Part shown: positions 1-64,000 of the stretch, piece after piece
Position numbering within the stretch: the first letter of the stretch is position 1
How the letters are laid out: the number at the start of each line of letters is the position of its first letter
Source: Streptomyces sp. NBC_00690
GTDB lineage: Bacteria > Actinomycetota > Actinomycetes > Streptomycetales > Streptomycetaceae
Length of the DNA: 64,000 nucleotides
Reading direction: 5' to 3'
Assembly (NCBI RefSeq): GCF_036226685.1
Contig: NZ_CP109009.1
Coordinates: 1,860,001 to 1,924,000 of the forward strand
Notes under the pieces: model-generated
The model's input: the letters and a program-made list of their open reading frames with translations, nothing else
What the model was told of the DNA's origin: nothing
Databases searched by the model: none
Program-made: the position numbers and the translations under genes

Positions 1-389
1 ACGGCGGGGTGGCCGCCCTGATGACGGGGCACAGGGTGTTGGAGGAGGGGAGGGTCTTCGGGATCTACCCCGAGGGCACGCGCTCTCCCGACGGGCGGCT
101 GTACCGGGGGCGCACCGGAATCGCCCGGCTCACCCTGATGACCGGGGCACCCGTGGTGCCGTTCGCGGTCATCGGCACGGACAAGCTCCAGCCGGGAGGC
201 GCGGGGCTGCCCAGGCCGGGTCGGGTGACCATCCGGTTCGGCAAGGCCATGGAGTTCTCCCGGTACGAGGGCATGGATCGCGACCGCTATGTGCTGCGGG
301 CGGTCACGGACTCGGTGATGACCGAGGTCATGCGGCTCTCCGGCCAGGAGTACGTCGACATGTATGCGACGAAGGCGAAGGCCGCCTGA
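1..389 (+). CDS. PlsC-type 1-acylglycerol-3-phosphate O-acyltransferase, C-terminal part
   Basis: The gene enters from the left edge, in frame from base 3, so the true start and the catalytic HX4D block lie outside the window. The visible part has the acyltransferase block III motif YPEGTRSPDG, which contacts the acceptor phosphate, and a block IV-like stretch GAPVVPFAVIGT. The family transfers an acyl chain to lysophosphatidic acid at the inner membrane face in phospholipid synthesis. The C-terminus YATKAKAA is short and basic, as in many actinobacterial paralogues. It converges on the drug exporter downstream and the two share a strong bidirectional terminator. The exact acceptor cannot be told from the fragment. 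Confidence 0.85.
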   Translation, partial: GGVAALMTGHRVLEEGRVFGIYPEGTRSPDGRLYRGRTGIARLTLMTGAPVVPFAVIGTDKLQPGGAGLPRPGRVTIRFGKAMEFSRYEGMDRDRYVLRAVTDSVMTEVMRLSGQEYVDMYATKAKAA

Positions 390-397
390 CCGGCACC

Positions 398-453
398 CAT
401 ACGGCGAGGGCCGGCCCCGTCCGAAGTCGGACGGGGTCGGCCCTCGCGGTATG
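398..453. terminator. Bidirectional intrinsic terminator
   Basis: The arm 398-423 pairs with 428-453 around a 4-base AAGT loop, with about two mismatches in 26. It lies between the convergent acyltransferase and MFS exporter genes, so it probably ends both transcripts. Confidence 0.85.
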
Positions 454-465
454 AGCGGGGCGGGA

Positions 466-2004
466 CTAGGGGTGTTCCACCCCGTCCTCCAGTCGCTGCC
501 CCTTCAGCAGGAACCAGGCCGCGACCGCGGTGAGCAACAGGACCACCGAACCGACCGCTCCGGCGACATGGAAGCCGTCCGCGAAGGCGTTCTGGGCCGA
601 GGCGAGCAGGGCCGCGCTCTGGTCCTCGGGCAGCGTCTCGACGGCCTGCGCCGCGCCGCCGAGCGAGTCCCGAGCGGCGGCGGTCACCTCGGACGGCACC
701 CCTTCCGGGACCGGGAAGCCGCGGTAGACGCCGGTCACGATCGAGCCGAGCAGGGCGATGCCGAGGGCCGCGCCGAGTTCGTACGCCGTCTCGGAGACCG
801 CGGACGCGGCACCCGCCTGTTCCTTGGGGACGCTGGAGAGGATCACGTCGGCGGTCACGGTGAAGGCGAGGCCCGCACCGAGACCACCGAGGAACAGCGC
901 GAGACCCATGGAGAGCGGCCCGGTCTCCGCGGTCAGCAGGGTGCAGGACGCGAGTGCCAGACCGACCGCCGTCAGCCCGCCCGAGACGGCACTGCGCACG
1001 GACGCCCTGCGGGCGAGGTAGCCGGCGAGCAGACCGGCCATCACCGCACCGATCGCCGCGGGCAGTTCGATCAGCCCCGCCTCCAGCGGCGAGCGCCCCT
1101 GGACCAGTTGCAGGAACTGGGAGAGGAAGAAGACCAGACCGGACAGACCGAGGATGGTCAGCAGGTCGGCGAGGACGGCACCGGAGAAGCCTCGATTGTG
1201 GAAGAGCCGTACGTTCAGCAGGGGCGAGGCCAGGGTCAACTGCCTGCGGACGAACCAGTACAGCGAACCGATGCCGATGACCGCGGCGGCGGCCGAGAGC
1301 ACACCGATGCCGTGGACGGCCATCTCCTTGATCGCATAGACGATCGCGACCATGCCCACCAGCGAGAGGACGACGCTCAGCAGGTCCCAGGGGCCCGGGT
1401 TCGGATTGCGCGATTCGGGCAGCAGCTTGATCCCGACGACCACCAGGACCGCCATGACGGGCAGGTTGATCAGGAAGACCGAGCCCCACCAGAAGTGCTC
1501 CAGCAGGAATCCGCCAACGACGGGCCCCACCGCGGCGCCCGCTGAGGCGGCGGCGCCCCAGATGCCCACGGCGATGCTGCGTTCCTTCGGGTCGTGGAAG
1601 AGGTTGCGGATCAGCGCGAGCGTGGACGGCATCAGGGTGGCACCGGCGACACCGAGCAGCGCCCGCGCTATGATCATCATCTCGGGGCTGGTGGCGTACG
1701 CGTTGAGTACAGAGACCGCGCCGAACGCCACGGCGCCCGTGAGCAGCAACTTCTTGCGACCGATGCGGTCACCGAGGCTGCCCATCGAGATCAGCAGTCC
1801 CGCGATGATGAACGAGTAGACGTCGCCGATCCACAGCAGTTCGGTACCGGACGGCTTGAGGTCCTCACTCAGGAACGGCGTGGCGAGCCCCAGCACCGTG
1901 GCGTCGACCGCGACCAGCAGCACGGCCAGCACCAGTACGGCCAGGGCGAGCCACCGGCCCGGAGCCTTCACGGTCTCCTTCGTCAACTGGATGGTGCCGT
2001 TCAC
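466..2004 (-). CDS. DHA2-family MFS drug:H+ antiporter
   Basis: A 512-residue, very hydrophobic protein that fits the 14-helix DHA2 (QacA/SmvA-like) exporters. Near the N-terminus it has the DHA2 signature VDATVLGLATPFL, followed by the loop motif LGDRIGRKKLL (MFS motif A); the segment GVAGATLMPSTLALIR follows. I chose the GTG at 2004 because it overlaps the TGA of the TetR gene by 4 bp (GTGA), which implies translational coupling, and because residues encoded upstream do not resemble the family. It probably exports a cationic or lipophilic toxic compound by proton exchange; the substrate is unknown. Expression is probably controlled by the adjacent TetR repressor through the palindrome at 2572-2589. 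Confidence 0.9.
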   Translation of the reverse strand: MNGTIQLTKETVKAPGRWLALAVLVLAVLLVAVDATVLGLATPFLSEDLKPSGTELLWIGDVYSFIIAGLLISMGSLGDRIGRKKLLLTGAVAFGAVSVLNAYATSPEMMIIARALLGVAGATLMPSTLALIRNLFHDPKERSIAVGIWGAAASAGAAVGPVVGGFLLEHFWWGSVFLINLPVMAVLVVVGIKLLPESRNPNPGPWDLLSVVLSLVGMVAIVYAIKEMAVHGIGVLSAAAAVIGIGSLYWFVRRQLTLASPLLNVRLFHNRGFSGAVLADLLTILGLSGLVFFLSQFLQLVQGRSPLEAGLIELPAAIGAVMAGLLAGYLARRASVRSAVSGGLTAVGLALASCTLLTAETGPLSMGLALFLGGLGAGLAFTVTADVILSSVPKEQAGAASAVSETAYELGAALGIALLGSIVTGVYRGFPVPEGVPSEVTAAARDSLGGAAQAVETLPEDQSAALLASAQNAFADGFHVAGAVGSVVLLLTAVAAWFLLKGQRLEDGVEHP

Positions 2005-2552
2005 TTCTCCACGCTCCGTCGGGTGACACCACCGAGCAGCAGCTCGGCGATCATGAATTGGTAGTCCTTGCCGGCGACCCGGCCCGACTGGACGGCCCAG
2101 GCTCCGGAGCCGACCAGTCCGTACAGCGCCTCGGTCAGCCAGGCGGCGGTCAGATCGATGCGGAAGTCGCCCTCTTCCTGTCCGCGCTGGAAGAGGGCCG
2201 ACACCCGGGCGTCCAGCCGGTTCCAGCCTTCGTTGACCGACTCCTCGAAGAGCTGGTTCTCCGTGAAGAGGAAGCCGAGCAGGGCGGCGTTGGACTCCGT
2301 CTCGGCGATGAGCCGGCGCAGGGCGTCGCACGCCCTTCCGTCGTCGAGGCGCGCGGCGTCCAGAGCCGTCTCGAACTCGCGGATGCCGAAGTCCTCCAGG
2401 GCGCGCACCAGGGAATCCCGGCCGGCGAAGTGCCGGTGGAGGGTGGCGCGACCGATCCCGGCGGCTTTGGCGACCTCGTCCATGGTCGCGGTGGCCTTGC
2501 GGGAGAGGAGGGCGGCTGCGGTCCGCAGGACCTGCTCACGGTCAACTGTCAT
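2001..2552 (-). CDS. TetR-family repressor of the adjacent exporter
   Basis: 183 residues. The N-terminal helix-turn-helix VAKAAGIGRATLHRHF is typical of TetR, followed by an all-helical ligand and dimer domain. The start at 2552 (MTVDREQ) is preferred over the ATG at 2579, which lies inside the operator palindrome. The gene is first in a two-gene operon with the DHA2 exporter (4-bp overlap). The known logic for such pairs is that the repressor binds upstream of itself and is released by a substrate of the pump; that is inference here. Confidence 0.9.
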   Translation of the reverse strand: MTVDREQVLRTAAALLSRKATATMDEVAKAAGIGRATLHRHFAGRDSLVRALEDFGIREFETALDAARLDDGRACDALRRLIAETESNAALLGFLFTENQLFEESVNEGWNRLDARVSALFQRGQEEGDFRIDLTAAWLTEALYGLVGSGAWAVQSGRVAGKDYQFMIAELLLGGVTRRSVEK

Positions 2553-2571
2553 GAGACAACCATAACCCACG

Positions 2572-2589
2572 TGAGACATGAATGTCTCA
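2572..2589. promoter_or_regulatory. TetR operator palindrome
   Basis: TGAGACAT-GA-ATGTCTCA is a perfect 8+2+8 inverted repeat directly upstream of the TetR start. A further half-site TGAGACA overlaps the start codon at 2552-2558. The position between the TetR gene and the divergent HAD gene could affect both. Confidence 0.75.
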
Positions 2590-2636
2590 ATAGATATTGC
2601 GTCGACTCATAGGCGCCCAGAAGGAAGGCTGTACGG

Positions 2637-3143
2637 ATGAAGCCGCTGCTGCTGATCGACATCGACGGGCCGCTCAACCCCTACGGCGGAAAGCCGGAGC
2701 GTCGCCCCCACGGCTACACGACCCACCGCATGCATCCGAACGGCTGGACCCAGCCCCGCCCGCTGCGCGTCTGGCTCCACCCCGGCCACGGCCAGGAACT
2801 GCTGGCACTCACCGACCGCTTCGACCTGGTGTGGGCGACGACTTGGAAGGACGAGGCGAACGTCTGGGTCGCTCCCGTGCTGGGCCTGCCGGAACTGCCC
2901 TTCATCGACTGGCCGGTGATGCACGGCGCGGCACCGCGCGGCACCTTCTGGAAGACCCAGTACGTGCTTGAGTACGCGGCGGGACGCCCGTTCGCCTGGT
3001 TCGACGACGAGATAACCGAATTGGACCGGGAGTACGTGGAGCAAACGCATCTGGCCGCCGCCCTGCTGCTGCACGTCGACCATCGGATCGGGCTGACCCG
3101 ACCGGACTTCGACGCGCTCGCACAGTGGGCGGCGGCGCTGTAG
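2637..3143 (+). CDS. HAD-superfamily-like protein of unknown substrate
   Basis: 168 residues. It starts with the HAD motif I LLIDIDGPLNPYGG (Asp8 and Asp10) and has a threonine-containing motif II-like WATTWKDEANV and an acidic motif IV-like WFDDEI, so a Mg-dependent phosphohydrolase fold is likely. The ATG at 2637 follows a good Shine-Dalgarno AAGGAAGG. It is divergent from the TetR gene and convergent with argH. Conserved as a hypothetical protein in streptomycetes; I cannot name a substrate. Confidence 0.75.
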   Translation: MKPLLLIDIDGPLNPYGGKPERRPHGYTTHRMHPNGWTQPRPLRVWLHPGHGQELLALTDRFDLVWATTWKDEANVWVAPVLGLPELPFIDWPVMHGAAPRGTFWKTQYVLEYAAGRPFAWFDDEITELDREYVEQTHLAAALLLHVDHRIGLTRPDFDALAQWAAAL

Positions 3144-3161
3144 TGAACCGATTTCCCCCGG

Positions 3162-4654
<1,493 letters not shown>

Positions 4655-4782
4655 CTTCTTCACATGGTGCGGGCGTCGTGTCGACGTGGTCCCTGTCGGA
4701 TCTGTCGACTCTGCCGGCTGGGCCAGCTGGTGCCGGTTCTGCCGACAGGGACGGTTCCGGCAGGTTCGACGGAACCGAGGGG

Positions 4783-5976
4783 TCAGGCCAGGTCCCGCTT
4801 GGCAGCGATCTTGGAGGAGAGTCCGAAGATCTCGATGAAGCCCTGGGCCTTCGACTGGTCGAAGGTGTCGCCGGAGTCGTAGGTGGCGAGGTTGAAGTCG
4901 TACAGCGACTCGTCCGACTTCCGACCGGTGACGACGGCCCGGCCGCCGTGCAGGGTCATCCGGATGTCGCCCGTGACGTGCTGGTTGGCCTCGTTGATGA
5001 AGCCGTCCAGGGCCCGCTTGAGCGGGGAGAACCACAGACCGTCGTAGACCATCTCGCCCCAGCGCTGCTCGACCTGCCGCTTGTAGCGGGCCAGCTCGCG
5101 CTCGACCGTGACGCTCTCCAGCTCCTGGTGTGCGGTGATCAGCGCGATCGCGCCGGGCGCCTCGTACACCTCACGGGACTTGATGCCGACCAACCGGTCC
5201 TCGACCATGTCGATCCGGCCGATGCCGTGCTCGCCGGCCCGCTCGTTGAGCTGCTGGATCGCCTGGAGGACGGTGACGGGCTTGCCGTCGATAGCGACGG
5301 GGACGCCCTCCTTGAAGGAGATGACGACCTCATCGGCCTCGCGCGGGAGAGCCGGGTTGGAGGTGTACTCGTAGATGTCCTCGATCGGAGCGTTCCAGAT
5401 GTCCTCCAGGAAGCCCGTCTCCACGGCCCGCCCGAAGACGTTCTGGTCGATCGAGTACGGCGACTTCTTGGTGGTCGCGATGGGCAGCTGCTTGGCCTCG
5501 CAGAAGGCGATCGCCTTGTCCCGGGTCATCGCGTAGTCACGGACCGGGGCGATGCACTTGAGGTCAGGGCCGAGCGCGGAGATGCCGGCCTCGAAGCGGA
5601 CCTGGTCGTTGCCCTTGCCGGTGCAGCCGTGGGCGACGATGCCTGCGTTGTGCTTGCGGGCGGCGGCGACGAGGTGCTTGACGATCGTGGGCCGGGAGAG
5701 CGCGGAGACCAGGGGGTACCGGTCCATGTACAACGCATTGGCCTTGATCGCCGGGAGGCAGTACTCATCGGCAAACTCGTCCTTGGCGTCGGCCACCTCG
5801 GCCTCCACGGCACCGCAGGCGAGCGCGCGCTTGCGGATGACGTCCAGGTCCTCGCCGCCCTGGCCGACGTCCACGGCGACGGCGATGACCTCGGCGCCCG
5901 TCTCCTCGGCGATCCAGCCGATGGCGACGGAGGTGTCCAGACCGCCCGAGTAGGCGAGTACGACGCGCTCGGTCAC
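4783..5976 (-). CDS. argG: Argininosuccinate synthase
   Basis: 397 residues. It joins citrulline and aspartate using ATP to give argininosuccinate. The N-terminal PP-loop ATP-binding motif [10 protein letters not shown] is intact, and the length matches the short bacterial ArgG class. The GTG at 5976 is chosen because an AAGGAG Shine-Dalgarno lies at about 5982-5987; the open frame further upstream does not belong to the family. An ArgR-box-like repeat lies 39-54 bp upstream. With argH directly downstream, this mirrors the argGH arrangement near argCJBDR seen in some streptomycetes. Confidence 0.97.
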
Positions 5977-6014
5977 GGGATTCTCCTTACGGTGCATTCG
6001 ACGATGGAATAAGT

Positions 6015-6030
6015 ATGCACTCCCTTGCAT
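6015..6030. promoter_or_regulatory. Putative ArgR (ARG) box upstream of argG
   Basis: ATGCA-CTCCCT-TGCAT is a 5+6+5 inverted repeat in an AT-rich patch just upstream of argG, unlike the GC-rich surroundings. Actinobacterial ARG boxes are A/T-rich imperfect palindromes bound by ArgR with arginine. The same TTGCAT element appears upstream of argC. Binding is inferred. Confidence 0.6.
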
Positions 6031-6083
6031 GATTCGTCAATATTGGATGTCGCAGGCGCCCCACGCGGCGGATAATCCAGCCC

Positions 6084-6671
6084 ATGGGACAGCGATACGC
6101 ACGCATAGAGGGCCGCATCAGGACGTTCATCGAGCAGCAGCCCGTGTTCTTCACCGCCACCGCGCCCCTGGACGGCGAGGGGCACATCAACCTCTCCCCC
6201 AAGGGCCGCAGCGGCAGCCTCGTCGTCCTCGACGAGCACACCCTGGCCTATCTGGACTTCGGCGGCAGCGGCGCCGAGACGATCGCGCATCTGCGCGAGG
6301 AGGGGAACGGGCGGATCACCCTGATGTGGTGCGCGTTCACCGGGCCGCCCAAGGTGCTGCGGGTCCACGGCAGCGGAGAAGCGGTCTTCCGGGATGATCC
6401 GCGCTGGTCGGAGCTCATCGGGCAGTTCTCGGCGGCGGACGGTCCGGGGGCTCGGGCCATCGTCGTCGTCCATGCGCGCCGCATCAGCGACGCCTGCGGT
6501 TTCGCCGTGCCGTTCATGGACTACCGGGAGGAGCGCACCCAGCACGCCGAGCACTTCGGTCGGAAGTCGGACGAGGAGTTCGCGGCCTACTGCGCCAAGA
6601 AGGAGCATGTCGGGGTGAGCTTGGACGGGCTGCCGGCACTACCGCTCCCGCTGCCCCAGCGCTCCGCCTAG
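6084..6671 (+). CDS. Pyridoxamine 5'-phosphate oxidase-family flavoprotein
   Basis: 195 residues with the split-barrel fold pattern of PPOX-family proteins: an N-terminal ATAPLDGEGHINLSPKG strand-turn region that normally contacts FMN phosphate, a central beta-rich core, and a C-terminal FDxRxE-like tail. The genuine PdxH substrate residues are not evident, so it is better described as a general FMN- or F420-binding PPOX protein than as PdxH. It is divergent from argG and convergent with argR, and interrupts the arginine cluster. A role in arginine metabolism is not indicated. Confidence 0.8.
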   Translation: MGQRYARIEGRIRTFIEQQPVFFTATAPLDGEGHINLSPKGRSGSLVVLDEHTLAYLDFGGSGAETIAHLREEGNGRITLMWCAFTGPPKVLRVHGSGEAVFRDDPRWSELIGQFSAADGPGARAIVVVHARRISDACGFAVPFMDYREERTQHAEHFGRKSDEEFAAYCAKKEHVGVSLDGLPALPLPLPQRSA

Positions 6672-6709
6672 CGATCCCGCTCCGCAGGGCGCCGTACCCC
6701 GCACGGGGA

Positions 6710-6732
6710 GGCGGGCCACCGGGTGACCCGCC
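6710..6732. terminator. Convergent terminator between PPOX gene and argR
   Basis: GGCGGG-c-CACC-g-GGTG-a-CCCGCC folds into a compact hairpin 8 bp before the argR stop codon and shortly after the PPOX stop. Confidence 0.7.
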
Positions 6733-6739
6733 CTCGCCG

Positions 6740-7276
6740 CTACCGGTCGTTCTGGGCCAGCCTCAGCAGGTGGTCCGCCAGGGCCTGACCGCCCAGCGGA
6801 TCCCTGCTGATCAGCATCAGGGTGTCGTCGCCCGCGATGGTGCCGAGGATGTCGTGCAGTTCGGCCTGGTCGATGGCCGAGGCGAGGAACTGTGCCGCGC
6901 CCGGAGGAGTGCGCAGGACCACCAGGTTGGCGGATGCCTCGGCGGAGATCAGGAGCTCCCCCGACAGTCTGCGCATCCGCTCCTCCTTGGCCGACCCGCC
7001 GAGCGGAGCCTGGGGCGTGCGGAAGCCGCCCTCGCTGGGCACGGCGTAGATCAGCTCACCACCGGTGTTGCGGATCTTCACCGCGCCCAACTCGTCCAGA
7101 TCCCGGGAGAGGGTCGCCTGGGTGACGCTCAGCCCGCTGTCGGCGAGCAGTTTGGCCAACTGGCTCTGGGAGCGGACCGGCTGCCGGTTGAGGATGTCCA
7201 CGATCTGGCGGTGGCGGGCCATGCGGGTCTGCGGAACCGCGGGCCCGCCCTGCTCGGTGTCCTGCGCCTCGGTCAT
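6740..7276 (-). CDS. argR: Arginine repressor
   Basis: 178 residues. The N-terminal winged helix has the ArgR recognition segment [18 protein letters not shown], and the C-terminal oligomerisation domain has the arginine-binding [12 protein letters not shown]. It forms hexamers that bind ARG boxes with arginine as co-repressor. I chose the ATG at 7276 (MTEAQD) because the longer frame overlaps argD and has no family similarity. It is the last gene of argCJBDR, 7 bp after argD, so it is probably autoregulated with the operon and acts on argC and argG. Confidence 0.95.
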
Positions 7277-7283
7277 CTGCGTC

Positions 7284-8501
7284 TCATTCTCCGGATCGTC
7301 CTTCCCCGTACTTCTCGTTGGCCGTATCGAGCACACCGGGCCATGCCTGGAGGAACGCGTCCACATCGGCCTCGTCGATGATCAGTGGCGGCATGAGCCG
7401 TACGACATCGGGAGCCGGGGCATTCACCAGAAAACCGGCACTCTGAGCCGCGAGCTGCACCTGGGGCGCGAGGGGCTCGTTGAGCACGATACCCAGCAGC
7501 AGTCCCGCACCGCGGACATGGGAGACCAGAGGATGTGCGTCACGGCCGTCCGGCCGCTCGATCCCGTCCCGGATCTTCTCCCCCAGCCGCTTGACCCGAT
7601 CGAGGATTCCATCGCCGGCGAGCGTGTCGAGAACGGCGAGCCCAGCGGCGCAGGCGACCGGGTTGCCACCGAAGGTGGTGCCGTGCTGTCCGGGCCGCAA
7701 CAGGTCGGCCGCAGGGCCGAAGGCCACGGTCGCCCCCAGCGGAAGACCTCCGCCGAGCCCCTTGGCCAGGGTCACCACGTCCGGCTCCACGCCCTGGTGC
7801 GCCTGGTGCTCGAACCAGGAACCGGTCCGGCCGATACCCGTCTGCACCTCGTCGAGGGCCAGCAGCGCACCGGCGGCACGGGTGATCTCACGAGCGGCTT
7901 CGAGATAGCCCGGGGGCGGAACGACCACGCCGTTCTCGCCCTGGATCGGCTCGATCAGCACCAGGGCGGTCTCCGCGGTGACGGCTGCCCTCAGCGCCTC
8001 CACGTCCCCGTACGGAACATGGGTCACCTCACCCGGCAGCGGCAGGAAGGGGTCCCGCTTGGCGGACTGGCCGGTGAGGGCGAGTGCTCCCATGGTCCGG
8101 CCGTGGAAGCCGCCCGTCGTGGCGACCATGTGGGGACGGCCCGTCAGGCGTCCGATCTTAAAGACGGCCTCGTTGGCCTCCGCGCCCGAGTTGCAGAAGT
8201 ACACGCGCCCGGGCCGGGCGAAGAGTTCGATGAGCCGCTCGGCGAGCAGGACGGGCGGCTCGGCGACATAGAGGTTGGACACGTGCCCCAGCGCGGCGAT
8301 CTGGCGGGAGACGGCCTCGACCACAGCGGGGTGGCCGTGCCCGAGTGCGTTCACCGCGATGCCACCGACGAAGTCGGTGTACTCGGTGCCGTCCGCGTCC
8401 CAGACCTTCGCGCCCTGGCCGCGGAGCAAGGACAGGGCGGGCGTGCCGTAGTTGTCGCTCATCACGCCCTGCCAGCGCCGGGCGTACTCCTGGTTGCTCA
8501 T
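7284..8501 (-). CDS. argD: Acetylornithine aminotransferase
   Basis: 405 residues, class III PLP aminotransferase. It converts N-acetylglutamate semialdehyde to N-acetylornithine using glutamate. The PLP-binding lysine lies in [14 protein letters not shown], preceded by the cofactor motif [15 protein letters not shown]; the [13 protein letters not shown] segment binds the phosphate. Its ATG overlaps the argB stop by 4 bp (ATGA at 8498-8501), so translation is coupled. It sits between argB and argR in the conserved Streptomyces arginine operon. Confidence 0.96.
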
Positions 8502-9418
8502 GCTTCCCCCTGTTCCTGCGCCACGAGCGGGTGCCCGTCGGGGACGACCATGGTGCCGATCCCCTCGTCGGTGAAGATCTCCAACAGGATGGAGTGCGGG
8601 ACCCGGCCGTCGATCACCCGCGCGGTGTTGACTCCATTGCGCACGGCGAACAGACAGCCCTCCATCTTGGGAACCATGCCGCTGGACAGGTCCGGCAGCA
8701 GCTTCTCCAACTGGGTGGCCGTCAGTCGGCTGATCACCTCGTCGCTGTTGGGCCAGTCCACGTACAGTCCCTCGACGTCCGTGAGGACCATCAGGGTCTC
8801 CGCGCCCAGCGCAGCAGCGAGTGCCGCAGCCGCCGTATCAGCATTGACGTTGTAGACATGTCCGTCGTCCTCCGCGCGCGCGATGGAGGAGATGACCGGG
8901 ATGCGGCCGTCCTCCAACAACGCTTCGATCGCACCGCTGTCGATCCGGGTGATCTCGCCGACCCGGCCGATGTCGACCAACTCGCCGTCGATCAGCGGCT
9001 GGTGCTTGATCGCCGTAATCGTGTGTGCGTCCTCGCCGGTGAGGCCGACGGCGAGCGGCCCGTGCTGGTTGAGGAGTCCGACCAGTTCCCGCTGGACCTG
9101 GCCCGCCAACACCATGCGTACGACGTCCATCGCCTCGGGCGTGGTGACCCGCAGACCGGCCTTGAACTCGCTGACCAGGCCGTGTCGATCCAACTGCGCA
9201 CTGATCTGCGGCCCTCCGCCGTGCACGACGACGGGACGCAGGCCCGCCTGTCGCAGAAAGACCACGTCCTGGGCGAAAGCAGCTTTGAGGTCCTCGTCGA
9301 CCATGGCGTTGCCACCGAACTTGACGACGACGACCCTGCCGTTGTGCCTGGTCAGCCAGGGCAGGGCCTCGATGAGGATCTGCGCCTTGGGCAGGGCGGT
9401 GTGCTTGCGGGTGCTCAT
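8498..9418 (-). CDS. argB: N-acetylglutamate kinase
   Basis: 306 residues, amino-acid kinase family. It phosphorylates N-acetylglutamate, the second step and usually the arginine-feedback-inhibited one. The glycine-rich ATP loop [10 protein letters not shown] and the substrate loop [11 protein letters not shown] are intact. The N-terminal helix upstream of the kinase core is the element that forms the arginine-sensitive hexamer in known feedback-inhibited enzymes; its presence suggests allosteric control, by inference. It overlaps argD by 4 bp and follows argJ by 21 bp. Confidence 0.96.
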
Positions 9419-9439
9419 GGAGTGAAGGTCCCCGAATCC

Positions 9440-10594
9440 TCAGGAGGAGTAGGCGCTGTTCTCATGGACGTAGTCGGCGGTCAGATCGTTCGCCCAGATG
9501 ACGGCGGACTGGGAGCCCGCGGAAAGATCTGCGGTGATCTTGACCTCGCGGTAGCGCATGTCGACCAGATCGCGGTCCTCCCCCACACCGCCGTTCCGGC
9601 AGACCCAGACGCCGTTGATGGCCACGTTGAGTTGATCCGGTTCGAAGGCGGCATCGGTGGTGCCGATGGCGGAGAGCACCCGCCCCCAGTTGGGGTCCTC
9701 GCCGTGGATGGCGCACTTCAGCAGGTTGTTGCGGGCGATGGAACGCCCCACCTCGACGGCGTCGTCCTCCGTGGCCGCGCCGATCACCTCGATGCGGATG
9801 TCCTTGGACGCCCCCTCGGCGTCACCGATCAGCTGGCGGGCCAGATCGTCGCAGACCTCTCGAACGGCCGTGGCGAACGCCTCGTACTCCGGGACCACAC
9901 CGGACGCACCGGAAGCGAGGAGCAGCACCGTGTCGTTGGTGGACATGCACCCGTCGGAGTCGATCCGGTCGAAGGTCAACCGGGTCGCGTCGCGCAGTGC
10001 CTTGTCGAGGACGGCGGCCTCCAGATCGGCGTCCGTGGTGAGCACGACCAGCATGGTGGCGAGCCCGGGAGCGAGCATGCCGGCGCCCTTGGCCATCCCA
10101 CCGACCGTCCAGCCCTCGCCCTCGCGGACCGCGGTCTTGTGGACGGTGTCGGTGGTCTTGATGGCGATGGCGGCCTTCTCGCCGCCGTGCTCCGACAGTT
10201 GCCCGGCGGCGGTCTCGACTCCGGGCAGCAGCTTGTCCATGGGCAGGAGCAGGCCGATCAGCCCCGTGGAGGCGACGGCGATCTCACCGGCGCTGTGTCC
10301 TTCGAGTACCTCGGCCGCCTTCTCCGCGGTGGCATGGGTGTCCTGGAAGCCCTGCGGGCCGGTGCAGGCGTTGGCGCCGCCGGAGTTCAGCACGACCGCC
10401 GTGACCGCACCCCCCTTGAGCACCTGCTCCGACCAGAGGACAGGCGCGGCCTTGACCCGGTTGGAGGTGAAGACTCCGGCGGCGGCCCGGCGCGGCCCGT
10501 TGTTGACGACCAGTGCCAGGTCGGGGTTGCCGCTCTCCTTGATTCCGGCGGCGATGCCCGCCGCGGTGAACCCCTTCGCTGCGGTGACGCTCAC
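9440..10594 (-). CDS. argJ: Bifunctional ornithine acetyltransferase / N-acetylglutamate synthase
   Basis: 384 residues from the GTG at 10594, which has a GGGAG Shine-Dalgarno; the 54 codons of open frame upstream lack similarity. ArgJ recycles the acetyl group from acetylornithine to glutamate. The enzyme self-cleaves before a threonine that becomes the nucleophile: the site is in GLATMLVVLTTDA, Thr at about residue 180, giving alpha and beta chains. The oxyanion-hole region upstream of it is conserved. It is the second gene of the operon, 177 bp after argC, the only loose spacing in argCJBDR. Confidence 0.95.
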   Translation of the reverse strand: MSVTAAKGFTAAGIAAGIKESGNPDLALVVNNGPRRAAAGVFTSNRVKAAPVLWSEQVLKGGAVTAVVLNSGGANACTGPQGFQDTHATAEKAAEVLEGHSAGEIAVASTGLIGLLLPMDKLLPGVETAAGQLSEHGGEKAAIAIKTTDTVHKTAVREGEGWTVGGMAKGAGMLAPGLATMLVVLTTDADLEAAVLDKALRDATRLTFDRIDSDGCMSTNDTVLLLASGASGVVPEYEAFATAVREVCDDLARQLIGDAEGASKDIRIEVIGAATEDDAVEVGRSIARNNLLKCAIHGEDPNWGRVLSAIGTTDAAFEPDQLNVAINGVWVCRNGGVGEDRDLVDMRYREVKITADLSAGSQSAVIWANDLTADYVHENSAYSS

Positions 10595-10771
10595 TGTGTC
10601 TCCCTCTCGGCTTCTTCGTGTTCTTCGCGTTCCTCGCGCGCCCGGCGCGCCCCTATGACCTTCGTCCCGATCAGTGGCCCGGTGGTGATCTCTCCCCCGG
10701 TGTTGTGCACCGCAGTCAGCGCGGGTGCACCGCGCCCTGGGCACAGTGCTGGGCACTTCGCACCGAAGCCG

Positions 10772-11855
<1,084 letters not shown>

Positions 11856-11988
11856 AGTCCTCGGGGTCACCAGAGGGAGGCCGGGGCTGACGCCCTTCCA
11901 CCTGTGGAGGGGCGCGGCGTCCGGCGGTCGCGCCCTTCGTTTGGTCGGGGTGCGGCTTCGCCGTACCTGCCGGCCGGGCCGCCGCTGG

Positions 11989-12789
11989 TCATACGGGCGT
12001 GGTGATCTTCCAGTGGTAGCCGTCGGGGTCGGTGAAGTGTCCGGCGTACTCACCCCCGTCGATCCGTGCCGTGCTGGCGACGGCCCGCCCCCAAGCGGAG
12101 TCAGCGGCGGCGAGGAGTGCGTCAACCTCGGCGCGGGAAGCGGCCGTGTGCGTGAGCACGAGCGCGGAGAAGCCGTCGCCGCGCGGATCGACGCCTGCGT
12201 CCTTCGCAAGGCCCTGTCGGGGCAGCAGACCCAGGCGGCACACCCCCTCGGTGACGGTGAAGTCGATGAACTTGTCGCCGTAGTCATGGTCCACGCCCAT
12301 ACCCAGCCTCTCGTAGAAGACCTTGGAAGCCTTCGGCTTGGCGACACCGAGGTAGATCGCGGTCTCGGTCGGTTTCGGCGGGTCGGTGCGCGGGCCGGTG
12401 TCCTTCTTTGCCGCCGCCGCCAGCTTCCACACCGCGCCGTCGGGTGCCCGGTAGACGGCGGTGAACTCGCCGAAGAACTGCTTCTTCGCCGGCTTGACGA
12501 CCGTCGCACCGTTGTTGGCGGCGGCTTCGAGGAGCGCCTTGACCTCACTCGGCTGGCTGACGATCGACGACAGGACGTAGCCGCGGAAGCCCTCGGTCAC
12601 CGGATCCGCTCCGACTTCGGTGGCGAGGTCGTCGAACTGGCGGACGGCCAGGTGGCCGGTGCCGTGCAGGTCCAGTTCGGCGGTGTCGTTCTCCACGCCG
12701 GGGAGGGGTGAGAGCGCAGCCGTGTAGAAGGCGTGCGCGGCCTTCACCTGCGGTACTCCGAGGGTGATGGTGTCGAGCGTGAGTGCCAT
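11989..12789 (-). CDS. Two-domain VOC (glyoxalase/bleomycin-resistance fold) protein
   Basis: 266 residues with two VOC modules: residues about 5-125 (TITLGVPQVKAAHAFYTAAL) and about 140-262 (ETAIYLGVAKPKASKVFYE). The second ends in the common FTDPDGYHWKI metal-binding strand. The family includes metal-dependent isomerases, dioxygenases and antibiotic-binding proteins; which of these applies cannot be seen. It stands alone between the argC promoter region and the inverted repeat at 12954-13063. Confidence 0.8.
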   Translation of the reverse strand: MALTLDTITLGVPQVKAAHAFYTAALSPLPGVENDTAELDLHGTGHLAVRQFDDLATEVGADPVTEGFRGYVLSSIVSQPSEVKALLEAAANNGATVVKPAKKQFFGEFTAVYRAPDGAVWKLAAAAKKDTGPRTDPPKPTETAIYLGVAKPKASKVFYERLGMGVDHDYGDKFIDFTVTEGVCRLGLLPRQGLAKDAGVDPRGDGFSALVLTHTAASRAEVDALLAAADSAWGRAVASTARIDGGEYAGHFTDPDGYHWKITTPV

Positions 12790-12953
12790 GCGAGGGGACT
12801 CCCTTTCGGAACCGACGTCATTCAGGACCTCCGCACCGCGGGCCCGGTGGTACGCCCGGAACGGCTTCGAGGCCGCTGCACGGGGGATGGAGGGAGGCGC
12901 GGCAGCCCGTGAAGTCCATGTCCGTCACGCTACGCACGACCGTCGGGCGCGCG

Positions 12954-13063
12954 CTTCTCGATTCCTGACCGGTCCGGTCGCTCCTGACCGGTCTGGTCGC
13001 CTCTTCGACGGAAGCACGGTGTCCCCGGGAACACACCACCCGCATCGGTCAGGAATCGAGAAG
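12954..13063. repeat. 18-bp perfect inverted repeat bracketing a 19-bp tandem repeat
   Basis: This lies in the 340-bp gene-free stretch 12790-13129. CTTCTCGATTCCTGACCG (12954-12971) is exactly inverted at 13046-13063. A 19-bp tandem repeat with one mismatch (12963-12981 and 12982-13000) overlaps the left arm, so the CTGACCGGTC core recurs. No open frame fits. The rest of the intergenic stretch shows only the DUF1801 gene's Shine-Dalgarno. Regulatory site or remnant of a small mobile repeat; undecided. Confidence 0.6.
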
Positions 13064-13129
13064 CCCGGACCGCTCGGCACCACTACCGTCGAAGCACCTC
13101 GTACGGAGCACGACCAGGAGGATGAGGCG

Positions 13130-13573
13130 ATGAGCACGAAGCACACGGGAGGCTTCTCCGAGCACGAGCGTGCCGCCATGCAGGAGCGCGCCGCCGAGTT
13201 GAAGAAGGAGGCTAACCGTGGTCGCGGCAACAAGAAGGCGGCCGAGGAACTGGACGTCCTGTCGAAGATCGCGGAGATGGCCGACTCGGACCGAGCAGTG
13301 GCCGAACGCATCCACGCCATCGTGACCACCACCGCCCCCGAACTGTCGCCGAAGCTGTGGTACGGACAGCCGGCCTACGCAAGGAAAGGAAAGGTCGTGT
13401 GCTTCTTCCGCAGTGGCCAGGTCGACAAGGAGCGGTACTCGACCTTCGGATTCACCACCGAGGCGGGCCTCGACGACGAAGGGGGTCTGTGGCCCACGTC
13501 GTACGCGGTGACGGAGTTGAGTGACGAGGCGGAAGAGACGATCACCGCACTCGTCAAGAAGGCCGCCTGCTGA
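13130..13573 (+). CDS. DUF1801-domain protein
   Basis: 147 residues. The C-terminal half, from about residue 60, has the DUF1801 pattern: PELSPKLWYGQPAYARKGKV, then FFRSGQVDKERYSTFGF and a helical tail. The N-terminal 50 residues are charged and helical (FSEHERAAMQERAAELKKEA), a common actinobacterial extension. The ATG at 13130 follows AGGAGG. Function unknown; the family shares a small alpha/beta fold with YdhG/YjbR-like proteins. It is divergent from the VOC gene and follows the large inverted repeat. Confidence 0.8.
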   Translation: MSTKHTGGFSEHERAAMQERAAELKKEANRGRGNKKAAEELDVLSKIAEMADSDRAVAERIHAIVTTTAPELSPKLWYGQPAYARKGKVVCFFRSGQVDKERYSTFGFTTEAGLDDEGGLWPTSYAVTELSDEAEETITALVKKAAC

Positions 13574-13637
13574 CACGGCGTCGCGTCCCACCGCCCCGGC
13601 CTCGGTCACGATCCAGCCGGGGCGAGTGCAGGCCGCG

Positions 13638-14633
13638 TCAGGTCTGCGGGTGATCCGGGACCGACACCATCCGTCGGTACTCGCCCGGCGGCACACCGTA
13701 GGCCGCGCGGAACGCACGGCTGAAGTCAGCGGGGTCTCGAAACCCCCACCGCACACCGACCTCGCCGACGGTCCTGCGCCGAAGCTGCGGATCGGCCAGG
13801 TCGGCCCGGGTTCGTTCGAGTCGCCGCCGTCGAATCGTGGCGCCGACCGTCTCCGGCTGCTGCCGGAACAACTGGTGCAGCAGCCGCACCGAGATGTGGT
13901 GGCGCGCCGCGATGGACACCGGCCCCAGTTCGGGATCGGCCAGGTGGCGGTCGATGTGCGCCAGGACACGGGTCAACAGGATCCGGTGCCGTGCCTCGGT
14001 CGACAGGGTGGACACCCCGTCGAACCGGGTGGCCAGGAATCCCGCAACGAGATCGAATCCCACCGCGCCGAGACGGAGCAGTTCCGCCTCGTCACAGTGC
14101 GCCGCGTTCGCCCGCAGACCGGCCAGGAAGGACACGAGCAGTGCGCCGGTCCCGGCCTGGGTGGGCAGCCGGGTGCTCAAGAGTCCGTTGGTCCGTTCGT
14201 ACGGCAGGGGCATCGTGGCGCGGGGCAGCCGGACCAGGGTGAGCCTGCACTGTCGTCCCTGGTCCGGGAACTCGCAGGCGAGCGGATGCCAGGTGTCGAA
14301 CAGGGCCATGTCGCCGGCCTGGAGGAGGGTGGTGTTGCGCCCCTGCTCCAGCCCGATCGGACTGCCGTGGACCAGCACGAGGAAGTACGACTCGGGGTCC
14401 GCCCGTCGGATGTGGGTCTGGGTGCGTCGGGCCGACATCGGTGAGAACGAGAACGACGACACCTCGGTGTGGGGCAGTTGCAGCGAAGTGGCCCGGCCCT
14501 TGAAGCGGTGGGCGTGATCGCTGCTGATCGCGACCGGCATGACCGCCTCGGCCACCATCGAGGCCCACCAGCCGAGCCGGTCCTGCGGGCTGACGCCGTC
14601 CGCCTGGACACGGGTCACCCTCGCTGCCGGCAT
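13638..14633 (-). CDS. AraC-family transcriptional regulator
   Basis: 331 residues. The N-terminal two thirds form an AraC_binding_2-like sensor (residues about 40-190). The C-terminal pair of helix-turn-helices is clear, the second being VGVRWGFRDPADFSRAFRAA followed by the typical GVPPGEYRR. I chose the ATG at 14633 because the longer frame upstream is low-complexity and unlike the family. It converges on the DUF1801 gene and is divergent from the secreted beta-trefoil gene, which is a plausible target. Confidence 0.85.
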   Translation of the reverse strand: MPAARVTRVQADGVSPQDRLGWWASMVAEAVMPVAISSDHAHRFKGRATSLQLPHTEVSSFSFSPMSARRTQTHIRRADPESYFLVLVHGSPIGLEQGRNTTLLQAGDMALFDTWHPLACEFPDQGRQCRLTLVRLPRATMPLPYERTNGLLSTRLPTQAGTGALLVSFLAGLRANAAHCDEAELLRLGAVGFDLVAGFLATRFDGVSTLSTEARHRILLTRVLAHIDRHLADPELGPVSIAARHHISVRLLHQLFRQQPETVGATIRRRRLERTRADLADPQLRRRTVGEVGVRWGFRDPADFSRAFRAAYGVPPGEYRRMVSVPDHPQT

Positions 14634-14829
14634 CGCACCCCCGAATCCTTCGAACGCTCGGGCTCCATGCTCGGCGGCGCTGTCATCCGGGTAAAGCACG
14701 CCTCCGGCCAGTTCCCGTGCGCTCCCGGCCAACCTCCCGTGCGCTCTCTGCCAGAGCCAGCGGGGGTGCGCCGCGCAGATACTCGTTGCCGCACCCCTTC
14801 GCACACCTCTCCATGACGTAGGAGGCACG

Positions 14830-15456
14830 TTGAACAGCAGGCGCAATCTCGTGGGCAGGACCGTTCGCGGCGCTGCCGCGCTCCTCGCCGCAGCCGGTCT
14901 CGTACTGGTGTCGGCAAGCACCTCCGCAGCGGGCACGGCAACGCCTTCCACCCCGCCCGCACCACCTGCCGCCGCTTCGGACGGCCCTGCCACCGGCCGG
15001 TTAGGCGCAGCACTCACGACGAAGGCCGTGGGCACGGCCGCCGTCTACACGGTTCGGCTGCGCAATGTCGCCACCGGACTGTGCGTCGACGACAGCAACA
15101 TCGGGCTACGACACTTCGGCTGCCAAAGCCAAAGCGGCCCCTACGCCAACTACCAGAAGTTCGACTTCGTCACGGTCGCTCCCTACACCTACGTCCTGCG
15201 CAACCACGCCACCGGGCTGTGCGTCGACGACAGCAACATCGGACTGCGGCACTTCGGCTGCCAGAACCAAAGCGGCCCCTACGCCAACTACCAGCGGTTC
15301 GTTCTGAGCGCGGCTCCCGGTGGCACGAACGTGCTGCGCAACGTCGCCACCGGACTGTGCATCGACGACAGCAACATCGGGCTACGACACTTCGGCTGCC
15401 AGAACCAAAGCGGCCCCTACGCCAACTACCAGCGGTTCCGCCTCGACACGTACTGA
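14830..15456 (+). CDS. Secreted protein with three near-identical beta-trefoil (ricin-type) repeats
   Basis: 208 residues from a TTG start preceded by GGAGG. A Sec-type signal peptide spans residues 1-34 (basic start, then GAAALLAAAGLVLVSAS, and a TSAAG cleavage region), followed by a Pro/Ala-rich linker. Residues about 77-208 are three repeats of about 45 residues, each LRNxATGLCxDDSNIGLRHF, then GCQxQSGPYANYQ[KR]F. Each repeat has one Cys pair (85/98, 131/144, 177/190), as in ricin-B subdomains, and three repeats make one complete trefoil. The repeats are also nearly identical in DNA, so they arose by recent duplication or are kept alike by conversion. Probably a small extracellular sugar-binding protein; the ligand is unknown. 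Confidence 0.85.
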   Translation: MNSRRNLVGRTVRGAAALLAAAGLVLVSASTSAAGTATPSTPPAPPAAASDGPATGRLGAALTTKAVGTAAVYTVRLRNVATGLCVDDSNIGLRHFGCQSQSGPYANYQKFDFVTVAPYTYVLRNHATGLCVDDSNIGLRHFGCQNQSGPYANYQRFVLSAAPGGTNVLRNVATGLCIDDSNIGLRHFGCQNQSGPYANYQRFRLDTY

Positions 15457-15482
15457 TCCCTGGGCGGCAGGCCATGACGGCG

Positions 15483-15514
15483 GGGTGCGCCGACTTCCCG
15501 CAGTCGGCGCACCC
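15483..15514. terminator. Terminator of the beta-trefoil gene
   Basis: GGGTGCGCCGACT pairs perfectly with AGTCGGCGCACCC around a 6-base loop, 27 bp after the stop codon. Confidence 0.8.
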
Positions 15515-15549
15515 GGTTCCGGAGCCGGTACCGCGATCCGCAGCGGAGG

Positions 15550-15906
15550 GGGTGGGCGTCCAACCGCGAACGCTGGAGATCTGGGACCGCATGGGACTCG
15601 TGCGGCCCGTCCTGGACGCGGCGGTTGCCATGCGGGGACCGTTGGCGTACGTCAACGGTGTCGAGCAGACCAGGATCGACCTCGCCCTGCCGCCCGAGGT
15701 GCCGTACGGCTTCGCCGCGCTCCCCCCGTACGAGACCGAACGCATCCTCGAACAGTTCCGTGCGGGCCTCGGAACCCGGATCGAGCGGGGTCGTGAGCTG
15801 GCCGACGGTGTTGGTGGTGCGTCCCGACGGCCATCTGGGGGCTCGTCTCAGCCCGCCGAGCACCTCGGAACTGACCACGTACCCCAAGGGTGTGTTCCAG
15901 CTCTGA
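15550..15906 (+). pseudogene. Remnant of an FAD-dependent aromatic monooxygenase
   Basis: From about 15550 the frame reads GVGVQPRTLEIWDRMGL, the family segment that follows the FAD-binding Rossmann motif in PHBH/RdmE-type hydroxylases, through YETERILEQF and GTRIERGREL. The N-terminal GxGxxG is gone. After about 15800 the similarity continues one frame over as LVVRPDGHLGARLS, which is the extreme C-terminus of such enzymes. The N-terminal end and most of the middle are therefore deleted, and the join is out of frame. It is a decayed copy with no intact start. Confidence 0.75.
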
Positions 15907-16022
15907 GGGCCCGCCATCCGGACCGGGAGGAAGCGCCGACAAGCCGACCCGCGGCGTCCCTCGGGGCAGGTCCCGGAAGGGCAGTGTCGTCGGCGTCGTG
16001 CAATCGCGCGGTGCCGTCCGCG

Positions 16023-16424
16023 TTAGGAGTCGGAGCCCGACTTCGTCTCGCGTGCCTCGTTCTTCTCCTTGATCCGCACGGCTTCCTTGCGGACATCGGC
16101 CTGGGTGGCGCGCTCCTGTCGGAGCCACGAGGGGTTCTCGTCCTTCAGGGCGTCGATCTGCTCGGTGGTGAGCGCCTCGGTGACCCCGCCACGGGCGAGG
16201 CCCGCGATGGAGACGCCCAGCTTCGCCGCGACCACCGGCCGGGGGTGCGGGCCGGTGCGCCGCAGGTCTTGCAGCCACTGGGGCGGGTCGGTCTGCAACG
16301 CGTTCAGTTCGTTGCGCGAGACGACACCCTCCTGGAACTCGGCAGGGGTGGCCTGGAGGTACACACCCAGCTTCTTCGCCGCGGTGGCGGGCTTCATCGT
16401 TTGGGTGGTCTGGTGCGACGTCAT
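16023..16424 (-). CDS. DUF5997-family protein
   Basis: 133 residues, highly charged. Conserved features include MKPATAAKKLGVYLQATPAE near the start and a helix-turn-helix-like middle (VVAAKLGVSIAGLARGG). It starts at the ATG 16424. It is divergent from the LysR-sensor-like gene with 59 bp between the starts; this pair occurs together in many streptomycetes, which suggests a joint function. No enzyme motif is visible. Confidence 0.75.
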   Translation of the reverse strand: MTSHQTTQTMKPATAAKKLGVYLQATPAEFQEGVVSRNELNALQTDPPQWLQDLRRTGPHPRPVVAAKLGVSIAGLARGGVTEALTTEQIDALKDENPSWLRQERATQADVRKEAVRIKEKNEARETKSGSDS

Positions 16425-16483
16425 GGGGTCAAGGGTATCGAGCGTGTGCGATGCCTTCGACCACGACCGGCTAACCTGGCCTG

Positions 16484-17242
16484 GTGACAGGCTCGGAAGC
16501 ACCCCCCTCATTTCGACTCGCGTACGTTCCGGGCGTGACGCCGACCAAGTGGGTCCGGATCTGGCACGAGCGGCTCCCGGCGGTCCCCCTGACGCTCGTC
16601 CCGGTGTCCGCCGCCGAAGCCGCGGACGTGTTGCGCGCCCGAAGTGTCGACGCCGGATTCGTCCGTCTGCCGATCGACCGGACGGACCTCAGCGCCATTC
16701 CCCTGTATGCGGAGGCGACGGTCGTCGTGGTCCCCAAGGACCATGTGGTGGCGGCGGTCGATGAGGTGTCCCCGGGCGACCTCGCGGACGAGATCGTGTT
16801 GCATCCCCTCGATGACACCCTGGAGTGGGAGGAGCGACCGGGGCTGGCCGCCAAGGAGCGCCCCGCCACCACGGCGGACGCCATCGAGTTGGTGGCTGCG
16901 GGAGTGGGAGTCCTCGTCGTACCGCAGTCGCTCGCGCGGTTGCACCACCGCAAGGACCTCACCTACCGAACGGTCATGGACGCTCCCGAGTCCCGAGTGG
17001 CGCTGTCCTGGCCCGAGGACGAGACCACCGACCTGGTGGAACAGTTCATCGGAATCGTTCGGGGGCGGACCGTCAACAGCTCCCGCGGTCCTCAGGCCCC
17101 GGCTCAGCCCCAGGCGAAGCGCCCCGATGCGGGAGGCGCCCGTAAGAAGCCCGCGGCGGGCAAGTCAGCGGGACGGGGCGGTCGCGCCGGTTCCGGTACG
17201 GCCAAGGCGAAGGGACGCGGCAAGCCGCGACGTCGCTCCTAG
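16484..17242 (+). CDS. LysR-type substrate-binding-domain protein without DNA-binding domain
   Basis: 252 residues from GTG 16484. Residues about 10-200 match the periplasmic-binding-like effector domain of LysR regulators (FRLAYVPGVTPTKW, then VVVPKDHVVAAVDEVSPGDL, then AAGVGVLVVPQSLARL). The N-terminal winged helix is absent. The last 45 residues are a disordered Lys/Arg/Ala/Gly tail that could bind nucleic acid. Its divergent partner encodes a DUF5997 protein with an HTH-like segment, so the two may form a split regulator; this is inference. Confidence 0.8.
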   Translation: MTGSEAPPSFRLAYVPGVTPTKWVRIWHERLPAVPLTLVPVSAAEAADVLRARSVDAGFVRLPIDRTDLSAIPLYAEATVVVVPKDHVVAAVDEVSPGDLADEIVLHPLDDTLEWEERPGLAAKERPATTADAIELVAAGVGVLVVPQSLARLHHRKDLTYRTVMDAPESRVALSWPEDETTDLVEQFIGIVRGRTVNSSRGPQAPAQPQAKRPDAGGARKKPAAGKSAGRGGRAGSGTAKAKGRGKPRRRS

Positions 17243-17395
17243 CGTCGGGCCCCGCGGGCGGACGGCCCTCCCGACGGCCCCGGACCAGGGCTGATCATGA
17301 CCGTGGACGTACGGCGCTCCACTGGCATATCTTCCGGCAACGCCCGTTCTCGTATGGGCCGTTCCGCTTTCTGTGCCCGTGGGGGGTCAACCGTC

Positions 17396-18085
17396 ATGCT
17401 CACCTCCAACAAACTACCTTCGCTCCCACCGCTCCCGTCCCAGTTGCGAAGAACGCCGCGAGTCCTCCTGGTGACGGTCGGGGGCTTGTTGACAGCGGTC
17501 GCCATGACCGATCTGTACAAGGTCTACCGGGGGTGGCAGACCTACTCGCTGACACCGACGAACGAAGGCTTCTCCTTCGTCGCCCAGGAGGAGTTGGACA
17601 GCGCCCACCTGGCGTACAACCTCGCCAACTCGATCGGTTTCACCGCGTTCCTCCTCTGCGGGATCGCCTTCGTCGTCTGGTTCCACCGGATGCGCCGCAA
17701 CGCCGGGACGTTCGAACCCGCAGCCTTCCGACTAGGTTCCGGCTGGGCCATCGGTTCCTGGTTCTTCCCGTTCGTGAACCTGGCGCTGCCCTATCTCATC
17801 GCACGCTCGATCTGGAGCGTGGGCGCCCGCCCGGCAGCCGAGGGCAAGGTCACCACCTGGCCACTGCACCTGTGGTGGGGCCTGTTCATCGGCAGCACGC
17901 TGCTCGGCGCTGTCAGCAACTACTTCTACAACGCGGCCGAGTCCTTCGAGGAGCAGCGGGACGCCTTGGTCCTGGCGATGACGGCAGACGCCTCGTGGAT
18001 CGTGGCCGCCGCGGCGGCGGTCTACTTCGTCATCCGGCTGACGGACGCGTTGGACTCGAAGGTGGCCGCGGCGCAGCCCGTGTGA
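17396..18085 (+). CDS. DUF4328 membrane protein
   Basis: 229 residues from ATG 17396; an in-frame start at 17297 exists but adds a polar segment without similarity. About five to six transmembrane helices are visible: RVLLVTVGGLLTAVAM, SIGFTAFLLCGIAFVVWF, a central GWAIGSWFFPFVNLALPY, the LWWGLFIGSTLLGAV helix and a last helix at IVAAAAAVYFVI. The motif FPFVNLALPYLIARSIW is typical of DUF4328. Function unknown; many such proteins occur in streptomycete membranes. Convergent with the NADP reductase-like gene. Confidence 0.8.
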   Translation: MLTSNKLPSLPPLPSQLRRTPRVLLVTVGGLLTAVAMTDLYKVYRGWQTYSLTPTNEGFSFVAQEELDSAHLAYNLANSIGFTAFLLCGIAFVVWFHRMRRNAGTFEPAAFRLGSGWAIGSWFFPFVNLALPYLIARSIWSVGARPAAEGKVTTWPLHLWWGLFIGSTLLGAVSNYFYNAAESFEEQRDALVLAMTADASWIVAAAAAVYFVIRLTDALDSKVAAAQPV

Positions 18086-18131
18086 AGGATGCGCACATCT
18101 CGACCATGGCGCCCGTCCGCTCGGTGCGCGG

Positions 18132-18767
18132 TCAGACCAGCTTCTTCGCCTCATTCAGGGACGGCACCGAGCCGATGGTGAACTCATGGAGGTCTCCGAA
18201 GACCTCGATCCGCACGGACTGGTCGATTCCGCCCACCTTCAGGGGGTCGAAGCCGGCGGCGCGGATCAGATCGGCCACTTCGCGGCCCGCGGCTTCGTCG
18301 TCCGTCGCGTAGAAGCCGACTCCCCGGTCCGGGGAGCGGCGGGCCGCCGAGGTGAGGGAGTCCGCCGAGAGGGTGCCGAACGCCTTCACCGGTCGGGCGC
18401 CCGTGGGAAGCAGTGCGGCGATGGTCGCGCCCGCAGACTCGTCCTCCGGGATGGTCTTGGAGAATTCCCCCTGGTCGTTCTGGGCGATCGGGTTGGACGG
18501 ATCCACGACGATCTTCCCGTCGAGCCGGTCCCCGTACTGCCCCACCAGTTCCTTGATGGTGTCGAACCAGACCGCGAGGACCAGGGTGTCTGCCGCGTCG
18601 ACGGCTTCGTCCACGGTCACGGCGGCGGCCCGTTCGCCGAGCCGGGTGGCAAGCGCGCGGGCGTCGTCGAGGTCACGGCTGGCGACCAGGACCGTCTCGC
18701 CGCCCGCGACCAGGTTGGCGGCCAGGCGGGAACCGATGTTGCCCGTGCCCACAATCGCCGTTGTCAT
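18132..18767 (-). CDS. NADP-binding reductase of the F420-dependent/NADPH reductase (Npd/Fno) type
   Basis: 211 residues with the N-terminal Rossmann loop AIVGTGNIGSRLAANLVAGG and an SRDL segment after strand 2 that favours NADP. The pattern VLAVWFDTIKELVGQYG and KIVVDPSNPI is typical of coenzyme F420:NADP oxidoreductase-like proteins. It may shuttle hydride between F420 and NADP or reduce a small carbonyl compound; the F420 site cannot be confirmed by eye. It starts at ATG 18767 after GGAG. Confidence 0.75.
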   Translation of the reverse strand: MTTAIVGTGNIGSRLAANLVAGGETVLVASRDLDDARALATRLGERAAAVTVDEAVDAADTLVLAVWFDTIKELVGQYGDRLDGKIVVDPSNPIAQNDQGEFSKTIPEDESAGATIAALLPTGARPVKAFGTLSADSLTSAARRSPDRGVGFYATDDEAAGREVADLIRAAGFDPLKVGGIDQSVRIEVFGDLHEFTIGSVPSLNEAKKLV

Positions 18768-18892
18768 GGGGTCTCCGTCCTCGTGGGGTTGGTTGGGGTT
18801 GGTACTGGGGACGTACCGACCCAGTAGAACCCTGGCGGGCCGCGTCGGCACGGTGGGCGGGCGTCCAGGTGACCCCTGCCGGGCGTACGAAA

Positions 18893-18923
18893 ACGGGACC
18901 CGTGCCTGCGGCACGGGTCCCGT
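18893..18923 (-). terminator. icd terminator
   Basis: A perfect 14-bp stem (ACGGGACCCGTGCC with GGCACGGGTCCCGT, 3-base loop) lies 11 bp after the icd stop. On the minus strand it is followed by TTTT, as in an intrinsic terminator. Confidence 0.85.
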
Positions 18924-18934
18924 CGTCAGCGGTG

Positions 18935-22560
<3,626 letters not shown>

Positions 22561-22569
22561 CCACTTGAC

Positions 22570-22583
22570 GTTACTGAAGTAAC
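22570..22583. promoter_or_regulatory. Operator-like palindrome between MFS and CGNR genes
   Basis: GTTACT-GA-AGTAAC is a perfect 6+2+6 repeat in an AT-rich 38-bp divergent promoter region. A third GTTAC copy lies at about 22602-22606. It is probably bound by the CGNR protein. Confidence 0.6.
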
Positions 22584-22598
22584 CTAAATGTGCGCTAG

Positions 22599-23261
22599 AT
22601 GCGTTACATTGCATCGATGGAGCCCTTGAGGAGTGCCGGGTCCGCACGCCATTCGGTGGATGCGATGGCCAGGCGGACGGCCGCCCTGATCAATGTGCTG
22701 ACCGGGACGGAGGGCCCGGAGCATCTGGAGCCGACCGCCGATCCGGAGGCGGTCGGTGCGGTGCTCCGGGCGTACGGCGAGGCGGCATCGGACGACGAAC
22801 ACGGGGCAGCCGAGCGGACCGGACGCGCGACGGGTGCACTCGACCCCCTGTCACTCAGCGCCGATGACCTCGTCGAGATGCGCGAGGCGGCCCTCCGGCT
22901 GCGTACGGTCTTCGCCGCCGAGGGGGTGGACGAGGCGGCTGCCCGGCTCAACGAGCTGCTCGCCCTGACCGAGGGCCGGCTCAGGCTCTCCGCCCACCGG
23001 GGCGCCTCGCCCTGGCACCCTCATCTGGACGGCGATGACGACGGACCCTGGGGCGAATGGCTCCTGGCTTCGTCGGCGCTGGCGCTGACCGTGCTGATCT
23101 GGGACCGCCAGCGCCCACCCGGCGGAATCTGCGCCTCCACCACCTGCCGCAATGTCTTCCTGACCCAGGGCAGCGGTCCGGTGCGCCGCTACTGTTCGCG
23201 GCGGTGCGCGACCCGTGAGCGGGTGGCGGCACACCGTCGGGCGCAGCGGACCGACCGTTGA
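22599..23261 (+). CDS. ABATE-domain / CGNR zinc-finger putative regulator
   Basis: 220 residues; an alternative start is the ATG at 22617 (MEPLRS), which leaves the promoter region clear. The N-terminal two thirds form the helical ABATE stress-sensing domain. The C-terminus has the CGNR zinc finger CASTTCRNVFL followed by RRYCSRRCATRERVAAHR, with paired cysteines and a basic recognition part. This domain binds DNA in the related family. It is divergent from the MFS gene and likely its regulator. Confidence 0.85.
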   Translation: MRYIASMEPLRSAGSARHSVDAMARRTAALINVLTGTEGPEHLEPTADPEAVGAVLRAYGEAASDDEHGAAERTGRATGALDPLSLSADDLVEMREAALRLRTVFAAEGVDEAAARLNELLALTEGRLRLSAHRGASPWHPHLDGDDDGPWGEWLLASSALALTVLIWDRQRPPGGICASTTCRNVFLTQGSGPVRRYCSRRCATRERVAAHRRAQRTDR

Positions 23262-23298
23262 GCGCGGCAAGCTCCACCCGGCGCCGAGCCGTCGGAAG

Positions 23299-23874
23299 TC
23301 AGCAGACGCTCTGGAGGCGGAGTTGCCAGCACCCGGCACGGCCGGTGAGGACCAGGGTGGACAGCGGACGGACGTCCACGTTCCAGTACGAGGTCGGCGG
23401 TGCGTTCAGTACGTAGACGAGCGCCGCGCGGATCACCGAGGGTTCCGCCACGGCCACCACGGAACCGCCGTCCTGCGTTGGGCGGGTGTCCAGCCAGGTC
23501 CCTATCCGTCCGATGAAGGCCAGCAGCGATTCGCCGCCGTGCGGCGCCGACCGCGGATCGGCGAGCCAGGTGTCCACCGCCTGCGGCTCCACGGCCGTCA
23601 CTTCGCCCAGCGTCAGTCCGCGCCAGCGCCCCATGTCGCATCCCCGCAGGGCGGGTTGGGCCATGGGCGCGAAGCCGAGGGCCTGTGCGGTGGCCCGACT
23701 ACAGAGCGTCGGGGAGCAGTACCGCAGTTCCGCGGCGTTGAGCGGTACGAGGGAGGGCGCGGCCAGTTGCACCTCGTACCAGCCGGTCTGATCGGGTGAC
23801 CGGTCATCGTCGAAACGCTCGGAGAGCATGGAGGTGCTGCGCGCTGCGGCGACGAGCGTGATCCGGACACTCAT
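23299..23874 (-). CDS. Histidine-phosphatase-fold protein lacking catalytic histidines
   Basis: 191 residues. The overall pattern is that of the phosphoglycerate-mutase/histidine phosphatase superfamily (ELRYCSPTLCSRATAQAL, CDMGRWRGLTLGEV, PHGGESLLAFIGRI). The usual N-terminal RHG is replaced by AAARSTS and the second catalytic histidine region reads VVAVAEPSVIRAAL. Both catalytic histidines therefore look absent, so it is probably not a phosphatase and may be a binding protein. The start is ATG 23874. The 223 bp between this gene and the MocR gene (23875-24097) show nothing clear. Confidence 0.75.
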   Translation of the reverse strand: MSVRITLVAAARSTSMLSERFDDDRSPDQTGWYEVQLAAPSLVPLNAAELRYCSPTLCSRATAQALGFAPMAQPALRGCDMGRWRGLTLGEVTAVEPQAVDTWLADPRSAPHGGESLLAFIGRIGTWLDTRPTQDGGSVVAVAEPSVIRAALVYVLNAPPTSYWNVDVRPLSTLVLTGRAGCWQLRLQSVC

Positions 23875-24097
23875 GGCGTGATGGTGGGCGGGCGGAGGCG
23901 AACCGGTCAAGTGACCGGAGTCACTCATTCCGCTGACCAGGCAGAGTGCGTCCTTCATTGATCATGGGCATGTCATAAACGGGCCATTTCCAGCTGCCGA
24001 GTCGGACGCCCGAGCGTTCACCTGACCATCAGCCCCCTGGCCGCGAGCGGTCGCACCGGGACGGGAATCCCTACCGCGGAACGAACGGTTCGGAGGG

Positions 24098-25537
24098 TCA
24101 GGACACCCCAGACTCGTCCCAGGCGGCCCTGAGTCGACGCACTCCTTCGGCGATCTCCGCGCTGTCCGCCACCCCCGCGAAACTGAGGCGCAGATGGGCC
24201 GCGGGAGGCTCAGCGCTGAAGTAGGGACGCCCAGGGGCGAGGGCCACACCCCGACGCAGGGCCGCCGCCAACAGCGCCGACTCGCTGCCACCGTCCGGCA
24301 GTCGAAGCCAGAAGTGGTAGCCCCCGACGGGGATGGCGGGCAGCGACAACTGCGGCAATCCGAGCTTCAACGCGGCGGCCATGGCCTCCCGGCGCCCCTT
24401 CAACTCCACCCCCACGGTCCGCAGATGCCCCTTCCATGCGGGCGCCCCGACGAGTTCCAACGCGGCCTCTTGCAGGGGGCGGGGGACGAAGAAGCTGTCC
24501 ACCACCTGGATCGCGCGCAATCGGTCCAGTACGGGCCCTCGGGCCGCGAGCACCCCCACCCGCAGACTGGGCGACGTCACCTTGGTCAGCGAGCCGACAT
24601 GGACGACGACCCCGTCGGAGTCGAGCGCGGCGAGCGGCTCCGGGAGCGGCCCCGCATCGGCGTGGACCAGTCGTCGGGCGAAGTCGTCCTCGACCACGAA
24701 CGCCCCGGCCTCGCGGGCGATCCTCAGCACCTCGGGCCGGCGCGCCGGGGACAGCACGCTCCCGGTGGGGTTCTGGAAGAGCGGCTGGCAGACGAAGACC
24801 CGTGCGCCCGTCGCATGGAAAGCAGCGGCCAGCAGTTCGGGGCGGACTCCTGCCGCGTCCACCGGCACCGGTACGGGACGCAACCCGGCCGCCCGGGCGA
24901 TGGCGAGCATGCCCGGATAGGTGGGCGATTCGACGAGAACGGGCGCGCCGGGCGGGGCCAGTGCGCGCAGGGCCGTGGTGAGGGCCGCCTGTCCGCCCGA
25001 AGTGATCAGTACGTCGGCGGCTCCCGTCCGCCCTCCGATGCCCCGGGCGAACCACTCGCGCAGTTCGGGGAGCCCTTCCACCGGCGGCCGTGACCAGGCT
25101 CCGGGACGGCGGGCGGCCCGGGCGAGGGCTGCGGCCATGGCCCGCTCGGGCTGGAGCGAAGGGTGCAGATAGCCGCCGTTGAACTCGATCACGCCCGGTG
25201 GGGGTGCGGCCAGTGTGGCGAGCACTCCGGAGGCATCCACCGACCGGGGCACATGGTCCGACGCCGGTTCCGCGCTGAGGGCGACCTCCTGCCAGGAGGT
25301 GTCGCCGGGCGGGACGCTCTGCGCCCGGGGCCGGGCCCGGAATGCGCCGGCGCCGGGGCGGGTGACGACGAGCCCCTCGGCAGCGAGTTGTGCCAGCGCC
25401 CGGGAGACGGTGACCGGCGAGACCCGAAAGCGCTCCACCAGTGCACGACTGGAGGGCAGCTTTCCTTCAGGAGAGTAGCGGTCCAGCTCCCTTTTTAGCT
25501 GAAACACCAACTCATCCACACTGCTACGCTGATTCAT
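24098..25537 (-). CDS. MocR-type regulator (GntR HTH fused to aminotransferase)
   Basis: 479 residues. Residues about 1-70 are a GntR winged helix (SSRALVERFRVSPVTVSRAL). The rest is a fold-type I aminotransferase domain with the PLP-lysine region HVGSLTKVTSPSLRVG and the aspartate region FVCQPLFQNPTGS. In known MocR proteins (GabR, PdxR) the aminotransferase domain senses PLP and an amine rather than acting as an enzyme. The ATG at 25537 overlaps the ATG of the divergent EamA transporter by 2 bp, so the two genes share a very compact control region. Confidence 0.88.
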   Translation of the reverse strand: MNQRSSVDELVFQLKRELDRYSPEGKLPSSRALVERFRVSPVTVSRALAQLAAEGLVVTRPGAGAFRARPRAQSVPPGDTSWQEVALSAEPASDHVPRSVDASGVLATLAAPPPGVIEFNGGYLHPSLQPERAMAAALARAARRPGAWSRPPVEGLPELREWFARGIGGRTGAADVLITSGGQAALTTALRALAPPGAPVLVESPTYPGMLAIARAAGLRPVPVPVDAAGVRPELLAAAFHATGARVFVCQPLFQNPTGSVLSPARRPEVLRIAREAGAFVVEDDFARRLVHADAGPLPEPLAALDSDGVVVHVGSLTKVTSPSLRVGVLAARGPVLDRLRAIQVVDSFFVPRPLQEAALELVGAPAWKGHLRTVGVELKGRREAMAAALKLGLPQLSLPAIPVGGYHFWLRLPDGGSESALLAAALRRGVALAPGRPYFSAEPPAAHLRLSFAGVADSAEIAEGVRRLRAAWDESGVS

Positions 25538-26492
25538 GAAAGTACAGGATAGCGCTACTAGTACTGCTTCGATAGCGGTGAACACCCCGTCGGCCAGGGA
25601 CGAAAGCCCGGTGACGGGCGTGGACGACTCCCCATCGGCGACCTCCGGAACCCTGCTCGCCGCACTGGGTGTGATCGCCTTCTCGCTCACCTTTCCGTCC
25701 ACCGCATGGGGACTGACGTCCTTCGGCCCCTGGTCCCTGGTCTCGCTGCGATCCGTTCTGGCGGCGGTCATCGCCGGCGGCTTCCTGTTGCTGTTGCGGG
25801 TGCCGGTGCCCGACCGGCGGCACTGGGCGTCCCTCGCGGTCGTCGCCGGCGGTGTGGTGGTGGGCTTCCCCCTGCTGACGACCCTCGCCCTCCAGACGTC
25901 GACGACCTCGCACGCGGCGGTCGTCGTCGGACTGCTCCCGCTGACCACCGCCGTGTTCGCCGCGGTGCGCACCGGGCGCCGCCCCTCACGGGCGTTCTGG
26001 CTGGCCGCCGGAGCGGGCGCGGCTGTGGTCATCGCCTTCACCGTGTCGCAGAGCGGCGGCTCCCTCCAAGGCGGCGACCTCTACCTCTTCGCCGCGCTCC
26101 TGGTCTGCGCGGCGGGCTACACCGAAGGCGGACGGCTCGCCCGGGAGATGCCCGGTTGGCAGGTGATCGGCTGGGCCCTGATCCTGTGCCTGCCGCTGGC
26201 GCTCACGGGCTCCGCGGTGTCCCTCGCCGTCGAACCCGTACGGCTGACGGCCCAGGGACTGATCGGGCTGACGTGGGTGGCGATCGTCTCCACGTTCTGC
26301 GGACTCTACGTCTGGTACCGGGGCATGGCCGCGATCGGCATCGCCCGGGCCAGCCAACTCCAACTCGCCCAACCGCTGCTCACCCTGGTCTGGTCGGTCG
26401 CCCTGCTGGCCGAGGAACTCGCCCCGGCCGCTCCGTTGGCCGCCGTCGCAGTACTGGTCTGCATCGCCGTCACCCAGCGGGTCCGCAGTTGA
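25536..26492 (+). CDS. DMT-superfamily (EamA) transporter
   Basis: 318 residues with about ten transmembrane helices in two EamA repeats. The first repeat starts near GTLLAALGVIAFSLTFPSTA and the second near GDLYLFAALLVCAAGY; the C-terminal ASQLQLAQPLLTLVWS pattern is typical of RhaT/YdcZ-like exporters. The start is uncertain: the ATG at 25536 overlaps the MocR start, and the GTG at 25578 would leave a 40-bp intergenic operator. It probably exports an amino-acid-like or amine compound sensed by the MocR regulator. Confidence 0.85.
   Translation: MKVQDSATSTASIAVNTPSARDESPVTGVDDSPSATSGTLLAALGVIAFSLTFPSTAWGLTSFGPWSLVSLRSVLAAVIAGGFLLLLRVPVPDRRHWASLAVVAGGVVVGFPLLTTLALQTSTTSHAAVVVGLLPLTTAVFAAVRTGRRPSRAFWLAAGAGAAVVIAFTVSQSGGSLQGGDLYLFAALLVCAAGYTEGGRLAREMPGWQVIGWALILCLPLALTGSAVSLAVEPVRLTAQGLIGLTWVAIVSTFCGLYVWYRGMAAIGIARASQLQLAQPLLTLVWSVALLAEELAPAAPLAAVAVLVCIAVTQRVRS
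25548..25577. promoter_or_regulatory. MocR-type direct-repeat site
   Basis: GATAGCG occurs at 25548-25554 and again at 25571-25577, with the palindrome TACTAGTA between them. MocR regulators usually bind direct repeats in the shared divergent region. The site only stays intergenic if the transporter starts at the GTG 25578. Confidence 0.5.
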
Positions 26493-26615
26493 CCTCCACC
26501 CCGGACGGGATTGCGCACCTGCGCGCGGCACCCGGACGATCGACCGGGAGTGCGGCTTCCGATGCCGGTCGTAGACTCGAAGACACGAGGACTGCCTGCG
26601 AGGAGGTCACTGCCG

Positions 26616-26807
26616 ATGCACGCGAATGTGGGCGACAAATTGGTGGTGCACGGCCGGATCGTGGGCCAGCACGACCAGAACGCCGAGGTCGTCGAGGTGC
26701 TCGGCCCCGAGGGCGGGCCACCGTACCGGGTCCGGTTCGACGACGGACACGAGACGCTGCTGTCCCCCGGTCCCGACACCGTCATCCAGCCGCACGAAGC
26801 AGCCTGA
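26616..26807 (+). CDS. DUF1918 small protein
   Basis: 63 residues forming a small SH3-like beta barrel (MHANVGDKLVVHGRIVG, then RVRFDDGHETLLSPGPD). The start at 26616 follows a strong AGGAGG. Such proteins are common, often multicopy, in actinobacteria and have no known activity. It is monocistronic. Confidence 0.85.
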   Translation: MHANVGDKLVVHGRIVGQHDQNAEVVEVLGPEGGPPYRVRFDDGHETLLSPGPDTVIQPHEAA

Positions 26808-26902
26808 CGGCAACGCCGGGACGGGCGGCGGTCAGGATCAACGATAGGGCCTCCCGGTTGTGGACCGAGGGGCCCTTCGCCCAGCAGGAACCAGCGACGG
26901 CG

Positions 26903-28174
26903 CTATCGCTGTGCCGACGCTCCCCCGTAGTGGTCGGCCACCACCCGGGCCATCGCACCGCCCCGGTCCGCCCTGACCTCTCGGGCAGAGAAGAAGCAGT
27001 GCCCGTCGACCCGGTCGTACCCGCTGGCCAGGGTCAGGTGCCGGGAGAGTTCCGCGGGGTCCTGCCAGGGAGCCGGCTGGGCGGAGTCTCCCGCCTTGTA
27101 GAGCGCTTCGCCGATGTAGAGGGAGACGTCCGTGCCCTGGACCAGGTCGTTCCACCACGGCAGCAGAACGGCGTAGTCGGCGGCCTTGAAGCCGATGTGC
27201 CAGTAGATCTGGGGCACGACGTGGTCGATCCACCCCCGGTGGATCCAGGTGCGGGTGTCGGCATGGAGGTCGTCGTACGTCTGGACTCCTGCCGTGGTCT
27301 TCGACCCCCGCGGATCGGTGGCGGCGTTGCGCCAGACCGCGAAGGGGCTGACGCCGAACCGGACCCCGGCCCGGGTCTCCTCGATCCGAGCGGACATCTC
27401 CTGGATCAGGAGATCGATGTTGGCGCGCCGCCAAGCGGCCCGATCGGCGAAGCCCGCGCCATGACGGGCGAAGGCAAGGTCGTCGTCAAAGCTCTGACCG
27501 GCCACCGGGTAGGGGTAGAAGTAGTCGTCGAAGTGGACCGCGTCGACGTCGTAGCGGCGAACCGCGTCGATCATCGCCTCCTGCACGAAGGCCCGCACCT
27601 CCGGCAGCCCGGGGTTGTAGTAGAGCTTGCCTCCGTAGGGCACCACCCAGTCCGGGCGCAGCCGTGCGGGATGGTCCGCCGCCAGTCGGGTCGGGTCGGC
27701 GTGGACCGCCGCCCGGTAGGGATTGAACCAGGCGTGCAGTTCCAGCCCGCGACGGTGGGCCTCGTCCACGGCGGTCCCCAGCGGATCCCAGCCCGGGTCC
27801 CCGCCCTGCGTTCCCGTCAGCCACTGCGACCACGGTTCGTACGGGGACGGCCACAGGGCGTCGGCCGCCGGTCTGACCTGGAAGACGACCGCCCGCAGAC
27901 CGCGCTCGACGGCCGTGTCCAGATGGGCCAACAGTTCAGCGCGCTGTCGGTCCGCGCTCAGCCCGGGGGCGGACGGCCAGTCGCGGTTGCTGACCGTGGC
28001 CAGCCACATCCCGCGGAAGTCCCGTGTCCGTCTGCTGCCCGCCGCGATCTCCTGCGCCCCTCGGGGTCTCGCCACCGCGTCCCCTGCCACCGTCACCCCC
28101 GCCAGGACCCCCGCGGCCATACCGATGAGGGCCCTTCTGCCGATACTCCCCACACCCTGCCCGATCTGCCCCAT
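26903..28174 (-). CDS. Secreted glycosyl-hydrolase-like 10 (GHL10, YngK/DUF187) protein
   Basis: 423 residues from ATG 28174 (a TTG lies two codons upstream). The N-terminus has a twin-arginine-like signal (GRRALIGMAAGVLAGVTVAG). The domain begins FRGMWLATVSNRDWPS and contains acidic active-site candidates in VDAVHFDDYFYPYP and WFNPYRAAV, as in GHL10 proteins thought to act on peptidoglycan or other beta-glycans. The hydrolytic role is known only for a few relatives. It is followed by 181 bp before the dehydrogenase gene. Confidence 0.85.
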   Translation of the reverse strand: MGQIGQGVGSIGRRALIGMAAGVLAGVTVAGDAVARPRGAQEIAAGSRRTRDFRGMWLATVSNRDWPSAPGLSADRQRAELLAHLDTAVERGLRAVVFQVRPAADALWPSPYEPWSQWLTGTQGGDPGWDPLGTAVDEAHRRGLELHAWFNPYRAAVHADPTRLAADHPARLRPDWVVPYGGKLYYNPGLPEVRAFVQEAMIDAVRRYDVDAVHFDDYFYPYPVAGQSFDDDLAFARHGAGFADRAAWRRANIDLLIQEMSARIEETRAGVRFGVSPFAVWRNAATDPRGSKTTAGVQTYDDLHADTRTWIHRGWIDHVVPQIYWHIGFKAADYAVLLPWWNDLVQGTDVSLYIGEALYKAGDSAQPAPWQDPAELSRHLTLASGYDRVDGHCFFSAREVRADRGGAMARVVADHYGGASAQR

Positions 28175-28355
28175 GTGCAACCCGTACCTTTCACTCCACC
28201 GCGGTCAGCGGCCACCCTGCCCCTGGCATTCCCGCCCCTGGTCGTCGCGGACAGCGGTATCCGCAGTAACGTCGGAGCGTCGAGGCCGGCACCGGAAAAC
28301 CATACGGAGGCCGCGCCACCCCAGGATCAGCGAAAGGCACGAGGTGACGGACACA

Positions 28356-29216
28356 ATGGCCGACATTGCACGCGTCGGAGTGGTGGGCTGTGGCCAAATG
28401 GGCGCGGGCATCGCAGAGGTGTGCGCACGCAGCGGCCTGGAGGTCAAGGTGGCCGAGACCACGGGCGAAGCCCTGGAGATCGGTCGCACCCGGCTGACCA
28501 ATTCGCTCGCGAAGGCAGCCGAACGCGGCAAGATCAGCGAGGTCGAGCGCGATGAGGCGTTGGCGCGCCTCAGTTTCACCACCGACCTCGGGGAGTTCGC
28601 GGACCGCGATCTCGTCATCGAGGCCGTCGTGGAGAACGAGCAGGTCAAGACCGAGATCTTTCAGGTGCTCGACCAGGTAGTGACCCGGCCGGACGCCATC
28701 CTCGCATCCAACACCTCCTCCATTCCCGTGGTGAAGCTGGCCGTCGCGACCTCGCGGCCCGACCAGGTCATCGGCATCCACTTCTTCAATCCGGCCCCCG
28801 TCCAGCAGCTCGTCGAGCTGATCCCCGCGCTGACCACGTCCGAGGAGACGATCAAGCGCTCGGAGGCCGTCGTCCAGCAGGTGCTGGCCAAGCACGCCAT
28901 CAGGGCCCAGGACCGCTCGGGCTTCGTGGTGAACGCGCTCCTCATCCCCTATCTGCTCTCGGCGATCCGGATGTTCGAATCTGGCATCGCCAGCCGCGAG
29001 GACATCGACAACGGCATGGAGCTCGGCTGCGCCCATCCGATGGGACCGCTCAAGCTCGCCGATCTGATCGGCCTGGACACGGTGGCCTCGGTCGCCGACT
29101 CCATGTACGACGAGTACAAGGAACCGCTGTACGCCGCACCCCCGCTGCTCCAGCGGATGGTCGACGCGGGGCGCCTTGGCCGCAAGACGGGCTCGGGCTT
29201 CCACCAGTACGGCTGA
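28356..29216 (+). CDS. 3-hydroxybutyryl-CoA dehydrogenase
   Basis: 286 residues. It oxidises (S)-3-hydroxyacyl-CoA with NAD. The Rossmann motif VGVVGCGQMGAGIAEV lies at the start, the catalytic histidine in IGIHFFNPAP, and the C-terminal domain GFVVNALLIPYLLSAIRM binds CoA. I used ATG 28356, which matches the family N-terminus; the GTG at 28344 is an alternative. Its last 113 bases plus one more are duplicated at 50307-50420, so the 3' end serves as the attachment site of the 21-kb island. The reading frame is kept intact across the insertion, as expected for integration into a gene's 3' end. Confidence 0.93.
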   Translation: MADIARVGVVGCGQMGAGIAEVCARSGLEVKVAETTGEALEIGRTRLTNSLAKAAERGKISEVERDEALARLSFTTDLGEFADRDLVIEAVVENEQVKTEIFQVLDQVVTRPDAILASNTSSIPVVKLAVATSRPDQVIGIHFFNPAPVQQLVELIPALTTSEETIKRSEAVVQQVLAKHAIRAQDRSGFVVNALLIPYLLSAIRMFESGIASREDIDNGMELGCAHPMGPLKLADLIGLDTVASVADSMYDEYKEPLYAAPPLLQRMVDAGRLGRKTGSGFHQYG

Positions 29217-29217
29217 C
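29104..29217 (+). repeat. Left 114-bp direct repeat (attL-like)
   Basis: It matches 50307-50420 at 113 of 114 positions (single difference at 29187/50390, A versus T). It covers the last 37 sense codons and the stop of the dehydrogenase gene plus one base. Identity stops abruptly at both ends. This is the expected footprint of site-specific integration into a gene's 3' end. Confidence 0.95.
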
Positions 29218-29226
29218 TGCACGTCC

Positions 29227-29257
29227 GCGGGCCCAGCGCGCACGTCGCCGGGCCCGC
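29227..29257. terminator. Hairpin after the dehydrogenase gene
   Basis: GCGGGCCC (29227-29234) is inverted at 29250-29257. It lies on the island side of the left repeat and may replace the original terminator. Bases 29218-29382 contain nothing else recognisable. Confidence 0.5.
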
Positions 29258-29382
29258 CAGGGCACATCACCCGAGGTCAGGGCCGTGTGCGGCCCCGGAG
29301 AGCCTCGTCTGCTACTACCGACCCGACGCCGCGCCGGAGCGACGGCGCGGATGCGCGGGCCCGAAGCCCTGGGCCTTTCAGC

Positions 29383-30276
29383 GTTGTCCCAGCCTTCCTG
29401 CTCACCGCGTCGGTCGTCACCATGACCGCGCTGTTCGCCTACGAGCAGCTGACAGCTCGTTCTCCGGTCGAACAGGTCTACGCGCTCTATTTACTCTCCT
29501 ACATTTCCTTCCTGGGGTTCTCCGTGGTCGACTTCCTGATGCAGGCCGTACGCCAGTCGAAGGCGACTCGGCGCGACAGCATCCGGGTCGGGTTGCGGGT
29601 GGCGGCGGCAGGCTGCGTGTTCGCTCTCGTCTACGTCGTCTACAAGCTGACGCGCATCGTCGGCCTCGGTTTGGGCCTGGGCGACGAAACGCACGAGCAA
29701 TGCTCATCGCTCGTGACCTCGACGTGCGCCTTCAGCGTCACCTCCCCGGCAATCGCCGTCCTGCTGATCTGCCTCGGCCTCACGTGGCCTGCTGTCCTCT
29801 ACCCGATCAGCCAAGCCCGCCGTCGTCGCTGGGAAACCCGGTCCTTCGAGTCGCTCCGCCCCCTCTGGCAGGATCTGGCAGCCGAGATGCCGCAGATCGT
29901 CCTGTCGTCGGCCGAGGACGTCGAAGGCAGCTCCGCCGACTCCGACTTCCGGCTGCAGCGGCGCGTCATCGAGATCAGCGACGGCATCCTCGCCCTCCGG
30001 CCGTACCGGTCGCGCAGGGTGCGGGAGAGCGCGGCGTCGAACTTCCACACCACTACCGAGCAGAGCGCCGCCGCCGTGGAGGCGGCTGTCGTGCGAGCTG
30101 CACTGGCAGACTCGAAGGCCGGCCGGTACGCAGACGAAGTCGCACCTCCGTCGGTAGACGCCGCCGCCCGCGAGGATCTTCGGGCCGACACCCAGTGGCT
30201 CCTCTTGGTGGCCGACGCCTACGCCCACGTCGGGCGTGTCGGCGACGACGGCCGGCCGAGAACGATTGGAACCTGA
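29383..30276 (+). pseudogene. N-terminally truncated MAB_1171c/DUF6545 membrane protein
   Basis: Only three clear membrane helices remain (VVPAFLLTASVVTMTALFAY, AAGCVFALVYVVYKLTRIV, TSPAIAVLLICLGLTWPAV), where relatives usually have about seven. The C-terminal DUF6545 domain is complete: SFESLRPLWQDLAAEMPQI, then FRLQRRVIEISDGILALRPY. The upstream frame to the left repeat is Arg/Ala-rich without similarity, so the first half was lost at the island boundary. A TTA codon lies at about 29491 (YALYLLSY). It abuts the P450 gene by 4 bp and may still be co-transcribed. Confidence 0.65.
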
Positions 30277-30280
30277 AGAC

Positions 30281-31459
30281 ATGACCGACCCGACTCAGGA
30301 CCCCCGCTTCCTCCAGGACCCCTACCCCACTTACGCGGCCCTGCGCTCGGCTTGCCCCGTACAGGCCGTACCCAGCGCATCCGGCGGGCGCCTCAGCTAC
30401 CTGGTCACCGGATACGCCGAAGCCAGGGAAGCGCTCGCCGACGCCCGGCTCTCGAAGGACACCGCCGCGTTCTTCGCGGGCAAGGAATCAAAGCGGCGCC
30501 TCCACCCCGCAGTGGCACACAACATGCTCTCGAGCGACCCGCCCGAGCACACCCGGCTGCGCAAGCTGGTCACCAAAGCGTTCACGACCGGGGCGGTCGC
30601 GGAACTGCGCCCGTTCATCGCCAGGGTCACCGACGACCTGCTGGACCAGTGGCCTGTCGGTGAGCCCCTCGACTTCATGACCGGCTTGGCCGTCCCGCTA
30701 CCCGTCATCGTGATCTGCGAACTGCTCGGAGTACCGGAGGAAGACCGGCCCGACATCCGGCGCTGGTCCGGCGAACTGTTCGCGGCGGGACAGCCTGGCG
30801 TCATCGACGCGGCCTCGCACTCCCTGGCCGACTACATGACAGAGCTCGTCGCCGCCAAGCGCCGACACCCCGGCAACTCGCTCCTCGACCGCCTCATCTC
30901 GGCTCGCGACGGCCACGACCGGCTCAGTGAGGAGGAACTGGTCTCCCTCGCGGTGCTCCTACTCGTGGCCGGTCACGAGACCACCACCAACTTCCTCGGC
31001 AACGCGACCCTCTCCCTGCTCCAGCACCCGGCCGAACTCGACCGCCTCCGCCAGAACCCAAACGACATCCCTGCGGTGCTGGACGAACTACTTCGATTCG
31101 ACTCCCCCGTCAGCACGGCCACCTTCCGGTACACCACGGAGGCCATCACGCTCGGCGGCACCGACATCCCGGCAGGCGCACCGGTGCTGGTCGCCCTCGG
31201 AGCCGCCAACCGCGACCCGGAACGGTTCCCGTCACCGGACCAGCTCGATGCGAACCGGGACGCTGCCGGCCACCTCGCCTTCGGGCACGGTATCCACCGC
31301 TGCGTCGGCGCTCCCCTGGCCAAGGCCGAGGCCGAAATCGCGCTGCGCGCGGTACTGACACGGTTCCCGGGCCTCCGGCTCGCCGTACCGCCCGACCAGC
31401 TTCAGTGGCGGCACGCCCGTCTTGTACGCGGTCTGACCTCGCTTCCCGTCCTGAACTAG
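30281..31459 (+). CDS. Cytochrome P450
   Basis: 392 residues. The heme-cysteine loop FGHGIHRCVGAPLA, the I-helix oxygen motif LLVAGHETT and the K-helix ELLR (in LDELLRFDSP) are all intact, so the enzyme should be active with partner ferredoxin and reductase encoded elsewhere. The start is ATG 30281. It is the left-most complete island gene and is convergent with the biosynthetic operon. It may tailor the operon's product or belong with the truncated DUF6545 gene, a pairing I have seen in streptomycete accessory regions. Substrate unknown. Confidence 0.92.
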   Translation: MTDPTQDPRFLQDPYPTYAALRSACPVQAVPSASGGRLSYLVTGYAEAREALADARLSKDTAAFFAGKESKRRLHPAVAHNMLSSDPPEHTRLRKLVTKAFTTGAVAELRPFIARVTDDLLDQWPVGEPLDFMTGLAVPLPVIVICELLGVPEEDRPDIRRWSGELFAAGQPGVIDAASHSLADYMTELVAAKRRHPGNSLLDRLISARDGHDRLSEEELVSLAVLLLVAGHETTTNFLGNATLSLLQHPAELDRLRQNPNDIPAVLDELLRFDSPVSTATFRYTTEAITLGGTDIPAGAPVLVALGAANRDPERFPSPDQLDANRDAAGHLAFGHGIHRCVGAPLAKAEAEIALRAVLTRFPGLRLAVPPDQLQWRHARLVRGLTSLPVLN

Positions 31460-31524
31460 CCCGCGGCTCGCTTAGTGAGTGAGGCGCTCTGGGGGGAGTA
31501 GGCAGGCCCCGGAGCTGCTGTTCG

Positions 31525-32394
31525 CTAGGAGTGAGAACGGGGGCTTTCCGAAAATCGGGCACGAGTCGGGGATGAGGTGATTCCGTCCCATCGTGCAGAA
31601 GGCTGTGCGGTCCCACGCCTATGAACCGCTCCGCCGAGCTGATCGAGGAAGCTCGCGGCTCGCGTCAGATCCTCAGGGGTGTCTATCGCTACACCGTCGT
31701 CCAGGACAGGGACCATCTGTACGGCGTGGCCGTGTTCGACGAAACGCAGCATCTCTACTCCTTCGGCACGCTCCAGGGGCCCTTGCTGGAGCTGACGGAA
31801 GTGTTGGAGAGCCTCGCCTGTGAAGCCGTAGAGGCCCAGTTGGCGCAGGTACTTCGGCCGGTCGCCCCTAGGGTAGGGGATGGGCTGGCGCGAGAACATG
31901 AGGGCCTCGCTGCGGGCCGTAACGACTACCTTGACGACGTTGTGGTCCAGGACGGCGCCGACGTCGACCAGCTCGGTGTAGGCGTTCACGGCGAAGGTGC
32001 CGGGCGGAGTGAATTCCAGGGCCTCGGAGACGTCGTTGATGGCGGTCGGCGAGATGAACGGCTCGTCGCCCTGGACGTTGATGTATCCGTCGGCTGGCAG
32101 GCGTTCGGCGACCTCCGCGACGCGGTCGGTGCCGGTGAGGTGCTCCCCGGTGCGGATGCTGTCGATGCCGAGTTCGCGGCACGCTGCTTCGATGCGTTCG
32201 TCGTCCGTCGCGACGATGGCTCCGTCGAGGCGTTTGGCCTCCAGGCAGCGCTGGTGGACGTGCCAGAGCAGCGGCATGCCGCCGAGGAGGGCCAGTGGTT
32301 TGCCGGGGAAGCGGGAGGCACCCCAGCGGCAGGGTATGACGGCGATGTGCCGGCGCCGTTCGGCGTCGGTCGGTCGGGCTGTGGTGGCGGCCAC
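31525..32394 (-). CDS. 3-deoxy-manno-octulosonate cytidylyltransferase (KdsB)-like
   Basis: 289 residues; KdsB enzymes are about 250. It has the CTP-binding N-terminus VIPCRWGASRFPGKPLALL, the NVQGDEPFI metal/nucleotide motif and the LGLYGFTGEAL and GVAIDTPEDL segments of KdsB. The known reaction is CTP plus Kdo to CMP-Kdo and diphosphate. The GTG at 32394 is preceded by a perfect AGGAGG 5 bp away. The first 15 and last 35 residues are extra, Arg/Pro-rich and unlike the family. Kdo is a Gram-negative lipopolysaccharide sugar and no kdsA, kdsD or kdsC is seen here, so a related ulosonic acid or other sugar is a likelier substrate. It is last in the operon, 118 bp after the NUDIX gene. Confidence 0.85.
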   Translation of the reverse strand: MAATTARPTDAERRRHIAVIPCRWGASRFPGKPLALLGGMPLLWHVHQRCLEAKRLDGAIVATDDERIEAACRELGIDSIRTGEHLTGTDRVAEVAERLPADGYINVQGDEPFISPTAINDVSEALEFTPPGTFAVNAYTELVDVGAVLDHNVVKVVVTARSEALMFSRQPIPYPRGDRPKYLRQLGLYGFTGEALQHFRQLQQGPLERAEGVEMLRFVEHGHAVQMVPVLDDGVAIDTPEDLTRAASFLDQLGGAVHRRGTAQPSARWDGITSSPTRARFSESPRSHS

Positions 32395-32512
32395 GGCGTC
32401 CTCCTGGTGATCGGGTTCGGGGGCTTCAGGTGAGTTGGGCGAGCTTGACGCGGACGGTGGGTGAGGCGGTGGTCGCGAACGGCCGCCAGTGGTAGCCATC
32501 GACCTCTTCCTC

Positions 32513-32986
32513 CTACAGCGTCACCGCGTGATCGGCCCCGAGGTGGAAGGCCCAGCGGAAGTCCACGTGGTGGTGGGCCGGCTCGTTCTTCGACGGGTTC
32601 GCGTCGATCGCGTGCACGTCGATGTCGAGGGGGATGTCCTCGTGGTCGGCGAGGGGGACGACGGCGCTGGGCGGGATGCCGGCCTCCTCGTGCAGTTCGC
32701 GTAGAGCGGCGTCGCGCAGGAGCTGGTCGGACGGTTCGTTGTGCCCGCCGGGCGCCAGAAGCTTCCCGGACGCCTTGTGCAGGATGTGGAGCACGTGTCG
32801 TTCACCGTTGATGAGGATGGCGCTGCAGGTCACGTGGGCGGGGAAGGTCTTGCGGCTGGTGGGATCGTCCGCGCCGACGAGGGCTGCGAACAGCATCGTC
32901 AGGGAGCCGCGCTCGTCCGGGTGGCGGGCGATGTACGCCTCGGTGACGGCGCGGATGTGGTTCGTGGAGGGAGGCAACGAGGTCAC
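32513..32986 (-). CDS. NUDIX hydrolase (island operon)
   Basis: 157 residues from GTG 32986, which overlaps the stop of the SAH-hydrolase-like gene (GTGA). The Nudix helix reads LLRDAALRELHEEAGI, with the REUxEExGU metal-binding core intact; the upstream Glu of the full consensus appears to be Gln or Asp. Known family members cleave nucleoside diphosphates linked to another group. In this operon it could release a nucleotide or sugar phosphate or remove side products. The substrate cannot be read from the sequence. Confidence 0.85.
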   Translation of the reverse strand: MTSLPPSTNHIRAVTEAYIARHPDERGSLTMLFAALVGADDPTSRKTFPAHVTCSAILINGERHVLHILHKASGKLLAPGGHNEPSDQLLRDAALRELHEEAGIPPSAVVPLADHEDIPLDIDVHAIDANPSKNEPAHHHVDFRWAFHLGADHAVTL

Positions 32987-34104
32987 CTTTCGAAGTGGCG
33001 GAGCCAGATTCTGGCGATGGCGTCGCGGTCGGCCGCCGGCATCTCGTGCAGTCCGGGCTGGAATTGCGCGTGGCTGAGTGCGGCGGTGGCGGCGAGTATC
33101 TCGGCCTGGACGAGGTGGATGTAGGTGCCGACGGCGGCGCCGTGCACGAAGTTGACGGCACCGCCGTCGGCGAGAATGTAGAAGTAGTGGCCGGTGACCT
33201 CGTACCGGGTCAACTGGGGTCCGACGGAATGGCGTTCGTAGAGGTCGTCGAGGCTGCCGAGTTCGAGTTCGTCCTCGGAGGAGGTCACCGATCCGAGGTA
33301 CGCGCCGTTGCGCAGGGCGGCGAAATCCTCGTGCCGGAGGGCTAGGTTGCCGGTGGCGCACAGCACGAGTTCCGCGTCGTGGATGGCCTCGGTGGTGGAC
33401 GCGCTGGTGCGGAAGCCAAGGGCGTGCGCCTGTACCCGCTTGACAGCGTCGTTGTCGTACACGGTGACGCGCAGGTCCTGGGCGCGCAGGGTCTGCGCAA
33501 TTGAGCGACCGATCTTGCCGAAGCCGATGACGCAGGCGCTGCGGCTCGTGAGGATGTCCCCGCGGGCGCGGACGAGGGCGTCGGTGGAGAACACGATGGA
33601 CCGACCGACGAGGTGGTCCTCGCAGTCCTTGAGCGGTGAGCGGGCCACGGACACGACCGGGCACGGCAGCGAGCCGAGAGCCGCGTACCGCTGGTGTCCG
33701 TTCTCGGTGTCCTCGACCACGCCGAGGATGCGGCCGGAGAACTTGTTCACGAGGGTGTCGAGGCTGGCCGCGAAGTACCCGCCGATGTCGGCCAGGACGA
33801 CGTCCTGGCCGCCGGCCGTGTCCTCCAGGTAGTGCAGGGCCTGGGTCTCGTCGGTGAACCGCTCCCGGCTCAGGTCGTGGACCGGCAGGGTGCGGCGGAC
33901 GGTGTCGAGGGTTGGCTGGTGGATCGACCGGGGCTTGGGGAGGACGGCGCCGATCGTGGACACCGCGGCCATGGCGCGCAAGAACGCGGGGCGTTCCGGG
34001 AGCAGGTGGGTGATGACCAGCGTTGTGATCGGCCGCCCGGCGGGGAACTGCGCGGTGATCCTCCGGAAGAAGGCGTCCAGCCGTGCTCGCTCGGGGGTTT
34101 CCAT
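32983..34104 (-). CDS. S-adenosylhomocysteine-hydrolase-like NAD-binding protein
   Basis: 373 residues, shorter than genuine SahH (about 430-480). The central Rossmann domain is clear (SACVIGFGKIGRSIAQTLR) and the order of segments follows SahH: DIGGYFA near residue 130, ATGN after the NAD fold, and an SahH-like C-terminus ending near LHEMPAADRDAIARIWL. The usual SahH substrate residues in the N-terminal domain are hard to find. It may use bound NAD to oxidise and reduce a nucleoside or sugar hydroxyl transiently, or serve the operon's methyltransferases. It starts at ATG 34104 after GAGAGGAG. Confidence 0.7.
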   Translation of the reverse strand: METPERARLDAFFRRITAQFPAGRPITTLVITHLLPERPAFLRAMAAVSTIGAVLPKPRSIHQPTLDTVRRTLPVHDLSRERFTDETQALHYLEDTAGGQDVVLADIGGYFAASLDTLVNKFSGRILGVVEDTENGHQRYAALGSLPCPVVSVARSPLKDCEDHLVGRSIVFSTDALVRARGDILTSRSACVIGFGKIGRSIAQTLRAQDLRVTVYDNDAVKRVQAHALGFRTSASTTEAIHDAELVLCATGNLALRHEDFAALRNGAYLGSVTSSEDELELGSLDDLYERHSVGPQLTRYEVTGHYFYILADGGAVNFVHGAAVGTYIHLVQAEILAATAALSHAQFQPGLHEMPAADRDAIARIWLRHFER

Positions 34105-34135
34105 GGGCACTCCTCTCGGGTTCCGAGGCGTAGGG

Positions 34136-35134
34136 CTACGCAGCCCGGCTGTAGTCCGGCACCGGGGCGGCCAGAGTCTGCATGTGGGCACGCAGCCCGC
34201 TGTGGAGGTCGACGCGCGGCTGCCAGCCGAGGACCTCTCCCGCACGGCTGGGATTGGCACGCGTGACGAGAACGTCCCCGTTGCGCACGTGGTCCTGGTG
34301 GAGTTGGATCTCGCGGCCGGTGAGGCTGTTGGCGATGTTGACCACGTCCAGCAGCGATGCGTTCGAGCCGCCGCCGACGTTGATGGGGCCGTGAGCGTTC
34401 GGGACGACGCCGGCTGCGATCGTAGCGGCGACCGCGTCGTCGATGTAGGTGAAGTCGCGGCGTTGGTGGCCGTCTCCGTACAGGCGCAGGGGCTGTCCGG
34501 TCAGGGCGGCGTACAGGGCGCGGTGGGTGAACATGTCGGCGCGCTGCCGGGGGCCGTAGACGGTGAAGTACCGCAGGGCGACCACGCTGGGGCCGACGGG
34601 ACGCTCGGCGTAGGCGAGACAGAGCTGCTCCTCGGCCAGCTTGGTCACGGCGTACGGGGAGGCGGGGTTGGGGCGGTCGGTCTCGCGACTCGCGTCGCCG
34701 TCGGTAGGGCCGTAGACGCTGGAGGAGGAGGCGACGACCAGCCGGGATACGCCGATCCGGGTGGAGGCTTCGAGGACGCGGTGGGTGGCCAGCACGTTGG
34801 ACGCGAGGTAGTCCCCGAACTGCGGTCCCCAGGAGGGCCGTACGCCGGGGATGCCGGCGAGGTGGAAGACGGTGTCGGCGTCGATCAGGAGCGGGTCGAT
34901 GGCGCAGTGAAGGAGGTCGGCCGTGACGTGGTGGTATCCCTGGCGTCCTCGCAGCGCGGCGAGGTTGGCGGCGGCCGTCGGGTCGGTGGACGGGTCTCGG
35001 CGGTCCACGCCGATCACGGTGGTGCCGGCCTGGACGAGGGAGTGGGCGAGGTGGGAGCCGATGAATCCGGCGGAGCCGGTCACCACGGCCCGTCGGAGGG
35101 AAGCGTTGGTCGGGGGCTGCTCGTGCTGTGGCAC
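34136..35134 (-). CDS. NAD-dependent sugar epimerase/dehydratase (extended SDR)
   Basis: 332 residues. N-terminal NAD motif VVTGSAGFIGSHL, catalytic SPYAVTK (YxxxK) with the upstream serine in VVASSSSVYG, and the nucleotide-sugar region RYFTVYGPRQR are all intact. This is the UDP-glucose/UDP-glucuronate 4-epimerase branch. I set the start at GTG 35134, with GGAG 7 bp upstream; the longer frame overlaps the kinase gene. In context it would epimerise or dehydrate a nucleotide-linked sugar used by the cluster's glycosyltransferases. Confidence 0.85.
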   Translation of the reverse strand: MPQHEQPPTNASLRRAVVTGSAGFIGSHLAHSLVQAGTTVIGVDRRDPSTDPTAAANLAALRGRQGYHHVTADLLHCAIDPLLIDADTVFHLAGIPGVRPSWGPQFGDYLASNVLATHRVLEASTRIGVSRLVVASSSSVYGPTDGDASRETDRPNPASPYAVTKLAEEQLCLAYAERPVGPSVVALRYFTVYGPRQRADMFTHRALYAALTGQPLRLYGDGHQRRDFTYIDDAVAATIAAGVVPNAHGPINVGGGSNASLLDVVNIANSLTGREIQLHQDHVRNGDVLVTRANPSRAGEVLGWQPRVDLHSGLRAHMQTLAAPVPDYSRAA

Positions 35135-35169
35135 GGGGATCTCCAGAGGGGTGTCGTCGAAGGGGTAGG

Positions 35170-36006
35170 TCAGGTGATCCGGGACAGGACGGTTCTGCCG
35201 TGCGCGCTGAGGGCGGCGTCGTTCTCTTGGTGGCCCTTGACCAGGGCTGTGGCCGCCTCGATGGCGCCGAAGGACTCCAGGAGGCGTCGTTCGGTGTCGT
35301 TGGGCGAACGCCCGTAGCCGTCGAAGAAGGCGGTGCGGAGGTGGGGTGCGGCCTGCCAGCGTCGGAATTCGAGGCGGGCGAAGTCGCGGACCCGGGCGTC
35401 GCGTCGCATGTGCTCGAAGTCGTAGATACCGAAGGTGTCGCCGAGCAGCCAGTTGCGCGGCTGGTAGTCGAGGTGGCAGATCGCGCTGTCCAAGTGGCTG
35501 GCGCCCAGGATCACCGCGTGGTGCTTCAGCAGGTTCTCCTCGGCCGCGTCGAGCAGGTCGGCGTGGACGGCCCGGTCGATCCACCCTTGGAACCGCTCGG
35601 CGAGCGAGGCGCCGACGGCACCGTCCTGGGGCATGGCCGTGGCCCGGTGCAGCTTGCCCAGCACGTGCCCGGCCTCGTGGTGGGCAAGCTCCTCCTCGGG
35701 CGAGCCCGGAGCGAAAGTGTCCGCGCGGTCGCCTGCGAGTGCGGTGAGCAGCAGGGTGCGGGTGGCGTCATCCCGGCCGACCAACTCCGGTGCATGGCCG
35801 GTCAGATGGGTGACCCACGCCCCGTAGGCGTGGAGTTCACCGGCGTACCGGTCTCGCTCCGCGTGCTGCTTCGCGATGAACTGACGCCCGTCGCCGGCCA
35901 CCAGGCGTACGACGCGGGGCGGGAGCGCGGGGTCCGCTGCGATGTCGACTGCGCCGAGGAGGAGGTGCGCCACTTGTATCCGGGGGTCGCGCGAGGTCGC
36001 GATCAC
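35170..36006 (-). CDS. APH-fold phosphotransferase 1
   Basis: 278 residues. The catalytic loop ICHLDYQPRNWLL gives the HxDxxxxN of aminoglycoside/choline kinases, followed by metal-binding IYDFEH. Known members phosphorylate sugar or amino-alcohol hydroxyls with ATP. GTG 36006 overlaps the preceding phosphatase gene by 4 bp. With the second APH-fold protein two genes upstream, the operon has two small-molecule kinases. They could activate an intermediate or give self-resistance to a product. Confidence 0.85.
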   Translation of the reverse strand: MIATSRDPRIQVAHLLLGAVDIAADPALPPRVVRLVAGDGRQFIAKQHAERDRYAGELHAYGAWVTHLTGHAPELVGRDDATRTLLLTALAGDRADTFAPGSPEEELAHHEAGHVLGKLHRATAMPQDGAVGASLAERFQGWIDRAVHADLLDAAEENLLKHHAVILGASHLDSAICHLDYQPRNWLLGDTFGIYDFEHMRRDARVRDFARLEFRRWQAAPHLRTAFFDGYGRSPNDTERRLLESFGAIEAATALVKGHQENDAALSAHGRTVLSRIT

Positions 36007-36659
36007 GGGGTCGGCTCCGGCGTGAGGAGACTGAGGTGCTCGGTGTCGTTGTGCCGGTCGAGCATCCAGCGGGTCTGGCCCAGGCGGTTGCGGTGGTGCT
36101 GCCAGCGGGTGATGGAGGCGTGGTTGTGCGTGAATCCGGCGGGCGAGCCGATCGGGATGCCGAGCAGCAGGGTGTGTGCGGTGATCACCGTCTCCCCGTG
36201 GGCGGCGAAGACGACGCGCTTGCCGCAGTTCTCCTTGATGAGCTGGCTCAGGTTCCTGCTGGCGCGCTCCAGGAACCCGTTCCAGGTGTCGGAGCCGTTG
36301 GCCCAGGGCGTGTCGGGGTGGGCGTGCGGGCCGCCGTCGGCGGCCGTCTTCACCGCGTCCCAGGGCCGGCCGTCGGCGTCGCCGTGGACCGGTCCGTCGA
36401 GTCGGTCGTCATGGTGCACGGGGATCTGGAGCGTCTGGGCGATGATCTCGCCGGTCTGGACGAGGCGGATGCGCGGGCCGGTGTAGATGACGTCGAAGGG
36501 CTGCTTCAGGTGGTCGGTGGCCAGGCGGCGTGCGGCCTGTTCGGCTTGGGCGTACCCGAGGTTGGTCAGGCCGGTGCAGGTACGCGGGCCCCCGACGAGG
36601 CCGTCGGCGTTGCACTGGGCCTGGCCGTGCCGGACGAAGACGAGTTCGGTGATGATCAT
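36003..36659 (-). CDS. Histidine phosphatase (phosphoglycerate-mutase superfamily)
   Basis: 218 residues. The catalytic VFVRHGQAQCNADGL (RHG) and second histidine VVFAAHGETVITAH are intact, so it should be an active phosphatase or mutase. The insertion around residues 80-125 is His/Asp-rich. It starts at ATG 36659 and overlaps both neighbours by 4 bp (ATGA upstream, GTGA downstream). It sits between two APH-fold kinases, so a phosphorylation-dephosphorylation sequence on a biosynthetic intermediate is plausible. Confidence 0.88.
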   Translation of the reverse strand: MIITELVFVRHGQAQCNADGLVGGPRTCTGLTNLGYAQAEQAARRLATDHLKQPFDVIYTGPRIRLVQTGEIIAQTLQIPVHHDDRLDGPVHGDADGRPWDAVKTAADGGPHAHPDTPWANGSDTWNGFLERASRNLSQLIKENCGKRVVFAAHGETVITAHTLLLGIPIGSPAGFTHNHASITRWQHHRNRLGQTRWMLDRHNDTEHLSLLTPEPTP

Positions 36660-37417
36660 GAGGCTCCTCGGTGGGTGAAACGGAGGGGCAGGCTGTAGTG
36701 GTAGCCGTTGCGGCCGACGTACGGGGCGGTGAGCACGGCGTGCAGGGCCAGGGAGTTGTCGAGCTGGTTTCGATCCGTCGTGCCCAGCCGGGCGTCGTGT
36801 CGGAGGGCTGCCGCGTTGTACGCGAGCAGGGCATTGGTGACGGCTCGGTCGGTGAGCGGTCCGTAGGTCAGGTGAAGCGTCGCGATGAGCTTGGCGAGGT
36901 CGTAGCCCATCGGGGCGAGGGACAGGTCGTCGGTGTCGACGGCGACGATGTCCTGCGTGCTGGTGATGATGAAGTTCCGCGGATTGCTGTCCTTGTAGAA
37001 GGCGCACGGGCCCTCGGCGGTCGCCTGCAACAGGCCGAGCATCGCGTCCAGGGCCGTCTTGTTCGGCAGGTAGCCCTGCTCGTGGCGTCGCCGTAGAGAG
37101 ACCGTCCGGGGACCGAGGTAGTCGTCGAACTGCGTGCCGTCCTCGAAGTGGTGCGGGGTGTCCAGCGACGCGGAGTGCAGGTCGCTGGCCCAGGCGGCAC
37201 CGTGGGCGTGGCCGAGCAGTTCCGCCACGCGCGGGAGGTCCTCGGGACGTACGGGGCGGCCCTCGATCCGTTCGAACGTCAGGGACTGCGGTCCGGAGGT
37301 GTGGAGGGCCGGCTGCCGCAGCGGCCTGGCGTGCGCGGTGAGCCACCGGTAGTGGCGCACTGCCCCCGCCGCGCGCTCCGGTTCCGCGTAGTGCTTGGTG
37401 AACGGGGCGGGGCTCAT
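36656..37417 (-). CDS. APH-fold phosphotransferase 2
   Basis: 253 residues. The catalytic loop reads FYKDSNPRNFII, so the usual His of HxDxxxxN is Lys while Asp and Asn are kept; the metal motif is VAVDTDDLSLAPMGYDLAKL. Its N-lobe is short compared with APH enzymes, so it may be a phosphotransferase with an unusual acceptor. ATG 37417 overlaps the methyltransferase stop (ATGA) and has AAGGAGG upstream. A role in the same pathway as the first kinase is inferred from tight coupling. Confidence 0.75.
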   Translation of the reverse strand: MSPAPFTKHYAEPERAAGAVRHYRWLTAHARPLRQPALHTSGPQSLTFERIEGRPVRPEDLPRVAELLGHAHGAAWASDLHSASLDTPHHFEDGTQFDDYLGPRTVSLRRRHEQGYLPNKTALDAMLGLLQATAEGPCAFYKDSNPRNFIITSTQDIVAVDTDDLSLAPMGYDLAKLIATLHLTYGPLTDRAVTNALLAYNAAALRHDARLGTTDRNQLDNSLALHAVLTAPYVGRNGYHYSLPLRFTHRGAS

Positions 37418-38265
37418 GTCGGATCTCCTCCTTCCTTCGGCTGGGCGACGACGAAGGTGATCCGGGACCGGGTGGTCAGCGGCTGGTCGGGAAGGAACTC
37501 GTGCAGGGTCGCCGCCAGGGCACCGGGGTTGCCGTACAGGCCGGGCGCCAGGTCGTACTTGGGGTTGGTGGCCAGGTACTGCGCCGTGTGGTCGTGGCCG
37601 TCGAAGGTGAAGACGTGTTCCTCGTCCAGGACGGCGATCACGTCGAGCGAGGAGGCGGCCACGTCGGCGAGGTTGCCGCTGTGGGCTGCGGTGTAGAGGC
37701 TTTCGTGCTGGGCGGCCCGCGGATCGAGGCCAGCGGAGGCGACCAACTGGTCCATCTCCTGGTAGCTGTCGAGGCCCTTGGTGACGAGCACGGCCACACC
37801 ACCGGGGGCGAGGACCCTGGCGATCTGCCCGACGACGTCCTCGGGGTGCAGCGAGTGGTAGAGGCAGAACGCCGCGACGACGACATCGCTCGACCCGTCG
37901 GGCAGAGGGAGGTCGTGGAAGTCGCCTTCGACGAACTCCACCGTGCTGTCGGGCAGGTTCTTGGCGCGCTCGCGGGCCTGGGCGAGTAGGGAGGGGGCGG
38001 CGTCCAGGCCCACGACGCGCTTGGGCCGGAGCTGCTCGGCGATGACGAGGCTGCTCGTGCCGCGACCGCAGCCGATGTCGAGCACCACGCCGAGCCGGTC
38101 CGGCCGGGCGTGGTGGGTCTGTACCAGGCTGACGATCGTCTCGGGCACCGGGTGTCCGGCGGTCTTGGCGCGCATCAGGGCACTGGTCCGCCCGGCCAGC
38201 CGCGAGGCGTGTCCGTACAGCTCCGACTGCCGGGCGGGGTCCAGGAACGGGTTGGGCTCGTTCAT
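37414..38265 (-). CDS. Class I SAM-dependent methyltransferase
   Basis: 283 residues. SAM-binding motif I GVVLDIGCGRGTSSLVIAEQ, acidic motif II region VVGLDAAPSLLAQARERA and motif IV LPDGSSDVVVAAFCLYHSLH are complete, as in Methyltransf_11/25 small-molecule enzymes. The C-terminal 100 residues are variable and probably bind the substrate. It starts at ATG 38265, 31 bp after the P-loop kinase gene. Together with the frameshifted methyltransferase upstream, the operon specified two methylations. Confidence 0.88.
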   Translation of the reverse strand: MNEPNPFLDPARQSELYGHASRLAGRTSALMRAKTAGHPVPETIVSLVQTHHARPDRLGVVLDIGCGRGTSSLVIAEQLRPKRVVGLDAAPSLLAQARERAKNLPDSTVEFVEGDFHDLPLPDGSSDVVVAAFCLYHSLHPEDVVGQIARVLAPGGVAVLVTKGLDSYQEMDQLVASAGLDPRAAQHESLYTAAHSGNLADVAASSLDVIAVLDEEHVFTFDGHDHTAQYLATNPKYDLAPGLYGNPGALAATLHEFLPDQPLTTRSRITFVVAQPKEGGDPT

Positions 38266-38296
38266 GCCGCACCCCCTGACCGGGGGCACGGACCGG

Positions 38297-38806
38297 TCAG
38301 GACTGCTCGGCGGCCACCTTCCGCAGCCAGCGGCGCGTCTGGCGCCGGTTGGCCAGCAGCACCACATCGGCGCCGGAGCCGAACTCCTCGATCTTCGCCA
38401 TCACGCGGGGTCGCATCTTGCGCCGGTACGTGGCGACGTACTTGATCACGCCCCAGTGGATGCGGTTGTGGACCCCGTTGCCCTTGTGCCCGGCCCCGTG
38501 CCGGATCTGCCGGGAGAAGATCCCGTACAGCGCCGCCACGGTCGACACGTCCATCAGGACCACCGTGTCGCAGGCTTCGAGCCGTACCTGCAGCGTCGAG
38601 TTGTAGTTGCCGTCGATCACCCACCGCGGCTGCGCGACCAGCTCGCGCTGGACGTCGGTGAACTTGTCCATGGGCAGCGCGTTCCACTCGTCGTCGTAGA
38701 ACGCGGCGTCCAGGTGCGTCACCGGGGCGTCGAGGATCCTGCCCAGTTCGCGGGCCACGTGGGATTTGCCGCTGCCTCCGCAGCCGACGATGGCGGCCTT
38801 CTTCAT
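38297..38806 (-). CDS. P-loop small-molecule/nucleotide kinase-like protein
   Basis: 169 residues from ATG 38806. Walker A IVGCGGSGKSHVAREL lies at the N-terminus. The FlaR/adenylate-kinase-like pattern continues with HLDAAFYDDEWNALP and VIDGNYNSTLQVRLEACDTV, where aspartates resemble a nucleotide kinase substrate site, and a basic Arg-rich lid (YRRKMRPRV). It is related to the topology-modulation/shikimate-kinase-like group whose substrates are mostly unknown. In this operon it may phosphorylate a nucleotide or a sugar. There is a 96-bp gap to the glycosyltransferase upstream. Confidence 0.75.
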   Translation of the reverse strand: MKKAAIVGCGGSGKSHVARELGRILDAPVTHLDAAFYDDEWNALPMDKFTDVQRELVAQPRWVIDGNYNSTLQVRLEACDTVVLMDVSTVAALYGIFSRQIRHGAGHKGNGVHNRIHWGVIKYVATYRRKMRPRVMAKIEEFGSGADVVLLANRRQTRRWLRKVAAEQS

Positions 38807-38902
38807 GGTGCTCCAGCGTAGAGAGGTTCGGGTGTCCGGCGGACCCATCCTCCGGGACGCGCCCGGAGGATTCGCGCGCCGTGGTCGATCGAGCGGTCTG
38901 CA

Positions 38903-39955
38903 TCAGGCAGCTCCCCGCTCGGTCGCGGTGGTCTGGAGGAGGCCGTGCAGGACGGACTCCAGGGTGTTGACCTGCTTGCACAGGCCGAACAGGCGCAGGC
39001 GGTCCACACATGCGGCGATCAGGGTGGCGTGCTGCTCGGTGCCGGCGATCTCCCGCAGGTAGGAGAGGCGTTCGAGCACGTCGCTGCCGGAGCGCACGAC
39101 CAGTTCCTTCGGGACGAACCGGTCGGCGAAGCGGATGTCCGCCGGGGCCAGCGGCAGGCAGCCGGCGAGCACGGCCTCGAAGATGCGCTGGGTCATCTGC
39201 CCGACGGCGGCGTACCGCTCGGGGAGCATGAGCACCGTGGCCAGGGACCGGCCGTAGACGCCGGCGGCGGCCTCGAAGGGGATCCGGCCCGCGAAGCGAA
39301 CGTGCGGCCAGCGGCCGGTCTTCGTCCACTTCCCGGCGACCAGGTGCTCGACGTGGGCGGCGGCCGGGGCGAAGAAGCGGTCGAAGGGCTCGTCGCGGTC
39401 GTACTGGTTGCCTACGTAGCCGAGCGCGAGATCCCGGGGCCGCGCCACAAGGGTGAGGGGATCGGCCTGGGCGAGGAGGTCCTCGGCGACGGGGAAGAGC
39501 AGCGAGTGTGCGCCGAGGGTCGGTGCGAGCGCGGCCTCGCAGACGCGGGTGTGGGCCGTGCGGCGCCACACGCTCTCGGCGCGCAGGGTGCGGTCCTTGT
39601 CCCAGATGACGGTGGGCGTCTGGGACCGGGCCGTGTAGTGGTTGATGAGCTGGGCCTGCCGGTGGAGGTCGCAGGTGTGCCCCTCGCTGCCGCACACGGT
39701 GGTGTTGCGGCCGGGGATGGCCCAGCGCCACTCCAGGAACAGGGCGTCGATGCCGGGCAGGCCGTCGTCGAAGGTGTACGCGCCGCCGAGGTCGTCACCG
39801 GCTTCGAGGCGGTCGCGGTCGGACTGGAGGAAGACGATCTCGTGACCGCGGGCAAGGAGGGCGTCGATGACGGGGCGGCGGTGGCTGCGGCCTCCGTCGG
39901 GGGTGTCGGTGACGCCGTTGCCGAGGAAGCCCCAGAAGCTGTATCCGATCTTCAT
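38903..39955 (-). CDS. Putative GT-B glycosyltransferase (CgeB/group-1-like)
   Basis: 350 residues. The N-terminus MKIGYSFWGFLGNGV and the C-terminal segment YGRSLATVLMLPERYAAVG then QMTQRIFEAVLAGCLPLA match the donor-binding domain of group-1 or CgeB-like glycosyltransferases, where a Glu in the FEA segment contacts the nucleotide sugar. No membrane segments or signal peptide. ATG 39955 overlaps the carbamoyltransferase stop (ATGA). It probably transfers the sugar made by the operon; donor and acceptor are unknown. Confidence 0.65.
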   Translation of the reverse strand: MKIGYSFWGFLGNGVTDTPDGGRSHRRPVIDALLARGHEIVFLQSDRDRLEAGDDLGGAYTFDDGLPGIDALFLEWRWAIPGRNTTVCGSEGHTCDLHRQAQLINHYTARSQTPTVIWDKDRTLRAESVWRRTAHTRVCEAALAPTLGAHSLLFPVAEDLLAQADPLTLVARPRDLALGYVGNQYDRDEPFDRFFAPAAAHVEHLVAGKWTKTGRWPHVRFAGRIPFEAAAGVYGRSLATVLMLPERYAAVGQMTQRIFEAVLAGCLPLAPADIRFADRFVPKELVVRSGSDVLERLSYLREIAGTEQHATLIAACVDRLRLFGLCKQVNTLESVLHGLLQTTATERGAA

Positions 39956-41670
39956 TTGGTGATCCACCGCCCTTCGAGGAGCAGGGCGTCGAGGCCGGAG
40001 TTGGCCAGGCAGTCCAGGGCCATCTCGGGTGTGCCGCAGATTGGCTTGCCCTTGACGTTGAGGGAGGTGTTGATCAGCACGGGTACGCCGGTCCGGCGGC
40101 CGAAGGCGGTCAGCACCGCGTGCATGAACGGGTTCTGCGACCGGGTGACGGTCTGCAGGCGGGCGGTGCCGTTGGCGTGCACGATGGCCGGGACCCGCTC
40201 GCGCGTCAGGTCTGTCACCCCGGAGGCCATGGACATGTACGGCGCCGTCTGGCCGAGGGTGAAGAACTCGGCGGCGCGCTCGGCCGGGACCATGGGGGCG
40301 AAGGGCCGGAACGGCTCGCGGAACTTCACGGTGGCGTTGAGCCGCTCGACGACGCCGGGCTCCAGCGGGGAGGCGAGGATCGAGCGGTTACCCAGGGCGC
40401 GCGGCCCGGCTTCGACCCCTCCCTGGAAGAGTCCAGCGATCACGCCGTGGGCGAGTTGGTCGGCGAGGAACTCGGCGGTCTCGATGCCGAGGGTCTCCTG
40501 GTGGAGGCCGGTCCAGGGGGTCAGGTCAAGGGGCTGGTCCTCGTAGGAGGGGCCGAGGTAACAGTGGCGAGCGATGCCCGTGACCGGGCGAGGCGTACGC
40601 GTATCGACGTGCACGGCGAGGGCGGCCCCGATCGCGGTTCCGGCGTCCCCCGGTGCCGGCGGGACGAACACCTCGTCGAAGATTCCGGCCTCGATGATCT
40701 TCCCGATGCTCACGCAGTTCGTGGCGACGCCGCCACCCACGCACAGGCGCCGGGAGCCGGTGAGCACACGGGCGCGGCGGGCGAGGTGGACCATCACCTG
40801 CTCGGTCCGCTCCTGGAGGGCAGCCGCCAGGTCTCGGTGGACATCGGTGAGCGGTTCGTTCGGGTGCCGCTCGGGGCAGGTCTCGGCGACGAACCGCCTG
40901 GATGTCCTCGGGTATCCCGAGGTGAGGGTGCGCATCGGGAAGTAGCCGGGGTGGATGCGGAAGCCCGTGGCCGCCGTGCGGACGGCCGTGGTGAACAGGT
41001 GGCGGAACCGGGCGGGGTCACCGAGGGCGGCCAGCGCCATGACGGTGCCCTCCTCGTCGCCCCGGCGCCAGCCCAGGTGCTCGGTGACGGCGCCGTACAC
41101 GTAGCCGAGGGAGGCCGGGTCGTTGATCGCTTCCAGGGTCTGGACGCGGGGGCGCTGAACGCCGTGACCGTGGGCGATGGTGGTGGTCTGCCGCTCGCCG
41201 AGGCTGTCGACCACGAGGACGGCGGCTTCCTCCCAGCCGGAGGCGGCGTAGGCCGTGAGCTGGTGGGCGCGGTGGTGCAGGACCGGTGTGACGCGGGCCG
41301 AGGGGAACTGGCTGCCGAGGACGCGCAGCCGTCGCCGGGTCCGCAGGGCGACCTTGGCGAACCCGTGGGCGCGGGCCAGGCTCCGGTCGCGTGTCGTTGG
41401 CGAGAGCGCCATGCGCAGGGCGGCGGGCGACTCGGCGAGGTAGCGGGCGGGCTGGAAGTTGTAGGCGACGGCGTCCACGTCGGTGGCGTTCAGCTTGGCC
41501 TGGTCGAGGAGCCAGCCCACGGCGCGAGCCGGGTAGAGCTTGGTGTGCTTCTGCTCGGAGAGGCGTTCCTCCTCGACGAAGCCGACAAGTTCGCCGTCCA
41601 CGAGAAGGGCGGCCGAGGAGTCGTGGGTGTACGAGCACAGACCGAGGATCACGGAAGGGGTGCGCTTCAT
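39952..41670 (-). CDS. O-carbamoyltransferase (TobZ/CmcH/NovN/NodU family)
   Basis: 572 residues, normal family length. The N-terminal Kae1-like domain starts ILGLCSYTHDSSAALLVDGE and has the metal-binding histidines in HHRAHQLTAYAASGW; the YrdC-like C-terminal domain includes GPRALGNRSILASP and LNVKGKPICGTPEMAL. Known members make carbamoyl-adenylate from carbamoyl phosphate and ATP, then carbamoylate a hydroxyl. The ATG at 41670 has AAGGTGA 5 bp upstream; an in-frame GTG at 41682 overlaps the thymidylate-synthase-like stop. The tight coupling to that gene suggests sequential action on one intermediate. Confidence 0.92.
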   Translation of the reverse strand: MKRTPSVILGLCSYTHDSSAALLVDGELVGFVEEERLSEQKHTKLYPARAVGWLLDQAKLNATDVDAVAYNFQPARYLAESPAALRMALSPTTRDRSLARAHGFAKVALRTRRRLRVLGSQFPSARVTPVLHHRAHQLTAYAASGWEEAAVLVVDSLGERQTTTIAHGHGVQRPRVQTLEAINDPASLGYVYGAVTEHLGWRRGDEEGTVMALAALGDPARFRHLFTTAVRTAATGFRIHPGYFPMRTLTSGYPRTSRRFVAETCPERHPNEPLTDVHRDLAAALQERTEQVMVHLARRARVLTGSRRLCVGGGVATNCVSIGKIIEAGIFDEVFVPPAPGDAGTAIGAALAVHVDTRTPRPVTGIARHCYLGPSYEDQPLDLTPWTGLHQETLGIETAEFLADQLAHGVIAGLFQGGVEAGPRALGNRSILASPLEPGVVERLNATVKFREPFRPFAPMVPAERAAEFFTLGQTAPYMSMASGVTDLTRERVPAIVHANGTARLQTVTRSQNPFMHAVLTAFGRRTGVPVLINTSLNVKGKPICGTPEMALDCLANSGLDALLLEGRWITK

Positions 41671-41678
41671 GGCGGCGG

Positions 41679-42629
41679 TCACCTTGCCCCGGCCGTCACG
41701 GCGCGCTTGGCCGAGCGACGCTCCAGCTCTCCGTACCAGGCGGTGAGGGCTTGGCCGAGGGGCCCGTCGATCGCGTCGGCCGCCCGCCACGCCTGCTCGC
41801 GCTTGCCGTCCTTCCAAAGCCGATAGCTGCGCAGCGTCTCGGCCATCGCGTCCCAGCCGGGATGGCCGGTCACGTCGCGGGCCTCGACCTGGTCGAGCAG
41901 GCCGGAGAATCCCGTCCAGGACGTTCGCAGGTCGGGCATGATCTCGCTCGCCGACAGCGAGGTCAGCGCGTCGGCCTGCTCGATGTGCTCGTCGTAGATG
42001 TGCAGCGAGCCGATGTGCAGGTGGAACTCGCCGAGTTCCACGTCGAGCCATCCGGCGACCAGCTCGTGCAGCACGGTGTAGAAGAACACGTCGTACGGCA
42101 TGCCGATCCACACGTCCTGGCCGCGCATCATGGTCGCCATGTGCAGTCGGCCGGCGCGTAGGTGGAACCGGAACCCGAGGGTGCAGGGCACGTCCCTGTG
42201 CCCTGCGGCGTCCTGGGCCGGGTCGTAGAGCTGGATCAGGGCTCGCCGGGAGTCGGGGTCGGCCTGGAGGATCTCGACGACGCGGGTCAGTTGGTCGACC
42301 TTGCCGGCCCAGTTCCGCATCCTGGGTCCGTACGCCCCCAGGAGGACGCCGTCGTCGGCGAACTGCCGCAGCCGGTTGTTGTAGTCGAAGATCCACGGGG
42401 CGTCGGATCCGGACAGGTGCCAGACCGTCTCGGCGACGGCGAAGGCCGGATTCACGATGCGGGCGGGCGGGGCGTAGAGCAAGCGGGCGCGCGGCTGGGT
42501 GAGCAGCAGGTGCACGTCGCGGACTTCGTGGGTGGCCATGCCCCGGGGGCTGATCTTCTCGCCGGTTTTAGCCAGCGTGACGGCGCCGGAGAACAACTCG
42601 GCGATGCTGTCGGCCATGAGGGATGTCAT
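41679..42629 (-). CDS. Thymidylate-synthase-superfamily protein (possible CMP/UMP C5-modifying enzyme)
   Basis: 316 residues. It has the ThyA-type active-site cysteine in DVPCTLGFRFHLR and the phosphate-binding arginine loop DSRRALIQLYDP, plus GAYGPRMRNW and the C-terminal region HLHIGSLHIYDEHIE that holds the nucleotide ribose in ThyA. It differs much from a housekeeping ThyA. Relatives in natural-product pathways (for example MilA of mildiomycin) hydroxymethylate CMP at C5 with methylenetetrahydrofolate. A hydroxymethyl product would supply a hydroxyl for the coupled carbamoyltransferase; this is inference. It starts at ATG 42629 after GAAGGAG and overlaps the glycosyltransferase stop (ATGA). 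Confidence 0.82.
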   Translation of the reverse strand: MTSLMADSIAELFSGAVTLAKTGEKISPRGMATHEVRDVHLLLTQPRARLLYAPPARIVNPAFAVAETVWHLSGSDAPWIFDYNNRLRQFADDGVLLGAYGPRMRNWAGKVDQLTRVVEILQADPDSRRALIQLYDPAQDAAGHRDVPCTLGFRFHLRAGRLHMATMMRGQDVWIGMPYDVFFYTVLHELVAGWLDVELGEFHLHIGSLHIYDEHIEQADALTSLSASEIMPDLRTSWTGFSGLLDQVEARDVTGHPGWDAMAETLRSYRLWKDGKREQAWRAADAIDGPLGQALTAWYGELERRSAKRAVTAGAR

Positions 42630-44473
42630 CGGACGGATGCTCCTTCGTCCTGGGGCGACGCAGCGGCGCCCGGGTGATGGTGGGTGTAGTCGTCGGCCCT
42701 CGGGCCGGAGGTGGAGCGGTTGGTGATGAGCCGGGCGATCCGAGCGGCGCTGTCGCCGCGCCACCGGCAGACCTCGTCGAGAGCCGCCCGCGGGATCGGC
42801 GTAGGGCCCCCGCGCACGCCGGAGAGCGCTTCGGCGACGTCACCGGTGGCCTCGCACCGGGTCGCCAGTCCGTGACCGGTCAGGCCAAGAGTGCGTTCGC
42901 CGGGCGGGCCGATTTCGAGGACCGGGATGCCGAGCAGCGCGGCTTCGATCCCGCACGTCGAGTACGCGCTCGCTACGGCGTCAGCGCCGGCGAGGCAGCC
43001 TCGTGCTCCGACCCGGGGATCGGACACTGCGACGGGCGTCCCGACGTCCCGCTTCACCAGAGCATTGAAGGCATCGGCTCCCTGTGCCGGGTGGGGAGCG
43101 ATGACGAGCCCCCAGTCCCCGTCCGCCTCGGCGAGCCCGTCCAGAAGGAGGTCCGCGTGGGACTTGAGGTGATCGGGGTTGAAGGGCTGGCAGGCCCACA
43201 CCGCGATCCGGGTCGGCGCACGTCGGCCCCCCGGAGCGAGCAGCTTCTCCAGATACCGCCGTTGCGCCTGGCGGCTCAGGCCGGTGAGGACGTCGAAGCG
43301 GGGCTGCCCAAGTACGTGCACCTCGGCCTTGGGATGGCGCGCCCACCCTCGGCCCAGAGCGAGGTCCCGCTCGCCCATGACGACGATGTCGCGGCTGTGC
43401 AGGGCCGGCCAGGCGACCGACCCCGCCGTCCACGCCCCGTGCTGGACGTGCACCGAGTTCGCCCCGTGCCGCTCGGCGGCGTGCGCGGCCAGCACGCCCA
43501 GGGGGCTGGTGTCGTTGCTCAGCAGGACGGTGTGCGGCCGGGTGGTCGACAGCATGTCGTCGAGCCAGCTCTCCGCCCGCACCACCGTCCGCCACGACGG
43601 CTGGGTGCAGCCCCCGCTAGTCTCCAAGAGCACGGACAAGAGCCTTACGAGCCGGGCGAGTTGGACGCCGTGGCCTGCCACCTGGGCTACGTGCTCGTCG
43701 TCGGGACGGTGCAGGCCCTCGGCGGTGCCGGAGAGGGTGACGAGGTCGCTCGGAGCCGAACGCAGGCCGATGCCCGTGGCCGTCGGCGCCGGGCACCGTT
43801 CCGCCGGGTCGGTGGCGAGGTCGAGCAGGAGGCTCGTCCGTCCGTCGCGCTCCAGCTCGGCGAGCACCGGCATCAGGGTGTCAGAGTGGCGGGAAGTCCA
43901 GGACAGCGCCACGACGTCTCGCTGCGGCAGATCCGACGGGAGAGGGCTCGGGTCCGTGTTCGCCGTGCTGACACGGACCCGGTTACATAACTGGGCGGAG
44001 CGGGTCGGGTTGTACGGAGCCTCTGCCCCGAGCAGGTACGCAATGCCGGACCAGGTGACGGTGTACGCGAGGTACTCCCGCGAGCTGCTCGAACGCAGTC
44101 CGACGCACCCTTCATACGGGGCAGGAGCCAGAGGCGCCGGATTCGATGCGAACGGCTTCCAGGCATTCAGGGCCAGCAGCTTGCGCAAGACCTCAGTCAC
44201 GAAGCGCCGAACGGGAACGTGCTGGACGTGGAGCCAGCTAGCGCCGCCCGGTGTTGAGGCGAGCGAGGCGCCGTAGTGTTCCAAGGCGCCCATGACGTTG
44301 CCGACGAGAACGCACAACTCCTGCCGGTGGACGGGCATGGCCTCCAGTTCCCCGGTCCGGATGTGGTCGGTCGCGACGTGGTCCAGGGCGCCGCTGCCGA
44401 CGAGAGCCCACCGGGGCTGGCTGGCGACGTCGGACCGGACCAAGCTCAAAGCGCCGGTCGCGCGGGTGCTCAC
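42626..44473 (-). CDS. Large GT-B-fold transferase, possibly cytidine-nucleotide-dependent
   Basis: 615 residues; the first 230 are unlike any family I recognise. From about residue 330 it resembles GT-B donor domains: SVHVQHGAWTAGSVAWPALH, VLGQPRFDVLTGL, then VIAPHPAQGADAF and STCGIEAALLGIPVLEIG. A QHG segment followed by an HP motif is found in CDP-glycerol, polysialic-acid and Kdo transferases, where the HP binds the cytidine nucleotide. That fits the KdsB-like gene in the same operon, but is inference. A TTA codon lies at 43988-43990. GTG 44473 overlaps the HAD stop (GTGA). Confidence 0.6.
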   Translation of the reverse strand: MSTRATGALSLVRSDVASQPRWALVGSGALDHVATDHIRTGELEAMPVHRQELCVLVGNVMGALEHYGASLASTPGGASWLHVQHVPVRRFVTEVLRKLLALNAWKPFASNPAPLAPAPYEGCVGLRSSSSREYLAYTVTWSGIAYLLGAEAPYNPTRSAQLCNRVRVSTANTDPSPLPSDLPQRDVVALSWTSRHSDTLMPVLAELERDGRTSLLLDLATDPAERCPAPTATGIGLRSAPSDLVTLSGTAEGLHRPDDEHVAQVAGHGVQLARLVRLLSVLLETSGGCTQPSWRTVVRAESWLDDMLSTTRPHTVLLSNDTSPLGVLAAHAAERHGANSVHVQHGAWTAGSVAWPALHSRDIVVMGERDLALGRGWARHPKAEVHVLGQPRFDVLTGLSRQAQRRYLEKLLAPGGRRAPTRIAVWACQPFNPDHLKSHADLLLDGLAEADGDWGLVIAPHPAQGADAFNALVKRDVGTPVAVSDPRVGARGCLAGADAVASAYSTCGIEAALLGIPVLEIGPPGERTLGLTGHGLATRCEATGDVAEALSGVRGGPTPIPRAALDEVCRWRGDSAARIARLITNRSTSGPRADDYTHHHPGAAASPQDEGASVR

Positions 44474-45180
44474 ACCAGGCTCCCCTCGATGAACGGCTCG
44501 TCGGAAAGCAGGAGTTGCAGCAGTCCCTGGGGTGCGTCGGCGATCTCGGGTACGGGCGAGGTGGGCTGCCCGTATCCCCACCCCGCATGGACGTAGGCGA
44601 CACCGGCGCGGGCCGCCGCTTCCTGGTCGACCGCCATGTCCCCCACGTACACAGCTGCGGCGGGGTCGACTCTGAGGTCGACCAGGGCCAGGAGGATCGG
44701 GTCCGGTGCCGGCTTCGTGCGACCGATGCTGCTCGGCGTGCGAACGGTGGCGAAAGGACAGCCGAGTTTGGCAAGGAGCGGCGCAGCGCGGTCCAGGGGC
44801 TTGGACGTCACGACTCCCAACCGCCAGTCCGCAGCAGCGAAGGTGTGGAGCACCTCCGCGATACCGGCGAACTGCCGGGCGAGGTGGGACGCGGCCTGGG
44901 ACGCCGCCTTGTACGTCTCATGGACGAGCTGGACGTCCCTCACTCCGAGGCGGCGCATGATGTCGTTGAACTCGCGCCCCAAGTGGCGCTGGTACAAGGC
45001 GAACGGCACGTCGAGGCCATGAGTCGCCCGGACCTCACGCCACGCCCTCTCCATGACCGGTCGCGTGTCGAGTAGGACACCGTCGAGGTCGAGGAGAAGG
45101 GCACGTGGCGGAGTATCGGAGGGGGGTCGCTTCGTCGGTACAGAACTGGCCAAAGGTGGGGGAATCGGGCGGTTCGTCAC
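44470..45180 (-). CDS. HAD-superfamily phosphatase (phosphoglycolate-phosphatase-like)
   Basis: 236 residues from GTG 45180 after GAGGAGA. Motif I ALLLDLDGVLLDTRP, motif II LGVVTSKPLDRA, motif III lysine in RTKPAPDPILLAL and motif IV VYVGDMAVDQEAA are intact; the cap is the helical C1 type, so a small phosphorylated substrate such as a sugar or nucleoside phosphate is likely. The frame stays open upstream through the frameshifted methyltransferase, so a fusion protein cannot be excluded (see that entry). Confidence 0.88.
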   Translation of the reverse strand: MTNRPIPPPLASSVPTKRPPSDTPPRALLLDLDGVLLDTRPVMERAWREVRATHGLDVPFALYQRHLGREFNDIMRRLGVRDVQLVHETYKAASQAASHLARQFAGIAEVLHTFAAADWRLGVVTSKPLDRAAPLLAKLGCPFATVRTPSSIGRTKPAPDPILLALVDLRVDPAAAVYVGDMAVDQEAAARAGVAYVHAGWGYGQPTSPVPEIADAPQGLLQLLLSDEPFIEGSLV

Positions 45181-45842
45181 GGCGAGATCTCCTCGAAGGA
45201 AGGGACGGGGTGGCGGGCGGCTGGGCGAACGTTCCGTGTCGCAATGCCCGACGACGCTCGCGGACAGGAACAGAGCGGTGTGTCGGCCGAGCCAGCAGCG
45301 CTCCTGCTCGGCCCACCCGTTCTGGAGGGCCTGTACCTGTCCCTCGGTGAAGCCGCGTTGCCATGGCTTCTTGTCCGGCTCGACTCCACGCTCGGACCAG
45401 ACGCGGACGAGGACGTACAGCTGCCCACCAGGCCGCAGCCAACGTCGTGCGTCGACCATGAAGCGCTGGTGGTCGATGAACGGCAGGACGTTGCGGCAGG
45501 CAATGAGATCGAGCGACGCAGGCTGCAGCCTGGGCGGGATGGCATGAGCATCGAAGTCGTGAACCCCGCAGTGCAGCCGTCTTCCGACGCCTTGTCTTTG
45601 CGCGGTCTGGATCGCGGCCGACGAGAAGTCCAAGCCCAGCACGTCGTAGCCCAGCGGGAAAGCTGCCTGCTGAAGCTGCCGATGCCACACCCGACGTCGA
45701 GCACGGAGGCCCCGGCGGACGGGGCGATGTGCCGAAGGAAACGGTTGGCCTCGGCGTCGGTTACGAGGCGGTCTATAGCCCGGCCCTCGCGGTACCAGGC
45801 ATCCCACTTAGTGGGGCTGAGGCGGTCTTTGATCGCGCTCAT
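45177..45842 (-). pseudogene. Class I SAM methyltransferase with a frameshift
   Basis: The ATG frame from 45842 encodes a normal N-terminus (TKWDAWYREGRAIDRLVT, motif I SVLDVGCGIGSFSRQL). Near 45650 the family sequence moves to the next frame: PLGYDVLGLDFSSAAIQTA, then LDLIACRNVLPFIDH and LRPGGQLYVLVRVW. A loss of one C in a CGC-CTG context explains the shift. The downstream frame has no stop before the HAD domain, while the original frame ends in TGA overlapping the HAD GTG. So this is a broken gene, a sequencing error, or a methyltransferase-HAD fusion disrupted by one base. Confidence 0.75.
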
Positions 45843-45946
45843 GCCGCGCCCTGCGGGTCACCTGCAGGCACGGCGCAAGGGTCGGGTCCGGCCTCGCGGG
45901 GCGGCAGGAGATGTAGTGCCTGGTTGATGTGTCCCTCGAACGTCAA
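45839..45946 (-). CDS. Small 35-residue ORF coupled to the methyltransferase
   Basis: From a TTG at 45946 preceded by GGAGG with 7 bp spacing, the frame reads MTFEGHINQALHLL followed by a Pro/Gly/Ala-rich tail, and ends in a TGA that overlaps the methyltransferase ATG (ATGA), the same junction type as the rest of the operon. No family is recognised. It could be a small structural or leader peptide; chance cannot be excluded. Confidence 0.4.
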   Translation of the reverse strand: MTFEGHINQALHLLPPREAGPDPCAVPAGDPQGAA

Positions 45947-45959
45947 AACGATCCTCCGA

Positions 45960-46058
45960 TCAGGCGGATTGGTAGACGGTGACGAGCACTGCGAACACGG
46001 TGACGACGAGGAGGATCTGAGTGCCGACCTGTCTCCAGCCCCAGCCCTTGGCATCCAT
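45960..46058 (-). CDS. Small single-pass membrane peptide, 32 residues
   Basis: From ATG 46058 the frame encodes MDAKGWGWRQVGTQ, then one hydrophobic helix (ILLVVTVFAVLVTV) and a short tail, ending 18 bp from the next Shine-Dalgarno. It lies between the unknown 202-residue gene and the small coupled ORF, with no overlap. Its Shine-Dalgarno is weak. The amphipathic start and single helix resemble small membrane anchors or toxin-like peptides, but nothing else supports a function. Confidence 0.45.
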   Translation of the reverse strand: MDAKGWGWRQVGTQILLVVTVFAVLVTVYQSA

Positions 46059-46076
46059 CGACCGCCACAGTCGCCT

Positions 46077-46685
46077 TCAAGTCGCACCGGACGGCTCCTC
46101 GGGGATCACGAGGTGAATGAACGCTTGACACCGCTCACCCAGCCCCTCGATCAGGGTGCGATACTCGTCGTCATCGGAGCTGATGTTGTGCCGGTCCAGG
46201 ACGATCACGCGATCCGCGAAGCCGCCTTGGATCAGTCGCTCGGCCTCCCCCCAGCAAGGGCGCTTCCAGGGCGGCGTGTAGACGCCACAGCCGGCACCCG
46301 AGCCGGGGAGGTACGTCGTGGTAACGGGAACGGCTACGTCGTAAAACCTCGTTCCCATTGCGTAGCCATGCTGCTCGGCCTCGGTTTGGAAGGTGTTCCA
46401 GTCCTCGTCCGGGCTGGCACCCCCGCTCATCTCCAAGCTGTCCGCCAGCACCCGAAGACAGCGATCACCAGAGCGGCGGTCGCGCCTTTCGGTCGCCTCG
46501 CGGTGGAACTGCCGACGGAGCCGGCTGAGCTGGCCGCTGCGCGACAGACGCTCCAGCGGGGTGGAGTTGCGGTGCCACTCCTGAGGTCGAGCGGTCTCGG
46601 TGTCCGTCCCGTCCCGGGATCCCATCAGGCTGATCCGGGGACTGGAGACGGCGATCATGTCGTCCAGGCTTCTACTTGTCTTCAT
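46077..46685 (-). CDS. Protein of unknown function, first gene of the island operon
   Basis: 202 residues from ATG 46685 with GGGGAAGG 5 bp upstream. The first 75 residues are Arg/Ser-rich. The second half looks globular (WNTFQTEAEQHGYAMGTRF, YLPGSGAGCGVYTPPW, then RVIVLDRHNISSDDDEYR and a final FIHLVIPEEP strand). No family is recognised. The position as first gene, divergent from the XRE-TPR regulator with 286 bp between starts, makes it the reporter of the operon promoter. Confidence 0.65.
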   Translation of the reverse strand: MKTSRSLDDMIAVSSPRISLMGSRDGTDTETARPQEWHRNSTPLERLSRSGQLSRLRRQFHREATERRDRRSGDRCLRVLADSLEMSGGASPDEDWNTFQTEAEQHGYAMGTRFYDVAVPVTTTYLPGSGAGCGVYTPPWKRPCWGEAERLIQGGFADRVIVLDRHNISSDDDEYRTLIEGLGERCQAFIHLVIPEEPSGAT

Positions 46686-46874
46686 GGTCGCCTTCCCCTA
46701 GATCGCGCTCAGCCCTCGCAGGGCCCACCGACGGCTGCGCGATGTGTTCAGCCCGACTGGCCACTACGTCGTACTGACGTGAATCAGGTCCGTGCCAGGT
46801 GGCGTTCGGATACCGTGTGATCAGCTCGTACGGACGATGAAAGCGGTACGCAAGCCCGGTGGGCAGGCCCTTGA

Positions 46875-46897
46875 TGGAGCCCCGCACACTGGCTCCA
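46875..46897. promoter_or_regulatory. Inverted repeat in the divergent island promoter region
   Basis: TGGAGCC (46875-46881) and GGCTCCA (46891-46897) form a 7+9+7 palindrome about 75 bp before the XRE gene. The rest of the 286-bp region 46686-46971 shows two CGTAC-containing short repeats and nothing else. A site for the regulator is likely but unproved. Confidence 0.45.
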
Positions 46898-46971
46898 CGG
46901 GCCCATGGAGAACCGCCCGTGTCGCTGGCATCGACCGCGGGCGAACGAAAGTCCACGGTGGAGGAGGAAGC

Positions 46972-48399
46972 GTGGGGCAGCAGCCGAACGAGCTGACCCC
47001 GGACGCCGGCCCGTGGCACCGCTGGGGTTACGAGTTACGCCAGTTCCGCGAGGCCCGGCTGCTATCGCAGCAGGCTCTGGCTCGCAGGGCGTTGATGGAC
47101 CGTTCACATCTCGGGCGCTTCGAGCGCGCTGAGCGCCCCGTCCCGAAGCATGCAGCCATCGCCCTCGACGGTGTCCTTGATGCCGCCGGCGCATTGGTTC
47201 GTGGCTGGGACAGCGCGGAGCGAGAGGCCCCCCAGAATTGCTCTGTCCCGGTGTCCAGAGCCGGGACAGAGACTCATGGGGCCAGCACACGGGGCCATGG
47301 GGCCAGCGGCCCGGAGACCCTGGCCATGAGCGCGGTCGTGCGGGCAAGCTCTCTTGTAGACGACACGGACACGGTGGTTGTCCCCGCCCGCATCCACGGA
47401 AGGATCCTCTTCGTGCCCGTGCCCCGCCGTGTTGTCCTCTCCTCAGGGATCGCCGGCCTGGCTGTGACAGCCATGCCGGTCGCGCCGCCGGCGACTGCCA
47501 CCGAACTCGCAGACATGGGGTCTCCCTTCGAGCACTTCGCGCAGCTCCGCCGGGTGATGATCCAGACCGACAACCTCATCGGCCCCCGGCACGTGTTGCC
47601 TGCCCTGCAACAACACCTCGTCTCCCTCGCCACGAGACGCCGAGCCGCTCGTGGCACCGACGCCATCGAGTTTCTCGCCCTGGAGACGCGATACGAAGAG
47701 CTGGCAGGCTGGTTCGCCCAGGACATCGGCGACGAGCGCAGCGCCCACGGCCACACCGCGAAAGCCCTGGACGCTTCCCACATCACTGGCGACACCGATC
47801 TCACCGCGTACATCCTCGGCCGTAAGGCCCAGCTCGCTGTCGACACCGGTCATCCTGCCGACGCTCTTGGCCTCGCCGCAGCCGCCCGACGCACCGCCCG
47901 GCCCGGGAGCCGCCTCGAAGTCATCGCCATTCTGCACAAGGCCCACGCGCATGCCGTACTGGGTGAAGGCGGTGAAGCCCAAAGGGCGTACGACACCGCG
48001 CTTGCTCTTCTCGGTCGCGCGGGCTCCGATGGCGTCTGGGGTTCCTGGCTCGATGCGGCGTACATCAGCACCGCCCGAGCCCGCTCCCTCGCCGCACTCG
48101 GCGAGTATGAGCAGGCCGCGGCAGGCTTTGACAGCGCCCTCGCAGTGCTCCCGTCCGCATATCGCCGGGATCGCGGTGTTTACCTAGCTCGCGCTGCACG
48201 TGCCCATGCGGGCACAGGCAACGTGACCCTCGCTGCCCGAATCGGTGGGCAGGCCGTCGGGATCGCCGCCGAGACCGGATCTGCCCGCATCTTCGGACAG
48301 CTCGACCGGCTCGATCAGGCACTGGCCCCCGCAACCGGCGAGGACGGCGTCGCCGAGTTCCGCGCCTCACTCGACCGCATCGTTCTGCATCCGGCCTGA
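46972..48399 (+). CDS. XRE-family regulator with TPR-like C-terminal domain
   Basis: 475 residues from GTG 46972 after GGAGGAGGAAG. The helix-turn-helix lies at about residues 20-60 (FREARLLSQQALARRALMD, then SHLGRFERAERPVP). The C-terminal 280 residues are helical repeats (TPR-like), typical of streptomycete regulators that read a small signal. Codon 22 is TTA (47035-47037), so translation should need the bldA leucyl-tRNA and be delayed to development or secondary metabolism. A Gly/Ala/Ser-rich linker contains a strong hairpin. It likely controls both island operons. Confidence 0.88.
   Translation: MGQQPNELTPDAGPWHRWGYELRQFREARLLSQQALARRALMDRSHLGRFERAERPVPKHAAIALDGVLDAAGALVRGWDSAEREAPQNCSVPVSRAGTETHGASTRGHGASGPETLAMSAVVRASSLVDDTDTVVVPARIHGRILFVPVPRRVVLSSGIAGLAVTAMPVAPPATATELADMGSPFEHFAQLRRVMIQTDNLIGPRHVLPALQQHLVSLATRRRAARGTDAIEFLALETRYEELAGWFAQDIGDERSAHGHTAKALDASHITGDTDLTAYILGRKAQLAVDTGHPADALGLAAAARRTARPGSRLEVIAILHKAHAHAVLGEGGEAQRAYDTALALLGRAGSDGVWGSWLDAAYISTARARSLAALGEYEQAAAGFDSALAVLPSAYRRDRGVYLARAARAHAGTGNVTLAARIGGQAVGIAAETGSARIFGQLDRLDQALAPATGEDGVAEFRASLDRIVLHPA
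47242..47270. repeat. Perfect 10-bp inverted repeat inside the regulator gene
   Basis: TCTGTCCCGG (47242-47251) is exactly inverted at 47261-47270 with a 9-base loop. It is in the linker-coding part between HTH and TPR domains. It could act as an intragenic operator, mRNA hairpin, or reflect GC-rich linker drift. Confidence 0.5.
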
Positions 48400-48428
48400 C
48401 TGACCCGCGCACACTGCCTGGAGATACC

Positions 48429-49127
48429 GTGCCCCGCCCATACGTTCTGCTGTCCGCAGCTGTATCGATCGACGGCCACCTCGACACCCGCCCGGGCGAG
48501 GACCGGCTCCTGCTCTCCAACAAGGAGGACTTCGAGCGCGTCGACTCCGTACGAGCCAGTGTCGACGCGATCCTTGTCGGCGCCGGCACACTCCGCGCCG
48601 ACAACCCCCGCCTCCTCGTCAACTCGACGGAACGCAGAGCGTCCCGGGTCGCCGCGGGTGAGCCGGAGTACCCGCTGAAGGTCACCATCACCGGAACGGG
48701 CAACCTCGACCCCGGCTGGAAGTTCTGGCACCACGGCGGAGACAAGCTCGTCCTCGCCGTGGGCCACGAGGCCACCGCCAAAGCTCGCGCCAACCTCGGT
48801 GACCTGGCTACCGTTCAGAGAGTCCCCGACGAGGCCGTATGGCCGGCCGCGCTCGATATCCTCGGGGACGAGTACGCCGTCAAGCGGCTCATGGTCGAAG
48901 GGGGTGGCACCGTTCACACACAGCTCCTCGAAGCCGCTCTTGCCGACGAACTCCAACTCGTCATCGCCCCGCTCCTGGTCGGCCAGTTCGATGCGGTAAG
49001 GATGCTCGGCCCCGCGAGCTACCCTGGCGGCCCCGCCGCCCGCCTCCGGCTCCTGGAGACCCGCCAGATCGGTGACGTGGTACTCCTGAGGTACGCCCCC
49101 AAGGACACCTCGACGGAGCCCCGATGA
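48429..49127 (+). CDS. RibD-type reductase (dihydrofolate-reductase fold)
   Basis: 232 residues from GTG 48429. It matches the RibD C-terminal/RibG reductase domain: RPYVLLSAAVSIDGHLDTR, DAILVGAGTLRADNP, and LMVEGGGTVHTQLLEAALAD. The known activity is NADPH reduction of the ribosyl ring of a 5-aminouracil ribotide in riboflavin synthesis. It is separate from a deaminase domain and overlaps the deaminase gene by 4 bp (ATGA). No other riboflavin genes are nearby, so it may work on an analogous pyrimidine intermediate of the island pathway. Confidence 0.88.
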   Translation: MPRPYVLLSAAVSIDGHLDTRPGEDRLLLSNKEDFERVDSVRASVDAILVGAGTLRADNPRLLVNSTERRASRVAAGEPEYPLKVTITGTGNLDPGWKFWHHGGDKLVLAVGHEATAKARANLGDLATVQRVPDEAVWPAALDILGDEYAVKRLMVEGGGTVHTQLLEAALADELQLVIAPLLVGQFDAVRMLGPASYPGGPAARLRLLETRQIGDVVLLRYAPKDTSTEPR

Positions 49128-49615
49128 GCACCACCTCTTCAGCCAGCGCCCCCGGCACCGGCCGCGAGCCCAACACCGCAGACCGGAACTGGCTCATCCT
49201 CGCCTGTGAGCTGGCCGCGCTCTGCCCGCCTTCGGAAACCGCCTTCAGCGTGGGGGCGGTCATCGTCGCGGCCGACGGGACCGAACTCGCCCGCGGCTAC
49301 TCCCGCGAGAACGACCCCCACGACCACGCCGAGGAAGGTGCCCTCGCCAAGCTCCCCGCCAAAGATGCCCGGCTCGCCAGCGCCACGATCTACAGCTCCT
49401 TGGAGCCCTGCGCCAGGCGAGCGTCCCGACCTCGCCCTTGCGCCCAGCTCATCCGGGACACCGGCCTCCGCCGCGTCGTCACCGCTTGGAGCGAACCCGA
49501 TACGTTCGTCGTCGGCGCCGATGGCACCGAGACCCTCGAAGACGCCGACGTCGTAGTTCTTGCACTGCCTGAGTACGCAAACGCTGCACAGGCGCCGAAC
49601 CGGCACCTCCTCTGA
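49124..49615 (+). CDS. Zinc-dependent deaminase (RibD deaminase/cytidine-deaminase fold)
   Basis: 163 residues. The zinc site is HAEEGAL with the catalytic Glu, and LEPCARRASRPRPCAQL with the two cysteines; the strand VGAVIVAADGTELARGYSRE precedes it, as in RibD. It is translationally coupled to the RibD-type reductase (ATGA at 49124-49127), so the pair is a split RibD with inverted gene order. It would deaminate an aminopyrimidine or cytidine-type compound. It ends the plus-strand island operon. Confidence 0.88.
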   Translation: MSTTSSASAPGTGREPNTADRNWLILACELAALCPPSETAFSVGAVIVAADGTELARGYSRENDPHDHAEEGALAKLPAKDARLASATIYSSLEPCARRASRPRPCAQLIRDTGLRRVVTAWSEPDTFVVGADGTETLEDADVVVLALPEYANAAQAPNRHLL

Positions 49616-49698
49616 ACCTCGGATTCAGGGAACTTAGAGGGTGGGGGCTCGATCCGCTTTGACGGACATTCGAGATCAGGGGTTAAGCCCTCATCGTC

Positions 49699-50208
49699 AC
49701 CCGCGAGGGTGACCGCCACTGCAAGCTCCCGCCGCACCAACGCGCGCTCGTCGCTCTGGTGTCTGCGAAAGCGCGACACCCTAGCTCAGATAGCCGCCGG
49801 CTTCGGGATCTCGGTCGGTTCGCCCACGCCCACACCACCGCGGTGATCGACCTCCTGGCCGCCCAGGCCCCCGGCCTGCTCAAGACCCTGCGCGAGCATG
49901 AACCGGAGTACGTGCTGCTCGACGGGACCCTCGCCGAGTGCGACCGCGTGGGTGACGGCCGGGCCGACTACTCGCACAAGCACCGCCGCCACGGCGTGAA
50001 CGTGCAGGTCGTGACCGACCCGGTCGGGCAGGTGTTGTGGAGCTAGCCCACTCTGCCGAGCCGGTGCCAAGACCTGACCGCGGCCTGCACCCAGCGGATC
50101 ATCCGAATCTGCGACCGCCAAGGCGTCACCGTACTGGCTGACTACGCTCACTTCATGCCAGGCGCAGGCAAGCGCGGACTGGCCGCGATGGATACGTGGC
50201 TCGTGTGA
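49699..50208 (+). pseudogene. Decayed IS5-type DDE transposase
   Basis: Homologous pieces in order: REGDRHCKLPPHQRALVALV, then in the next frame LRKRDTLAQIAAGFGISVG, then back in frame AHTTAVIDLLAAQAPGLLK, YVLLDGTLAECDRVGDGRAD, SHKHRRHGVNVQVVTDP, an in-frame TAG at about 50044, and RIIRICDRQGVTVLADYA before the frame dies. Two compensating frameshifts and a stop make it inactive, and the C-terminus is missing. The terminal repeats of the element are not recognisable. It lies about 100 bp from the right direct repeat; 49616-49698 and 50209-50306 hold nothing else I can name. Confidence 0.8.
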
Positions 50209-50306
50209 TGCAGGATCGAAAGTCCCCGAGAAGTCCCTGCGCTGAAAAAGCCGCCACGCAACCGACGAAACAGCAGGTCACAGGGCTAAAGGCAGCGCCG
50301 ACCAGT

Positions 50307-50420
50307 TGTACGACGAGTACAAGGAACCGCTGTACGCCGCACCCCCGCTGCTCCAGCGGATGGTCGACGCGGGGCGCCTTGGCCGCAAGTCGGGCTCGGG
50401 CTTCCACCAGTACGGCTGAC
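50307..50420 (+). repeat. Right 114-bp direct repeat (attR-like)
   Basis: Copy of 29104-29217 with one difference (T at 50390, changing a Thr to a Ser codon in the unused reading frame). It carries only the 3' end of the dehydrogenase gene and no start. Beyond 50420 the sequence differs from the left side and leads into the NUDIX gene's 3' end. Confidence 0.95.
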
Positions 50421-50455
50421 CCCGCCCACCCCGACGCCCCGATCCCTGAGGTGGC

Positions 50456-50977
50456 TCAGCCCAGCCGTAGTTGGTGCAGCATCAGCAGCCCGGCCGCCAT
50501 GTTGGCGGCCGGGACCTCGCCCCGGGCGATCATGTCCGGCACCCATTTCAAGGGCACCCATTCCCGGCGCGACGACTCGAAGTCGTCCTGGGGATGACCG
50601 ATGTAGGTGGCGCTGTCGGCCCAGTAGAGGTGGTGTCGGGAGTCGGTGAGGCCGTTGGACGGCTCCACGGTCATCAGTGGGCGCAGCGGACCGGGACGCC
50701 AACCCGTCTCTTCCTCCATCTCCCTGGCCGCTGCGCTCTCGATGTCCTCTCCGTCCTCGACGACGCCCGCGGCCAACTCCCACCCCCAACTGTCCGTGAT
50801 GAACCGGTGGCGCCAGAGCATCAACACCTCGTTCGCGGTGTTGACGGCCGTCGCGATGGCGACGGGACGCATCCTGATGAGGAAGTGGTCCAGGTGTCGG
50901 CCGTCAGGAAGCTCGACATCTGCGAGGTTCACGGTGAACCAGCGATTTTGATACACAGTTTGTTCGTTTAAGTTCAT
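50456..50977 (-). CDS. NUDIX hydrolase (ADP-ribose-pyrophosphatase-like, core side)
   Basis: 173 residues. The Nudix box region AAGVVEDGEDIESAAAREME then EETGW is complete. An N-terminal beta domain precedes it (YQNRWFTVNLADVELPDGRH), as in ADP-sugar pyrophosphatases. The first 13 codons from ATG 50977 are unusually A/T-rich and codon 3 is TTA, so translation may depend on bldA. The 233 bp upstream to the XRE gene's stop contain no other gene. Substrate unknown, nucleoside diphosphate sugars likely. Confidence 0.85.
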   Translation of the reverse strand: MNLNEQTVYQNRWFTVNLADVELPDGRHLDHFLIRMRPVAIATAVNTANEVLMLWRHRFITDSWGWELAAGVVEDGEDIESAAAREMEEETGWRPGPLRPLMTVEPSNGLTDSRHHLYWADSATYIGHPQDDFESSRREWVPLKWVPDMIARGEVPAANMAAGLLMLHQLRLG

Positions 50978-51210
50978 CCACTGCACGTCTTGTGCCGCCC
51001 TTCGACCAGTCGATGGCAACATCGCAGCAGGCGCAGGGCTCCCAAGGGGCATCACAGCGAAGAGTGGGCCGGATAGGAACGTGCGCTTCCGGACATCGAG
51101 GCGTGCGGTCGGACGCCAAAATGCCCTCAGGGGCCGATATGCCCGGACCATGGAACGCCCGCCGTGACGCATCGAGCCCCCAAGGGGGACACGATCGTCG
51201 CCCTCTCGCC

Positions 51211-52551
51211 CTACAGGGGCACGCGCAACGCACTGTCGATGCGCTCGGCTGCTTCGTCGGCCCGTGCCGACCGGCTGGCCACCAACTGCTCCCGCACCAG
51301 CCTCAGTCGACCGCGCAACCGCCGGGACTCCATTCCCCGCGCCCGCTCCGCCATCTCCGTGGCCGTCTGTGCCGCCCGATCGGCCTCGCCACGACAGAGT
51401 TCGATCTGACAGAGCATCGCCAGCCGGTGGACCCGTCCCCGGTCATGTGCCGGAGCGCCCACGGCAGCCGCCGCATGGTCATGGGCCGCCGACAGATCGC
51501 CGAGGCTGAGCAACGCCTCGGCGGTCTGCACATTGATCAGACCCGGCTGGACATAACCGGTCTCCTCCGGCTCACCGGCCGGGTGGATGCGTGCCGCCTC
51601 GCGCTCCGCACGCCGGATGCACCGCAGCGCACCCGCACGGTCCCCGAGCCGGGCGTACGCCTTGGCCTGCGTGGCATAGAGGTCGGAGGCGAGGGCGGGC
51701 GTGATCTGGGCGCCCGCCGTCCTCAGCGCGGCCTCGGCGAAGGCCACCGCCTGCCGGTACTCCCCCAGCAGCAGGGACTGGTTGACCAGCAGTGCGATCA
51801 CATAGGCGCCGAGCCCTCGATCACCACTGGCCTTGGCCAATCGCAACGCTTGGTGGAAGTAGCGCTGGGCGAGCCCATGGGCATCGGAGTCATAGGCGCA
51901 GATGCCGGCGACGGCGACCAGTCCACCGGTGGCCCGGTGCAGTTGCCTGCCGAGTTCATTGCCGTAGGAGCCGCGCAGCAACGGGGCCGTCGCGGTGGTG
52001 AGGAACCCGACGATGCGTGCCCGGGTCGCCATTCCGCCGGCCCTGCGGTACATCAACTCGTAGTGCGTACGGGCTGCCCGCAGGGTCACGATGTCGGCGG
52101 GAGAGACGCTCATCGGCCCGGCCCGCGAGACATCGGCGTCCTCCGGGGGGTTCTCCCACTCCCAGACGGGCATCACCGCCGATGTGCCCGTGACGGCGGG
52201 CGCCTCGATGACGTGTCGGCGCTGCTGTTCGTCCGAACGCCACAGTGCGGTGGCCCGCTCGACGAAACTGCACAGCGGTGAACCCGTCTCCCCCACTCCT
52301 TGGCCGCTCACCCCGAGCCCGATGTCCCCGAGGGTCAGGGCACGGTTCAGTCGCTCGGCGAGGACCTCGCAGATCAGATCGGGCACCTGTCCCCGGGGGC
52401 GCTGCCCCTTGAGCCAGCGGGCCACGGCAGTGTGCTCGTACCGCAGTGACAACCCCTTGGCCCCACCGGCCCGGTTCACCCGGGCGGCGAGGCCCGCGTG
52501 GGAGAAACCAGCCTCGTCAAGCAAGGCATCGAGCAAGGTGTTGGGCTGCAT
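51211..52551 (-). CDS. XRE-TPR regulator (NsdA-like)
   Basis: 446 residues. The N-terminal helix-turn-helix (MQPNTLLDALLDEAGFSHAG, then HTAVARWLKGQRPRG) is followed by about 300 residues of helical TPR-like repeats (AVAFAEAALRTAGAQITPAL, AYARLGDRAGALRCIRRAE). The architecture resembles NsdA-type regulators of Streptomyces development, although I cannot prove orthology. It starts at ATG 52551. It belongs to the core flank, not the island. Confidence 0.8.
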   Translation of the reverse strand: MQPNTLLDALLDEAGFSHAGLAARVNRAGGAKGLSLRYEHTAVARWLKGQRPRGQVPDLICEVLAERLNRALTLGDIGLGVSGQGVGETGSPLCSFVERATALWRSDEQQRRHVIEAPAVTGTSAVMPVWEWENPPEDADVSRAGPMSVSPADIVTLRAARTHYELMYRRAGGMATRARIVGFLTTATAPLLRGSYGNELGRQLHRATGGLVAVAGICAYDSDAHGLAQRYFHQALRLAKASGDRGLGAYVIALLVNQSLLLGEYRQAVAFAEAALRTAGAQITPALASDLYATQAKAYARLGDRAGALRCIRRAEREAARIHPAGEPEETGYVQPGLINVQTAEALLSLGDLSAAHDHAAAAVGAPAHDRGRVHRLAMLCQIELCRGEADRAAQTATEMAERARGMESRRLRGRLRLVREQLVASRSARADEAAERIDSALRVPL

Positions 52552-52697
52552 GGGGCCCTCCGGAGGCTCAGTGGGCCCAGCGTAGTGGACGACCCATTCA
52601 CACGGGGTGTGAACACAACGCCCCGACCGGTGGTGCGTGCGCTCTGCCGCACCACCCCGGGCGGTTGTTGACTGAGTGGCCTCTCATAGAGGCGGCC

Positions 52698-52734
52698 GGA
52701 TCACCGCGCTCCCCCTCGTACAGCGCGGTGATCC
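52698..52734 (-). terminator. Terminator downstream of the PP2C gene
   Basis: GGATCACCGCGCT pairs perfectly with AGCGCGGTGATCC around 11 bases, in the 256-bp gap between the PP2C stop and the XRE start. Nothing else is visible in that gap. Confidence 0.75.
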
Positions 52735-52807
52735 TCCATCGCGTCGTCCGCTTCGCCTTCTGCCCGACACTCCGCGGCGGAGCGGACGACGCCGGCCGCA
52801 TCGGCCA

Positions 52808-54292
52808 TCAGCGGGCCAGGCCCAAGGGATCCAGGGCGTCCTGCTGGTGGGCGGGCCCCCCGCGGGGGCGGTGCACTGCTTCCCCACCGGGCGCCGCCCG
52901 CGGGCGGTCGTTGCGCAGCGCCAACAGAGCCGTGTCATCGCCGATCCGCCCCCGGGTGTGCCGTAACAGCTGCGCATGGACATCGGCGATCAGGGCGGCC
53001 GGTGACGGCGGACCGCCACGGACCGCCTGCCGCAGGTACGCCTCCAAGTCGAAGAAGGCGCCCGTGGCGTTCCGGGCGTCGGTCGCCCCGTCGGTGTGGA
53101 GGAAGAGGACCTCGCCCGGTAACAGCGGTGCACCGTGCCACACCGGTGGGAGCGCGGGCAGGGGGAAGGTGCCGAGCGGCGGCAGCGGCTCTCCCCAGCA
53201 CAGCGGTCGTACCTCGGGCCCGAGCCGATAGGGCCAGGGGTGACCGCAGTTGAGCACCGTCAGGGTGCCGTCCCCGGCGATCTCCACCAGCAGCACGGTG
53301 ACGAACTCCTCCGCCGACGGCCCGTCCGACTCACCGGTGCCCGGTGCATCCCGCGCCTGCTCGCGCAGATGCCGCTGGAGGGACCGTTCCAGCCGGCGCA
53401 GGACGCCGAGGAGTTCGGGCTCGTCGTGCACGGCCTCCCGGAAGCTGCCGAGGACGGCCGCGACGGCACCGATCGCCGGCAGCCCGTGGCCGCGGACGTC
53501 GCCGATGATCATCCGTACGCCGTAGGGCGTGTCGACCGCCTCGTACAGATCGCCGCCGATGGTCGCCTCGCGGGTGGCCGAGCGCTGGGCGGCGGCGATC
53601 GTGAGCCCGTCGAGTTCCGCGGGAACGGGCCGCAGCAGTACGCGCTGGGTGGCCTGCGCGACGGCCCGGACCCGTTTGAGCTCATGACCGAGATGACGAC
53701 GGACGCCCACCACCAGACCCGCGCCGACGGTCAGGAGGACGGCACCTTCGACGATCCGCTCGCCGAGCCCTTCGGGATGGCTGGGCGGCATGAGGCGCCA
53801 CAGCAGCGCCACGACACCGCAGATGACGGCGAGCGTGAGGGGGGTGTTGAAGCGTCGGGCCGTCGCGCGTGCTGCATCGAAAGCACCCGATGAGTCCGAC
53901 GGACCAAACGAAACAGACGAACCAAACAAGACACATGAGCCCGATGAAATCGACGAGCCCGATGCACCAGACGAAGGACGTCCGTCGTCGCCGTGACGGT
54001 CGGGCTCTCGCCGAAGGCCCATCCCCAACGCGCCCTCGTGCAGCGGCCCGGCCGAGCGGCCTTGACCATCGGTGGTTCCACGCAGACCCGATAACCGGCG
54101 CACACCGGTCCTTCGGACCGTCGTATCCGTCTCGGCCGTGCCGGACGAGAGCGCCCGCTCGTCGTGGGACGAGCGAGCGGTCCCGTTGGAATCGGCCGCC
54201 CACCACCGCGGTCGCAGACAGGCGGCCATCAACTGGAGGGTTCTCGACCGGAGCACGGTCGGAACGAGAGGTGAAGACCTGATGCGGATCAT
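52808..54292 (-). CDS. Membrane PP2C/SpoIIE-type serine phosphatase
   Basis: About 494 residues. Two membrane helices (LAVICGVVALLWRLM and VLLTVGAGLVVGV, near residues 155-195) precede a SpoIIE domain: ATIGGDLYEAVDTPYGVRMI, IGDVRGHGLPAIGAVAAVLG, LNCGHPWPYRL and LFLHTDGATDARN hold the metal-binding aspartates and glycines. It probably dephosphorylates anti-sigma-antagonist-type proteins. The N-terminal 130 residues are low-complexity; part is Ser/Gly-rich and encoded by an A/C-rich imperfect repeat at about 53870-53990. The start is uncertain (54292 or ATG 54229). Confidence 0.8.
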   Translation of the reverse strand: MIRIRSSPLVPTVLRSRTLQLMAACLRPRWWAADSNGTARSSHDERALSSGTAETDTTVRRTGVRRLSGLRGTTDGQGRSAGPLHEGALGMGLRREPDRHGDDGRPSSGASGSSISSGSCVLFGSSVSFGPSDSSGAFDAARATARRFNTPLTLAVICGVVALLWRLMPPSHPEGLGERIVEGAVLLTVGAGLVVGVRRHLGHELKRVRAVAQATQRVLLRPVPAELDGLTIAAAQRSATREATIGGDLYEAVDTPYGVRMIIGDVRGHGLPAIGAVAAVLGSFREAVHDEPELLGVLRRLERSLQRHLREQARDAPGTGESDGPSAEEFVTVLLVEIAGDGTLTVLNCGHPWPYRLGPEVRPLCWGEPLPPLGTFPLPALPPVWHGAPLLPGEVLFLHTDGATDARNATGAFFDLEAYLRQAVRGGPPSPAALIADVHAQLLRHTRGRIGDDTALLALRNDRPRAAPGGEAVHRPRGGPAHQQDALDPLGLAR

Positions 54293-54482
54293 GCCGATGG
54301 TCCCCTCAGAAGGCCCGGTCCGGCGCACCGGCCGCCCGATCGGCCGGGACGATCCCACCGACGGCAGCGCCTGCCGGTCGGTGATTCCGTCGATCGTGGC
54401 GGAACGGCGGAAGGGACGAGAACTTCGCCCTCCCTTCTCACCCGAACGAGTGAGACTGGGGGTTTCACCTCGACAGAGGCAA

Positions 54483-54512
54483 GGGGCGCACCCAGATGAC
54501 CGGATGCGCCCC
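54483..54512 (-). terminator. pheST terminator
   Basis: GGGGCGCA pairs with TGCGCCCC around 14 bases, 21 bp after the pheT stop. The other part of the intergenic stretch 54293-54532 holds no gene I can support. Confidence 0.7.
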
Positions 54513-54532
54513 CGAGGAGCGGACTGGAGCGA

Positions 54533-57061
54533 TCAGGCTCCGCGGAGCACGGCTCCCGTGTGCTCGGTCGCACTCGCCACCGCGGTGTCCCGCGCGGCGG
54601 ACGCCTCCTCGACCGTCAGGGTGCGGTCGGGCGCCCGGAAGCGCAGCGCGTACGCCAGGGACTTCTTGCCCGTTTCGATCTGGTCGCCGGTGTAGACGTC
54701 GAACAGCCGGATGGATTCGAGCAGTTCGCCCGCGCCGAGCGTGAGGAAGTGCTCCACGGCCGCTGCCGGCACCGCCTGATCGACGACGAGCGCCACGTCC
54801 TGGGTGGCCACCGGGAACGTGGAGATCCGGGGTGCGGGGAGCACCCCTTCCCCAGCGAGCTCGACCAGGTCCAGATCGAGTTCCATGGCACAGGTGCGGG
54901 CGGGCAGCCCCAGCGCCTTGACGACCCGGGGGTGCAGCTCGCCGGCGTACCCGACGGGCGTCTTCACGCCGTCGATGGCCACGAACAGTCCAGCGCACCT
55001 GCCGGGGTGCCACGGTCCGTACTGCGCCTGCTCGACGACGAGTTCGACACCCGCCTCCGCGGCGAGCAGCCGAGCGGCCTGTACGGCGTCGGCCCAGATG
55101 GCCGGTCGGCCCTGGCCCCACCAGCCGGCCTGTTCGCGGGCGCCCGCCAGCACCACGGCGGCGTGCCGCGGCTGTACGGGCAGAGCGGCGTCGAGTGCGG
55201 CGATCTCCGCATCGGTCGGCCGGCGGTCGACGGGGAGCGGTGCGGTCGTCCGCGGCCCGGCGGCCGGGTGGAAGACCACACCGGTCTCGAACAGTGCCAG
55301 GTCATGACTGCCGCGACCGTCGTTGCGGCGCAGTGCCCCGAGCAGTCCGGGCAGCAGCGTGGTGCGCAGCGCGGGCTCTTCGTCGGAGAGCGGGTTGACC
55401 AGCTTCACCAGTTTCCGGGCCGGGTCGTCGGCCGGAAGGTCGAGCTGGTCGAGGACCTGGGCACCGATGAAGGGGTAGTTCAGTGCTTCCACGTACCCCG
55501 CTCCGGCCAGCGCCCGGCCGATGCGGCGGGTGAGCCGCTGCCGGTCGGTGAGGCCGCTGCCGGACGTGGGCCGCGGAAGGGTGGAGGGGAGGTTCTCGTA
55601 CCCCTGGAGGCGGATGACCTCTTCGGCAAGGTCGTTCGGTGCGGTGAGGTCGGGACGCCAGGACGGGATGGTGACGACGAGTTCGTCCTGCCCGTACACA
55701 TCGCAGCCGACTTCTTGGAGACGGCGTACGACGATCTCCCTGCCGTACTCCATCCCCGCCACCCGGTCGGGGTGGTCGGCGCGCATGGAGACCGTGCGCG
55801 GCGCGGACGGGGAGATCACCTGGGTGACCCCGGCCTCGGCGGTGCCGGCGCCGAGGAGGACCAGCAGGTCGACGGTGCGCTGCGCGGCGGCGGCGCCGGC
55901 CAGCGGGTCCACTCCGCGTTCGAAGCGCCGCGACGCCTCGGAGGAGAGCTTGTGGCGGCGTGCGGTGCGCGCGATGGCGACCGGGTCGAAGTGTGCGGCT
56001 TCGATCACGATCTCGGTGGTGCGGCGCGACACCGTGTCGTCGGCGGCTTCGACGTGGTCGGCGATCTCGGTGTTGGCTCCGCCCATGACGCCCGCGAGGC
56101 CGATGGGCCCACGGTCGTCGATGATCACCAGGTCATCGGCGTCCAGGACGCGATGGACGCCGTCGAGCGTGGTGAGCTTCTCGCCCGCCTCGGCACGACG
56201 GACCCCGATGGCGCCCTCGATCAGCGTGCGGTCGTAGGCGTGCAGCGGCTGGCCCAGCTCCAGCATCACGTAGTTCGTGATGTCGACGGCGAGCGAGATC
56301 GGGCGCATGCCCGCCTTCTGGAGGCGGCGCGTCAGCCAGATCGGGGACCGGGCGTCGGGGTTGAGACCGGTGACGGTGCGCGCGGTGAACCGGTCGCAGC
56401 CGACCGGGTCGGCGACGTGCACCGGGTAGCCGTGGGCGTTCGGTCCCGGGACGTCGAGCAGCGCCGGGTCGCGCAGCGGCAGACCGTAGGCGATGGCCGC
56501 CTCACGGGCGACGCCCCGCAGGGAGAGGCAGTAGCCCCGGTCCGGGGTGACGGCGATGTCGAGGACCTCGTCATAGAGCTCCAGGAGCGCGGCGGCGTCG
56601 ATGCCGGGCTCGTACTCGGGCGGCAGGACGATGATCCCGTGGGTGCCGTCGTCACCCATGCCGAGTTCGTCCGCGGAGCAGATCATGCCGCGGGACATCC
56701 GGCCGTACGTCTTGCGCTCGGCGATCCGGAAGTCGCCGGGCAGTACGGCGCCGGGGAGTGCGACGACCACCTTGTCGCCGACCGCGAAGTTCCGGGCGCC
56801 ACAGATGATCTCTTGGAGCTCGCCGGTGCCGTTGGACTGGCCGACGTCCACCAGACAGTGGCGGATGGGCTTCTTGAACTCGGTCAGTTCCTCGATGGCG
56901 TGGACCCGACCGACGACCAGCGGGCCGGTGAGGCCGGCGCCGAGCTGCTCGACGCTCTCGACCTCAAGGCCGGCGGCGACCAGCTTCGCCTGTACGTCCC
57001 GGCCAGTGGTGCTCGCCGGCAGGTCGACGTACTCCCGCAACCAGGAAAGCGGGACCCGCAT
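54533..57061 (-). CDS. pheT: Phenylalanyl-tRNA synthetase beta subunit
   Basis: 842 residues. The domains run in order: N-terminal B1 with the EMAP-like tRNA-binding fold ([20 protein letters not shown]), B3/B4 editing region, B5, the catalytic-like core ([18 protein letters not shown]), and the C-terminal anticodon-binding FDX-ACB domain ([40 protein letters not shown]). It forms the alpha2-beta2 enzyme with PheS. Its ATG overlaps the pheS stop by one base (TGATG). Confidence 0.97.
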
Positions 57062-58191
57062 CAGATCTCCATCCCGAACGGCCGAGTGAACCGGACGTCA
57101 CCCTCGACCATGTCTCGCATGTCTTCGACGTTGTGGCGGAACATCAGCATCCGTTCGATGCCGAACCCGAAGGCGAATCCGCTGTACTTCTCCGGGTCCA
57201 CCCCGCAGGCGACGAGCACCTTCGGATTGACCATCCCGCAGCCGCCGAGCTCGATCCAGCCCTCGCTGGAACAGGTGCGGCAAGGGCGGTCCGGGTTGCC
57301 GACGGACTCGCCGCGGCAGACGTAGCAGACCATGTCCATCTCGGCCGAAGGCTCCGTGAACGGGAAGAAGTTCGGCCGCAGCCGGGTCTTCATGCCCTCG
57401 CCGCCGAAGAGCGCCTGGACCATGTGGTCCAGCGTGCCCTTGAGGTCGGCCATGGTCAGGCCCTCGTCGACAGCGAGCAGTTCGACCTGGTGGAAGACGG
57501 GCGTGTGGGTCGCATCGAGCTCGTCGGTGCGGTACACGCGCCCCGGGCAGACCACATAGACCGGGGGTTCGCGATAGAGCAGCGAGCGGATCTGCACGGG
57601 AGAGGTGTGGGTGCGCAGCACCACACCGGTGCCCGTGCCCGCGTCGGACTCGGGCCCTTCGACGAAGAAGGTGTCGGCCTCACCGCGGGCGGGGTGGTCG
57701 GGACCGATGTTGAGCGCGTCGAAGTTGAACCACTCGGCCTCGGCCTGCGGGCCTTCGGCGACCTCGTAGCCCATGGCCACGAAGACGTCCTCGATGCGCT
57801 CGGAGAGCGTGGTCAGCGGGTGGCGCGCACCGGCGGGAACTCGGTCGTGGGGCAGGGTGACATCGACTGCCTCCTCCACCAGGACCCGGGTGTCTCGCTC
57901 GGCCTCCAGCTCGACCTGGCGGACGGCGAGTGCCTTGTTCACGGCACCGCGGGCCTGGCCCACGCGCTTTCCGGCCGCGGCCTTCGCCTGTGGCGGCAGG
58001 GCTCCGATCTCACGGTTGGCGAGCGCGAGCGGCGAGGTACCGCCGGTGTGCGCGACCTTCGCGTGGGCGAGTGCGTCGAGATCGCCGGCGGCGGCGAAGG
58101 CGGCGAGCGCCTCGTCCCGCATGCGCTCGATGACTTCCGGTTTCAGTGCCTCGACCTCGACTGGGTCATACGACTTGTTGGGTGCCGACAT
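57061..58191 (-). CDS. pheS: Phenylalanyl-tRNA synthetase alpha subunit
   Basis: 376 residues, with an N-terminal coiled-coil helical hairpin (residues 1-90) and the class II catalytic core: motif 2 [19 protein letters not shown], the phenylalanine-binding region [15 protein letters not shown] and motif 3 [13 protein letters not shown]. It charges tRNA-Phe. The start is ATG 58191; the open frame upstream is not family sequence. First of the pheST operon, and separated by 172 bp from the sensor kinase gene. Confidence 0.97.
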
Positions 58192-58363
58192 CTCTTCCCG
58201 TGTTTCCGATTGGCTGGTGGCCGCGGCCCCCACTCGACGACTGGGACGTAAACGTGCCAAGGGTCGAGTCTAAAGGTCGCGGACGGTTGCTGTTCCGGGG
58301 GACGGCCCGTGGGCCGGATGACCGGCGGGGCCGACTCGCTCTGCGATGGGCCCGCAGGGGCCC

Positions 58364-59485
58364 TCAGGCCAGATAGGCCGGGGCGCCGACGGGCAAGATA
58401 AATCGGAACTCGGCGCCGCCACCGGGCCCCCGGCCAACGGTGATGGTGCCGCCGTGCGCCTCGACGATGCCTTTGACGATGTAGAGGCCAAGGCCGGTGC
58501 CACCGCGTTTGCTCCCCCGCCAGAAACGGGTGAAGACACGGCCCATCGACTCCTCGGGGATGCCGGGGCCTTCGTCGCTCACGGTGACTGCCGTGCCCTT
58601 CTCGTCGTCCGTCGCCGATGCCGGCGCCACCTCGATGGTGACGGTTCCGGCGCCGTGGCGCACCGCGTTTTCCAGCAGGTTGCCGAGCACCTGGTCGATC
58701 TTGTCGGGATCGGCCCAGAGATCGGGGAGTTCCCGGGCGATCCGGACGAAGAACCGATCCGGGCTCTGGCCGCTGGCTATGTGGGCCTGGACGTGGCGGC
58801 CCACGGCGGTCGCCACATCGACGGGCTGACGGCGCACTTCGAGCCGGCCGGAGTCGATGCGGGAGATGTCGAGGAGTTCGGCGATCAGGCGGGTGACCCG
58901 GTTGGCGTCCGCGTCGACGGTCTCCAGCATCAGCCGCTTCTGGTCGTCGGTGAACCGCTCCCACTTGGCCAGCAGGGTGGCCGTGAACCCCTTGACCGAG
59001 GTCAGGGGGGAGCGCAGCTCATGGGCGACGGTGGCGATCAGTTCCGCGTGGCTGCGCTCGGTGCGACGACGCGCCTCGGTGCCACGCAGACTGATCACCA
59101 GTCGGTGCACCGGGCCGGTGGGGAAGTCGCGTACGTAGCGGGCGGAGACGAGGACCTCGCGTCCGCCGGGGAGCAGCAGATTGCGCTCCGGCTGTCCCAC
59201 CCGGGTGGCCAGGCCGCCGTAGGGGTCGGTCAGGGTCCACCAGCGGCGCCCCTTGAGGTCCTCCAGGGGCAGGGCGGTCTCCAGGGGCCGGCCGATGGCT
59301 TCGGCCCGTGCGACGGCGGTGATACGGACGGCGGCCTTGTTGAAGCAGATCACCCGGCCGGTCTCATCGGCCACGACGAGGCCGTCGGGCAGATCGTCGG
59401 GGTCGATGCCGAAGACCTCGGGATCGGCCGAAGGGCGCACCGATCGTCCATGTGTCTTCGCGGGCCCGCTCGTCCCGACAACCAT
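58364..59485 (-). CDS. PAS-domain sensor histidine kinase
   Basis: 373 residues from ATG 59485, which has GGTGGGG upstream (a GTG at 59512 is possible). Residues about 20-120 form a PAS-like sensor, then the dimerisation/phosphoacceptor helix TVAHELRSPLTSVKGF, N-box LLENAVRHGAG, and G-boxes VSDEGPGIP and GGTGLGLYIVKG. No membrane helix is seen, so it probably senses a cytosolic signal. No response regulator is adjacent, so it is an orphan kinase here. Confidence 0.88.
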   Translation of the reverse strand: MVVGTSGPAKTHGRSVRPSADPEVFGIDPDDLPDGLVVADETGRVICFNKAAVRITAVARAEAIGRPLETALPLEDLKGRRWWTLTDPYGGLATRVGQPERNLLLPGGREVLVSARYVRDFPTGPVHRLVISLRGTEARRRTERSHAELIATVAHELRSPLTSVKGFTATLLAKWERFTDDQKRLMLETVDADANRVTRLIAELLDISRIDSGRLEVRRQPVDVATAVGRHVQAHIASGQSPDRFFVRIARELPDLWADPDKIDQVLGNLLENAVRHGAGTVTIEVAPASATDDEKGTAVTVSDEGPGIPEESMGRVFTRFWRGSKRGGTGLGLYIVKGIVEAHGGTITVGRGPGGGAEFRFILPVGAPAYLA

Positions 59486-59600
59486 CCCCGTACCCCACCT
59501 CTCCGCCAACACAGTGGGCCCCCGAGCCCGTCACCCTACTAGCTGGACGAGACCGTGCGGAGCCCCTGCGCGGTACTCCCACGGAGGTGAGCACCGCATG

Positions 59601-60437
59601 TCATCGTGCGCCCCCGGTGCGCTGGGCGCGCGCAGAGGCATAGAGGCATACGGCTGCGGCGGTCGCCAGGTTCAGACTTTCTGCCTTTCCGTGGATCGGA
59701 ACCCTGACCACGGCGTCCGCGAGGGCTCGGGTCTCCTCGGGAAGTCCCCATGCCTCGTTGCCGAAGACCCAGGCCGTGGGGCCTCCCATCGTTCCCGCGT
59801 CCAGCGCGTCGTCGAGGTCGTCCTCGCCCGCGCCGTCTGCGGCCACCACTCTCACCCCCGCTTCCTTGAGCTGCTCGATGGCGGTCTCGACAGGCACGCC
59901 GACCGCGACGGGCAGATGGAAGTGCGAGCCGACGGAGGCACGGACCGCCTTCGGGTTGTAGAGGTCGACGGAGGCGTCCGTGAAGACGACGGCATCGGCT
60001 CCGGCAGCGTCCGCGCAGCGCAGGACGGTGCCGGCGTTGCCGGGGTCCCGGACGTGGGCGAGCACGGCGACCAGCCGGGGGCGGCTGCGCACGATCTCCT
60101 CGAAGGGCGAGTCGACGAAGCGGCAGACGCCCACCAGTCCCTGGGGCGTGACGGTCGTCGAGATGTCGGCGATGACGTCCTCGCTGGCGAGGTGGATCCG
60201 AGCGCCCGCCTCCTGGGCGGCGTCAAGGATGTCCGCGTATCGCTCCGCCGCCTCGGGCGTGGTGAACAGCTCGCTGAGGGTCGCGACGCCGTCGCTGCGG
60301 TGCCCGGCCGCTTCCCGCACAGCCTGCGGTCCCTCGGCCAGGAAGAGCCGATCCTTGCCGCGGAAGTTCCGCTTCGCGAGCCGCCGCGCGGCGGCGACCC
60401 GGGTGGAGCGGGGTGAGATCAGCTCGGGGGCGGACAT
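59601..60437 (-). CDS. TrmH/SpoU-family RNA 2'-O-methyltransferase
   Basis: 278 residues. An N-terminal RNA-binding domain (residues 1-95) is followed by the SPOUT knot: motif 1 VRDPGNAGTVLRCADAAGAD, motif 2 WVFGNEAWGLPEET and motif 3 VPIHGKAESLNLATAAAVCL. It methylates a ribose in rRNA or tRNA; such a gene is usual next to rplT in actinobacteria. The exact target is not shown by sequence. Confidence 0.92.
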   Translation of the reverse strand: MSAPELISPRSTRVAAARRLAKRNFRGKDRLFLAEGPQAVREAAGHRSDGVATLSELFTTPEAAERYADILDAAQEAGARIHLASEDVIADISTTVTPQGLVGVCRFVDSPFEEIVRSRPRLVAVLAHVRDPGNAGTVLRCADAAGADAVVFTDASVDLYNPKAVRASVGSHFHLPVAVGVPVETAIEQLKEAGVRVVAADGAGEDDLDDALDAGTMGGPTAWVFGNEAWGLPEETRALADAVVRVPIHGKAESLNLATAAAVCLYASARAQRTGGAR

Positions 60438-60539
60438 GGACTCGCTTTCGTCTGCGGAGTTCGGCTACGGGGTGCGGTGCGGGCCGGTGGGGCCGCAGCG
60501 GGCGGGGGCGCGGAGCGTCGCAGGGCGCCCTGACGCACT

Positions 60540-60572
60540 CGGACCCGTAGACCACGAGGGCCTACGGGTCCG
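60540..60572 (-). terminator. Terminator of infC-rpmI-rplT
   Basis: CGGACCCGTAG pairs with CTACGGGTCCG around 11 bases, 24 bp downstream of the rplT stop. Confidence 0.8.
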
Positions 60573-60595
60573 ATACATCAACCGGGGCGCAGCGC

Positions 60596-60982
60596 TTAGG
60601 CGGCGGCCTTCGGCGCGTTGACGTCGGCCGGAAGGGCCTTCTGCGCCACCTCGACGAGCGCGGCGAACGCGTTGGCGTCGTTCACGGCGAGCTCGGCCAG
60701 GATCTTGCGGTCCACCTCGATGTTGGCGGCCTTCAGACCCTGGATGAGGCGGTTGTACGTCATGCCGTTCTGGCGGGCAGCGGCGTTGATCCGCTGGATC
60801 CACAGCTGACGGAAGTCACCCTTGCGCTTCTTGCGGTCGTTGTAGTTGTAGACCAGGGAGTGGGTGACCTGCTCCTTGGCCTTGCGGTACAGGCGCGAAC
60901 GCTGACCGCGGTAACCCTTGGCCGCCTCGAGGATTGCCCGGCGCTTCTTGTGGGCGTTGACTGCCCGCTTGACGCGTGCCAC
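60596..60982 (-). CDS. rplT: 50S ribosomal protein L20
   Basis: 128 residues, very basic. [20 protein letters not shown] and [17 protein letters not shown] are the conserved rRNA-binding N-terminus. It is needed for early 50S assembly. Third gene of infC-rpmI-rplT, 104 bp after rpmI. The C-terminal Ala-rich tail is typical of actinobacteria. Confidence 0.98.
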
Positions 60983-61086
60983 TTGTTAACTCCTTGTAGC
61001 GGGGTCGTGGTTACTCATCACACGACCCGAATTCGATTGGGTCCCGGTCCTGACGTCCCTCGGCCTCCGTCACCGGAGGCGGGACG

Positions 61087-61281
61087 TCACTTGCCGAGAA
61101 GCTTCTTGATCTTCTTGGCGTCGCCCGGAGCCATCTCCGCGTTGCCCGAGAGGCGACGCGTCAGCGTGGACGGCTTGTGCTCAAGCAGGTGGCGCTTGCC
61201 GGCGCGCTCACGGAGCACCTTGCCAGTGCCGGTGATCTTGAAGCGCTTCTTGGAACCGCTGTGCGTCTTGTTCTTCGGCAT
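61087..61281 (-). CDS. rpmI: 50S ribosomal protein L35
   Basis: 64 residues ([20 protein letters not shown] start), basic and full-length. It sits between infC and rplT in the standard order. Confidence 0.97.
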
Positions 61282-61407
61282 AGCGCCGTTATCTCCTCGT
61301 CAGTGGCGCTCCCCCGGTGCCCGGGGGCACCGGCACTCAGGAGCGTCAGATCTTGGTTTCTGGTTCCGGGCGGGACCCGGGGCGCCGGCGAGCGGCTGCC
61401 CCTTCGG

Positions 61408-62043
61408 TCACGACTCGGAGGGCGTCTCGACAGGCTCGTCGGCAGGCTCGTCTTCAGCCTGGACCTTCGTACCGGTGCGGTCTGCCTTGCGTGCGGCCTG
61501 GGCCTCACGTGCCTCGGCCATGGCCTCGGTCTTCTTCTTGTGCGGGCCAAGAACCATGATCATGTTCCGGCCGTCCTGCTTCGGGTTCGACTCGATGAAT
61601 CCGAGGTCCTCGACATCGGAAGCGAGACGCTGAAGCAGGCGGAAGCCAAGCTCGGGGCGGGACTGCTCACGACCACGGAACATGATCGTGATCTTGACCT
61701 TGTCGCCCTGCTTGAGGAACCGAACGACGTGACCCTTTTTGGTGTCGTAGTCGTGCGGGTCGATCTTCGGCCGGAGTTTCATCTCCTTGATGACCGTGTG
61801 CGCCTGGTTCTTGCGCGCCTCACGGGCCTTCATGGCCGACTCGTACTTGAACTTCCCGTAGTCCATGAGCTTGCACACGGGCGGCCGGGCGTTCGCCGCG
61901 ACCTCGACCAGGTCGAGGTCGTACTCCTGAGCGAGCTCAAGGGCCTTGGCGAGCGGGACGATGCCCACCTGCTCACCACTCGGACCGACAAGCCGTACTT
62001 CGGGAACGCGAATCCGGTCGTTAATGCGGGGCTCGGCGCTGAT
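61408..62043 (-). CDS. infC: Translation initiation factor IF-3
   Basis: 211 residues. Both domains are complete: the N-domain [20 protein letters not shown] and the C-domain with [20 protein letters not shown]. The start is set at ATC 62043 because GAGGAGG lies immediately upstream and IF-3 genes often use AUU or AUC, letting IF-3 limit its own synthesis. No ATG or GTG lies near that Shine-Dalgarno. A charged actinobacterial C-terminal tail (about 30 residues) follows the usual end. It heads infC-rpmI-rplT. Confidence 0.93.
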
Positions 62044-62417
62044 GGATCCTCCTCGGTAGCACCACGCGACCGACTGGAGGCCAGCCGCGTAACGTCTGTT
62101 GTGAGACCAACCGAGCCAGAACACGAAAAATGCCCCGGACGGGACACAGGCAGTAGCTCCGCGAATACCGGAACACCGCCGCGATCAACCGCGGGGCGCA
62201 CATCGGGCGACTTCCATCGTCCGTACGGAACGATGGGCGCCGCCTGACCGGTGACCCGCCGCCCAGAGAGCGGCCAGGTGGGAGATCGGAGCCTCCACTT
62301 GTGGGCTGGGCACACGCGTGTCCAGCCGGTCGTCACACAAGGTTAGCAGCTCTAGGAGGGAGGGGGTAACCGACGGCCCGGATCGGCGCCGGCGTGGCGG
62401 GGCATATCGTGTGGGGC
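62044..62417. promoter_or_regulatory. infC leader / divergent intergenic region
   Basis: 374 bp without a gene between infC and the divergent DUF1844 gene. It holds a near-palindromic hairpin at 62214-62236 (CCATCGT, then CCGTACGG, then ACGATGG) and further GC-rich stems nearer infC. A long structured leader is known for this operon in other bacteria, where L20 or IF-3 regulate it; whether that happens here is inference. Confidence 0.5.
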
Positions 62418-62813
62418 ATGAACGATGCGACACCGCACCCCGAGCAGTCCGAGCACACGGCTGCTGCCCAGACCCCCGACTTCGACGCCCTGGCCCGCGA
62501 CATCGCCGAGGTCCCGGCCGTCGAGGTGATCGTCACGGTCGCGGTGAACCTGATGAGCGCAGCCGCCGTCAAGCTCGGCCTGGCCGCCGACGAGGCCGGC
62601 ACCGAACACAAGGATCTGGACGAGGCGCGCAAGCTGGTGCACGCGCTGGCGGGCCTGTTGGACGCCAGCACCACGGAGATCAGCTCGTTCCACGCTGCTC
62701 CGCTGCGGGACGGGTTGAAATCCCTCCAGCTGGCCTTCCGCGAGGAGTCCCTGGTTCCGGACGAGCCGGGCAAGGGCCCGGGCGAGAAGTACACCGGACC
62801 CGTCTACGGCTGA
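62418..62813 (+). CDS. DUF1844 protein
   Basis: 131 residues from ATG 62418. The conserved helical core is PAVEVIVTVAVNLMSAAAVK and KLGLAADEAGTE, then a helix pair ending in LKSLQLAFREESLVPDEPGK. Small cytosolic proteins of this family occur next to infC in streptomycetes; function unknown. Confidence 0.85.
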   Translation: MNDATPHPEQSEHTAAAQTPDFDALARDIAEVPAVEVIVTVAVNLMSAAAVKLGLAADEAGTEHKDLDEARKLVHALAGLLDASTTEISSFHAAPLRDGLKSLQLAFREESLVPDEPGKGPGEKYTGPVYG

Positions 62814-62887
62814 CCCGCGGGAGCGGATCTCGCCCGCGGACGACCTCCGGGCGACCTTCAGACCGCACAGTCGGGCTCAGCCGAGCT

Positions 62888-63628
62888 TCAGACGACCCTG
62901 ATGAACAAGGGCTCGCCCACGGGCGCCGCACCGACCGGCAGCAACGCCAGGTCGAGGCCGCGTACCAGGCGGGCCCTCAGCACATCATGGCCGGCCAGTG
63001 CCTCGGCCACCCCGCGCACGGCATCGGCCTGCGCCGCGCCTTCGGCCAGCACCAGGGCGAGGGTTCCGTCCGCGCCCTGGCCACCGCGCACCAGTTGGGC
63101 CCGGAGCACGGCCGGCTCGGCGCTGACCGTCTGCCGCAGCACGTCGAGCACCGCGGGGTCATCCAGCGGATCGGCGCTGGTGCGCCCCTCAGCGAGTGCC
63201 CGCAGCGCCGCACCGCTCAGTTGGAACGGCACCGGCCCCGCCAGATCAAGGACCAGGGTGTCGGCCTTCTCATGGGCGGCGGCCTGGAGCGCCTGGTGCA
63301 GGGGCACGGCGACGGGACGGGCCTGGGCGTCCCAGCGCGCGAGGGAATCCAGCGAGGTGAAGGCGGGCAGGGCCCGACGATCACCCGCGGTGAGCGTCGG
63401 CACGGCCATGTCGCTGGTCTTCTCCCGGCGCAGCCCCGCCTCGTCCACCTCGACCTCGCCGAGGACGGCGACGACGGGAACCAGCAGTCGCGCCCCCTGG
63501 AGTGCCTCAAGGACCTGCCGCTCCGCGGTGCGGTCCTTCGCCCAGACGGCGAGCGCCGCGGCCAGTCGGGGGTCGGCGGTGCCGTCGTCGTCGGAGAAAC
63601 CGGGGTCCGGGATGTTCTTGAGCGCCAC
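62888..63628 (-). CDS. SseB-domain protein
   Basis: 246 residues. The N-terminal SseB domain includes LLVPVVAVLGEVEV, then DMAVPTLTAGDRRALPAFTS and LARWDAQARPVAVPLHQAL. The C-terminal 100 residues resemble an SseB C-terminal domain with repeated Leu/Val-rich strands. No signal peptide. Its actinobacterial role is unknown, although SseB in enteric bacteria is a regulator of protein secretion. Convergent with the DUF1844 gene. Confidence 0.8.
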   Translation of the reverse strand: MALKNIPDPGFSDDDGTADPRLAAALAVWAKDRTAERQVLEALQGARLLVPVVAVLGEVEVDEAGLRREKTSDMAVPTLTAGDRRALPAFTSLDSLARWDAQARPVAVPLHQALQAAAHEKADTLVLDLAGPVPFQLSGAALRALAEGRTSADPLDDPAVLDVLRQTVSAEPAVLRAQLVRGGQGADGTLALVLAEGAAQADAVRGVAEALAGHDVLRARLVRGLDLALLPVGAAPVGEPLFIRVV

Positions 63629-63768
63629 GGGCCGAGCCTAGTTCCTCGCCGGGGCGCGCTGCGCCCCAGGGTCGTGTCCCGAAGGCCGGATCCAGCGCCT
63701 GCTCGTGCTGCCAGCCACAGGGGTACGTCCAAGGCGTCGCAGTCGGGACGGGATCTAGGCTCCCCAGG

Positions 63769-64000
63769 GTGACCGTCCGCATCTCAGTGGCCTTGCCTGG
63801 CCGCTCCTACGGCGATGAGCACGACTATCCCTGCGCCAGTCTGGTGAAGGTCGCCATCCTGGCGGCCCTGCTCCAGCGGCGCGATGGACTCGGTGCGCGG
63901 GAGGAGGAGTGGGCCCGGGCCATGATCGTACGCAGTGACAACGAAGCCGCGACCGCGTTGTGGCACGTCCTGGGAGGTGCCCCGGGTCTGTCGGCTGCCA
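63769..64000 (+). CDS. Serine hydrolase of the class A beta-lactamase family, N-terminal part
   Basis: The frame opens at GTG 63769 and is cut by the right edge after 77 codons. It contains the SxxK nucleophile motif in CASLVKVAILAALL and an SDN motif in IVRSDNEAATALW, the spacing typical of class A beta-lactamase-like proteins. No signal peptide is seen at the N-terminus, so it may act in the cytosol. Divergent from the SseB gene with about 140 bp between starts. Confidence 0.8.
   Translation, partial: MTVRISVALPGRSYGDEHDYPCASLVKVAILAALLQRRDGLGAREEEWARAMIVRSDNEAATALWHVLGGAPGLSAA

Follow-up and report, generated by a model that had tools for sequence, protein, structure and literature searches.

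The question raised by this locus is whether its closely packed minus-strand genes form an undescribed biosynthetic operon, and what such an operon would make. We analyzed a 64,000-nucleotide window of the Streptomyces sp. NBC_00690 chromosome (GCF_036226685.1, NZ_CP109009.1, 1,860,001-1,924,000); all coordinates below are positions in this window. Codon-bias gene calling and Pfam/NCBIfam scans place 15 intact minus-strand genes and one frameshifted methyltransferase gene (MT2) between 31525 and 46685, along with one or two tiny ORFs (Table 1). A first-pass annotation had located this operon correctly, and its "about 18 genes" resolve into this set. The nine 4-bp ATGA/GTGA overlaps that it listed were all recovered, seven by gene calling and two by eye (GTGA between MT2 and the HAD-family gene, ATGA between a 35-codon ORF and MT2); the carbamoyltransferase and GT1 genes overlap by 16 bp. 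No PKS or NRPS family appears in the Pfam scans of the operon genes, again as claimed. Of its two methyltransferases, MT1 is intact but MT2 is broken here, with intact relatives in only 2/80 related loci (L051 and L078, 201 and 200 aa).

Table 1. Genes of the operon and its divergent neighbor, in minus-strand 5' to 3' order, with occurrence among 80 actinobacterial loci.
Feature	Position	Strand	Evidence	Loci
Small protein, accessory (first gene)	46077..46685	-	no Pfam match	21/80
MT2, methyltransferase, frameshift-broken in this assembly, accessory	about 45180..45842	-	two open pieces in two frames	2/80
HAD-family phosphatase, accessory	44470..45180	-	GTG start; PF13419, 91 bits; DLDGVLLD motif in translation	50/80
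GT2, GT-B-fold transferase with extra N-terminal part, accessory	42626..44473	-		51/80
ThyA-like, predicted CMP/dCMP 5-hydroxymethylase, core	41679..42629	-	PF00303	
NodU/TobZ-type O-carbamoyltransferase, core	39952..41682	-	PF02543 and PF16861	79/80
GT1, GT-B, predicted 5-hydroxymethylcytosine (nucleotide) glycosyltransferase, core	38903..39967	-	PF13524, 34 bits	78/80
P-loop kinase, "DNA topology modulation protein" group, core	38297..38806	-	NF005994, 155 bits, under cut-off 215	73/80
MT1, SAM-dependent methyltransferase, core	37414..38265	-	PF08241/PF13649	71/80
APH2, phosphotransferase-like kinase, core	36656..37417	-	PF01636, 33 bits	73/80
Histidine phosphatase branch 1, core in most	36003..36659	-	PF00300, 101 bits	62/80
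APH1, diverged APH-like kinase, core in most	35170..36006	-	no Pfam match	61/80
SDR, extended NAD-dependent nucleotide-sugar epimerase/dehydratase, core	34136..35134	-	PF01370, 172 bits	73/80
SAHH-like NAD-domain enzyme, accessory	32983..34104	-	PF00670, 62 bits	at least 37/80
NUDIX hydrolase, accessory	32513..32986	-	PF00293, 38 bits	at least 32/80
KdsB-like cytidylyltransferase, accessory	31525..32394	-	PF02348, 138 bits	at least 42/80
HTH regulator, divergent, possible operon regulator	46792..48399	+	PF13560, 36 bits	7/80

To follow the gene set across genomes, we used 80 actinobacterial loci fetched through the ThyA-like gene with a 10-kb flank; the KdsB, SAHH-like and NUDIX counts are lower bounds, for KdsB because the flank ends near that gene. 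Each core neighbor of the ThyA-like gene is present in 61-79 of the 80 loci, and the gene order, printed for part of them, is kept in Streptomyces, Nonomuraea, Nocardia, Micromonospora, Prauserella and others, with the SDR gene preceding ThyA in Nocardia/Micromonospora-type operons. Such order across genera is more than chance. Among 392 genomes of the genus, operon-type ThyA occurs in 28, GT1 in 28 and both in 27 (Fisher 2e-39, the genomes not being independent). For 12 operon proteins, pairwise distances correlate with the ThyA distances (r 0.85-0.98, compared with at most 0.42 in 200 permutations), although shared species history also raises r. The operon is real and its genes travel as one unit, as the first-pass annotation had supposed, with a different center: of the proposed trio, ThyA and the carbamoyltransferase stand, but KdsB is accessory and GT1 takes its place.

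Two protein database searches contributed the best 120 of 864 and the best 120 of 7868 matches, the second having scored 7998 candidates. A GT1 profile matched only 2 of 396 genomes spread over the phylum, this genome among them, so the operon is rare beyond the groups listed by the ThyA scan. All 202 plasmid records matching ThyA lie below 60% identity, which gives no sign of the operon on plasmids. All seven relatives of the divergent HTH regulator lie on the strand opposite the operon, and other HTH-type regulators occupy the corresponding position in many further loci; judged by eye, the regulator's true start is probably nearer 46970. We excluded from the operon the RibD_C-like and deaminase-like upstream genes (48429-49615), whose relatives adjoin it in 2/80 and 1/80 loci, and a P450 gene (30281-31459) with weak relatives in 4/80.

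The first-pass annotation placed pyrimidine-nucleotide chemistry at the center of the locus, and the ThyA-like protein narrows this to cytosine. Among solved structures, its best match is MilA, a CMP 5-hydroxymethylase (158 bits, versus 86 for the best thymidylate synthase, TS). Thymidylate synthase identity was rejected on two grounds: the protein scores below every listed TS equivalog cut-off (the best, NF002497, at 88 bits against 327; seven others also below), and it has Asp rather than Asn at the E. coli N177 position. This Asp (D180, equivalent to N177D) occupies 79/80 aligned rows, with one gap, and the catalytic Cys (C149) and Glu (E67) are present in 80/80. According to passages in PMC5175136 and PMC8670742, Asp at TS position 177 selects cytosine. 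The protein thus shares catalytic Cys and Glu and the cytosine-selecting Asp with MilA, an enzyme of mildiomycin biosynthesis (PMC5175136, in part), and differs at Lys133 and Ala176, which select ribose according to the same source: the first position is Arg in 80/80 rows and the second Gly in 49, Ser in 30 and a gap in 1, so that none of the 80 rows has the MilA pair. The dCMP-type Arg/Ser/Asp signature is found in 30/80. From these residues we predict a CMP/dCMP 5-hydroxymethylase. In a ThyA tree, 17 operon rows form one side of a branch (100/100), and 29 rows linked to viral GT1 genes need six label changes; several rows of the tree are long branches.

A first step resembling that of MilA could also belong to a modified form of an established route to cytosine nucleoside antibiotics, that of the mildiomycin or the bacimethrin type, with hydroxymethylcytosine set free and then joined to a different sugar. 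The MilB role is N-glycosidase-type in the portion of PMC4081090 consulted, and no family of that type is among the operon Pfam matches, a difference from the MilA system; together with the missing ribose signature, this makes such a pathway very improbable.

The second line of evidence comes from GT1, which is linked to a pyrimidine hydroxymethylase gene in viruses as well as in 27/28 GT1 genomes of the genus. Its profile weakly matches T4 DNA beta-glucosyltransferase (BGT; E 0.03), and structure comparison of an AF2 model (pLDDT 88.9) puts T4 BGT first, tied with other GT-B enzymes. A ThyA relative is encoded in 46/52 viral GT1 loci versus 1/23 SDR-seeded control loci (Fisher 1.5e-12), the control being small (10/23 loci under 15 kb; ThyA in 1/13 longer ones). 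The relatives read carry the Asp in 45/45 cases. When viral GT1 proteins are clustered, ThyA accompanies at least one member in 29/32 clusters at 90% identity and 13/15 at 60%, and every member in 26 and 10, respectively. The viral scan used an 11-row alignment, with loci L116 and L119 found through ThyA and L112 and L113 from GT1 alone. Four loci repeat earlier contigs (L140 that of L112, L141 of L119, L188 of L116 and L143 of L118), and L143 was scored as lacking ThyA, though its contig carries one about 17 kb away. An SDR match accompanies GT1 in 37/52 viral loci, as in the operon; the searches for SDR and carbamoyltransferase used only the proteins of the window as queries. No PHROG match was found for five GT1 proteins tried. 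The carbamoyltransferase profile gave 37 pattern matches in viral contigs, none confirmed, which leaves GT1 and ThyA as the basis of the viral link.

GT1 is thus a new link between the operon and viral cytosine modification, and we predict that it is a glycosyltransferase of 5-hydroxymethylcytosine (hmC) or its nucleotide. As described in the sections of PMC6024577 seen, phage hmC is glycosylated in DNA, and the T4/RB69 systems likewise pair a cytosine hydroxymethylase with a GT-B glycosyltransferase; the operon differs in lying on a host chromosome and in a substrate that is probably a nucleotide. The viral co-occurrence and the dCMP-type signature would also suit nucleic acid hypermodification, with the P-loop kinase phosphorylating hm-dCMP for incorporation into DNA (or hmC being made in RNA) before GT1 and the carbamoyltransferase glycosylate and carbamoylate it. 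We consider this unlikely: the operon Pfam matches include no family of DNA polymerases, nucleases or restriction enzymes, the phosphatases and methyltransferase fit a small molecule, and a 52%-identical GT1 in viral locus L112 is paired with a hydroxymethylase in which the Lys, Ala and Asp of MilA are all present, a CMP-type rather than dCMP-type signature. Nine of the 15 operon proteins were scanned against PADLOC, and none matched a family there; a defense system was rejected on this result. The regulator gave a weak "control protein" match.

The carbamoyltransferase has the full-length architecture of the NodU/TobZ family (Carbam_trans_N PF02543, 146.6 bits; Carbam_trans_C PF16861, 204.7 bits). 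Its best solved relatives, which share both domains, are the decarbamoylnovobiocin carbamoyltransferase NovN, GdmN and TobZ, enzymes that act on antibiotic sugars or macrocycles. Part of PMC8670742 describes a phage carbamoyltransferase, encoded with a TS-Asp enzyme, that makes 5-carbamoyloxymethylcytosine in vitro. The operon likewise combines Asp at 177 with a NodU-type carbamoyltransferase, but it is chromosomal, comprises about 15 genes including kinases, phosphatases, a methyltransferase and a glycosyltransferase, and its carbamoyltransferase is only distantly related to those of phages.

KdsB, which the first-pass annotation took as a core gene, is not supported as one: 10 of the 29 KdsB genomes among the 392 lack operon-type ThyA, and 9/28 ThyA genomes lack KdsB. 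The protein scores 239 bits against the broader NF003952 (cut-off 193, passed) and 136 against TIGR00466 kdsB (cut-off 155), and neither kdsA nor NeuB has a match in the genome. We rejected on these results a CMP-Kdo synthetase and a Kdo or sialic acid route; they also lend no support to the CMP-activated sugar first suggested, at least in its usual form. The same absences weigh on a surface-glycan or glycolipid operon, in which KdsB would supply a CMP-sugar, GT1 and GT2 would build an oligosaccharide decorated by the carbamoyltransferase, and the ThyA-like protein would have another role. The KdsB-like protein, SDR, two GT-B transferases and NodU-like carbamoyltransferase would fit, as would a weak GT2 match to a surface-carbohydrate family (E 0.0006, 19 bits, cut-off 125; against solved structures, the GT2 profile found no relative by sequence and one chance-level match, E 0.56). 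However, the ThyA-like protein retains its catalytic residues throughout and travels with GT1, KdsB and GT2 are both accessory, and the operon Pfam matches include neither a flippase nor a polymerase or an ABC exporter family; we assign this reading a low probability.

The PHROG match of the SDR is a nucleotide-sugar epimerase. The Walker A motif GxGGSGK of the P-loop kinase is invariant in 16/16 rows, KD.N.RN and D.D of APH2 in 15/15, and HLD..P.N and D.E of APH1, which we take to be kinase-type, in 12/12. The SAHH-like protein reaches 90 bits against the AhcY equivalog NF004005 (cut-off 275) and aligns a Ser with the His of the GHF motif, presumably catalytic in adenosylhomocysteinase; it is probably not an adenosylhomocysteinase.

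With moderate confidence, we favor a biosynthetic, chromosomal operon making a glycosylated, carbamoylated and methylated 5-hydroxymethyl-(deoxy)cytidine nucleoside or nucleotide, and we infer its reactions and their order as follows. The ThyA-like enzyme would hydroxymethylate C5 of CMP or dCMP; the SDR would tailor an NDP-sugar, and GT1 would transfer the sugar to the 5-hydroxymethyl oxygen, like phage hmC glycosyltransferases. The carbamoyltransferase would then act on that sugar, like antibiotic O-carbamoyltransferases, or on the hydroxymethyl group. MT1 would methylate, and both APH-like kinases, the P-loop kinase and the histidine phosphatase may set the phosphorylation state (a 5'-phosphate, or reversible self-protection). 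In Streptomyces-type operons, the GT2, HAD, SAHH-like, NUDIX and KdsB-like enzymes may attach a further moiety. The first-pass interpretation, which had suggested perhaps a carbamoylated, methylated, glycosylated nucleoside, is thus supported in part; a single product for all the genes, and its secretion, are suppositions.

A text search of open-access literature, with most subscription papers outside it, yielded no paper recognized as describing the operon, in keeping with the claim that it is undescribed. One lead, the xinaomycins (PMC4139839), arose from a text match and a ThyA relative in S. noursei. We rejected it: in the text of that paper retrieved, hydroxymethylcytidine occurs only in the references and a glycosyltransferase knock-out left production unchanged, so nothing links xinaomycins to the operon.

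In Streptomyces and related soil bacteria, a conserved gene set thus probably hydroxymethylates a cytosine nucleotide before attaching a sugar and a carbamoyl group, using enzymes related to those with which bacterial viruses disguise their DNA. Our more tentative proposal, for which the odds are close to but short of even, is that dozens of species make a hitherto undescribed class of natural products, 5-hydroxymethyl-(deoxy)cytidines that are both glycosylated and carbamoylated, built on free nucleotides by a carbamoyltransferase and by a cytosine hydroxymethylase, GT1-type glycosyltransferase and nucleotide-sugar SDR common to Actinobacteria and phages, with GT1 also marking an unrecognized phage hmC glycosyltransferase family. 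GT1 is a candidate for such a family independently of how the operon is read. If true, the proposal would define a widespread nucleoside cluster family without a PKS/NRPS marker, tie the hypermodification of phage DNA to secondary metabolism, and supply a testable first step and enzyme partners.

The operon is real and conserved. Gene calling by codon bias, together with Pfam and NCBIfam scans, confirmed a run of minus-strand genes from about 46685 to 31525 of the window, in a genome of 9.17 Mb assembled in two contigs. The gene overlaps counted in the first-pass annotation were recovered, seven by gene calling and two by eye. The second methyltransferase gene, MT2, is frameshifted, its N-terminal portion lying in one frame and the remainder in another. 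Relatives of MT2 are unbroken at two other actinobacterial loci (201 aa in L051 and 200 aa in L078), and the frameshift may reflect decay or an assembly error. Just past the divergent HTH regulator, the window encodes a RibD_C-like reductase and a cytidine/dCMP-deaminase-like protein, both with relatives at locus L067. Upstream of the HAD gene, the Streptomyces-type operons (L032-L078) recurrently have regulators of HTH type, small proteins and an ATPase-like protein (families f15-f20). Text searches of the open-access literature, with most subscription journals outside their reach, gave no account that we recognised as describing this operon.

To examine gene linkage, we searched the genomes of 84,980 species with a profile of 20 ThyA-like proteins and took 10-kb flanks around each hit. 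This yielded 119 loci, the best 80 of which were scored for each gene by tblastn with the window's proteins. The first-pass annotation had treated these genes as one unit, and this gene-neighbourhood check agrees that they travel together, most consistently the carbamoyltransferase and the glycosyltransferase-type protein GT1.

Features of the operon and its surroundings in window coordinates, with the number of the 80 loci in which each protein has a match; these counts are lower bounds, above all for KdsB, because contig ends and the 10-kb flank clip loci
Feature	Coordinates	Strand	Loci with match (of 80)	Remark
ThyA-like	41679-42629	-		
Carbamoyltransferase	39952-41682	-	79	
GT1	38903-39967	-	78	GT-B glycosyltransferase type
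SDR		-	73	nucleotide-sugar epimerase/dehydratase type
APH2		-	73	phosphotransferase-like kinase
P-loop kinase		-	73	
MT1		-	71	methyltransferase
Histidine phosphatase		-	62	
APH1		-	61	phosphotransferase-like kinase
GT2		-	51	GT-B glycosyltransferase type
HAD		-	50	
KdsB		-	at least 42	
SAHH-like		-	37	
NUDIX		-	32	
Small protein			21	
HTH regulator	46792-48399	+	7	divergent, facing operon
MT2	45180-45842	-	2	methyltransferase
RibD_C-like and deaminase-like pair	48429-49615			

Gene order, compared for part of the 80 loci, is constant save for losses and insertions. The SDR gene follows APH1 in the Streptomyces and Nonomuraea types and precedes ThyA in types such as those of Nocardia and Micromonospora. 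A few loci end after the carbamoyltransferase (L053, L073 and L090), and three others carry an additional gene of family f59 between GT1 and the P-loop kinase (L092, L108 and L111); the one tested, L092:13684-14526, encodes a radical-SAM protein by Pfam.

The nearest named relatives of the ThyA-like protein are from Streptomyces (protein search, among the best 120 of 864 hits), and on this basis the window is assigned to that genus. ThyA matches at E 1e-20 occur in 73 of 392 genomes of the window's genus; by our own cut of at least 60% identity, 28 of these belong to the operon type. GT1 is likewise found in 28 of the 392, and 27 genomes are common to both sets. KdsB occurs in 29 of the 392, 19 of them with the operon ThyA; the other ten mostly have partial KdsB matches. 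These partial matches (G033, G057, G097, G116, G264, G310, G325, G376 and G377) are possibly remnants of lost operons; in G377, a GT1 fragment lies on the same contig.

The first step of the operon is predicted to act on cytosine. In a profile search, the best solved relative of the ThyA-like family was MilA, the CMP 5-hydroxymethylase of mildiomycin biosynthesis, at 158 bits, versus 86 bits for the best thymidylate synthase. When the window and 79 loci are aligned, all 80 rows keep the catalytic Cys and Glu, and 79 carry Asp at E. coli position 177 (the remaining row has a gap there); Asp at this position is reported to select for cytosine (PMC5175136; PMC8670742). MilA shares these residues, but the operon proteins lack its ribose-selecting Lys and Ala: Lys is replaced by Arg in all 80 rows, and Ala by Gly in 49 and Ser in 30 (one gap). 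Gly occurs in the window and in L032-L079, and 47 of those 48 loci also have GT2 and HAD, the exception being the incomplete locus L066. The Ser rows, from L080-L111, have GT2 only in L088, L089 and L091. Since the ribose determinants differ from those of MilA and the Ser rows fit the signature of dCMP enzymes, we give the predicted substrate as CMP or dCMP. Another genome of the genus encodes a hydroxymethylase with the MilA signature Lys, Ala and Asp (L030:664-3604). The ORFs after it look by eye like a nucleoside diphosphate kinase and a radical-SAM protein, and the locus may be a further cytosine nucleoside cluster.

The fold of GT1 alone says little about its role: a structure comparison of its AF2 model (GT-B fold, pLDDT 88.9) gave T4 DNA beta-glucosyltransferase (T4 BGT) the highest Z (22.9; 299 aligned, rmsd 3.3), yet BshA was tied with it (22.1), other GT4 enzymes came close, and Foldseek put another enzyme first. 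The GT1 profile had one weak match to a solved structure, again T4 BGT (E 0.03), and five GT1 proteins (window, L112, L113, L116 and L119) had no match in PHROG.

Stronger evidence than fold comes from viral gene linkage, which suggests that GT1 ties the operon to phage 5-hydroxymethylcytosine chemistry. A search of 2.9 million viral contigs with GT1 from the operon found L112 and L113, each with a ThyA relative, and a broader GT1 alignment gave 52 loci, 45 of them with a ThyA hit using the window query and 46 using three ThyA queries. The linkage persists after clustering GT1, with ThyA in at least one member of 29/32 clusters at 90% identity (every member of 26) and of 13/15 at 60% (every member of 10). 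Control loci seeded with the operon SDR had ThyA in only 1/23, versus 46/52 (Fisher 1.5e-12), and in 1/13 when restricted to loci of at least 15 kb. Asp occupies position 177 in 45/45 viral ThyA proteins found with the window query, but it is the linkage that is telling, because viral ThyA without a GT1 hit also mostly has Asp (17/20). An SDR relative is present in 37 of the 52 loci and a carbamoyltransferase relative in none. The GT1 relatives at L140-L190, L113, L116 and L119 form a viral glycosyltransferase family adjoining cytosine-type pyrimidine hydroxymethylases, often with an SDR.

L112:1-17014, a separate small cluster, is filed as viral, though the contig may be chromosomal. Among ten ORFs scanned there, neighbours with a Pfam hit were an aldo/keto reductase, an exonuclease, an AAA protein and a HATPase protein. 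Its hydroxymethylase carries MilA's Lys, Ala and Asp beside a GT1 52% identical to the window's, a combination suggesting that this GT1 acts on a product derived from a ribonucleotide.

The operon carbamoyltransferase contains both domains of its family by Pfam, and decarbamoylnovobiocin carbamoyltransferase, GdmN and TobZ are its nearest solved structures. In a phage, a carbamoyltransferase whose gene accompanies that of a thymidylate synthase homologue is reported to make 5-carbamoyloxymethylcytosine on DNA, at a lower yield on RNA, and on 5hmCTP (PMC8670742). GT1 and the carbamoyltransferase, both present in the operon, cannot both cap one hydroxyl group of one molecule. In our preferred order, GT1 would act on the hydroxymethyl group and the carbamoyltransferase on the sugar; the reverse is a less favoured alternative.

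Among the remaining enzymes, APH1 and APH2 keep kinase-type residues, and the SAHH-like protein keeps its NAD-binding domain while scoring far below adenosylhomocysteinase models. The KdsB-like protein is closest to the CMP-Kdo synthetase 1gq9, below the kdsB equivalog cut-off, and neither KdsA nor NeuB has a match in the window's genome. The GT2 model (pLDDT 79.4) has a predicted GT-B fold closest to non-hydrolysing UDP-GlcNAc 2-epimerases. The operon is best read as a predicted nucleoside-type biosynthetic operon that would start from a cytosine nucleotide and use phage-like hydroxymethylcytosine chemistry.
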